64,000 bases of DNA from Halichondria panicea. Lineage: Eukaryota; Porifera; Demospongiae; Suberitida; Halichondriidae. Within the stretch, counting starts at the first letter, position 1. Each line of letters opens with the position of its first letter. Below, one piece after another: positions 1-64,000 of the stretch. The notes beneath the pieces were generated by a model that did not search any database, was not told where the DNA came from, and saw only the letters and a list, made by a program, of their open reading frames with translations. The stretch spans positions 6,077,378-6,141,377 of the forward strand of contig NC_087381.1 of assembly GCF_963675165.1 (NCBI RefSeq). The letters run 5' to 3'. The position numbers and the translations under genes are program-made.

Positions 1-180
1 CTGATACAATTGTGTAGGCGAATGAATAAGCTACAACATATCCAAAATTGTTTCCATGATAACATAAGGCGGTGGGTTTGTGGTGATTAATAAAACAGTA
101 CCCAATTGTTATAGTGGGTAATCGGTTAGGGAGAGAAAAAGCCAACGGTTTCCAGCTAAGGTTTGGAACTTTTTCACAAA
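1..180. repeat. Diverged partial copy of the death-domain intron repeat
   Basis: Bases 40-110 resemble the intron just upstream of the death-domain exons at 2431 and 10840 (shared stretches around TTTCCATG and GGTGGGT). Bases 121-180 resemble 1143-1200 (shared CGGTTAGGGAGAG). The window therefore seems to open inside an older copy of the same duplicated unit. No coding exon is visible here. Confidence 0.45.
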
Positions 181-206
181 TAGTTTGGCTATGTATTAGT
201 GTAGAG

Positions 207-1035
207 GGGTTTATGACTGTAAACCTCCCAACCACGAGGGCGTAGCCCGAGTGAAAGGTGTGGTTTACTGTCATAAACCCCGAGGCACTGTGCATTAATT
301 GATATAATTATGTCCCATCTGATTGGCTGGCTGGATGCTATGCATCCAGCCTATATAAGCTTGCATGACTACCACATAGCAACACTATTCAAACAAGAAG
401 ACAACTAGGAAAAGAGAGCTCGTCCACACCAAGGCTGCTGTCCACACTCAAAGCCTTGCGCAGCCTGGACAAAATATGAGCAGCCAGCCCCTCCCTCCAA
501 GCGAACGGTACAGAGCCACTCCCCCTATCTGTTCAATTAGTCAGCCCCTCCCTCCATTTATTGTGCAGCAACCAGCCAGAAGAAACAACACAGCTAGCTA
601 GCTCTAGACAGGCTGACCAGCTCTCTTCAGCTATGCCAGGCTAGTATAGGCAAGCAAAGGTAAGCTTAAAATAGCCACTCCTATATTATTATTAAAATGG
701 CTTCTTTTTCTTTGCTGAACAGGCCCAGTGCAGTGCGTGCAGTCAGTCAGTACTAGTGCTAGTGAGCAAAAAGCTCAGCCTGAGCCCAAGCCCTCTCCCA
801 GAGTGTCTCTAAAGCAGCTCCTCAAACAGCAGAATTTTTAAGGAACTAGTCCACAGACTACACCCTCTGTCTCTATATGTTTTCATTTATGACATTTTGT
901 TTCTCATGCAAGATTCATCTTCATTCATCGAAAACACCATTATTTTTTATTTTTGCTGCATATGCTTGAGGTGCCAATTTATGAGCCATATTTTCCCTAG
1001 TAGCCCTGAGGTGCCAATTTATGACAGTTAAACCC
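207..1035 (+). mobile_element. TIR element with internal promoter-like region
   Basis: The left end begins GGGGTTTATGACTGTAAAC and folds back on itself within 90 bases. The right end near 1016-1035 reads as its approximate inverse (TTTATGACAGTTAAACCCC). Inside are an inverted CCAAT box (321-326), a TATA box (352-358), a 41-codon proline-rich ORF (476-601), a good donor (CAAAG|GTAAGC near 659) and an acceptor near 721. The exon after that acceptor could encode a short tail ending at 840. A second, diverged element at 8385-9015 has the same layout. No transposase or clear target duplication was found. Confidence 0.4.
476..601 (+). CDS. Short proline-rich ORF inside repeat element (uncertain)
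   Basis: An ATG 118 bases downstream of a TATA box opens 41 codons beginning MSSQPLPPSERYRATPP. The composition is proline-rich and no family is recognised. It could be a peptide made by the surrounding repeat element, part of a spliced transcript, or chance. It is listed only because the promoter-like layout recurs in the element at 8385-9015, which also carries a proline-rich ORF. Confidence 0.15.
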   Translation: MSSQPLPPSERYRATPPICSISQPLPPFIVQQPARRNNTAS

Positions 1036-2430
1036 CACTAGACTACATGGCAAAAGTGTAGTAGGTGGGAAATATCTTATGAAAGTTACTTAAATATCTA
1101 CACACCCTCCACAGTGTGCTCCAAATTGCTAGTTTTTAGTGCCGTTTCGGTTAGGGAGAGATTTGAAGAAAATCTTACGGCTAAGGTCTAAAAATTACAC
1201 GGAGTAAGCTTGAATAAATTGTCTGACTTTTGATAAGAAAAATTTTTCCAGAAATACTTTAGTTCCGGAGATAATTGATGTTACGTATCATTTTTTACGA
1301 TCACCCCCATTATCACCTAAAATTATTTCCCACTACAACAACTTTTGGGGAAATATGTTTGAATCGTGTTGTAGCTTATTCTTTTACCTATACAATGGTA
1401 TCAGCACAATTTCTTAGAAATGTTCCAATCTTGAGATACATTTAGTACAACTACTCACCTATTTTTGTATTCTATACTCTCTATAGACTTTATGCACTGT
1501 ACACATGCGACGCATTTGATCTAATAATAGTGAATATCGATGATGTTTAAGGTAGTTAAACAAGGTTAATCGAGGTACTCCGCTTGCCCTGCCTACTGCA
1601 TTATGTACTACCCAGCATCTACGCGCATGTGCAATTATCTCTACACCTCGTGCTTGATTATAGCTATCTGAGTTAAAGCCCCACACCCAACCCTCCCTTG
1701 GTTTCTATACACTTCTCTGTCGTTACGACATGACTGAGCCGTGGCTATGACTGTTGGCTAGGCCACCTCTTTACCCCCAAGTACTCAATTACGGGAGCAA
1801 CAGAAACGCTTAATCATTATCTAATTACCGAGGTTGCACCCCTCTAATTAATTAGAGGGGCTTCCTAACCATAATAACGGCCTTCAGTCATGGTCCGGCT
1901 CACCCTCCGGCTCACCCTCCAAGGAGCGTTGCGGTAATGGGTAGCTGTACTCATCGCTTGCAGTAGTACCTAGAGTAATATATAACTATGTAGTAGTAAT
2001 GGTATATTAATTGGGTGCATGGCTTGCATATTCATTACCCGGCGTACAGTAGATTAATTAGCAGCACTCAGTGGTTTGACAATGGCAATGTTTGTACATA
2101 GCAAGACAATACAAAATCCGTGTAGTAAGTACGTATAAGTAAGACTCCATGCATCTCCTCATGTGGCCTGTAATCTGCCACAAATTTGGGAGTATTGATA
2201 CAAGAATATCTTGAAATTGCAACAATGCAAAGAAATAATGTGATGATTGTTTCCATGGTAACCTAAGATGGTGGGTATGTGGTTGTTTATATAACAGCAA
2301 CAATTTTAATTGTATAATAGTTATATTTATTTGCTCATGACATAAACATAGTTTTTCAATCATGCACGTGTATTAATTTTAGCTTGCCATAAAATTAATT
2401 TCTGATAATAATAAATTTATGTGCATACAG

Positions 2431-2784
2431 AATCATCATCAGAGGAGTTTGCAAGAGAAGTAATCACAAAACAGTCGTCCTCCACTCCGATTGTTCTGAC
2501 TCTAAAGGATGCTCTAACAATTGTTGAGAGTCTGAGGTATGCTGACAAAGATTGGTTCAATTTGGGATTGGCTTTTGGACTGGAGCTTGCAGAGTTGAAG
2601 AATATTGAAGTTATTTATGAAGATGAAAAGAGCTATATATATGATTACAAACGCCACCTAATGGAGGTGGTAGTCAAGCGTCTTCAAGTCACTGATCCAG
2701 AACATCCGATGACATGGCCTTACATATGTGAATGTCTAAGGAGTCCCACTGTTAAATGTAACGATGTAGCCGAGGAAATTGAAG
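2431..2784 (+). CDS. Death-domain exon A1
   Basis: This internal exon sits between acceptor CATACAG and donor GTAAAG, phase 1 at both ends. The core reads DWFNLGLAFGLELAELKNIE, then a helix region and MTWPYICECL, matching the death-fold pattern of a conserved Trp, LG..(F/L)GL, an L..I turn and a W..L helix. It is nearly identical to the exon at 10840 except for a 21-base (7-codon) length difference after the conserved NIE. Assignment to the death-domain superfamily is by pattern only. Confidence 0.7.
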
Positions 2785-5700
2785 GTAAAGTGCCTACCTC
2801 TGTATAGTTCTAATTCCATTCATTTTAGACTGACGTAAAATTATTATAAAAATAATTATTGAATATGTCGGGAAATGTTTTCTTTAGATGTAATTTGAAT
2901 GCCATTAATTTACTCTCTGCATGCATGTATATGCAGACGTTGTGAAGTGGGGAAGTTTCTGATATTAGTGTATGCATGGGTGCACATAATTATATGAGCC
3001 TAAAAACCATGCATTATGCAATATGTACGGTGGCCCTGGAGGTCGCGTCATGCGCCAATGGTGCAACACCAATGTTTGTAACCTTTGACCTCCAGCTATG
3101 CGCCAATATCCAAACACCATACGTGGACTGCCAATGTTTGTGACCTTTGACCTCCAGATACGCGCCAATGTCCTACGGTGGCCCTGGAGGTTGCGTCATG
3201 CACCAGTGATGCATCACCAATGTTGTGACCTTTCACCTCTAACACACCAATGTACTGACCTTTGACCTCTTGGCAAGCGCCAATGTCTAATGTCCCATGT
3301 GCCAATCGCCTCTCTATTGACCTTTGACCGAGGTGGAATATTAATTTTTGATGGTTTTGTGTCTAATAATGCAGCTGCTTCATCAGGGACATCAAACTCC
3401 TCTATGGCCCATAGTATGGGCATCACTTATCCATTTCAATCCAACTTATACATATTATAATAATTTTCAGCCTAGTGTGATAATACAGTAGGTATAGGTA
3501 AGAACTGGGTTAACCAAGAACTGTGACAATGGCTATAGCAAGTGAGTACAACAAATAATCCAATGGCTGCTTGTACGATCTTGTTCTGTAGATTGTAAAT
3601 CCAACCAGTCAGTTCCAGGAGTTGATAAAGGTCATCTGATCTGGTACTCAGAGTGGGCATCCACCTATAGTCAATGGATTCTGCACAAAATGGAGATAGT
3701 TGCCCCACACGTACAGCAAAGTACAGCATACATTTTTTGACAACTAAACAATTATGCTGTACAGCCTACATCCGGCCTGTCAATAGCATCTACTATACTT
3801 TTACATCCACGTAACTCTGTGAAATAGTAAACCCGCCTGTAGACTTAAAGAACCACATGTGAATGTACGTACCTCAATCGCAACTTGTACTTTGAAGAAA
3901 AAGTACAACTTGTACTCTAACTTGACAAGGAGGAGAGTACAAATATAGCTGCTTCCTATGTTATGCCTATGGTTGTCATAAACCTAGGGACCATTAACTT
4001 ACACAGTGGGCTAAAGACAGTCTCAGCTCAGAGCTAGATACCTAGACAGCAGTCTTTAACTTTATAATAATAGATCACACGTGGGTCAAAGTTCATGATA
4101 CATTCACAACTAAATTTCACAATGGAACCGGCTTCTGCATGGCAGTTTACATGCAGCTTTATATATATACACCTGTTTTCTCACGCCATCGCTTTAGTGC
4201 AAGGTAATAACTAACCAGGAACAGCCTCAATAACTTGAGAAAGCAGATACTACTTCAAATCCAACAGAGTATATATGGCTATAGAAGCAGCCGTTAGTTT
4301 CATAGCATTGCAACTGTTAAGCACATCACAGTCAGCTTTATCGTATTCCTCGTTGTGTGGCTATCCCTCTAGGCATATAATACTACCAACTTTTCGAGGA
4401 CCATATTTATGTAATAATTATGATTTTGTATACACGTATATGGAAGTATACAATGATTCAAAATAATTATCTTGGAGCATAATTATAATTATAATTATAA
4501 GTTTAGGTGTTTAGGCCAATTCGCAAAAAGTTATACGCCTCAAACAGTTGACACTATAGTACGATAGCTATATTATGTGTTCTAAAATATAGTGTTTATA
4601 TATTCATGCCACTATAATTATAGGAGTCGTGATCAGAAAAGGACGACCTCTTATTCCACTCCAAAAACTAATAAAGCGTCACAGTCTGACTGACGAGCAA
4701 CTCAACAGTGAAATAAAGGACTCTGATACTCCCAAACTGGCTTTATATTTCGCTAATGTGGAACTTTATTCGAGTGCAATGGGGCTAGCTATTACTGAAC
4801 AAACTGATGTGACAGAATCGTGTCGTAAATATGGCACTCAAATAGCTATGATGAAGTGCTTACAAATCTGGAAACAACACAATCCTTCACAAGCAACTTA
4901 CAGAGCTCTACTGGATATCGTACTGGGATTGTGGCAAGTCGACATAGCTCATGAAATCTGTCAGCAATTGATCCAACGTAAGTATTACGTGTCATGTGAT
5001 AATTAATGTCTCCTGAGCCCTCTACTGAGTAGCTATATTCAATTTTGATTCATAATTAACGTATACAGTGGAAATTTTCGTAAAATTCGAAATAAAATTG
5101 TAGCATCATACGAAAATTAAAACTACGAAATTATTCTACTGCAAAATATTCACCATCACTATCCTGCATGCATAAGCTGTACAAAATACGAAATACGAAA
5201 TAATCAATGGGTAATTCGTACCAAAATTTGCACCAACGAAATGTTTTTTGTTTTTTTAATTCGTCATTGCCATAATAGCAAAAGCTAAATACCCTAAAAA
5301 TAATTATAATAAGCATACTACAGTAGAACGACGATTATCCGGCCCTCTATTATCCGGAACTCGATTATCTGGCTTGGAAGTTTCTTTTTAATCAGATTTA
5401 ATAGTTCAGAAAATGGGCGTGTCCCTTAAATGCAGCTGTTACTATGGAGACAGGTCTGCTTATCTTCTGCGCATGCTCAGACAACCATGTGGCACTGATG
5501 CCCTGTTTATCAATAAAGCGAGTGGATCAAGGCGTGGTATATCTATTCGATTATTCGGTTACCGGCCTGCCTCTGGAACCAAGGTGTCCTGGTTCTACTG
5601 TACCTTAAGGTGACATATATATTTTCGCTCCATTTCTGGGAATGAGAGTAAAATCACAAAAATTTATCTCGCAGATAATTGGAATTGCAATTAAAACCAC

Positions 5701-8700
5701 TTGCGAGTAATTATAATTTCACAAGAATTAGCAGAATTGAATACCAGAAAAATGAGTGAAATTGCTACTACCGTATTACTAGAATGTTTTGCGAGCATCA
5801 AACATTTGCGAACTTTGCGAGGGTTGATCAATTCGCAACAATTAAATCCGCAAAACCTAAATTATATATACACATGATCCTTTCCAGAACGCAATAGTTA
5901 GATCACAAAGGGTCAAATTTTCTGCTGATTTGGCTTATCCGCAAAGGTTTTTCACTCGCAAAATATTCTAGTAATACGGTATGTCACCTTAACTAAGAAA
6001 GTACAAGCACTAAATTCACAATCTTGTTTCATGCATAGTTCTATAGTTTTTGGGAAAAAAGAGTTAATATATAGACCGAGGCTCTGCATAAAACTGGAGT
6101 AAGAGACAGGTATGTTAAGTGTCTCTTCTTAGGTGAATCCTCAGGGTAGTAACTCAGAATTTTTAATAGGTGGTATAGGCTGGCCAATGCCCTTTTTGTC
6201 CCAGTGTTTATAGGTCTGCTTGGTCAAAACACTTTTATTGCAAACTTCTGGGACCTTTTCCATTACCCTCGATATGTATTTTAAGGTTATTGGTATCTCA
6301 CATACAACTACCAAAAAACATTTGACCTTTGGCCCCGGTTACACGTGGGATGCCAAGAACATTTGACCTTTGACCCCAATTGCTGTCTGATCATTAATAC
6401 GCGAGTGACTCAGCGGAAATAATTACTGCATGGACATACAAGCGTTTTGCAACTCCAACTTTGGGGGTTTTATTATTTAGTTATTCAGTAGACTCTCGTT
6501 AATCCGGTCACCATTGGGACCATGCAGCTTGGCCGGAATAGCGAGGTGGCTGTAGCTCAGGAAATAGCCGCGGCTTAAAAGCGACCTTACCTCGAATATA
6601 ATGACTACTTTTACTGTTCTTGTCTCGAGGATAACGAAGGATAATGAATCATTCTGTTCTCTATTTAAGTGTAATCCAATTTTATTTGCTAAACCACACC
6701 CAAAACGTCATATCCGGCCGTAATATACGTATTGAAAACCTTGTTTGGGACAGCCAGCACTGGCCGGTAAACGGAATAGCGAGTGGCCGTTCTATAGGGT
6801 GAGTTTTGTGCAGTAAACATAATAATTTATTATAGCTAGCATTCCGTGCCAAGCCAAATGGCCGGTATATCGAGGTGGCCATACTTCAGAGAGCCGGAAT
6901 AGCGAAAGTCAGTGGCGGATCCAGGAAAAATGAAAGGGGGGGTCCAAACTAACTAGCGCCCAGCGCAAGTAATGAAAGTCGCGCGCAGTGCGAAATTTTT
7001 AGGGTTACGCCCACTTTCGGTCACACGTGGCTAGGGAAAATCCCATGCTCAGCCAGGGGAAGTGCCATAATAGACTTGCGTAGAGCTGCCACGAACAGTC
7101 AACTAGCTAGCCTAGGCTAACCTGAACACTCCTTTGGCAGTTGATACATCAAAACAACAGGTACAATCATTGAATCAAATTACAATAGCTACAAAAACTG
7201 ATAAATAGCTAGCTGGTGTCATTAAGCCTTTTAAAGTTAACTTCAAAAGGGGGGTCAAGGGACCCCATGGACCCCCCTCTGGATCCGCCACTGAAAGTCT
7301 ACTGTTGTCCTTACATAAATACTATGTGACTCTCAGCACATCCCCCTACAGAAGAAACAGTAGGTTGTGTCTGATGATCTTGTCTGTTCTTATCGTTTAT
7401 CAGACACTAGCACTTTTTCTGAATCAGCTCTTAAAGACTTAGTATAGTTCATATTTATCAATTCTTTTTTTGCATAGTATAGCACATGCTTGATCAGATG
7501 GTGCAAATTTAAAAGAAAATTTTTTATCACTGCTTGTTTCCTTAGAATGAGTGTCTGAACATCCATTGTGTCTACTAGATTCCTTACTCTAGTAAATTCA
7601 CATGCATTACTATAATTATAATAAATTATATTGATATTTGAAAAATTGCACTATTTCATACTTTAGCGTTTTTTCTGACTGACTATAAGTAAGTAAGTAA
7701 CTTTATTGGAAAGCATTTTCTCATTGTACAGAAGATTACAGGCTCTAGTCGACTACAACGAACCCGGACCATGGGCGTTTTTCTCAGAAATGCATTCGCT
7801 TTCAAGAGGCAGATGACCTCTCAGGCTCCCCTTTTCTTACCTATAATTATACGCAATTCCGCCATCTTTAAATGACTGAACTTATGAGATGAGCGTGGCT
7901 GTTACATCGATACTCCTTTTCTTTAAGACTATAGATCTATATGTACCATAGGCCTCCATGTTTTTGCACTTCAAAGTACATCTACACTATAGAAACATGC
8001 ATGGCTGTCATTTTGTCACATAGATAAATGAATAAAATTATGTGTTTTATTCCAGTCTAGCCCTGTCTTCTCTTCTTGAACTTCTCTTTCTTCTTGACGT
8101 TCCTTCATTATTGAAGAGTATGTACTGGAAGGGAATCGAATTAAAAAAGGATTTCCAGGAAAAGCACGAAAATGTGTAGAATTCGGCGAGTGCATGCATA
8201 ACTCTAATCTTTTACAATGTCATGAACATGTACAGTTAGTGTTGATATTATACATTAGCACACTTTAATTAATATTAAGACAGAGTTCCAACCTTCCATC
8301 CACCAGTCCACATCAACACTTCAATGTCACCACACATGGATGGACTGTGTATATATGCCTGTGTTAAACACTGTATATGTATAATATAGGGAACATTATA
8401 TCAACAATACATGAATACATGGTCATTATGTTATAGTTAGAACATGGGCATGAGGTATCTATGTGTTATAGTGTCCCAAAGCTCGAGGGATGAGGGACAC
8501 TATAACCATAGATACAGAATGCACATGTTCTAGATCCCAAAACCTATTGGCTACTAGAAATGCACTAGCTTAGCAACAGTCAACCTATATAAACAGCCAA
8601 CCTAGCAACTGCATCATTATTCTTTTGAAAACTAATATCTGAAGTTGGCATCTCTGTGTCTCTACTAAATCTGTGGTCTCTATTTAAGTCAACCCTGTTC

Positions 8701-11700
8701 CTTCATCTCAGTTTGATGGACAAAATGATAGTCCTAGCTCCACCCACAAAACGGAAACATCCAGCTCCTCCCCCAGTTTTGCAGCAAACGTTACCATCAA
8801 TCTCTCTATGCCTACATCCAACAACCAACGTATTAACAGCGACTGAACATTATAATTTTATGTCATTACCAAAAACAGAACAGTTACTTCTCATTGTTTT
8901 TTCTACAAAAAACATGTTTGAAAAACACAAAATAATGAACGGTTGTTGTGAACATGAAAATTACAGGTTTATATGAGAATTTACAGGTTAATATGGGAAA
9001 TATAAACCCTGTACTGACCAATCAGATTGCTGGATTCTGGGTAGCCTCGATTCCAGGCCGCTAAGAGAGGGCCTGGTATCGACTGTTTGCGCATGCGCCA
9101 CCTATTACCCAGAAAGTGGGTAATTCGGATACCATTGTATTTTGCTCAGTAAAACAATGACGTCACAACAAACGGAAGTGGATTGAAGAAAGTGGATAGA
9201 AGTGTGATTGTAGCCCGTGTGATAGCATTCTAATAGCTATCCTTAGCCTACTATGTTAACAAAGGACTCACAGCCTGCAACCGTGTGGATAACAATCCTC
9301 TGAACGGAGGGGAAGGCTGACAATAGCCTATATGGATAGGCCACGCCCATCTGACACTAACCTTGGTGAAAGTCGACTCTATCAGAAAGAAATTGCTGCT
9401 GTAACCAATACAGCTCTGTCTCTAGCTAGCTAGCTATATAGCTCTGTGTCTGACTTTATGAAGAGTATTCTTTGTCTGTATATGTTATTCAGGATATAAT
9501 TCGGGTAAAAATTCAGTTTAATGGAAACATTACGGGAATATTATCCAATAATTTGACGCATGCGCAAGCAGTCAGTAGCAGGCCTAATTGTTTAGGCCTT
9601 GAGAAGGAGGCTAGATTCTGGGCTACTAGTAACTAAAAATAGTTTGGCTATCTTATGAAAGATTCGATGTTACCATATATCTTCTAATTTATCGGACAGC
9701 AAAAAATAATTATTTTGGAAATTGTCCGGGTATAATTGGAACAGATTTTTATAGAGCACGCGAAGTGTCCGGAATAATTAGAACAAGCAAGCAGCTGCAT
9801 GCGAGCTAGCTAAGTTTAATAGAACAGGGTAGGACTGAATAGTTGCACTAGCTATCTAAAACTAGCTACTCAAAGAAGGTATTGTGGGGATATTTAGAAC
9901 AAATGTAATATTAAAGTACTGGAGTGTCCGTTGTATTAGAACAACGAAAATTGCCCAAAAGAGTTTCCAGGGTAATTAGAAGTGTCTTATAAATTAGAAG
10001 ATATACGGTACTTAAATATCTACACATCCTCTGCAGTGCTCAAAATTGCTAGTTTTTAGTGCCGTTTCGGTTAGGGAGAGATTTGAAGAAAATCTTACGG
10101 CTAAGGTCTAAAAATTACACGGAGTAAGCTTGAATAAAATTAATTGTCTGACTTTTGATAAAAAAAAATGTTTCCAGAAATACTTTAGTTCCGGAGATAA
10201 TTAATGTTACGTACATTTTTTTACGATCACACCCATTATCACCTAAAATTATTTCCCACTACAACAACTTTTGGGGAAATATGTTTGAATCATGTTGTAG
10301 CTTATTCTTTTACCTATACAATGGTATCAGCACAATTTCTTAGAAATGTTCCAATCTTGAGATACATTTAGTACAACTACTCACCTATTTTTGTATTCTA
10401 TACTCTCTATAGACTGAATGCACTGTATACATGCGACGCATTTGATCTAATAATAGTGAATATCGATAGCAGCACTCAGCGGTTTAACAATGGCAATGTT
10501 TGTACATAGCAAGACAACATAAAATCCGTGTAGTAAGTACGTATAAGTAAGACTCCATGCATCTCCTCATGTGGCCTGTAATCTGCCACAAATTTGGGAG
10601 TATTGATACAAGAATATCTTGAAATTGCAACAATGCAAAGAAATAATGTGATGATTGTTTCCATGGTAACCTAAGATGGTGGGTATATGTGGTTGTTTAT
10701 ATAACAGCAACAATTTTACTTGTATATAGTTATATTTATTTGCTCATGACATAAACATAGTTTTTCAATCATGCACGTGTATTAATTTTAGCTTGCCATA
10801 AAATTAATTTCTGATAATAATAAATTTATGTGCGTACAGAATCATCATCAGAGGAGTACGCAAGAGAAGTAATCACAAAACAGTCGTCCTCCACTCTGAT
10901 TGTTCTGACTCTAAAGGATGCTCTAACAATTGTTGAGAGTCTGAGGTATGCTGACAAAGATTGGTTCAATTTGGGATTGGCTTTTGGACTGGAGCTTGCA
11001 GAGTTGAAGAATATTGAAGATGAATACCGGTATAACGAACGCCGCCTAAAGGAGGTGGTAGTCAAGCGTCTTCAAGTCACTGATCCAGAACATCCGATGA
11101 CATGGCCTTACATATGGGAATGTCTGATGAGTCCCACTGTTAAATGTAACGATGTAGCCGAGAAAGTTAAAGGTAAAGTGCCTACCTCTGTATAGTTCTA
11201 ATTCCATTCATTTTAGACTGACATAAAATTATCATCCAATAATTATATCTATATGCAGGACATTTTTTTTAGTTGAATGCCAAATTTACTCTCTGTACTG
11301 TACCCTCGCGAGTCGTGTAAATAAGCCCTCTTGAATAAACGCTCATCCCCTCTTTTGCTTCAAAGTTTTGCACAAGGGTATTTTGACTCGATTATATACA
11401 CCCACACAAAATGAAGAGTTTGGGCATGCGCATGCAGTAGCTAAATGCCACATGTTTCACTTCAGTGAAGAAAGGAAGTTTTATAGGTAGCTATAATAAT
11501 TATAGTTAGACTATACTCCTTGCTGGACCAAGATCAGACATATAAGATTCTCTGTGTGGATCTGTTTGCCCTTGAAGATGTATATGCAGGGCAGAACTAG
11601 TCCTATAATTATATGCAGAGAAAAACACAAATCTGAGAACAAAGTCAATTTACCAATTTGTAGGTTACCTTGCCTTGATTTTCTGAAACAGAAGTACCTC

Positions 11701-14700
11701 CATGATATAGATCTGTTGGAGTATTATGCCTATCATCCTTCGGGTAAGTTCCTGCTGCTACATCTGACGAGCAACGCAGAATTCTTCACGTTCATTCTTA
11801 TCATGCTTTAATCATACATAATTTTATATCCTGTTTTCATACAGTTGCTAGGATATGGCCAGGGGATAATAATTATAATAATTATAAAAAGAATAAAATC
11901 GTGCTGTATACAACAATCTACATGGGTGTTAAAAGTGCTGATTCAGCCTTACTGTTTCAAAATTTCTTGTTTGTTTTGAGCAAGCAGTGAAGTAATTTTA
12001 GCTTATGTTCACTACATACTAAATAGGACATAATTGATGGGAAGCTCGATATTAGCTAATTAAAGCGGCAAGTACCTCAGTTTGGGATACATTACTTTTT
12101 CAAAATTCCAACTATCGCACACTTTTGTTTTCTGGCTTATTACGTCATCATTGCAAGAGCTGCGATGTTGCTATTCAACCCAGCTTGTTCCTAAGGCATG
12201 TAAGTCGGCTTGTGTAGGGTCAGATTCTGCATAGCTTTTGCTTACCGTGGTGCTAAATCGTTTGCATTGTTTACTCTAGTATAGGTACCAAATGTTAGAT
12301 TAAATTCGTAAGTGTACACTACATGCAGCTTTACTACAAGGCCGTAGCAAGCGGTCAGGCTAGTCAGGTTTTAGCCTAACCACTTTTTGGAGCAAAGTAG
12401 GTAATGGTCGTCATTTTTGAAAATTGCATAATGCTTTCCTGTAATGATTGTAGATTATTGCTAGTTAACTTTTTTAGCAAAATTTATACTTTTGGCCTGA
12501 TCACTCTAAATTTGCTTGCTACGTCCCTGTACTACTCACACCATCGCTTTAGTGCAAGGCCAACGGTAATTCTGAGGAGACCTAGCAATAACTTGAGAAA
12601 GCAGCCACTAATTCAAATCCATGGCTAGAAGCAGCTGTTATAGTTTCATAGCATTGCAACTGTTAAGCGGGAATAGACAGACACACACACACACAGTCAG
12701 CTTTATTGTATTCCTCGTGGTGTGGTTAGCTCTTGAGGCATAATACTACCAACTTTTCGAGGACCATGATTATATCAATATTATTATATGCCTCGGTGTG
12801 CATGCGCAAGCGAGGTATACGGTAGTGTGTCTTTGTGTGTACATGTGTGTGTCTGTCTGCATGTGTACACTGCTACAGCTGCTCAAGGATCAATTAAGTG
12901 CAAGTATTCGTGGATTTGCAAAATAATGCTTTTTTCTCGAGTTAGAATGCCATTGCAGCCTTTTCAGAAGAGTGCGTAGAAACTTGTTCACTGAGTGTTG
13001 CTACTCTACTTAGTAGTTAGCTCTGCACTAGGATGCTAGCTATTGGTAGCTGGATGCTGTTCCAAGAGTTGAGAACTAAGAGAGCTGTAATTAAGGCTCT
13101 GCTGATGACTTTTGGCATCGATCGTTTTTAACAACAATCATGGTCGATCGTTACCCACTCTTTGAGTTTTATACAGCACAATTCACAAAAATGTTCATCA
13201 CGATAATTTATAATGTGCATGTGTATAAAAGCTATTCTAGTAGCTTTAGCTTTATGTTAATAATTATGTTATAATTATGTAGCTTTGGCATCTCCACTGA
13301 GGCATCAGCACCCGTGGTGCTAAGGATAATTATATTGCCTCTTATACACAACCGGAAGTATACAATGATTCAAAATATCTTGGAGCATAAGTTTCGAGGT
13401 TAGGTCAATCCGCGTAAAGTTATACGCCTCGAACATTTGACACTATGTACGATTGCTATTTATCTAGTCTAATATTATAATTATAGTGTTCATTCATGCC
13501 ACTTCAAATGATATAGAAGTCAGAAGAGGACCAGCTAATCGAGTCACTGTCCAAGAACTATTAAAACTGCATATTAAGTTGTGTGTCTGGCTACATTGAT
13601 GTTCACGTTACTATAATAATCATTGTTTGCTTTCTCTATAGAACCATCCGTTCGCCAAAAACTGATAAAGCAATACCATCTGACTGACGAGCAACTCAAC
13701 AGTAAAATAGTGGTCACTGATCATGATATTCCCGAACTGGCTTTATGTTTCGATGATACGGTAATCGAACTCTATTCCACTTCCATGGGACTACCTCCTG
13801 CAGAAGCTGCTGATGTGAACAGGTTGTACCATATCGAAGGAAATCAAACAGCCATGATGAAGTGTTTGCAATTCTGGAAACAAAATAAGGGTTTTCAAGC
13901 AACTTACGGAGCTCTACTGGATATGGCACTGAAATTGGAAGAATACAACACGGCTGATAAAATCTGTCAGCAATTGATCCGATGTGAGTACGTAATAGTT
14001 GTGACAAGTACCACATGCATAGGCTCAGTGTAGTCAAGAGTTTATGATAGAGAGAGAGTATCGAACATAGGCATACTGTACATTAGCCTCGAGACCAGGC
14101 CGATTAAAATACGGCCTGGTACCTATTGCATGTGTAATTAATTATAGGCGTGGCCGTCCACGCCCATGTACTATCTACTATTATATGAAGCTTTTTATAG
14201 CCTAGCTAGCTAGCTAGCTAGCTGTGGCCTTCTCTATGGTGTTGTGTTGAGAAGGCTTGCACACGAAGCCAGAAGAGGCTCTCATCTACCTCTATGATGG
14301 TTGGATGGTCGTGATGTTTTGAACTGGGTTTCTGACAGACTATGGCAAGTCTTTGACTTTGTGCTTCCAACTGCAACCATAGGGTCATCGTAGAGGTAGA
14401 TGTGAGCCTCTTCTGGTTTCATAATAGTGTGCAAACCTTCTCGACAACACAATAGAGAATATAAGCCACAGCTTCACAGGAGAGAGAGTTTAAAGACTTA
14501 AAAGGGTTTCTGACAGACTATGGCAAGTCTTTGACTTTGTGCTTCCAACTGCAACCATAGGACCATCGTAGAGAGCCTCTTCTGGCTTTAGACAAGTGTG
14601 TAAGCCTTCTTGACAACACAATAGAGGGCATAAAGCCACAGGAGACAAGTATTTGTTAAAAATAATACGGAAAGAAACTAGTAAACAAACTAGTTTACGG

Positions 14701-17700
14701 TATAATTTTACAAAGGTTTACTAACGTGAACGAATCCCCATATTCTGGGAGACTCAGTTTGCACATGTGCACTATCACCCATGCAATAGAGACCAGGCCG
14801 TATTTTAATCGGCCTGGTTTCGAAGCTAACTGTACATCAGATGTATGCGGAGAGTAACGTGACTTCCTGTATCTGTCACAAGCTTGGAATTTGCACACTG
14901 ACCAATCCAAGCGTGGGTGATGTAATCTATCAACCCATCCAAGTGTGGGTGATGTAATCTACTTTCTTGATAGATTACATCACCCACACTTGGATTGGTC
15001 AGTGTGCAAATTCCAAGGTTGTGACAGATACAGGAAGTCACGTTACTCTCCGCATACATCTGATGTACAGTATGCCTACGTTCGATACTCTCTCCTCTAT
15101 CATATACTCTTGGTATAGTGACTTAGGCCCAATGTGGGCATGAGTGAAGCTGTGTAACAACTTCAATCAAATCAATTTCAATCAGCAAAATCACTCATTT
15201 TATAGGGCACCTATTTGCAATCACTTGTGGTCGGCTGTGGAATGCACCAGACTCATGAAATACATTTTTTGCTTACCACAAGTAACTCCAACCATGTTGT
15301 TACACTATAAAATGGACCGTTTTATGTTATTGGATATCTGGGTGGGCTTCAGCCTTACTGTGCCAGTAATCTAACTCTATATGCCAATACCGAGAGAACT
15401 CTGAGCACTAAGCTGATAGTACCTAGGTACTATCAGCTCTAGGTACTATCAGCTTAGTGCTCTGAGCCGCTGCCCTCGAGAACAAGCGTTCGAAAATAGA
15501 ACGTGTTCGATAATTGGTTGTTTACTATTACGTGTCATGTGACAATCCCCCTCCATCAAATCTGTCAGCAATTTACCCGACGTAAGTATACAATGTATCA
15601 GGCAAGGGCGAGATTTGACTCCCCATGCAAATCAAGCGGCGTTTGCATGCTATCAGGAGCACATGAGAGATGATAATAATAATGTCACTATCGTCTTACT
15701 ATATACATAATTATAGTATTGCTGATTCACTCTCGTGTTTGTAATAATTATGCTAAGTGCATGCTCTGTGATAACGTGTTTGATCTATAGTGAGTATCAT
15801 CAATATTAGACATTGTTTTGGACATAGATATAGACACCTCCAAAACAATGTCTATATTATTATATAGTTGTTTAGTAAATACCCTCAGTCCTTTGCTAAA
15901 TACCCTCAGTTGTTTAGTAAATACCCTCAGTCCTTTGCTAAATACCCTCAGTTGTTTAGTAAATACCCTCAGTCCTTTGCTAATTAATACCCTCAGTTGT
16001 TTAGTAAATACCCTCAGTCCTTTGCTAATTAACCCTTTCCCGGCTTTAGCCGTCATATGACGGCAGCGGTAGTGATAATTTTCAAAAAATCGTTGTGGGC
16101 GCTGTGTTGGAGCTATGCACACACTGTAGGTACCAGCACATGCGCATTGGGCTGCTCTTTCACGTGGTATCTTTAATATCTTGCCTTGAGGTACGCTTGG
16201 TGCAGTACTGTCGAAAGAAAAGTGACCGTTTGATAATGGCTACAAGATCTTCGTAGTACAACCTCAGCGAGGTTCTAGGGCAGCTATACAGTGAGAATAA
16301 CGATGCTTATGGCCTTGTTGAGTAAGAGGACAGTGACTGGGATCATACCAAGAGAGGAAACTACTTTTCAGAGGTCAAGCTATAAACATAGAGCCTGAAG
16401 AGCCGGAGGAAGAAGCTCCTGAGCATGAACCAAAGTCCTGGACCTTGTAAGTAACTATGGAGTATCATATGTAGTCTGGATAGCTTCAGTATGGTATGCT
16501 TAGTCTAGTTAGTACACAAGTGGACATCATGAGCCACCATTGAACTTGTAAACCTGTGTGTAGGTGAAGAAAACATTTCCCGGGAAAAGAGCGTCTGCCG
16601 ATACGACCTCACAGAGAAGTTTCTGCTGATCCTGATTGAACCATGTCACCGTGAGAACATTGAGAACACTTACTTAGTGTTTTTAGTTACTTCATGCCTT
16701 CATACAATATTCTTTATGTTCATAATTGTGAAATGTGTAAAAAAATCGTTAATTAGTGGGGGGTGGTCAGTTGCTAGGTAACGATGATGATGTCATGGTA
16801 CCCCCAGGATCTGGGCTACCTGTAGGAAATAGTTGCAAGTGATTTCAATGCATTGTTCATGAGATATGTATTTTTAAAGAAAAATATGTATTTATTCTGT
16901 ATTTTGTTTTTTTAATTAAAGCCGGGAAAGGGTTAATACCCTCAGTTGTTTAGTAAATACCCTCAGACATTTACTAAATACCCTCAGTTGTTTGCTAAAT
17001 ACCCTCAGTTGTTTACCAAATACCCTCAAATGTTTAGTAAATACCACCAAAACCTTGTGTTTTTGTCATCAATATTTTGACACAAACGACACCCAATATG
17101 CACTAGAGCACTAGCTATTGGTAGCTGTAAGAGTGAAATAAAAGCTGCAAAGCTGCACTAGCTGCAAAACACATATACTTTAAAAAAAATTTTTTTAATG
17201 ATGCCGCTGCACATTAAAAAGCAAGATGCATTCACATACACTATGTTAATTTGCTCTCTAATCGTTCCATAAACACCTTTTTCTACTCTCAGTGCAATGG
17301 CAGATTAAACAACAACCCATAGACGTTCTTACTAAAGTTGGTGAGGAGGTTAAATTCTTCATTGTGACGTCTCCTGGGCAGGTCTTCTCGTATGATTGGT
17401 GCTTTAATGATCAGAGTATATCAGCTGAAAACGTTGACTACAGTGGAGCAAGAACAAGTGAACTGGTCATTTTGAAGTCCTTGTCCAAGCACTGTGGAAG
17501 CTACAAGTGTATTGTCACTGATTCAAATATGCACGTGCACATACCTTCAATTCCTGCATCACTTGAAATTGGTATGTATAGAACAAGTGTACATGTGTCA
17601 ACTGCACATAATAATATTTCTTAATGGTCAATAGGTAATCAGAATAATTTTCTTTACAGATGGAACTCAAATTGAAATCGAAGAATGCAAAATCCTTGGG

Positions 17701-18047
17701 AAAATATTACCAAAATTGACATCCCTGCAAGTTGATGGACTGGATTTGGATATTGAGAAGCTGATTGGAGGAACAAGTACTGTGACTTATGAAGAGCTAC
17801 AAATTGTTCTTAGTCGGTCTGCACAAACATTGTATTTATCAACTGATCTGGAACAAAAGTTGAGAGAAAGTAAGCACTTCATCAATAATTACTATTTATC
17901 AGTAATTACTTCCTTAATCATGCTTGTTCATGTATATTAATTAATCTTGGGGCAGTGGTGAAAATGAAACTTTTATCATTAATAATAAATATTAAATATT
18001 AAATTATGCCTCGGTGCGCATGCGCAAGCAAGGTATATGGTAGTGTG

Positions 18048-18111
<64 letters not shown>

Positions 18112-18116
18112 GTGTG

Positions 18117-18163
<47 letters not shown>

Positions 18164-21100
18164 GTGTGTGTGTGTGCGTGTGCGTGTGCGTGCTGCGTGT
18201 GTGTGTGCAGACTGCTACAGCTGCTCAAGGATGAATCAAGTGCAAGTAAGAGTTTCAATAGGCTTCTAGTCATGTTTTCTTGGATTTTAATTCGTAGATT
18301 TGCAAAATAATGCCTCGTTCTCGAGTTATGCCTAGTTTTGCTTACTTGGAATGCCATTGCAGCCTTTTCAGAGGAGCACGTGGCCAAACTTGTTTACCGA
18401 GTGTTGCTACTCTACTTAGTAGTTAGCTCTGCACTAGAATGCTAGCTATTGGTAGCTGTAAGAGTGATAAGAGAGCTGCAAGGCTCAGCTGCTGATGGCA
18501 GCCAGACTTGAACTTTTGGCATCGATCGTTTTTAACAACAATCATGGTCGATCATTACCGAGTTTACATGCAGCAAGCAATGTTCATCATGACTGTGTAT
18601 ATAAAAGCTATATTAGTAGCTTTATGTTATGTAGCTTTGGCATCTCCACCGAGGCATCATGTAGCACCAACAACTGGTGCTTTTATGTTATTATGAATTC
18701 TCACTGTATCAAAGTGCGGTAAATAAAATAATGTTTCCATATTTTTATTCTCCTCGAAGCCATCGTTCTAATCTAACCATAGTAGCTAAGTAGAATAAAA
18801 TTCATTATAAAATTTTATTAATGTGTTTTCAGGGATACAGGAGGATAAGATCTATGATGAAGCGATGAAAAACAGTGACCAAATTAAACTTTTCTATCTC
18901 AAAATGCTTGCTCTTGGACCAGGACAAATAGGAAAGTCAACATTTATCCGTAGACTGCTTGGAATCATGAAATGGGATATCAATGACGATCTTAAAAATG
19001 GACCGCCTGGTAGCACTGACCTTTCTGAATGTAGAACAGTATTCTTAGACTACAATCAAGAATCCGTAGCTCTGTCAACTGAGCAATCAGCGAGCGCTCA
19101 TTCAAGTGAAGAAAGTTGGCATCTACTTGATAAAGCAGACATAGGGAAAGAATTGAGAGCACTCGTGTCTCTTATAAATGTTCAGACCAAGTCCAGAAAA
19201 GTGAGTGCAATGGCTTCTTCAGAAGAGATGTCTCCAAAATATATTCAACCAATTCGTCTTAGTCAACCATCTGATGCTGAAGAATCTGATCAGCTAATAA
19301 CTGTGTCTACAAATGAAAACATACAAAATGATTTACCATCTTTCGAGCAGTCCCCCCACACTGGCTTCTCTTCAAAAATTCAGGGAATATCTGTAAGCAG
19401 AAGCGAGATCGATGAAGCTTATGAAGAGTTTGAGAACCTACGTTACAAACATTATTCATTAAGTGATTCCCCTGATGATGATCTAAAGTCACCCCATGCT
19501 ATAATCAACATCGCTGATGTTGGTGGTCAGCCGGCTTTTTTAGAAATTCTACCATCCTTGACAATTGGACCGGCAATGTATCTTGTCTTCATGAAACTTC
19601 TATGGGAATTGGATACTCCACAGGAGACAAGATACAAAGGCAAAAATAAAACAGAATCGTCAATATGTAAAAACTACACGTATACACCTGAAGAAGTTAT
19701 TTTCACTGCTCTCTCAAGTATTGCATGTTTTGGTCACTCTGATGAGGAGGTAGAGAAGTATGTAACCGATAATAAGAAAATCAACTCACTTGTATTGATT
19801 ATGGGCACCTATGCGGACGACCTCAAATCTGGTGATGAACAATCTAATACAAAGAAAGTTAATAAAACTAATAAACAACTCGATGCTAAGCTGAGTACTA
19901 CCCCTTTCTATAATGATGGCCGAATTGAGTATTATACAGCACAAGAGAGTGATCCAGAAGTTCTGTTTCCAATTAATAATAAATCTGGGGGCAAACTCGA
20001 AGTTGATGAATATAGAAAAGTCATTACAACCCTTATTAAAAGCAGATTCCGAGAGTATAAAATCCCAGCACAGTGGTTGATGTTTAGCATTTGCTTGAAA
20101 ATTCTTGCTCAGAAAAAAAAAAAGAGTGTCATAGAATTTATAGATTGTGTTAAAGTGGGTGATCGTTTTGGTATGAACGAAGCGACAGTGAGAGTTGCTC
20201 TTAGGTTCCTACACAAGTACATTGGATTAGTGATGTACTTCCAGAAAGACGAAACACTTATGAAGGATATTGTCATCTGCAATCCTCGAGATGTTTTCAC
20301 TTCCATTAGTGAGCTTATTTTCAACATCTATGATCCACCAGAAAGAAATGTACAATCGTCTGTGATCCTCCGCTTCAAGCAAAAGGGTTTCTTTTCTCCC
20401 GAAGATCACATCATTGCTACTAGAAAGAATAATTTACCTATAGAATACTTATTGCCTTTGTTGGAGTATCTAAACATAGCTGTTCCGATGGATGTAGATT
20501 CAATCAAGGGGTACTTTCTTCCAGCAGTTCTTCAAACAGCCACCAGTGAGCTATTGAACAAGCCTCTCGATGGAGCAGATCCTGATCGAGATCCAGAGCC
20601 CCTTTGTATCCAATTTAAAACTGGCTTTGTGCCATTGGGATTTGTTTCTGCCCTAGTTGCTAACTTATTGAAATTGAATGGTGACAAACATGTGCTTAAA
20701 TTATTTAAGAAAGAGAAAGTGTACAAAAACAAAATCACATTTCTATTTAAAGCACGTTACATAATAGTGTTGATATCCCGAGCCAAGTACTGTGAGTTCC
20801 GAGTATCACGAGCAGCTACGGATGGAGAGTTCAGCAGTACCAAATGTTGTACATTGATTATAGACATGCTACAGAAATCAATCAAGAACGTTATAGATAG
20901 AATGAGACAAAGTTCTCTATTCCAGCTGTCGCAAGGCTATGATTTTGCTTTTAAATGCCCTCGAAGCGACTGCAAGGGTAACGAATCATCATTAGCGGTA
21001 ATTAATCCAGGAGATCTTAAAAGCTTGATGTGTGAAAGCTGTGGAATTGCTGTACATGCAACCGGTAAAATGTGTACGTGGTTCACAAAGGTGAGTTTAA

Positions 21101-24100
21101 CAGCTAGTATGTTTTATAATACTTGACTACCTACGTTGTATGCATAACAGTATACTATATAGCTACTATAATGTGCATGCCCTCATGCCATGACAGCTAG
21201 GATCTAATCATATAATTGTGCCAATTATATGATGCCCTCATGCCAATTATTTTACCCTCAGGACCTAGCCATTGATGATGATCAAAAGGTGAGAAATTGA
21301 CGAACAAGGATAAAAATAATTATCCTCGATCTCCTATAATAATTATTATAGACTTTTCTCTGTTTTAAAATGTACGACAACTTTGACTGCGATATAATTA
21401 TGTACAACAGAATTAAAGCTCTTCGGATACGTGCTGGTCTATTAAATGCTCATGAATAATAATTATGTATAGGATCCAGGGACCACCATCGTCCATGAGT
21501 TGATGGTCAAGCATGGAGTCACTGACGAGCAGTTGGATCGAGAGATTGAACAAGACGACCTTGCTCCAGTAGCTATGCACTTTGATGATGTGGAGCTCTA
21601 CCTCAACCCACTGAAGTTAACTGCCAGTGAACAAGCTGACGTGAGGCAAGAGAATTATTTAAGTAGAAGCAATCAAGGGGCAGTGATCAACTGTTTGTCA
21701 ATCTGGAGGGGTCACGAACCTAGCAAAGCAACCTTTAGAGCACTGATTAGGATCTTATTGGATCTGAGGAAGGAAAAGATTGCTACCAAGATCTGTCAGT
21801 ACTTGAAAGAAAAGGTATTTTCTTTGCACTGTATATAATTATAGCATCATGCATGCATGTATTATATACAGTATAATTATTTACTGCTGCGCATGCAACA
21901 TTTCAAAATGCACACTTTTGCATTTTGTACAGACGAGTATACTTGTGCAATAGATGCACAGTTCTATTTGAACAACTATAGCTATAATTATGCGTAGAGA
22001 ATAGCCAGTTTGTCACTTTGACCAAAAGCTTGGAGCTTGTACAGTAGTATTAAAGATCAGTGGCGGATCCAGGGGGAAATCCCAGGGTGCCACGGACCCC
22101 CCTTTCAGTCTAGCTATTATGGCTTTACAGCTACCATCTAGCTATTTATCTCAGTTTGTAGCTATTTGTAATTTGATTTAATGATTGTACCTGTTGTTTT
22201 GATGTATCAACTGTCAAAGAGTGCTCCAAAGTCAAAGGTTAGCTAGTTGACTGTTCGTAGCAGCTAGCTAGCTCTACACAAGTCTATTATGGAACTCCCC
22301 CTGGCTGAGAATGGGATTTTCCCTAGTGTTTACTGCCTGTGACCGGAAGTGGGCGTAACCCCAAAAAATTTCGCGCTACGCACTCGTTAGTTTGGAGCCC
22401 CCCTTTCATTTTTCCTGGATCCGCCACTGAAGATGTTCAACAGCAGAATGATAACTATTAACAGCAATAAGGTACTGTGATAGCAACTAGTACACAACAA
22501 TAAGTGATGACTTACATACAGAAACAGAGTTTTGGAATGTTCTCCCCAGAGATTGCTTTAGTAGCTATTGCAACAAAAGAAATAATTACTGATAAACCTT
22601 AACACAAAATTAAAACAGGTACTAACAGAAAACATACATAAATCAACGCTATATATACGTATAACTTGTAACAGTTTGTATAGAATGTGCAAGAAAATTA
22701 CTGCTCTATACTCCTTACAGGACTACGAAACATTCGGAGAGGAGTACCTGGTGCAAGGTATGGGAATACGCTATCATAGTCATGTAAATTATACCTTGGA
22801 GGGCTTTATATTAAGTCACTCATGCAGTCGGGGTGTACATTATACATGGACCACCACTGAGCCTATTATTATATATACACAGGATTTAGTTCAATAATAC
22901 CGTGTGAACAGAACTCTCTTGATGATGTTTACAGTCTATTAGACTAAGTGTTAAAAGATCCAACTTTTTCCTCTCAGTATCTCAGACTGCCAGGAAGAGT
23001 GACTTAACCACACAGAGAGGTTTGTATATAGTGCATTCTATTTGTAATTATACTATACGTACATATAGCTATATAGCTACCTTAAACTACAGACAGTCCT
23101 AATTATGTATAATTATAGGTGTAATGTATTGTGCAACCAAAGATATCACGTTGTATGTTCTCATGCAGCTTCTAAAGAATTCTCTACTGGAGGGAATAAA
23201 GTGTCAACACGCTATGATTCTGAATCCATTGTGAAGACCTCATCATCAGGTTTGATTGTTTCCTAACTATAACACTGTTATTCACTGAACTCTTAGATGA
23301 GGGGTCCTTGTCATCAGAAAGGCTCCAATACTCAGCAGATCCAGTCCAGAGAGTAGGAGCTACAATATTATCAACAACTGATAGAACCAAAGACCGTACT
23401 GAAAAAGGTAAAGTCACTGCAGATAACTAGTTGTGTATAATGTATATTGTCATTCATGCATGTATAAATGGTGTTTTCGTTTGTTGGATAAAAGTACAAT
23501 GTCATAATTATTGTTCTCAGTGTCAGGCTGTACTAAAGGGAATGAACAGGCAATGAGTACAGATAGAAAGCGTAAACACACCGAATCCATTGTGACGCCA
23601 TTATCAGGTTTGTTTGTTAAAAAGCTATAACATTGCAGTTAATTGAACACTGTCTATTTTATAGATGATGAGTCAACGAAAAAGCGAAAGTGTACAGCTT
23701 CAGCTAGTGATCGAATATTCGAAGTACATACTACAACTCAAAGAGGTAATTTAAATCTGCTGCTGAATCAGTATGTATATACGTTTATGATGCTATAGTC
23801 TAAATTGCATGTTTACGTCACTGAATAACTGCTCATCGCCTCTATATAATTATAATTATATAGCTAATCGAATCACTCTCCAAGATCTAATAGAGCGATA
23901 CCGTCTGACTGACAAACAAGTCAACAGTGAAATCAAGAAAGCTGATACTCCCGTTGTAGCCCACTGTTTTGATAATGTGGAACTTTATTCGAGTGCAATG
24001 GAACTAACTACTGCTGAAGAAGCTAATGCGCGTCGTGTAGATGGCAATCAAACAGCCATTATGAAGTGCTTGCAAATCTGGAAACAGCGTAATCCTTCTC

Positions 24101-27100
24101 AAGCAACTTACAGAGCTATACTGGATATTGCACGGCGATTGGGGAATAGAGACACAGCTGATCAAATCTGTCAACAATTTACCCGACGTAAGTACATGTA
24201 CATGCATACGTTATTCCGTGTCAGGTGACAATCCCTCCCCTGAGTAGCTACTCAAAATTAATTTAACACGTGCTTGAAATTACAAAAACTGAATGTTGTC
24301 AGGAGCACATGCACGTACATAAGCTAGTACATGAGTATGGAGCGTCTTATATTATAATTATGCAGTATATTTATTGCGGAAACAATAATCGTCCTAACTG
24401 TAATAATTTCCTTGTTTGTAATGTGCTAAGGCATTTGATCCGAATAAGTATAATTATACTAGCAGCACTCAGCGGTTTGACATTATTATATATAATGGCA
24501 TTGCCGCAATGTTTTTATAATGATTATATATATAGCAAGACGATAATTATCATTTCCGGGTAGTAAGACACTGCATCTCCTCATGTACTCCTAATAATGT
24601 ATGGTAGAAACTGGATTATTAGCAGGCTGCATACAGTATACTTGTGTATCATAATTATTCCTATATAATTATGCCTCTGTGCGCACACTCAAGCGAGGTA
24701 TACGGTATATAGTATAAAGTGTGTTCGTGTGTGTGTCTGTGTAGACTGCTACAGCTGCTCAAGGATCAATGAAGTGTATAAGTTAGAGTTTCTATAGGCT
24801 TCTAGTCATGTTTTCTTGGATTTTAATTCGTGGATTTGCAAAATAATGCTTGGTTCCCGAGTTATGGCTTACTTACTTGGAATGCCTTTTCAGAAGAGTG
24901 CATGCGTAGCAAAACTTGTTCACCGAATGTTGCTACTCTACGGTAGTTAGCTCTGCACTAGAATGCTATAGCTATTGGTAGCTGCAAGAGTGAGAAGAGA
25001 GCTGCAAGGCTCTGCTGACTTGCAGCCATTAATTTTAGACTTGAACTTTTGGCATCGATCGTTTTTAACAATCATGGTTGATCATTACCCACTCTTTGAG
25101 TTTTCATGCAGCAAAATAAATGAATGCAAAACACAGTTTTTAATGTTCATCAAGATAGTAATTATGATGTGTGTATAAAAGTAATATAGCTTTATGTTAT
25201 ATGTAGTTTTGGCACCTCCATGCACCGAGGCATTAGCACCCACGATGCTTTCATTGTTGTGTTTTTAACAAGGGCGTATGAAAAGAGAAGAAGGCATGCA
25301 ACTACAATCTGTATTATAAATGGCCGGGGGTTTATATCTAAAAATAGTAACGTGCACTTTATATTATTATACTCTAGACTAGCCTTGTTTTTACTCTATT
25401 CCCTAGTGGAACTAAATATAGCATATCCTGCTGACTCATCAATAATACGACGCATACACAGTATACATTGTGAGTTGCATGCCCTCTTCCCTTCATACGC
25501 CCTTGTTATTAGATATTGTTGTACGAATGTGTTATAAGATGAACGTGTTTTGTGTCAGTGTTGGTATCCATTGGATTGTGTCTATATTGCCAATTCCCTT
25601 GAGATTGCACCAGATGAGCCATTTTTGAACTATATACAATTATAGCTACATTGTATTCATTATACAGTCAAACTCTCCTCCTCTGACAAGCCGTACCACA
25701 ATACGCTGTTGGAAGTTACATATGAGCAAGGAAAGAACAAGTGGCGTAACATTGGTGTCAGTCTGAAATTGTCTATGTTCGATTTGGAATCCATTCGGCA
25801 AAACAATCCATCGGACATCGGAGATTGTTTCTGTGCAATGCTGCTGAAGTGGTTCGAAAGCAGTCCTGACTGCTACCTTGACACTTTTCTGAAAGCTCTC
25901 AGATCAAAGCTTGTGGAACTTGAAAACCTCTGTCCAAAAGTCGAGGAAGCCATCTTCAATATTGCGAACTTAGGTAAAAATAAACAAGTTATCAGCTCAA
26001 TAATTATAGAGACGGTTATTGCGTGACATCATTAATTTTGTTGGAGCTAACTTACAATGTTTGACATTTGAAGACAGTACTTAAGAAAATTAATTCAACT
26101 CTAAGGCTATTGCGATTCTAACATTTATATATAATTATATATAGACATAAAGACATTACGTCTATGTTCGAATCGCAATAGCCTTATATACTTGAGTATA
26201 ACGAGCCTCTCTATAACCTACCAGGTGTATCATTGTATACCTCAGGGTCATTGTTTGTGTGAGGCAATTAATGTTGCTAAACCACAGGGATGAAGTTAGA
26301 TGTATAACGACCACTTTTAGTGTAATACCCAGCTGGCTATGCAGTTTTAAGGGTTCTGTTGTCATTGGCATCATTGTGCATTGTGGGGCAGAGATAAGAT
26401 GAAGTAATTTTAACTGCTCCAATGAATGTAAACACAGCAATAATCCTGTGTAAACTGTAGGGAAATAAGACATTAAAACTATTCAGTATACGTAACACTC
26501 CTTGTAGGCACAGCTTCTGAAGTGGGAGGAGTTGGTCTACAAGAGTTGATGGACCATGTCGATACCGTCCAACTTAATAGAGAGATCCCTGATGATGAAC
26601 TCCCAGTCATAGCTGCCTATTTCAACAATGTGGAGCTCTACTCTCAAGCAATGGGTCTGAGTCCGGCTGAACAAGTTGATGTTAGAACTGCCCTCCATCA
26701 ATACGATACTCAGACAGCCATAACCAAGTGCTTGTTGTTTTGGCAGCAACGCGACCCATACAAGGCAACGTACGGAGCACTGTTGGAGCTGCTACTGAGA
26801 TTACATAGAACACAAGTAGCTACTCAAGTCTGTCAGTACCTGGCTCAGAATGTGAGTACACCATTTATGTCAGTCTAGAGTTACAGACTCCGTCAGCATT
26901 TTAGAAGTATACTTGAAACTAAAATCTACTTGCGTTGAGTTCGGCCCCGGGAGTTATAATTATAGTCAATAATGGCTTCATTTATGCTTTATGTGGTGGA
27001 CAAGTATGCCTGGGACTTCTGCATGGAAAACGCTAACTTTTGTTGGAGCTTTTCAGCCCTACAGCATAATAGATAGAAGAGCTTTTTAACAAGGAATCCA

Positions 27101-27932
27101 ATGGTATATGAAACTTTGAATTTCAGGGAAGTATGACAAGGTTATAACAACTTTATGAAGGTTGAACTCAACACAAATGGACTTTAGTACTGCCATGCAC
27201 ACGGTAGAAAAATTACTGGGGGCTTTCTCTTGCTAGGCATTCCATTACCAGCATCTGCTTATGTGTTTCCATTTTCACTTAAAATGTTCATTCTTCTATG
27301 TTATAATCTGTAATTTGCATGTGAAGGGGGAAATGGTGCTATAATGGGACAATGTCCCTAAAGTTACCTCCATACTGTGTGATTATCCATCCAGTACAAA
27401 AATGTGTATAGGTCTGGTGTCTGTAGGATCTAAGTTAGTTGAGCGGGACAAGGACTCTGATTAAAAAAAAGGTTGTCACTTCTACTATTAGAATTTCACC
27501 TAAAAAAAGGTCAACATTAATTCTAACAGTCAGCATGCGCTGGAGAGTTATTAGCCTTTTAGTCACTAAAGAGCTAGAACGCTATATAGCAGCTTGGTAG
27601 CTGGTAGCTGCAAGAATGAGAAGAGAGGTCAACCGTATAATTATACTGATGCAGCAGCCATTAATTTTAGACTTGTACTTTTCGCATCCTTTTACAATCG
27701 TTTCTCGCCCTATGATTACCCTGATGCAAAAATGCTCGTCATGATAATTATCGTGAGCAATAGCTAATAGCTGTTATATGTATACATCCACCAAGGCATC
27801 AGCACCCATGGTGCTTTCATTATATAAGCCTTGTATAATTCAACTTTATGTTTGCCTTCTTCCACTAAAATTTCTAGTAACACCCTTATTGTACAGAAGA
27901 TGGAGGGTGTGGTCACTGGCTCGGACTCATGA
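2431..27932 (+). CDS. Large multi-death-domain / Ig / Roc-COR GTPase gene (joined model)
   Basis: Nineteen exons on the + strand join without a phase clash into about 1,980 codons: 2431-2784, 4624-4977, 10840-11172, 13642-13983, 17293-17571, 17660-17869, 18833-21090, 21262-21288, 21473-21814, 22721-22757, 22978-23019, 23169-23249, 23297-23407, 23521-23607, 23665-23745, 23864-24187, 25668-25973, 26508-26851, 27897-27932. Domain order is four death-like domains, Ig-like, linker, Roc-COR, death-like, Ser/Thr/Lys-rich linkers, then three death-like domains. Known Roco proteins with death domains (DAPK1 is one) act in intracellular signalling and cell death, so an intracellular signalling or immune scaffold is inferred. 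The start exon was not found; the first exon enters in phase 1, so it lies upstream or in an undetected exon. The region could instead be two genes, the first ending after one of the early exon pairs. The terminal exon is the weakest part. Confidence 0.6.
3079..3330 (+). promoter_or_regulatory. Cluster of five DR1-like nuclear-receptor motifs
   Basis: TGACCTTTGACCT or a one- or two-base variant occurs at 3079, 3141, 3226, 3256 and 3318. Its reverse complement, AGGTCAAAGGTCA, is the DR1 consensus bound by RXR, HNF4, COUP-TF and PPAR-type receptors. The copies sit in a degenerate repeat that also shares the flank GCGCCAATGTC. Two more copies lie at 6323 and 6364. All are in introns of the multi-death-domain gene. 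Regulatory use is inferred; the array may simply be a minisatellite. Confidence 0.4.
3331..4190. other. Intron without recognised feature
   Basis: This stretch between death-domain exons A1 and B1 holds no exon-like frame or transposon end that I can support. Short ORFs on both strands lack splice context. Confidence 0.5.
4624..4977 (+). CDS. Death-domain exon B1
   Basis: The exon runs from acceptor ATTATAG to donor GTAAGT, phase 1 at both ends. It shows SLTDEQLNSEI, a LALYFANVELYSSAMGL segment and QATYRALLDI, the last matching the (A/T)(T/W)..L helix of death domains. The same pattern recurs at 13642, 21473, 23864 and 26508. The start of its downstream intron resembles that after 24187, so the two share ancestry beyond the exon. 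Confidence 0.7.
5321..5600. mobile_element. Tigger/pogo-type MITE
   Basis: The 280-base element begins CAGTAGAACGACGATTATCC and ends GGTTCTACTG, with TA on both sides (5319-5320 and 5601-5602). CAGTnGAnnnnCGATTATCCGG ends and TA duplication are typical of the pogo/Tigger branch of Tc1/mariner. It has no transposase. Confidence 0.75.
5769..5981. mobile_element. MITE with TACCGTATTACTAGAA ends
   Basis: The left end TACCGTATTACTAGAATG and the right end TATTCTAGTAATACGGTA are inverted copies. The interior is AT-rich and noncoding. The TA-start, CCGTAT-type ends resemble those of other small elements here (31861, 34545, 46955), suggesting related Tc1/mariner-mobilised families. Confidence 0.65.
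6486..7304. mobile_element. Tigger-like MITE interrupted by a second MITE
   Basis: The left end reads CAGTAGACTCTCGTTAATCC. The right end, read in reverse, is CAGTAGACTTTCGCTATTCC. Repeated internal GGCCGGAATAGCGAGGTGG motifs match 44192-44520. The right TIR is split by the element at 6910-7293, so the Tigger-like element is older. A TA target duplication is not evident at these ends. Confidence 0.65.
6910..7293 (+). mobile_element. CAGTGGCGGATCC-ended MITE, 5-bp TSD
   Basis: The element has inverted ends CAGTGGCGGATCCAG / CTGGATCCGCCACTG and is flanked by AAAGT on both sides (6905-6909, 7294-7298). The second copy at 22058-22429 is in the opposite orientation and flanked by AAGAT. Both give 5-bp duplications. 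It has no transposase. It sits inside the right TIR of the Tigger-like element. Confidence 0.85.
7305..8384. other. Intron stretch without recognised feature
   Basis: I see no coding exon with splice support and no transposon ends here. The sequence is AT-rich with short poly-T runs. Confidence 0.5.
8385..9015 (+). mobile_element. Second hairpin/CCAAT/TATA repeat element
   Basis: A hairpin around 8465-8515 (ATCTATG...TTATAGTGTCCC and its inverse) is followed by an inverted CCAAT box (8546-8550), a TATA box (8586-8592) and a proline-rich ORF containing MDKMIVLAPPTKRKHPAPPP. The order and spacing match the element at 207-1035, although the bases have diverged. The right end contains GGGAAATATAAACCCTG. 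Confidence 0.35.
9042..9613. mobile_element. TAGCCTCG-ended element with 9-bp TSD (MULE-like)
   Basis: It begins TAGCCTCGATTCCAGGCC and ends with AGGAGGCTA. The 9-base duplication GATTCTGGG is perfect on both sides (9033-9041 and 9614-9622). It shares its terminus with elements at 14084 and 62447, which also have 9-bp duplications. A 9-bp TSD and long TIRs fit the Mutator superfamily. Imperfect inner TIRs include GCGCATGCGC. It has no transposase. Confidence 0.8.
9671..10010. mobile_element. MITE near the start of duplication copy 2
   Basis: The left end TACCATATATCTTCTAATTT and the right end AAATTAGAAGATATACGGTA are inverted. In duplication copy 1 the flanking sequences around TATCTTATGAAAG and CTTAAATATCTACAC are close together, so this insertion postdates the duplication. 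Confidence 0.7.
10840..11172 (+). CDS. Death-domain exon A2
   Basis: Acceptor CGTACAG and donor GTAAAG bound this exon, phase 1 at both ends. The DWFNLGLAFGLELAELKNIE core is identical to exon A1. A2 is 21 bases shorter, in the loop after that core. A frame-preserving length change suggests both copies are or were under coding constraint. Confidence 0.7.
11578..11743 (+). CDS. Possible alternative first exon (uncertain)
   Basis: An open frame with ATGs at 11578 and 11584 runs to a strong donor (CGG|GTAAGT) and ends in phase 1, which fits the phase-1 start of exon B2 at 13642. The translation includes LDFLKQKYLHDIDLLEYYAY and matches no family I know. If real, it would be an alternative 5' start for the downstream half of the gene. 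An internal acceptor at 11662 does not keep the neighbouring phase. Confidence 0.2.
12340..12528. mobile_element. MITE with GGCCGTAGCAAGC ends
   Basis: The left end GGCCGTAGCAAGCGGTCAGG and the right end GCTTGCTACGTCCC are roughly inverted. A second member at 37805-38068 has CGTAGCAAGCATGC and GCATGCTACGGCC ends. Both are noncoding and intronic. Confidence 0.6.
12788..13305 (+). mobile_element. ATGCCTCGGTG-ended element, copy 1
   Basis: The element has inverted ends ATGCCTCGGTG / CACTGAGGCAT and a shared interior (ACTGCTACAGCTGCTCAAGG, GCATCGATCGTTTTTAACAA). Other copies are at 18006-18657 and 24671-25233, with 3' fragments at 27565-27799 and 55436-55490. A variable TG microsatellite follows the 5' end in each longer copy. 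It is absent from duplication copy 1, so it inserted after the duplication. Confidence 0.8.
13515..13575 (+). pseudogene. Relic 5' end of a B-type death-domain exon
   Basis: About 100 bases upstream of exon B2, an acceptor-like ACCAG is followed by CTAATCGAGTCACTGTCCAA. This closely matches the start of exon B3 at 23864 (CTAATCGAATCACTCTCCAA). The frame continues only about 15 codons before similarity ends. It is read as a truncated exon copy. Confidence 0.6.
13642..13983 (+). CDS. Death-domain exon B2
   Basis: Acceptor TCTATAG and donor GTGAGT, phase 1 at both ends. It contains HLTDEQLNSKI, IPELALCFDDTVIELYSTSM and QATYGALLDMAL, parallel to exon B1. It is the last death-domain exon before the Ig-like exon, to which it joins in phase 1. 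Confidence 0.7.
14046..15107. mobile_element. Foldback element split by a later insertion
   Basis: Bases 14046-14083 and 14838-14960 form one arm. The inverse arm runs from about 14970 to 15107 (for example GGAATTTGCACACTGACCAA against its complement). Removing the insert at 14084-14828 leaves an almost complete palindrome of about 300 bases. The loop carries a short duplicated segment (CCATCCAAGTGTGGGTGATG type). It is noncoding. Confidence 0.8.
14084..14828. mobile_element. TAGCCTCG-family element nested in the foldback
   Basis: Ends TAGCCTCGAGACCAGGCCG and CGGCCTGGTTTCGAAGCTA are inverted. The perfect 9-base duplication ACTGTACAT lies at 14075-14083 and 14829-14837. The interior holds a direct repeat (14326-14385 and 14504-14562) and a long inverted repeat around AGAGGTAGATG. 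No ORF of note. Confidence 0.85.
15401..15463. repeat. Inverted repeat with repeated core
   Basis: AGCACTAAGCTGATAGTACC and its reverse complement flank a third partial copy of the same core. The arms could form a strong hairpin. It lies in the intron between exons B2 and Ig. Confidence 0.75.
15555..15583 (+). pseudogene. Relic 3' end of a B-type death-domain exon
   Basis: ATCAAATCTGTCAGCAATTT followed by ACCCGAC|GTAAGT matches the last codons and donor of exon B3 (24163-24187) with a single mismatch, and the following intron is also similar. The rest of the exon is missing. With the 5' relic at 13515 it indicates a lost or broken third copy in this interval. Confidence 0.65.
15866..17046. 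repeat. 21-bp minisatellite interrupted by a transposon
   Basis: Units of TAAATACCCTCAGTTGTTTAG and close variants run from 15866 to 16029 and from 16937 to 17046. Some units carry TTTGCTAATTAATACC, which supplies the TTAA target of the inserted element. ORFs on both strands here are repeat translations. Confidence 0.85.
16033..16932 (+). mobile_element. piggyBac-like element, TTAA target, internally deleted
   Basis: Inverted ends CCCTTTCCCGGCTTTA / TAAAGCCGGGAAAGGG are bounded by TTAA at 16029-16032 and 16933-16936, the piggyBac hallmark. An acidic-looking broken frame (16310-16440) and a basic stretch (16560-16640) could be remnants of transposase ends; this is inference. The element is 900 bases with no intact ORF. 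Confidence 0.8.
17293..17571 (+). CDS. Ig-like domain exon
   Basis: This phase 1-1 exon encodes an Ig-like fold: VGEEVKFFIVTSPGQ (strand B region), FSYDWCFNDQSIS (strand C Trp), SELVILKSLSKHCGSYKCIV (strands E-F with Y.C). The usual strand B cysteine is replaced by Phe, so the canonical disulfide cannot form. That fits a cytosolic protein. It connects in phase 1 to the linker exon before the GTPase. Confidence 0.75.
17660..17869 (+). CDS. Linker exon between Ig and Roc-COR
   Basis: Acceptor TTTACAG and donor GTAAGC; it enters in phase 1 and ends in phase 1, matching the GTPase exon. The translation (about 70 aa, including LTSLQVDGLDLDIEKLIGG) has helical-looking Leu spacing but no family I can name. 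Confidence 0.65.
18006..18657 (+). mobile_element. ATGCCTCGGTG-ended element, copy 2
   Basis: Ends ATGCCTCGGTG and CACCGAGGCAT are perfect inverted 11-mers. The TG microsatellite at 18045-18200 lies just inside the left end and produces several spurious Cys-Val ORFs. The interior matches 12788-13305 and 24671-25233. It lies in the intron before the GTPase exon. Confidence 0.85.
18833..21090 (+). CDS. Roc-COR GTPase exon
   Basis: A single 2,258-base exon encodes a Roco-type GTPase. Residue numbers here count from the open frame at 18823. G1 is LGPGQIGKST (31-40), the G3-like DVGGQPAF is at 232-239, and GTYAD (328-332) sits where Roco proteins usually have (T/N)(H/K)xD. A COR-like region follows (PAQWLMFSICLKIL onward, roughly 410-700), then a Cys-containing tail with CPRSDC and CESCG that could bind zinc. 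The G1-G3 spacing, about 190 residues, is much longer than usual and is filled with Ser/Glu-rich sequence. It enters in phase 1 (acceptor TTTTCAG) and leaves in phase 0 (donor GTGAGT). Role inferred: a nucleotide-dependent switch linked to death-domain partners. Confidence 0.85.
21262..21288 (+). CDS. 27-base micro-exon
   Basis: The acceptor CCCTCAG and donor GTGAGA enclose nine codons (DLAIDDDQK), phase 0-0. It fits between the GTPase exon (ends phase 0) and the next death-domain exon (starts phase 0). Skipping it would also keep the frame. Confidence 0.5.
21473..21814 (+). CDS. Death-domain exon C1
   Basis: This exon is phase 0-0, unlike the phase 1-1 A and B exons. It shows GVTDEQLDREIEQDDLAPVA, DDVELYLNPLKLTASEQADV and SKATFRALIRILLDL, the same layout as the B exons. 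It sits directly after the GTPase. Confidence 0.7.
22058..22429 (-). mobile_element. CAGTGGCGGATCC-ended MITE, second copy
   Basis: The ends match the element at 6910-7293, in the opposite orientation. AAGAT flanks both sides (22053-22057 and 22430-22434). It is 372 bases, in an intron, with no ORF. Confidence 0.85.
22721..23745 (+). CDS. Six small Ser/Thr/Lys-rich linker exons
   Basis: Exons 22721-22757 (phase 0 to 1), 22978-23019, 23169-23249, 23297-23407, 23521-23607 and 23665-23745 (all phase 1-1) all have good GT/AG sites. Exons 23169 and 23521 share ESIV(K/T) near their ends and the same donor context, and 23297 and 23665 share the following position, so a two-exon unit was duplicated. 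Basic clusters RKRKH and KKRKC could form a bipartite nuclear localisation signal. The phase 1-1 exons can be skipped singly or together without a frameshift. Confidence 0.55.
23864..24187 (+). CDS. Death-domain exon B3
   Basis: Acceptor TATATAG and donor GTAAGT, phase 1-1. It contains RLTDKQVNSEIKKADTPVVA, DNVELYSSAMELTTAEEANA and QATYRAILDIARRLG. This is the best match for both relic fragments at 13515 and 15555. Confidence 0.7.
24462..24600 (+). repeat. Third copy of the death-domain intron repeat
   Basis: AGCAGCACTCAGCGGTTTGA and later CTGCATCTCCTCATGTACTC match 2058-2170 and 10468-10580, where the segment precedes A-type exons. Here it precedes exon A3 at 25668, again suggesting the A exon and its upstream intron spread as one unit. 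Confidence 0.65.
24671..25233 (+). mobile_element. ATGCCTCGGTG-ended element, copy 3
   Basis: The left end is ATGCCTCTGTG (one mismatch) and the right end CACCGAGGCAT. The interior shares GCTACAGCTGCTCAAGGATC and TTTTGGCATCGATCGTTTTT with the other copies. Confidence 0.8.
25668..25973 (+). CDS. Death-domain exon A3
   Basis: Acceptor TATACAG and donor GTAAAA, phase 1-1. The pattern KWRNIGVSLKLSMFDLESIR, then CFCAMLLKWFESSPD and FLKALRSKLVELENL, is a good death-domain signature (Trp, mid Leu-Ile, mL..W, L..AL). It is more diverged from A1 and A2 than they are from each other. Confidence 0.75.
26103..26186. repeat. Hairpin in intron
   Basis: AAGGCTATTGCGATTCTAAC pairs with TGTTCGAATCGCAATAGCCT with one mismatch. 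A short AT-rich MITE-like hairpin. Confidence 0.7.
26508..26851 (+). CDS. Death-domain exon C2
   Basis: It enters in phase 1 (acceptor TTGTAG) and leaves in phase 0 (donor GTGAGT). It contains PVIAAYFNNVELYSQAMGLS and KATYGALLELLLRLH. If the donor is not used, the frame stops at 26876-26878, giving an alternative protein end with no further exon. Confidence 0.7.
27565..27799 (+). mobile_element. 5'-truncated ATGCCTCGGTG-family fragment
   Basis: The right end CACCAAGGCAT followed by CAGCACCC, and interior matches (GGTAGCTGCAAGAATGAGAA), identify the family. The left terminus is missing. Confidence 0.6.
27897..27932 (+). CDS. Possible terminal exon of the death-domain gene
   Basis: An acceptor GTACAG is followed by eleven in-frame codons and TGA in phase 0, as exon C2 requires. 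The upstream pyrimidine tract is poor and the peptide (KMEGVVTGSDS) is uninformative. An ATTAAA that could serve as poly(A) signal lies near 28099. Weak call. Confidence 0.3.
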   Translation, partial: KMEGVVTGSDS

Positions 27933-28281
27933 ACTGATTATATACACAAGCAAGCAAGTATCCGACTGTACAGGACACACGTTATGTATGTAGATCTATT
28001 TTTAGTATTGGATATTTCCATGTAGTCTTTGTACAAAATGCAATAATTATAATTATATAATAGTGTAAATATATAATTGTACTAGCTAGTCCACTGCCAT
28101 TAAATTAATTTTCTACTGTTTGCATGTCTATTAATATATAATTATGCTTATACCCATGCAAACACTGGTTTGTACCAGTCATGGTTATTATATACTTTTT
28201 GTGTCGGCTTCTATACTTTGTACTCTAGTATGGTGATCTGCTTCTTGTATTGCCCTTTGTGAACGCCTAAAATCAGTAGAT

Positions 28282-28494
28282 CTATTTTAAATTTGGTTTC
28301 TCTACCACGTTAAGTTTTTGTTGATAGCTTCTCCTGATAAACTGACAGCTAGGTCTTGGCGGATTATGCTCAATTAGTTGCCTATATGTTTCTTTTCTTT
28401 TATTCTCTAGCACTATCTGATTGGGTTCAGACTGTCGGGAGACTGTGCCAACGTTGTTCTTTATTCCCGTATTTTCTTTTTCATCATCCATCAT
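28282..28494 (-). CDS. Small hydrophilic ORF, unknown
   Basis: A 70-codon ATG-started frame begins MMDDEKENTGIKNNVGTVSR and is rich in Lys, Glu, Asn and Gln. Its composition looks more protein-like than the neighbouring chance ORFs. No family, promoter element or splice partner was recognised. It could be a small gene, an exon or chance. Confidence 0.2.
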   Translation of the reverse strand: MMDDEKENTGIKNNVGTVSRQSEPNQIVLENKRKETYRQLIEHNPPRPSCQFIRRSYQQKLNVVEKPNLK

Positions 28495-28872
28495 AATAAT
28501 TATTATGCTGATAATAATTATAACTTTTTATTGATTTTCAAGCTGATTTTTAGGAGTCTGTAATAAAGTGTAAAATCAGGATTTCAGGAGCGACATACAA
28601 GTAGAACCAAGTTTATATATATAGTTGCATCGTTAATATTTTCTTTTCGCTAATTGTATTACGTAACAGCCAGCTGTAGGTATAGTCTTCACATGCATGT
28701 AAAGATTTAAGCTGTTACGAAAATAATTAAATTCCTGATAGTTTTTTGCTTTGAAACTTACAAAACTTCTTGTTTATGCCTATTTTCTCGTCAAAGTCAG
28801 AAAATATGCCATGCAGCATTGTTCTTAATGATCAGGAGTACATACTTTTCCTACTAGCATCATCCACTAAGC

Positions 28873-29680
28873 CCTACATTGACAATAATTTTTCAACTTA
28901 TTGTCCAAGTAAATAATAAATGTTTGTCAATGATTGTTGAATTTATTGTCGTTTTTTATTGTCATTAAAATTATTGCCAATGATTATCATCAAGTGTTAC
29001 CGTTCAATGTCCCTGCTCTATTCTAGAATCTAGGTCACATTCACACCCACACATGCGCATCCGTTCAATGTCCCTTGCTCTATTCTAGAATCTAGGTCAC
29101 ATTCACACCCACACATGCGCATAAACTAGACAAGAGCTCTCTTTCATCGTTCCTGAGCTGATTGACAGGGCTATAGTCTCGCGATATATACCAGCCAGCG
29201 GGTATCACTGGGCTGGTATATAGGGTTCTCTCCCTCCCATGCTACTAATGAGAACCGGCTGGTATTACAAGACTATGACAGGGCACTATTAAACAAAGCC
29301 AGTTACTCATTCCTGAACTTCCTGCTCAACTGCCGTGTCAATCACCCCAGGAACAATGAAAGAGATGCCGCAGCTCTTATCTAATTTATGCGCATGCGCT
29401 GGTGTGAATGTGACCTAGATTCTAGAATGGAGTAGGGACATTGAACTGTAACACTTGATGATAATTATTGGCCAATAATTCGAATACTTATTGATTAAAA
29501 TGATGGTACTCAATGGCAATAATTTGAACTGTTATTGACAATAAAAGACGAAAATTATTGACAAATAAATTCAACAATCATTGACAAACATTACTTAATT
29601 ATTGACAATAAGTTGAAAAATTATTGACAAACGTGACGATATAGTTATTGACAATAGGCAACCCAATTATTGACAATTAG
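28873..29680. mobile_element. Large foldback element with repeated TATTGACAA motif
   Basis: The outer left arm (28873-29002) and right arm (29449-29640) are inverted and built from variants of ATTGACAATAA. The inner arms carry TATTCTAGAATCTAGGTCAC, present twice in tandem on the left (29002-29059, 29060-29121) and once inverted on the right (29389-29448). It is noncoding. Confidence 0.75.
29172..29275. mobile_element. 104-bp element with 9-bp TSD inside the foldback
   Basis: Ends TATAGTCTCGCGATATATAC and GGTATTACAAGACTA are partly inverted around ACCAGCC / GGCTGGT. TGACAGGGC is duplicated perfectly at 29163-29171 and 29276-29284. The size and TSD match a very short Mutator-type nonautonomous element. 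Confidence 0.75.
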
Positions 29681-29689
29681 GCCCTAATA

Positions 29690-30172
29690 AATTATGCTTT
29701 TTTTTTCACCCATTCTCACAGTGCAAAAAATGCGACATATTAATTATAGACAAAATTAAAACGTAGACATAAACACAGCACATGCATGTACACATGCAAC
29801 TGACACACGACATAATTAATAATTAGCACGGTAGTGCTAATAGTAGGGTTGGGTCGAAACAGCAAAAAGGCCCCCTCTGGATCTCACCCAAGAAGCAAGA
29901 CAAAGTTATTTTGAGTTTATATATCTGTTGCCCATATCATTTGTGACATTTGTGTGAAATATAAACTGAATTTAACATTGTATGAAAAAGTTATAAGAAC
30001 AGCAAAACTAAAAAAAACAACCACTTTTGTTCATCTTCTCCGATCCTGATCAGGGTCTTCAGTGAGATAATCTAGAGAACTGCATGGAGGTCCACAGGAC
30101 CACCGTACTGTTCTCAATCGCAGTAATAACTAATCTTTTTACCTCGAAGTTAAATTTGCTAGGGGGTAGAAG
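29690..30172. other. Intergenic stretch without recognised feature
   Basis: AT-rich, with a poly-T run at its start. I see no exon or transposon end here. Confidence 0.5.
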
Positions 30173-30223
30173 TAGCCTCGATTCCAGGCCGCTCTCAGTT
30201 GAGAGGGGCTGGGATCGAGGCTA
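30173..30223. mobile_element. Minimal TAGCCTCG hairpin
   Basis: TAGCCTCGATTCCAGGCC and GGCTGGGATCGAGGCTA are almost back-to-back, giving a 51-base hairpin with the same termini as the MULE-like elements at 9042, 14084 and 62447. A 9-bp target duplication is not evident, so it may be a deletion derivative. Confidence 0.6.
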
Positions 30224-30436
30224 GGGTGCCACTCTTTAACAGCAGAACTCAAGTCGCCGAACTCTGTCAGACATCAAATTGCGTCAGGTAAAAGGGCGTG
30301 TAACGCACAAACAAAACAAGACTGATTCAAACTAATTACACACTAACAGATGGCCATGGACCTATTGTCCAGCGAACATTTGGATAGGCCAAGTCGCTTC
30401 CAGTCCTATAGCAGTGATAACTTGAAAAAACTACCG

Positions 30437-30720
30437 AATTTGGTGGGGCACGATCTTTAACAGTTGGGTTCAGCACTACTTCGAGTTTTGGGTGGGCATG
30501 GCTCATATATCTGTAGCGTCTCATAATTTTACACCATGTGTTTCAGTGCTGTAATAGAAAGAAACGTTACTTTGAAAAAGCCTTATTCAAATGCGTCATT
30601 ATGTAGAAACACATGTAAGTTGATGGTCAAATAGGTGATCGAGCGTCTCAAATAAAGAAAGAGGTGTAATGAGAAGTAGTGCTGGACCCAACTGTTAAAG
30701 ACCGTGCCCCACCCCCAACT
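30437..30720. repeat. Inverted repeat pair
   Basis: CACGATCTTTAACAGTTGGG (about 30448-30467) and CCCAACTGTTAAAGACCGTG (about 30688-30707) lie within 38-base inverted arms with two mismatches. The element limits were not defined. Confidence 0.6.
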
Positions 30721-30980
30721 AGTTGGAGCATGCAAGACTATACCAACCCACAATCTTGTTTTCGAACTTTTTGTTACTTTAGTGCACATGCTCTTCCAAC
30801 CCTACTCTTCCCCATTTTTTCACAAAATGTTTTTTGCACTTGTATAATCATGATTCTCATGTTGACTTAAACTGATCCTCAACTTCAGCATTTTTTGCCA
30901 TGTAGCTAATGATCTTTTATTACCAAAAATGGACATTTGTGCCCAATTATTCTTGAGACACCTATTATGCTAAAATTATT

Positions 30981-31035
30981 CCGGGGGTCAAAGGTGGCGT
31001 TGATCGGATGGTACGGGAACCTCTTCTTTACCTGA
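30981..31035 (-). pseudogene. Relic of an endoglycoceramidase exon 3
   Basis: The 55 bases match the 5' part of exon 3 of the gene at 31431-35172 (34831-34885) with about five differences, including the acceptor side. Read on the minus strand it gives KKRFPYHPINATFDP. No other exon of a second copy was seen. It is a fragment left by a duplication or a decayed paralogue. Confidence 0.75.
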
Positions 31036-31430
31036 TAATTTATCAGGGCCTATTGACAATCCACGCATCCTTGTCAATATTTTTTACCATTGACAATATT
31101 TTTCACTATTGAATAATGAAACAAATGGAGCGCCATAATTATCAAGTCATCAGCCCTCCTATAACACTTTAACTAAAGCAAAATTCCCGAGAGGCATTTA
31201 AGCACCGGCCGCTGCATGTGCATGCTTGCAAAATTCATTCACACTGCAGGAAAACGATTATAATAATGGTTTTAGTATTTAATAAATAGTCTGTTAAAAT
31301 CACATAATTATATACTCAATTAATATTCCCTCCCTGTTCTCATGTCTTTTGCACAATCTCCACTGTTAATACCTGCACAATAATTATATAGAGAGGCGGG
31401 GGTGAAGCCATGCATGGAAGAGATGAGTGA

Positions 31431-34400
31431 TCAACTACGAACCTGTCCATCCATGACTGTCTCACTCAGACTGAGCTCTATTGTGTTGTGGCTGGTGCTG
31501 TACACTGCAGCTCCACTCGGAGACACACTGCATGCACCAAATATCAGCAGTATTATATATATGCATGCAGGCGGCTACACATGTTTGATTCAAGTCACCT
31601 GACAGTGAAGCCATTGGGATAGTGAATATCCTCGTTAAGGTAGATGAGTGAGGGGGCGTGAGCTAGCTTAGTACGAGCAATGAAGGAGAGGAGGAAGTTA
31701 CCAGTCTCTGGAGAGAAGGTCTGACTCACAAAGTCTCCACTCACAGCCTGCATGCATGCATGCATGAGATCGAATGAAAGGGAAATTTTTGAATTTGAAT
31801 TTTATCCAGCAGGAAAGGATTGTACTTAGCTATACGAACTCCTCGTGGACACAAACAAACTACTGTATAGCGGGTAATTTTCGTAAATAAAATATTCGTG
31901 GTTTTCGTGGTTGGAGGTTTGACCACAAATGAAGCGACTTGCCTATTATACCTTTACCTGCAGTGCAAGCAGCCACCACGAACATATTACCCACGAAGTC
32001 TCTTAATATTGCTGAACCACGAATTTTGTCCCCCGAAAATTACCCGCTATACAGTATGTAAATGCAAAAATTGAGATTGTGGTTTAATTCTGGTGGTTTG
32101 AGGGAATGCTGAGATTATTCCTGCGTTAATGATAATTATACATAATTATGAGCACACCTTGGCATACGTCCGTGTGAGTAACTCCAACTTGTGTGTCTGC
32201 AGACTACCATTCATGAACCACAGTCCCTCACTGGCTGATGAGCTCTGCGTTGTGAAATCTCCATAGCTATAATTAAATTATATAAATTATAAATTATTAT
32301 GTTCAACAATAATTAATTCATTATGACACGCTCACCCTTTGTATTGCCAATACGTCCATGACTGGAGGTGTTGGTCAGCTAGTCTCTATAAGTTATATAT
32401 ATATAATGTAAAGGTAGTCTGCTTTTGGTACGAAGCTCACTAGAATATCCAATGCATCCTCGTAAGGTTTGGAGCCCGGATAAGTGGCGTCATCGTAAGC
32501 ACCCCTGCATTTAGTAAGAGCAAGATCTAGAGTTAAACTTGGGGAATAGTATTCTTAAGGTCAATGGTCTGTCAGTGTGCATAACTTATATACTGTGCTG
32601 GTGTTCTATAGCTAAAAGTATGAAGACGGATATATACAGTGGGATCTATTATTATCTACTCTTGGTTAACAAAGAAGTAATTATCCCTCCATGCACCTAT
32701 AGATATAGAATACAGTATACTAGTTCAGTGAGTATTGTATTCGATGGGCTCACCATTCCGTAAGGAAACCAGCCACTCCCAGTTTCTTGGCATCATCCAT
32801 TCTTATCCCGACCACTTCTTTGTTTGAGGCATCACAGAATCGAGTGTTGCTAGGCTGTAAAAAACCGCAATGAGCAAATTCGACTGATGTAACTTATATA
32901 GGCAAGGAAAAGCAAAATGGAAAATCCAAGTTGCTGTTTTAACAAAAGTTATTTTTATATATACACGTATATACCATCTGAAAATAATAGTAGAATCATT
33001 GACGCTATAGCACTGACCTGCCCATGGCTGTCGAGGAACACACAGTAGAGATGGTAGGAGAGAGCTTGTCTGCATGCATGTATGTGCATGGATACAGAGA
33101 GAGAGTGACGTCAGTGAGACACCATATTTATATACCTGTCATTGAATGCCGGTCCACCAGGCCCCTCGCTCAGGCCGGTATTGGCAAAGCCTCCCACAGG
33201 AACCTGCATGCACATAGTGTGGTCACAATACGCATGCAATGTTTGTTAGAATAAATTAATGTTTACACTGGTTATGATGATAGTTGGCTCAAACATGATG
33301 ATGTGTTTCTGATCATACTTTCTGATGCTCTCATGGAGCTTCTTGTACATGGGCTGCAGGTTCTTAGCATCAGCCACGTCTGCATGTGAGTATATATAAA
33401 CACAGGTGGGCATATATTCTAGTGAAAACTCGACATTTGCGATTAAACCCCCAGTCCCCTAATAAGCCTGAACTTCTTGCAGAAAAGGGTGGGCATATTT
33501 TAGCAAGGGTACAGTATAGGCTACATACTAACAAGAATCCTCAGGAGAGTCACTATAGCTCACGTGGTTCAAGCTGGTCTGGATGTCGGTATACATCTCC
33601 TGCCCAAGGTTCGTTCAACAGCTCATAGGCGAGCACGTACTCGTTTCCCTCAAACCTCTCAGCCACTCTCTCCCAGAACATCCCAAAATGATCTTGTATT
33701 TGTTGCTCATTGTCATACAGACTTTGCCTGTATTGTGCGTGCTGTTTGATTTCCATTTACAGTCATGTGCATGGACACTCACATTGTCTTTCCCACTGCA
33801 TCAGTGAAGTAGTATGTAAAGAAGTTGTGTTTAGAGCACTCCTCTGCGTCGGGATACCTGCGGAAAGGTATCTGGCAATTAATGCACAATTTGATGCCCA
33901 TGCAATACATACCCTGTCTTGGGATCCACCTTGAATGGACTGAGTGTCGGTATAGGGGTTGGGAATTGAAGTGGTTTTATGGTCCGATTCTCATACAAGG
34001 CAGCATAATCTGGGGCCCCTTCCCCTATATATGCACACGCAGCTAGAACATAGCTACACATTATAACAGCTGAACACACCACAGAACTTGGGCGACCAGA
34101 CATCTTGGTGGCAGTCAAGGATGGTGTATATTCCAGCTTTTCCAAGGACATCCACAAAGTCAGCTAGAACCTACAACAGCTGTTCTAGTTTGCGGTTTTC
34201 TTTACTGTAAATTTACCGTACTATAATTATTTTTTTATCGAAATAAAAAATAATGATGCAAGTTTTATTGTAGTCAATCTGGATTTGCATATAGGTATAG
34301 GTGGAGAGAATAATTATTATACTGGTTGCATTTAGACAAAAGGTACAGTCTTATCAATGTACTCCGGCTCCCGGTATAATATGGATATGCCTACACTGGT

Positions 34401-35172
34401 CGGTGCATGGTTATCTAGCCCAGACAAAAAACCATTTCTTGTAGGCCTAGTTTACTTTATGAGAGGTAAATATGTATGTTGATTCCGTTAAGATATTAAA
34501 AAAATAGCTATACTGAACATCAAAACTTCTTACACATCACTGATTACCGTATAATGGCCATATTTCGAGGGTACAATATAATTATTATCGTATACATGCC
34601 TGCAGCAAAAAAGCTGCTATTTCCCACGAAATAAAGATCTTTCCATGAAAGTTTATACCCTTGAAATATGCCCGCTATACGGTATATCAAAATGCATGCT
34701 CTTACATCGAGATAGGTACTGTTGTAGCTTCCCTTGCTTGGCTCGAGCCCTGGCCAGGCCACATAGAGTCTCACAACACTAAACCCATTCTCCTTGAGGA
34801 AGGTCACATCCTCACTGCTCAGAGATAGCTGGGGGTCAAAGGTGGCGTTGATTGGATGGTACGGGAACCTCTTGTATACCTGATTAAAGCAAGTTTATAT
34901 CAATTATCAATCTCTCAAGTTGTGCATGTCTTTAAACTCACTATGTTCACTCCATGGAATATTCTTGCACGACCTGTACATAATAATTGGACATCATAGC
35001 AGCTATAGGGTGTGGTGCTAGCTAAGTATAGCTGAGCTCAGGTGTATGGCTTCTCACCATATGTATCCATGAACTGTCTGCTTGTCTTGTTGATGGAGAA
35101 GCAGCAATCATCTTGAGCAGCAGCACGGTTCAGCAACAACAATGCAAGGGCACACAACGCCAACTTCATCAT
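31431..35172 (-). CDS. Endoglycoceramidase-like glycoside hydrolase, family GH5
   Basis: Sixteen exons join to a 521-aa protein with no phase conflict: 35058-35172, 34942-34973, 34706-34879, 34080-34170, 33913-34024, 33783-33857, 33564-33727, 33267-33379, 33136-33203, 33018-33069, 32754-32854, 32441-32504, 32336-32385, 32158-32266, 31599-31747, 31431-31527. Endoglycoceramidases cut the bond between oligosaccharide and ceramide in glycosphingolipids. The N-terminus MMKLALCALALLLLNRAAAQ is a signal peptide, so the enzyme is secreted or lysosomal. The GH5 acid/base Glu is in LLNEPWAG (about E239) and the nucleophile in GFLTEWGAY (about E365). LDCHQDVWS, LSYHLYC and WTYWQYK are also family-like. 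A C-terminal beta-rich region follows. Length and order fit the family. The gene is divergent from the FRRS1-like gene, 269 bases away. Confidence 0.92.
31861..32056. mobile_element. MITE with TACTGTATAGCGGG ends
   Basis: Inverted ends TACTGTATAGCGGGTAATTT / AAATTACCCGCTATACAGTA, 196 bases, in an intron of the glycosidase gene. It is the same family as 46955-47156; both contain CCTTTACCTGCAGTGCAAGC. Confidence 0.85.
34545..34684. mobile_element. Small TACCGTATA-ended MITE
   Basis: Ends TACCGTATAATGGCCATATT and ATATGCCCGCTATACGGTA are imperfectly inverted. It is a relative of 31861-32056, in an intron of the glycosidase gene. Confidence 0.65.
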
Positions 35173-35441
35173 CTTAGCTTAATAAAAGGTGATCTCACTG
35201 ACTTAACAATATTCATGCCGTATACATTCCACACAATAACCAATTGTTGCATGTTAATCAGAAGCACCATGTAACTTGACCTTTTGATTGGTGCATGCTC
35301 GCCAACATTCCGGCAAAATAATTATTAATCATTGGTGCAACAATCTAGGACGTTTTACCATAGATTGAAGAGTTAGACTCTTCAATCTATGGTTCTACAC
35401 AGAGAGATAGATAGTGAAGAGCTGTTAATACAAGTAACAAG
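35173..35441. promoter_or_regulatory. Shared divergent promoter with 37-nt palindrome
   Basis: The 269 bases between the two start codons must hold both promoters or 5' UTRs. They contain a perfect inverted repeat at 35357-35393: ACCATAGATTGAAGAGT, a TAG spacer, then its exact complement. No TATA box is clear. The palindrome could be a two-fold protein site, an RNA hairpin in the 5' UTR of the plus-strand gene, or a small foldback insertion. Confidence 0.6.
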
Positions 35442-38400
35442 ATGCAAGAGTGTCTCCTAGTAGTGCTGCTGCTGCTGTGCAGTGTGTCAGGCTATCCCAG
35501 TGGCCCTCCAGCTGCAGACCACTCCAGTGTAGTGTGCCAGGAGCTCAGCCCCAGCCTACAAGCTCATGGACCCCCACACAGTGGACATGGTGGATACCTG
35601 CTCCGGTTGCAACCTCCACTCACTAAAGTTGGACAAGCCCTTCACTATGAGCCTGGAATGGAGTACAATGGTGACGTCACTTTTGCATGCATAGATTACA
35701 GTCAGTAGAACATTGCAACATATTCTTGACAGAGGTATATATACAGCAAACTAACTAGTCTGTTCACTAACAATGGTCAATAGTCATTTTTATGTGCCTG
35801 GAGTCGAGTATGGTTGAGCATGAGGGTGGGTATTGTGAGACATACTGATAATCATACTGTTGATCCCCTTAAGGCTTATTTATTATAGGGGGGCTATTGC
35901 AGCATCATTGAGCTAGCAAACTATAGTCTGATCGTCAATAGTTTAATATGAGGGCAAGAATTGTACTTTGATTTGCTCAGGGGTACAGCTCGAGGGCATG
36001 AGCAATAACAGCAGCGGAGGTTACAATGACATCAAAGCTATTTGCTGTATATACAAGAGATCCTGCATGCATGCAGCTTCTATATATACGCCGTGTTTCT
36101 GCATGCTAAATCTACTATATAGAAGCTCTGTACAAGCCAAGGAAACAGTTTATACCTTGATGACGTTTGTGTTGCTTGTGAGATATTGCTTTTTTAGCGT
36201 ACATACAGTAGATTAGTTGTTGATTAGCGTAGTACAGTAGATATTTGCACTATCATGCAGTTAATTGGGAAAGTTTGTTCCTTGTATTGTGGCTGTTGTT
36301 GAATAATCTAGTCATCACGGTTCATATTAGCTTTCAGTGTACTTAGTTACTATAGCTTTGGGTTTCGTGGTTAGGGGGCAATAGGTTGGGTTCCAGGTAT
36401 CGCCACCACATCCTAATTGAGTGATACCATCTGTACTCTGTGAATGTCATGCATCCGTATTCCCGAAGCCTTTGATGTGGCACCTATACCAAGAACATGT
36501 GAAACAGGATATGCATGTATAAAGTATAGTGTATAGCTGACCAGACAGCCCTGGCCTACATTGTATAGTTTACAACCGTATCCTACACATAAAACCATCC
36601 ATCCAGCTGTGAGTCAATTTAAATCCTTTGAAGAGCCTGGAATGTTAATTGCTGGCTTCCACAGTAATTACTCCTCCGGCCCACATGGTATATTCATGCA
36701 TGTTATTGCCACATGGGTGCATACGTGGATTAAAACTATATTGACTGTATACGGAAAGCATGGTGGTGAATACATGTAATAATAGATCTAGACAAAAACA
36801 TCAGTCATTTCTAAGTGTTCTTATGACTGTATGATATGCTCAAGAAGTGTATAGCCCCATTTTTGCTGATAACAAGTTATTGGGAAAAGGGGGCCCCACA
36901 TGTATGGTCATGCATGTGGGTGGATTCCCTTGAGTGTACGGAAACCTATGCATAATTATTATGGTGATGAAATATAGATAGCTATGTTTGACATGTAAAC
37001 AAATAAACATCAATCATTTTTCTAAATGTTCTTCTGCAGACTGTATGCATGGGGCAATTGGCTCAAGAAGTAGTTACTCCATTAATGTTGTGCTGATGAC
37101 AGTTCTCTTGAGCATGATATTCATCGTTTGCCCCGTGGCAACGTTATAGTAAAACTCATGAGTGTACGGAAACTCATGTTGTGGTGAAATAGATATATGT
37201 ACACAAATAGATCTAGACATAAACATTAATCATTTCTAAGTGTTCTCATCTAGATCTTCTGCATACTGTATTAGAAGCACAATCAGCAACTTGACAATTC
37301 AAGGTAGCTATATATAGCTAGATTCTCAGAGCACTATTCTTTTTGCAATGGAGATCAAGTTTTACAAACCCAAATTAATGCATGGTCTATCTTACTATCT
37401 ATAAATGAGCTTGAACAGTTTTCGTAATTGGTTATCTCACAATAATTATAATATGCTCAGTCTCTATAATAATTGTGCTGTTGAGTATGAGTATGAGGTG
37501 TGGTATATAATGTGTACCATGCATGCATATATTTATAGACTGTCTCCTTTCCCCATGCATGTACAGTGGAGCTGGTTGGTACGACTCACTCCTTTAAAGG
37601 ATTTATGATACAAGCTCGAGACCCTGCGACGCCTCCTCCTTCTGTTCCTCATCTGATTGGTCAGTTCACAGCCGTCAATGATGGAGCAAAGACCCTCAAC
37701 TGCGACCAGGGGGGCGTGTCTGCTGGGGTGAGCTACTGCATGCATGAGCTTACATATACAATTATTATATAGTGAGGTACAGTTAGTGGTGTGCGTGGTA
37801 TACATGGCACGGGCGTAGCAAGCATGCAAGTTTAAAGTGGTCAGGTAAAGGTTTGTCTACTATTGCATACAGTGGTGAATTTTACCTATAAAAAAGTCAT
37901 CGCTTTATATACCTACAATCAACATGCGGCATTACAATATATGGACGACCATTACCAGGAACTGATCATGCAATTTTAAGAATGACAATCATCACCTATA
38001 CCCAGCTACAAAAAGTGGTCAGGCCAAAACCTGACCAGCCTGACCGCTTGCATGCTACGGCCTGACACGGGTGTGCACAATTTTAACCACAATCTGTTCA
38101 CACTAGCTTTCATCGCACACTATAATTCAAATCCATCCTCCTTGTATATAATTATGTATAATCTCCCCCTCTGTCTATAGTGTTTGAATATTGTTTATAT
38201 ATAAATCTCTGTCTCTATATTGGCATGGCACGACATGTGATGGTCATAATATTGTACTCCTTATACACACAGGCCACTGTGGCTCATAGCAATGCCCTCC
38301 CCCGCTCCGTAGTGCAGCTCACGTGGACAGCACCACTGAGCAACGGCACTGTGGACTTCTTGTGAGTGTGAGAATTAATTTTGCTTGTATAGCCAGGGGG

Positions 38401-41400
38401 AGGTGTATTTATACACTACTTGTAGTGCAGCGTACTGCATGTATATGCATGCAGTTAAAATGACATGTTTGGAAAACTATTTCTTCTTGTACAATTACGA
38501 TCTCTCTAATTAAGTCCATACTATTTCCTGCTTATACTTTCATATATACCACCTCTCCCTGATCATGCAGCTACACAGTGGTGAGAGAGAAGGCTGTCCA
38601 CTTTGATCAGCTCAGTGCTGCTCAATTGGTGAGTTATATGAATAATTAACTTGGAGTCCACATGCATGCACTCACTAATTATATACTACCTCCAGGGACC
38701 ACCCCTCTTTAGCAATGCCCCTAGCAACACTCTTCCACCAAACAAAACACCAGACAAGTATCGGCTCCAGTTTCAAAATCCACAGAATTGTACCATAATT
38801 GGCGACTGCAGTGTGTACGTTGCCATAGATACTAATCGTGGGAACGACAGTTGGTTGGATATCTACATGGAGGGAGAAGCAGAAGGATGGGTGGGTGTCG
38901 GCTTTACCAAGGCTCCGCACATGGTAAGCACCATGAATTCATCACAGCTATACACTCCGGCAGAGCTCGAAATTACAGTCTGACACCTGACAAAATCCAG
39001 TCATTATGTGCACGTGGCTGATCATTGCACGTGTTAGTCAGATATTTTGTCAGAGCATGCATGTAAAGCTAGCCAGAGATCGCTATAGGGTTAGCTATTC
39101 TAGCACTAATAAGAGCCCTTGTCACAGTTCTAGTAGATCATCAGAACAGTTAGAAGTGTGGATAAATGGATCAGTGCAAGAATTACAAATTGCCTCATGG
39201 CTGTACATTGAATGTATGTTAGCTAGCTGAGAGCAAGCGAACTTTTTGAAGTTCTTAGTTTGTTCTCTCTCGCTCTGGCTGAAGGGTCTCTTTCTCTTGG
39301 CTGGTGGATCTCTCTCTACAAAGTTTCATGATAAGCTATCAGGCCTAAGAAACTTGAACGAGTTTACTGATGGCTCAAGGAATACTCGAGTGTCCAACTT
39401 CGAAGATCAGCCTCATGCACAAGAACCAATGACTGTGTGCCTATAATTATCTGATTTTGAATATAAAAATTATTGAAATTTTGCGGCCACCTTCATGTTG
39501 ATAGCATGTCAGAGGAAAATTATAATTATGTTGTTGTCGAATCAAAACATTAATTGGACTGACATTTGACAGTCATGCTAATAGTTTAGCGCGAGCCCTA
39601 GCTGCTCCGGTATCTAGTGGCGGATCTAGAAAAATTGGTAGGTAGGTGCTAAGCAAGAGAGGCAAAGAGCAGAAAATCAAGGATTACGCCCCTTTTGACG
39701 GTATCCATGCATAATTATGACATTACTATTAGGTGTGGTTTGCATTGCAGAGGTTCCTTGCACTCTAGCTCTTGTCGAGTCTTGGCCTGCACTGCAGTGC
39801 AGCTAGTATCATAGCTTTTAAAAGACGCTACTGCATGTAATAGATAGATCTACTGCTACTCAGCTAGCTAGTACCAAATCTGAGAGTGACTTCCACAGCC
39901 AATGAGTGAGACACAAAGATAATTATATTTGTCCAAGGTCAGGGTGCTTGAGCATCCTCTGCTACCTGCTATATAGATCCGCCCCTGCACTGTATCATGT
40001 ATATAGGACCATGCAGTATAATTATGTGAGTGCCACATATCTTTATTTCATTCACTATACACGCACATGTGTACTCTATTTCGCCGCTAGATTAATGCTG
40101 ATGTAGTGGCTTGCAATCTGCTGGGATACAAGATGGTGGTGCTAGACTTGTTCAACCCGTCTTACACTAGCCTCACTGACGAGATACAGGATGTATATCT
40201 GTTTGATGGGAAGTACATGGACGGGCGGCTCTCTTGCACGTAAGGGGAAGAGGGGCTCTTACCTGTCATATAGTTATAGTTAGGTGGTTATAACGATTAG
40301 ATTGTACCATAATTGTGATGATGATGTTTAAGAGTGTGTCGTTTACACACCACCCTGTGTGTTAAATTAACTAGCAAAAGCACAACATAAGCTAGGACAC
40401 TAAATATACTCACTGTTACCCTCCCCCCCCCACTCCACTTACACACGCACAGAGTCATCAAGCGTATCCTACCATCAGACGAGTTTGACATTGACCTCGA
40501 CCAAGACCTCTACGTTCTGTACGGCAAGCGATCAAAGAATGTTACTTCTCCTCTACACACTATTGACCCTCACGATTCTGACCCTTTGATCAGTAAAAAA
40601 AAGATAAATGTTGCCCATGACAACGGATCAGCGAGTGGAGAGAACGAGCTCTTTAAAAATGCACTCGTGAAGACTCATGGTGCACTCATGTTAGTGACAT
40701 GGCCGCTACTAGTCGTGACTGGCATATTCTTCCCCGTGTTTATGAAGCCGGCACTACCTGGTGGAGGATGGTTTAAGGTAATCAGTCCGCACAGCTAGTG
40801 CTTATAGGTCCAAGTATACTATAGTATTTCTGATAACTATAATAGTATAATCTCAATCAATGACAGTTTTTCTTGCATTTCCAAGTAGCCGCTATAACCG
40901 TAATCTTGAGCAATTACATCATTGTGGGTATAATTATGAATGTACTTATAGCCTCCAATGATGATTTGTCATGATTACAGATCCACCGTGTTCTGATGCT
41001 GACGTCTGTGGTTGTGGGGGCTGTTGGTTTCGCCGTGGTGTTTATCGCTCATATCCATGAGTCCATTCCTGGTCTTATTCCACTCGGTCAGGGGAAGGTG
41101 GGTGAAGACAGAGGGTGGGCAGAAGCAACTGGCTTTAGTCTAAGAATGGCAGCTACTTTGTGTAACTTTTCCTCTCTTTTCAGGTGCTCAGAACGTCTCA
41201 TTTCTCTGTGGGGGTATTAGGGATGGCCCTGCACCTGATCAATGTGAGTTAGCATATACATTGTAGAGCACAATTAATACTTCACTCCCTCCCCCCCCCA
41301 GCCGATCATCGGTATCCTGCGATGCAGCTCAGACAACCCCAGGAGGTGGATATTTGACCTCCTCCATGGGAAGGTGGTGGGCCTCTTCTCTCTACTGCTA

Positions 41401-42130
41401 GCACGTACGCGAGTCAGTTAGATGGTTTATGTGTGAAGAAATCCCATAATTATAGCAGAGATTGTCTATTTTCCCTCCTCTATAATAATTGTTGATGTTC
41501 GATATTTTATTATTTATAGTTGAATGTCCACTTTTTTGCCTTAACTCACTGTGTTTCACTCCCCACGCACAGTTGTCAACATAGCCATAGGTGCTTATTT
41601 GCTGGACCCCACTCGCGTATTCTGGGTGGTGGTGGCTTGGGAGGCAGTGTTCTTGGTAACTGTACTCATACTGTTGACCATGTTCTCATGCCTAGCAGCA
41701 AGGTCGCCCCCAAAAGGTGAGCACAATTCATGTGACGTATGTTTGGTAGCTATTTGATGTGAGCATAATTATTATAATTTTAATGATCAATCATATCTCT
41801 TATCACACACTCACACCCACCCACCCACACCCACACACACGCACACTCACACCTACCCACACACTCACACACACAGAATCAACTTCACGAGCTCCGTCAC
41901 CATCAAACGTTCAGGTACTGTTCAAGACGGAATCTGCCTTCGGGGGATGTATTAAATTATTACGGGGCTGTCTGAAGAGAGAGCGACAAGAAAAAACTCC
42001 TCTGATTACCAACACTGTGACTGGATATAAAAAACTGCGTTGGGCTAGTTTCTACGTTCTTAACATCGTTTCTGTAGCACTGGTAGTGGCTGCTATTGTG
42101 CTGATTGCTCTAACAAAACTTACCACATAA
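35442..42130 (+). CDS. FRRS1: Reeler-DOMON-cytochrome b561 protein (FRRS1 type)
   Basis: Twelve exons give 638 aa with no phase conflict: 35442-35670, 37567-37727, 38273-38361, 38571-38628, 38696-38923, 40091-40239, 40453-40777, 40981-41097, 41184-41243, 41302-41404, 41573-41716, 41877-42130. The family couples transmembrane electron transfer to extracellular substrates such as ferric iron. A signal peptide (QECLLVVLLLLCSVSG) precedes a Reeler domain (about 20-165, with HSFKGFMIQARD and VQLTWTAP), a DOMON domain (about 185-345, with EGWVGVGFTKAPHM) and a cytochrome b561 region (about 375-555). Candidate haem-binding His lie in KTHGALM, IHRVLM, TSHFSVG and LLHGKVVG. An extra C-terminal hydrophobic helix (ASFYVLNIVSVALVVAAIVL) follows. 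The length is close to vertebrate FRRS1. It shares its promoter with the endoglycoceramidase gene. Confidence 0.9.
36770..37270 (+). repeat. Three degenerate tandem copies in FRRS1-like intron 1
   Basis: Segments near 36770-36850, 36945-37075 and 37180-37270 share AAACAT(C/T)AATCATTT, TAAGTGTTCT and CTCAAGAAGT in the same order. They fill part of the 1.9-kb first intron. No coding content. Confidence 0.55.
37805..38068. mobile_element. MITE with CGTAGCAAGCATGC ends
   Basis: The left end GGGCGTAGCAAGCATGC and the right end GCATGCTACGGCC are inverted, and GTGGTCAGG occurs inside both ends. It is related to 12340-12528. It lies in the second intron of the FRRS1-like gene. Confidence 0.65.
39615..39987 (+). 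mobile_element. Degenerate CAGTGGCGGATC-family MITE
   Basis: TAGTGGCGGATCTAG at the left and ATAGATCCGCCCCTG at the right are the same termini as 6910 and 22058 with several changes. The length (about 373) also matches. It lies in intron 5 of the FRRS1-like gene; no target duplication was recognised. Confidence 0.55.
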
Positions 42131-42541
42131 AACTTTTTTTTATGGTGTCTGGAGATAACAATTGAACTGAGTAATTGAATTGAGTTGGATTTTTTCTTGT
42201 ATCAGTAGCGCTTAGATATCAAATTCATTTTTATAATTATAATTGTTCTACGCATAAAGTACAAAAAGGACGAAGACCGAATACATTTTCCCCAACAAGG
42301 CTATACTCGTATTGTTGGTTTGACAAAACGTGTAACTGATTAAAGAAGGCTGTGAACTTCTTACTATTAATTGTTACTTCTCCCACTCATATTGCCAGTA
42401 AGACTAGCACCTCCTAGCATCTGCCTAATTCATGGATGAAGGGAAAGGTCGTTAAATTATTAGGGGAATGGTCGTCAGTAGAACAACCTGTTTGTAAGGG
42501 TATAGTTATAAATAGAATAAATACGGTAAACAGTATGAACA

Positions 42542-45500
42542 ATGGCGACTACAGAACGCGGAGTTTTCCTGCATTGGAAGAAAGTGGACCCACTCTCCGA
42601 TGTCACCAAGAAGCATCCCTCAAGGCGTGGAGGATGTGAGGGTGTGCGAGAAGTGAGGATGACACAATTAGGGACTGATGGAAAGGGGGGCGTGGCTAAC
42701 AAGCACCAGGACACCAGAGTGGGGGTGGTCAAGACTGACACAGGTACGTCAGTGCTATGTTGACATTGTTGACTGGAAGGTGGTCACTTCAATGTGCTTC
42801 TACTTCTGACCCATATTATGTACATACATTATGGCGCAAATAATTGAAGTTACGTTATATCAAATTTCCCCTCTTCTCTCTCTCTTATTTTTCTGTACAG
42901 CTACAGGTGTTGCAACCCTGCATGACCTTTGCCCCCAGGACAAGACCAAGGTTCGAGGGCTAGTGGAGGAGCTGGCGTCAGTGGGACAGGAGAAGGAGGA
43001 ACTGGAGGCGGCCATTGAGGAGGACAGGAGACAGTTCACACTCCTACTGGACAGACTCAAGATAGAGCATAAAAAGGTACTGAAGAATGCAGAATCTTTG
43101 CAACACATGAATAGAAGTGTTGAGCACTGTGGTTCCTTATATGGAACCATACCACCCACCATTACGTTCCCATGCTCTGTCTTGAAGTTCACTGCACTCC
43201 ACTCCCTACACAGGGAAATGCTCATACGTTTAAGTAGTAAACAGACCAACCACAGTGTGTACACAAAATAAGAATGCGTAACGCTCTACGCTTTTACTGG
43301 TGTGTTGCAAAGATTCTGCAAACTCCAGTAGTGTAGATGAAAATAAGTGCTGAATGATCTATTTTTACATGCGGTACCTACAATACCAAGATAGCTAATT
43401 GAATTGGGAAAATCCAGGGGAATGTACAGTGGTTTTCCATACAGTGGTTTTCCATACCTTTGCAGGTTATACTCCAAGAGCACTGCAACCACAATGTAGT
43501 GATTACCTGTGTTATTTTAGTCCACCCACACATCACAAAAATCAATGATGGGTAAAATACTGGCTATTGCAGACTTTTCACACAACTCAAGGGGTTACTA
43601 CTCTACTTTCACAGCACTCCTTCTATATAATGCTTGAGGTCAACAAGCTGCTTTCGGAAATATCCCATTTTGAGCCTAGTAAATACAGGCCCTCCGCTCC
43701 CTATAGCTATACATACAAGTTTTAGCTCATATCATTTTGCCACAATGAACCAAGCAACAAGTTAGCTGAGCTACCATCAGAGCTACCATCACTTCAGTCA
43801 GACAAAATGTGAGACACCTGGAACATTTAGCGGCTATTTATAATTATTTGGCAGAATTTAGCGATTTTTAATTTGACGTCTTAGGCTACTACAGCAATTA
43901 GGTCCACTAATTTGGCAGTTTTAAAATTGCCACAAAAAAAACCAAAACCAAAAAAAACCAAAAACCAGTTACAGTTTGCATTTTGCAGGCCATAACAATG
44001 GCTTGTTACTAACACATAACAGAAGCCAACCAAAGTACTATTATTTACTACATTGTGGTTGCAGTGCTCTTGCAGTATAGCCTGCAAAGGTAAGGAAAAC
44101 CACTGTACAGGATTTTCCCAATTCTATTAGCTTATCCCAACTCAATCAGCTATTTAAACAGGACTCTTTAGCGCATAAGGGAAACACTGACAGTGCAGCT
44201 TGGCCGGAATAGCGAGGTGGCCGCATTTCAGAAAATGCTAAAAAACGTCCCTATCTCAATTTTGTGGTTCTGTCTGAGAAGGAATAATGAATGCTCTCTA
44301 TATAAGTGTAATCCAATTTTATCTGCTAAACCACACCCAAAACGTCATATCTGGCCGTAATAAAAACCTAGTTTGGGGCCAGTACTGGTCAATATACGGA
44401 ATAGCGAGTGGCCGCATTTCAGGGTGAGTTGCTTGCAGTAAACATCCAGCTAGCAATCTGTACCAAACCAAATGGCCGGTATATCGAGGTGGCCGTACTT
44501 CAGAGAGCCGGAATAACGAGTATATCGTTTGATGTATTGAATCAAAGCCGCATATAGCTATATAGCCAAAAAGTGCAATTTCTAGCTTTTGCTCAATTTT
44601 ATTTCACAACGAAACTTTTATGAAAATCTGTCTCAAATATAAAAATAACTAGAGCACTAAAGTGCAAACCCTCGGCTGGTGACATGACATGATTATAAAG
44701 AAACCAGAAGAGTGATGATGCAGTGCATGTAGCATGTATGACTAGCACAGCAACTCAAGAGCAATAAAACTAAATCAGACTGGAGGCATGCTGAAACATT
44801 GAGTGGTACATGTCACATGAGACATGTACTGTGGACTGGGATCACAGCAAAGAAGCCTGGAGTCTTAGACTTAGAGAGGTATATATGGCTCCTGCCAGGC
44901 TGGAGTATATAGGATCCAGAGTCAGCCAACAACCAGTCACAATTTTAGCTTTCTACTATCAATTGTTCCAGGTACGGATCACTTCAGCTGCAACTACGTA
45001 ATCAAGGCCACGTGTAGCTAGCTAGTGCCAACATGCAAGTTCAAGCTTTTGCTCGACAAAGAAGCTTTAACATCAAAATCTGCCACTATTTAAACCAAGA
45101 TATTGTTCTGTGAAGGCTATACATGCTGTAAACGCAGCGCTGTGGTACCCAGGTGAGTAGATATACCTGTGACAAACAAACAAACAAACAGACCAACGGA
45201 CTACTATACCCGTGGCCGCCCACGCACGCCTCGGGTAATGACTTCTTATGTTTAGGCTATGTTATGTATGGATGCTGTAAATGCAGTTGTATGGCATCCA
45301 TGGGTAAGCAACTCGATTAGAGACAGACAGACTACAACTGTGTAAACTGAAACTGATAATTGTATGTGATAATTGTATATTGTATACACTGGCTGGTAGA
45401 TATGTACCACATGCTTACTATTATGGGTTCTGATCTGTTACTACATGTAGTTGCTCGCCTATATCCGATATAAAAGCAAAAACTCAAAAACGTACTCACC

Positions 45501-48500
45501 GAAATTCAAATGACAATCATGGAAATACCGGATATGCTGTAGATAGGGATCGAGGCTAATCTGTATGTATAGTCTTACCCATTTGCCTTTGTGAGAAAGT
45601 ATTTGTGTCTCATCAATAAAAGAGAGAGAGTATTATGGACTCGTAGTCTCAGTAACATCAAGGGTGTATAGCTATACACTAGATTCCGCAATACGGAAAA
45701 ATACTCTGTAAACTTCGAAAAAGTCCGTGTCACTCTTATCTACTAACAGCATATCCGGTATTTCCATGATTGTCATTTCGGTGAGTACGTTGGATAGATG
45801 TATTTGATATGTTGCATTAATACTGTAGTAAGTGAGTTTGTGACCTAAAGCCCACCCACCACCCAATAACGCGCCCTCGTGCAACATTCCAAATATTTCA
45901 CTGTTACATGCACTCGTGCTGCATGCATGGGCAGTAACTGTAATACATGTTACAGCTAAGTCGAAACTAACAACACATTCTTACTGTGTATTAATTGTGT
46001 ACAATTTCAAGGACAAATACACGTTTATCTTTAATACAATAATCAGTGCACAAATCAAGTATTAATAATTATGCATGCATGCAGTCGGCCTTCATGCATG
46101 ATTGTATATATACATGTATACTTAACAAGACATCTAGTTAAAGTTCAAAAGTCAATACTGTCCAACTGTTGTTTTGTAAGAAAACCGACTGGATCATGGA
46201 ACATTGTGTGGGAGAGTACCTTGTAAGCAATCAGTACAATCGTTTTCTTTTTTATGGAGCCAAAATATTTCTTTATGATACTTTCTGTGAGCGTCTCATC
46301 AACGATAACCACTTTGTAGTGTAGCTCCAATCCGACCACTTTGTCAGGTGCACCATTTTTTCCGGGGACTACTTGCATTCTTTGTCGCTGCTGCCAACGG
46401 CTCATTCTCTTTAACTCTTTTCGATCTTTCATAGCTTCAAGAGCTCCAGTGGCCATTTCGATTATTACTTTTGCTCCTTTAACTTTTCCAAAAGTTTTTT
46501 CCAGGTCCTCTGTGATTTTTAAGATGTCTCCCAGATTCTCGTACTCCATGATGTCACAACCCTCAATTTTATCAACTGTAGCTTCAACATTTTCAGTGAT
46601 AGTAGGTGCTATTCCATTAACCTCTGCTTTGATCTCTTCAAACTGTTCGTCAACAACTTTCTTCACTTGAGCCTCACACTCCTGAAGTTTGTCTGGAGAT
46701 ATTGCTTCTGGAGCCGCCTGAACAATAGTGTTAACTACTGTTTTTGATTCACTGCTGCCCATTGTTTTGAAGATAATCAGGTGCTGATTTGCTGTAAATG
46801 TCTAAAGACTCTTGGAGTTGGTTTTTATAGCAGGTATATAGAAAGTATAGACTTGTCATGCATTCCACCGCCCACACACAGTCACACTATTGGCCACTTA
46901 TATAACCACAGAGATTAGCTTGTCTGTGTGGGGAAGCGCATGTGCATGTACATGTACCGTATAGAGGGTAATTTTCGTGGAGCAAAATATTCGTGGTTGA
47001 AGGTTTGACCACGAATATTTTACTCACGAATGAAGCGACCTTGCCTACCTTTACCTGCAGTGCAAGCAGCAACCACGAAAATATTATCCACGAAATGACA
47101 AAATATTGCTCAACCACGAATATTTTGCCCCCCCGAAAATTACCCGCTATACGGTAGTTGCTGGTAGCCTCTACACAGGCTCTCCTTTTTCTTTTTTTCT
47201 GTTCTTTATCACAATCGTTCAATAAGATAAAATACTGTATTAATTGTTCAATGAGATAAAATACGGTATTAATTGGAGGAATAAAGAAAGAAATAGACGT
47301 AGAGTTAGGAAAAAGGAGAGCCTGTATCGGGAAGTCGCGTGAGGGTAGAAGGGTGGTAGAAGGGTGAAAATGAGCGTGGGTATGCTGAGCTAGAGATGTT
47401 GGACTGCCCACGCAGAAATCTATGACTAATAAAGCAGCAAGCTGGACATGGACTTGGAACTGGAAGTTTGCAAGCACTATAGCTAGCTATACCTTAGGCT
47501 TAGCTAGATGATCTACTAGTAACTATAGTCTAGATTGAATTTGCAATTGTGTGTTCAGATTCTATCAGACTATCATTGTGTCTTTCTACATGCTATAGTC
47601 TATAGTATAGATCAAGAATAGCTTAGTCATCATTATCATATAGCAGGTATATAGCTACTGCCACCAGAGCTGGCAACGCTGGTTCTCTGATCTGACTTGC
47701 AGCACAGCTTGGTGGTTGTCTCAGTACAGTCTTATTAAAACTCTGAATGCGTGGGAGAATACCTTACGTCACGATTGTGGGCTACATATCGCCCACGTTC
47801 ATAAAAATCCTTGTGGATCACGCGATTTCCCAAACCAGGCCTTACTTTTCTTAACTGTATGCCCATTTCTTTCTTTGCTGCCTCACTATGTCTTTCTTAT
47901 GATATGGATGAACAGTGACAACAGCAAGAAAAAGTAAGGCCTGGGAACGAGGCTAAGTTGCTGGTACCAGAAGATCTTCCGCGTTATTTTTTTATTGTAG
48001 CCTCCCTCCATTCAGGCATGATTTTACAAAACAATCAGTCTCAGTACTCTGTCTGTTACAAAATAAATGTTTTGATTTTGAAAAATGGCTTGTTTTGGAG
48101 GTAAATTTTAGTGCCTGAACTTGTTGAACAATTAAATTATGCATTTTTAAAATGAAGTGTTTGCATGGTTGAAGCTACGGTTTTAATTAACAGTGCTATC
48201 CCATAATAATAATTTTCTATAGGCACTGCATTCGTAGCAGTGTTATAACTGTTAGCTTGACAGTATAGCTGAGGTCTGTTCACAGTACACGGTAGTTGTG
48301 TGGAATATCATAACACTGTGTAGAAGGTTAAATTTACTGTCCAAATGTTTGTCATCTCAATAACCGCTATTATATAAATACCTGTATGGTCCATGTATGC
48401 TTGCACATTAGAAGCAATATATCTTTATTATCTCTCATCTCACGTCTGTGCCCAGGTACTATCAGAGAAGCAGAGAGTGATGGAAGAGCTCCACTTGTCT

Positions 48501-49491
48501 CAGCTACAACTACAGCAGTTACACATTTCACTCCCTCACACCTCCCTCCCTCACACAACCCTTCCTCACACCTCCCTTCCTCACACCTCCCTTCCTCACA
48601 CCACCCTCCCTCACACCTCCCTTCCTCACACCTCCCTTCCTCACACCACCCTCCCTCACACCTCCCTTCCTCACACCTCCGTCCCTCACACCACCCTCCC
48701 TCACACCTCCCTCCCTCACACCTCCGTCCCTCACACCACCCTCCCTCACACCTCCGTCCCTCACACCACCCTCCCTCACACCTCCGTCCCTCACACCACC
48801 CTCCCTCACACCTCCCTTCCTCACACCACACCTCGGGCAAGCTTGCTACATGAAGCTCGTACATCACCTGGCAACAATCACAGGACACCTACGTCCAATC
48901 AGATGAAACCCCTATCCAATAATACGATGTCAAAACCTCCACCAAAAAGCACTCCTAATCAAACCAGAACACCTACTGTTTCTGTAACAGTCAATCCAGG
49001 TCCTCCAAAACCTGCTCTAACTATTGAAGGGGGATCTAATGTTAATGACAGGGGCAGTAGAGATTGTACCCCTCACAGTGATGATTGGCACACCCTCCCT
49101 CCCTCAAGCCCACAGCCTTATACTGTACCGCTGATACCTCATCATATGACATCAAGGACTGATCACATGACAGCAACAACAATGAAAGCATCACCCACCA
49201 CCCCAAAAGACAAAATACATGTACCAACTCCAACTCCTGTGATAACAGGTACATAATTATAAGTACATTTAATATTTAATGCTAGAGCATTATTTTGTAC
49301 TCATCAAAAGGGTGTGGTCAGTCTCAGTGTCAGATCCATACCTCTTAATTATCTCATTACATGTGTTGATTCGTACATGGCTGTGCTAATTGTCTAAAGG
49401 GTTACTGCTGCTCGGTGATGTTTATAATTATTACTAAACACTACATGCACTTGTTTTACTGGTACAAAACGTGTACTGCCTCATAATCTGT

Positions 49492-49525
<34 letters not shown>

Positions 49526-51476
49526 CACACCTTCTCGTGACATCTCCACACAAACAATTCAATCAACGGCCACACAAACTCAACACTCACCTGGCCCTCT
49601 CACAATCAGCGATCTTGTGACTATGGAAACCACACTACCCCCACCTCCCGTCCAAAATCACTCCTTTGAAAAGGTTAAAGGTCAAACCACCCCTACACTG
49701 CCGAGAAACCCTGTATTTAGTATCACGACAAAAGAATCAAGTGGAAACGCAGCCAGCACTAGTCCTATTAAAGATGGCTCACGTAATACTGTAACAGCTA
49801 CTAAAAGTTTGCTTAACCAAAGTCCTAAAAAGAAGACGATGTATTCTTCAGATATCAGAACTTCTGCTATAAATGTACCTTCAAATAGCGTTGGAAATGA
49901 TGATACGTCGTCAACTGAACAGCTTGAATCGTTGTTAGCATCCGCTCTACTCAATGCACAGCAGACTTTGAACTCTATACAGACTCTGAGTTACAGTGTG
50001 GGACATGAGGGTACAATATCGGTGAACAGTAGTGGGTGTGGCCTCAGTAGGACCGGAACAAACGAAGCGCTGAGTGCATTAAGTTCGAGAAACGGAAATG
50101 CTCTCCATAATAAGAATAATAGAGAGGCTGCATTAGGCCAGTCCGAGTGTGGCGATGGCGCTATAGTGACAAACAGACGTGGTGGGTCAAACAAGATGAC
50201 TCCTCACTTCCCAAGACAACAATTGGCACGTGATTTTGAATTGTCTGCACTCGATGAGGAGTTAGCTGCTACGCTGAATACCCGGGAAAGTGAACACTCT
50301 CAAAATCAACGTACCCGACAAGCCTCAGATACCGAAGCACTCTGTAGCAGTAGTACTGCAGGTGGTGGTGAGGATTTCGAAATTACCGGCTTAGGACATT
50401 TATGGAACATTCGTAAAAACAACTTGTCAATTGCTAGAAATTGTCCAAAAAAGAAGTCTTCTTCTAAACACACACAAGAGAGATCGCTGTTGAAAGACTC
50501 AAGATCGGGTGGTCGATTGAAGACCACGACAGGTGTAGGAGCAGTGACTAGTACACCGTCGTATGTGGGTGGGGGGAACGGAATGATCTCACACCGACTG
50601 GAGTCACTGTTAGGGAGCACTATTGAGGGTGAGTGGGTGAGTGCGTGGGTGTAGTGAGCATAAGGGGGTATATTGATGTTGAAAGGTACAACTTTTGCGG
50701 TTTTTGCAGATAATTAAAGCATGTACCGCGAACATTTATACGCTGCATGCATGCATGTGCCAACAGGATTTTAATCTGCGAAACATCCTTTGAATTTCTA
50801 GCAGTCAAAGTTTATACCCTCGAAATATTTGTACCTGCTCTAGGGTAGAGGAGGTATACGACACGCGTGCCTTGATATAGCAATTAGCCTCTGCAATAAC
50901 ATTGAGCGTGGGCAGATAATCGAGGCATACCTACGCCCACGCTCAACGTTATTGCAGAGGCTAATTGGTCAATCAAGGCACGCATGTCGTATACCTCCTC
51001 TGGCTATAGGGATAGCTGTGTATGGTAATGGTGGTGCATTGATTGTGTACATCTCTGTGTGGATGCATTTTTGCAATTTTTACTTGATGCTCCTTACCAC
51101 ATAATTATTATTGCTTGAAATACACCACATACACAGACTGCATGGTTAATTAATGGGGCTCTATAAATTATTATAGATATTATATAATTGGACCTGCATG
51201 TGTAACTATCAGGCCACCCTATATATAATTAGTACATGTACATGCAGTCACTAGCTGTATTGAGACATAATATAATTATTCCTCCACTCATTTCCTACAG
51301 ATTCGGATGATGATAGCTGTGTCTCTGAAGTACTAGACCACGCCCACTCTCTCTTTCTGAGGTTACATAGTGACGACTACTCAGAGCTTGACCAGTCAAG
51401 TAACCACGACGACAGCTCCGATCAATCAGATACTGTTAGTGATGATGACATTATTGACGAACTATTCTTTATTTAA
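42542..51476 (+). CDS. Coiled-coil protein with pentapeptide repeats (hinderin-like?)
   Basis: Five exons join to 816 aa: 42542-42743, 42901-43076, 48456-49248, 49525-50628, 51301-51476. All phases agree and the last exon ends in TAA. Residues 68-126 (LHDLCPQDKTKVRGLVEELA and a following Glu-rich helix) form a coiled coil that continues into exon 3. From memory this resembles the LCPEDK...LxxEL region of hinderin (KIAA1328), an SMC3-associated protein, but I cannot confirm it. Residues 151-250 are twenty (S/T)(L/V)PHT repeats. The middle is Ser/Thr/Asn-rich and likely disordered, and the C-terminus is acidic (SDDDIIDELFFI). The 5.4-kb second intron contains an opposite-strand gene. Confidence 0.8.
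43440..44191. other. Part of 5.4-kb intron without recognised gene
   Basis: AT-rich intron sequence. CACTGCAACCACAATGTAG (from 43480) recurs inverted near 44050, so an inverted-repeat element may span 43440-44110. No ORF of interest. Confidence 0.4.
44192..44520. mobile_element. Partial Tigger-like element
   Basis: It repeats GGCCGGAATAGCGAGGTGGC and CTAAACCACACCCAAAACGT in the order seen at 6520-6905. The CAGTAGAC termini are not preserved. Confidence 0.6.
45493..45795. repeat. Inverted repeat around GACAATCATGGAAATACCGG
   Basis: About 50 bases near 45493-45545 (GTACTCACCG...GGATATGCTG) recur inverted at 45741-45790 with small indels. It probably marks the TIRs of a noncoding element in the coiled-coil gene's intron 2. 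Confidence 0.65.
46145..46762 (-). CDS. Single-exon gene nested in an intron; possible myristoylated protein
   Basis: An uninterrupted 205-codon frame starts MGSSESKTVVNTIVQAAPEA. Gly2 with Ser6 fits the N-myristoylation consensus, which suggests membrane attachment. The middle is acidic and helical (LQECEAQVKKVVDEQFEEIK), then basic (KELKRMSRWQQRQRMQ), then a mixed beta/alpha C-terminus (YKVVIVDETLTESIIKKYFG). I recognise no family. A TATA box (CTATAAAAAC on the minus strand, 46821-46830) lies about 60 bases upstream of the ATG. It is the longest uninterrupted non-repeat minus-strand ORF in the window and lies wholly in the 5.4-kb intron of the coiled-coil gene, in the opposite sense. The lack of introns could reflect retroposition. 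Confidence 0.75.
   Translation of the reverse strand: MGSSESKTVVNTIVQAAPEAISPDKLQECEAQVKKVVDEQFEEIKAEVNGIAPTITENVEATVDKIEGCDIMEYENLGDILKITEDLEKTFGKVKGAKVIIEMATGALEAMKDRKELKRMSRWQQRQRMQVVPGKNGAPDKVVGLELHYKVVIVDETLTESIIKKYFGSIKKKTIVLIAYKVLSHTMFHDPVGFLTKQQLDSIDF
46821..46830 (-). promoter_or_regulatory. TATA box of the nested gene
   Basis: CTATAAAAAC read on the minus strand, about 60 bases 5' of the nested ATG. The spacing suits transcription start roughly 30 bases before the ATG. Confidence 0.5.
46955..47156. mobile_element. MITE with TACCGTATAG ends
   Basis: Inverted ends TACCGTATAGAGGGTAATTT / AAATTACCCGCTATACGGTA. It is the same family as 31861-32056 and sits about 190 bases upstream of the nested gene's start. 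Confidence 0.85.
47824..47952. repeat. Inverted repeat with CCAGGCCTTACTTTT arms
   Basis: CCAGGCCTTACTTTTCTT and AAGAAAAAGTAAGGCCTGG are inverted, followed by GAACGAGGCTA, a variant of the TAGCCTCG terminus. It may be a decayed member of that family. Confidence 0.5.
48528..48827 (+). repeat. 15-bp coding minisatellite, 20 pentapeptide units
   Basis: Twenty in-frame copies of CTCCCTCACACCTCC-type units encode (S/T)(L/V)PHT. The first nine or so follow a three-unit pattern (S,S,T); later ones follow a two-unit pattern (SV,TL). This points to successive amplification of 45-base and then 30-base blocks. The array is free of frameshifts. Confidence 0.95.
50846..51002. mobile_element. Foldback element
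   Basis: AGAGGAGGTATACGACACGC and the complement of its right end pair over about 70 bases, with CGAGGCATACCTACGCCCAC near the loop. It lies in the last intron of the coiled-coil gene and is noncoding. Confidence 0.8.
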
Positions 51477-52012
51477 TAATTAATTAACCTGTGCTTATAA
51501 TTTGTGCGATACTCGATCTCTATAATTATTATTATTATGACTATATAATATATAATTATAATGTCTTAATGACTAAAATCAACTTTCAGTATATATTATA
51601 CGTACCATATAGCGAGGGCATGCAAATATGAAGTTAACGCGAAAATTCAAACTGGGATCGGATAAACTCTGGCCATCACGCACCAGTATATATACTCCAC
51701 ATGCATGCAAAGTATAATTGCTGATCATATGAACCGCAGCAAACATAATTTTCTTCCGAGGGCGAATAATTAACTTAATTATTATGGGTTAGTCTCATGC
51801 CCTAGCTTCTTTTGGGAAGTCCATCAAGATTATTATTGAAACAAAACTGAATAACAATTTTGTGTTTATCATTATTTTCACAGAAGGAATAGTGAAAGAC
51901 AACAGAATGAGAATAGCCACACAAGTTTATTGTTAGTTTATCTGCTGGCTTGTCTTGATAGCTTTATCCTAATACAATACATGCATGCCTGAATGACTGC
52001 ACAAGTTAGTAA
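51477..52012. other. Convergent intergenic region with poly(A) signal
   Basis: The 536 bases between two convergent genes hold their 3' UTRs. On the minus strand an AATAAA occurs at 51926-51931, about 85 bases past the GTF2H4 stop. A clear signal for the plus-strand gene was not identified. Confidence 0.6.
51926..51931 (-). terminator. AATAAA polyadenylation signal of GTF2H4
   Basis: AATAAA on the minus strand, 82-87 bases downstream of the stop codon at 52013-52015, is suitably placed for 3' end formation. Confidence 0.55.

Positions 52013-64000
<11,988 letters not shown>

Follow-up and report, generated by a model that had tools for sequence, protein, structure and literature searches.

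Is a GTPase that lies among many death-domain-like exons the core of one gene, and if so, how many recruitment domains does that gene carry? Known Roco proteins are dimerising GTPases, and death domains act in homotypic recruitment. A preliminary description of a 64-kb stretch of DNA (the window; C5:6077378-6141377 in a host genome of 131.5 Mb on 39 contigs) had proposed a single 25-kb gene joining an Ig domain and a Roc-COR unit to eight death-like exons. Our analysis points to a probable sponge gene that combines a GTP switch with at least four, and perhaps at least eight, recruitment domains of the cell-death type.

Results

Nineteen predicted exons form one open frame

We rebuilt 19 exons (Table 1), with AG acceptors at 19 of 19, GT donors at 18 of 18 and phases that are compatible throughout. 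The joined frame has 1,982 codons including the stop, which is the only one and stands at the end. Across nine pairs of duplicate death-type exons, in which some exons occur more than once, all 17 indels are multiples of three; in four comparisons of flanking introns, 4 of 27 are. The nine pairs are also free of stops, which is weak evidence of coding when taken alone, since the chance of a stop-free duplicate under neutrality is 0.05-0.67 per pair. By splice sites, open frame and frame-keeping indels, the nineteen predicted exons are real, beyond chance, as had been described, and the outer death exons are, judged from their sequence, coding.

Table 1. Predicted exons of the locus, in window coordinates
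Feature	Position	Strand	Remarks
Exon A1	2431..2784	+	death-like type A, phase 1-1; may or may not be part of the Roco gene
Exon B1	4624..4977	+	type B death domain, phase 1-1; may or may not be part of the Roco gene
Exon A2	10840..11172	+	second copy of type A, duplicated from or with A1, phase 1-1; may or may not be part of the Roco gene
Exon B2	13642..13983	+	type B death domain, phase 1-1; may or may not be part of the Roco gene
Ig exon	17293..17571	+	I-set E 3e-5, phase 1-1; conserved in the family
Linker exon Lk	17660..17869	+	phase 1-1; without a convincing Pfam family
Roc-COR GTPase exon	18833..21090	+	G1 GPGQIGKST, G3 DVGGQ; phase 1 to 0
27-nt exon	21262..21288	+	phase 0-0; kept in close paralogues
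Exon D, death domain	21473..21814	+	phase 0-0
37-nt exon	22721..22757	+	phase 0 to 1; kept in paralogues
42-nt linker exon m42	22978..23019	+	phase 1-1; also carried by ZU5 genes
Linker exon L1	23169..23249	+	phase 1-1
Linker exon L2	23297..23407	+	phase 1-1
Linker exon L3	23521..23607	+	phase 1-1
Linker exon L4	23665..23745	+	phase 1-1; weak likeness to the upstream gene, E 0.29
Exon B3	23864..24187	+	death domain type B, phase 1-1
Exon C	25668..25973	+	death domain type C, phase 1-1
Exon B4	26508..26851	+	type B death domain, phase 1 to 0
Terminal exon	27897..27932	+	KMEGVVTGSDS and stop; kept in two other genes

The Ig-to-stop gene and its Roc-COR core

From the Ig exon to the stop (17.3-27.9 kb), the exons very probably form one gene of about 1,520 residues, very probably in the order Ig-linker-Roc-COR-death-linkers-death x3. 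We base this reading of the sequence on the core retained in paralogues, the short introns and a terminal exon that recurs with compensating phase. Ig, Lk, Roc-COR and D stand in the same order in paralogues C8, p11 and p13, with Roc-COR and D also present in p12, and exons 5-11, including those of 27, 37 and 42 nt, were found again in at least three close paralogues. The introns from D to B3 comprise six of 47-220 bp and one of 906. A repeat of about 0.5-0.6 kb has three copies in gaps and introns (window 12765-13321, 18194-18671 and 24650-25249), and a copy of it has enlarged the B3-C intron. The terminal exon has copies in the gene directly upstream of the window and at C6:1.334 Mb. It follows B4 (out phase 0) in the window and a type A exon (out phase 1) at C6, where it carries two extra bases and near-identical end residues; its recurrence, with extra bases that fit the other incoming phase, is good evidence for the predicted last exon.

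The Ig and Roc-COR core already described here stands. COR-A was matched directly after Roc in 10 of 10 family members at E<=1 (best 9.1e-8), the match in the window being 8e-6 and under the curated cut-off. The Roc profile was matched in 7 of 10 at E<=1 (best 0.0022), the window member not among them. GPGQ.GKST and D.GGQPAFLE, which we take to be GTPase motifs G1 and G3, are invariant in all ten, and this conservation makes it likely that the Roc-COR unit is a working GTPase switch. The family is far diverged: against solved Roco structures, phmmer gave no match at E<=1 and a profile search only a G-alpha chain (E 0.5). The two exons preceding Roc, one of them with the I-set match, hold no LRR, and the 10 exon translations scanned for a kinase or ankyrin gave no match.

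What lies in front of the Ig exon is less uniform. In ten family members compared, no conserved first exon was found upstream of it; seven of them have an Ig exon in reach, and their alignment starts just before its acceptor. About 140 bp before the Ig exon are common to C8, p11 and p13, and farther upstream the only matches are L016/L019, L020/L021 and one 103-bp piece in L017/L025. In p11, we at first took an open frame ahead of Ig for the terminal exon of the previous gene, and dropped this reading after seeing, by eye, similar letters at other loci. The p11 locus (C5:1682500-1698692, minus strand) has two Roc-COR units 2.1 kb apart, at 1694883-1697192 and 1690440-1692743. Read by eye, the exon phases of the first unit continue without a break into the second unit's Ig exon, and the two are possibly one gene with two GTPases.

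A genome-wide Ig-Roc-COR family

The gene does not stand alone; it proves to be one member of a genome-wide expansion of at least 22 Ig-Roc-COR loci. These are Roc-COR matches of at least 40% identity, full length or joinable from pieces; partial matches above 40% at C15:4198999 and C5:5336473, neither of which has a listed Ig exon nearby, were not counted. An Ig exon lies 0.4-7.2 kb upstream on the same strand at 22 of 22 loci, and four of the 22 have an internal stop. Among the matches listed for these loci (best-scoring candidates, on contigs of interest), a downstream death-type exon occurs at 17 of 22, 14 of them listed within 12 kb and three more from local search. Of the 21 other loci, 5 list two death-type exons in the 12 kb that follow, counted by locus and not by gene; p13 has D and two further half-domain exons with weak Death matches. 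Genome-wide there are 60 COR-A matches, not all of them separate genes, and at least 148 death-domain matches. Prokaryote genomes yielded no relatives of Roc-COR or type B, and viral contigs none of Roc-COR or type A. One further locus, L055, had been taken by eye for a Roc-COR gene and was rejected, Pfam finding nothing in its long frame and the family profile giving no significant match (E 0.046); its type B and A exons stand. The gene belongs to a large, fast-changing family in which single class 1-1 exons were copied and recombined.

Death-domain identity of the exon types

Domain support differs by exon type, being strong for B and D, good for C and weak for A. Exons of types B and D show the six helices of the death fold, type B by alignment. 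The structure prediction suggested in the preliminary description gave a death domain for exon D at pLDDT 92, with death domains filling Foldseek ranks 1-27 (at E values no better than 0.04), but for A1 a single-sequence AlphaFold model of pLDDT 42.6, which has six helices and was set aside before any fold search. Exon C matches Pfam Death at 2.5e-4 in the window, 0.014 in L049 and 0.0058 in L050, with scores all under the curated cut-off, and matches to type C and Pfam Death overlap at 8 places. Pfam Death was found in 5 of 8 type A members (best 0.0058), A1 of the window not being one of them. The type A profile against the PDB gave an amylase first (0.23) and then FADD death domains (0.65-0.85); type A and type C matches overlap at 7 places, and comparing the type A profile with that of type B gave no significant match. 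A profile search had also brought up A-like exons in p14, which we set aside, Pfam finding no Death in the better one. Four further death-like frames in p11 and p13 gave two weak Death matches (0.039 and 0.018) and two none. Of the eight death-like exons first claimed, those of types B and D, and with Pfam also C, are thus upheld, and those of type A less so; on sequence, four death domains are well supported in the Roco gene, and eight are possible.

Rates of change

Relative to the window, dN/dS is 0.28-0.54 for Ig, Lk, Roc-COR and D, and core exons of the very close p11/p13 pair give 0.48 and 0.81. Values are 0.57-0.78 for exon C and 0.70-1.52 for the A and B pairs of the window cluster, reaching 1.34-1.52 among A0, A1 and A2, although most of these A and B pairs arose more recently than the core pairs, which inflates their dN/dS. 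Type A pairs elsewhere give 0.18-0.72 (four on C1) and 0.27-0.83 (five others). The outer death exons seem to change faster than the core, and diversifying and relaxed selection are alike possible.

A neighbouring ZU5 gene shares the C-terminal block

The gene directly upstream of the window (L053:8597-9157, L053/L049, C5:6047378-6067377) has a ZU5 exon (E 1.2e-8), followed by m42, L1, a weak L4-like piece, B, C, B' and the terminal exon. It is preceded by a divergent B exon (profile E 1.6e-20) in which Pfam found no Death. The stretch from C to B4 and its 3-prime flank are 91-98% identical between this gene and the window, and the C-terminal block, shared as a set of exons, thus acts as one unit. 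At C6:1.3288-1.3340 Mb (L057:1266-1940, L032), a gene-like order B-ZU5 (E 2.8e-6)-m42-A-terminal exon is found. At C3:1.388 Mb (L050:409-768, minus strand), a C-B' pair of death exons has an Astacin-type metallopeptidase frame (E 5.8e-9) about 2 kb away. The window itself contains a weak glycoside hydrolase frame at 34700-34858 on the minus strand (GH42 E 3.6e-4, under the cut-off).

Discussion

Taken together, we consider it reasonably likely that the whole is explained by a Roco-type (AP-GTPase) gene of an animal, a sponge according to the preliminary description, transcribed from Ig to stop, in which a GTP switch governs death-domain recruitment. The part of the 25-kb single-gene proposal that runs from Ig to stop, with four death domains, is upheld; A1, B1, A2 and B2 may be linked to it. 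All four are class 1-1, so agreement of phase cannot tie them to the Roco gene, and we see about an even chance that they lie on the Roco transcript. The A-B pair is found three times, as A1-B1 and A2-B2 inside the window and as A0-B0 just upstream of it (C5:6073042 and C5:6076172); units 0 and 1 resemble each other at 73-93% over the pieces that match, which include introns. The gaps around A1, B1, A2 and B2 are 1.8-5.9 kb. As candidate first exons with an ATG, two weak ones lie upstream of A1 and none upstream of A2. Between B2 and Ig, the window holds a lone 3-prime type B fragment with a donor, a decayed copy, at 15554-15581, and 21-base repeat arrays at 15833-16033 and 16890-17090.

Are there, then, two or more genes, with the A-B pairs forming one or more separate genes or a neighbour's tail and the Roco gene starting near Ig with four death domains? 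We regard this as somewhat short of an even bet. Large gaps are confined to the N-terminal part, paralogue C8 is without A- or B-type exons, and within 5 kb upstream of Roc-COR a listed death-type exon occurs at only one other of the 22 loci. There, at C1:5.42 Mb (C1:5422935), a candidate exon with a Pfam Death match (1.5e-6) lies 1.1 kb before the Ig exon, a case that counts towards a single gene. Death exons farther upstream comprise one at 5.1 kb, which is that of the preceding Roco locus, and three 12-16 kb off. Type A exons in L055 (with AATAAA), L051 and L047, read singly, reach a stop without a good donor in three of three, and in A0, A1 and A2 the eighth codon from the donor is an in-frame stop; yet a strong donor of phase 1, AAG/GTAAAG, is preserved in these three and in the C6 copy, and at C6 it fits the incoming phase of the conserved terminal exon. 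In 8 of 8 close type A copies on C1 the frame closes 39 codons after the WPY motif, and these are perhaps terminal exons, but a possible phase-2 donor (GTATGT) in their tails makes a division into separate genes slightly less favoured. Nor was any copy of the conserved terminal exon found from A0 to the Ig exon. The type B exon ahead of the ZU5 core at C6, like the divergent one upstream of the window and the donors retained by B1 and B2, counts towards a single gene, and the alignment of the Ig exon from its acceptor on in seven family members implies that some exon must precede it.

That the A and B exons of the N-terminal part are decaying copies, left out of any transcript, is improbable. 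The dN/dS of A0, A1 and A2 would suit such decay, and the B fragment between B2 and Ig shows that decay does occur at the locus, but stops are absent, indels are all multiples of three, and splice sites are intact in A1, B1, A2 and B2, as is the donor in A0. That the death-type exons are parts of a mobile element instead of gene modules seems highly unlikely. Types A and B each have at least 150 matches, and this high copy number would suit such an element, but many of the copies form runs on C1, C3, C6, C7, C13 and C14, and those examined are flanked by splice sites, several adjoining ZU5 or Roc-COR exons. More tentatively, and as a doubtful extension of the Roco-gene reading, the locus may belong to a modular system in which swappable cores (Ig-Roc-COR, ZU5) are combined with arms of duplicated class 1-1 death exons and with common linkers and terminal exon, at least three A-B cassettes being alternatively spliced.

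How would the Ig-to-stop gene work? The Roc-COR unit would dimerise and switch with GTP like other Roco proteins, with the Ig domain serving as a sensing or docking part. The GTP switch would expose the array of death domains on a flexible linker, and the exposed array would recruit adaptors, caspases, ZU5 proteins or other partners with death domains when cells die or mount an immune response. In front, splicing may add the upstream cassettes A1-B1-A2-B2 and the A0-B0 pair that lies outside the window. Death exons at the periphery that change faster than the GTPase core would be expected if partners or threats diversify. We infer from these features a GTP-gated recruitment scaffold in death or immunity.

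Which known systems does this arrangement resemble? ZU5-death proteins are of the PIDD, ankyrin and UNC5 sort, and the upstream gene likewise pairs ZU5 with m42, linker, three death exons and the terminal exon, whereas the window gene has Ig-Roc-COR in the place of ZU5. It also departs from Roco proteins of the LRR type (LRRK, MFHAS1) in having no LRR directly before Roc. NACHT-ZU5 genes occur in early animals, according to the available part of one report (PMC12909245). Roco proteins of the DAPK1 type have the order kinase-ankyrin-Roc-COR-death with one C-terminal death domain, as far as the accessible sections of two papers go (PMC6337361, PMC6320773), in agreement with the earlier statement that animal Roco proteins known to have a death domain have a single one. 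The window gene shares with them Roc-COR followed by a C-terminal death domain, here exon D, but has Ig and a linker before Roc and several death domains in place of one.

Brown-algal LRR-ROC-COR genes, in the excerpted account of PMC11378527, carry 72-bp LRR exons of phase 2 that are shuffled. As there, a conserved Roc-COR has same-phase exons duplicated and shuffled beside it in a large, fast-changing family, although the exons here are whole class 1-1 death domains and lie mostly after the switch. Expansions of TRADD-N and death-like domains in Amphimedon, with one to three death-like domains and variable partners, are likewise lineage-specific and found in a sessile marine animal, going by the sections available (PMC8195603); they are built on TRADD-N, and no Roco-centred death array is described in those sections. 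Titles and abstracts of the open literature gave no description of an Ig-Roc-COR-death family in sponges; most subscription journals lie outside this scope, and an earlier description is possible.

What appears new is a death domain multiplied and shuffled around an Ig-Roc-COR core, probably in an early-branching animal, with a sister gene that has a ZU5 core. The shuffled LRR exons that have been proposed for Roco receptors of brown algae find a counterpart here in an animal, chiefly on the output side. If the modular reading were true, one locus would yield many recruitment codes around one GTP switch. The locus makes the assembly and diversification of death-domain signalling hubs directly testable.
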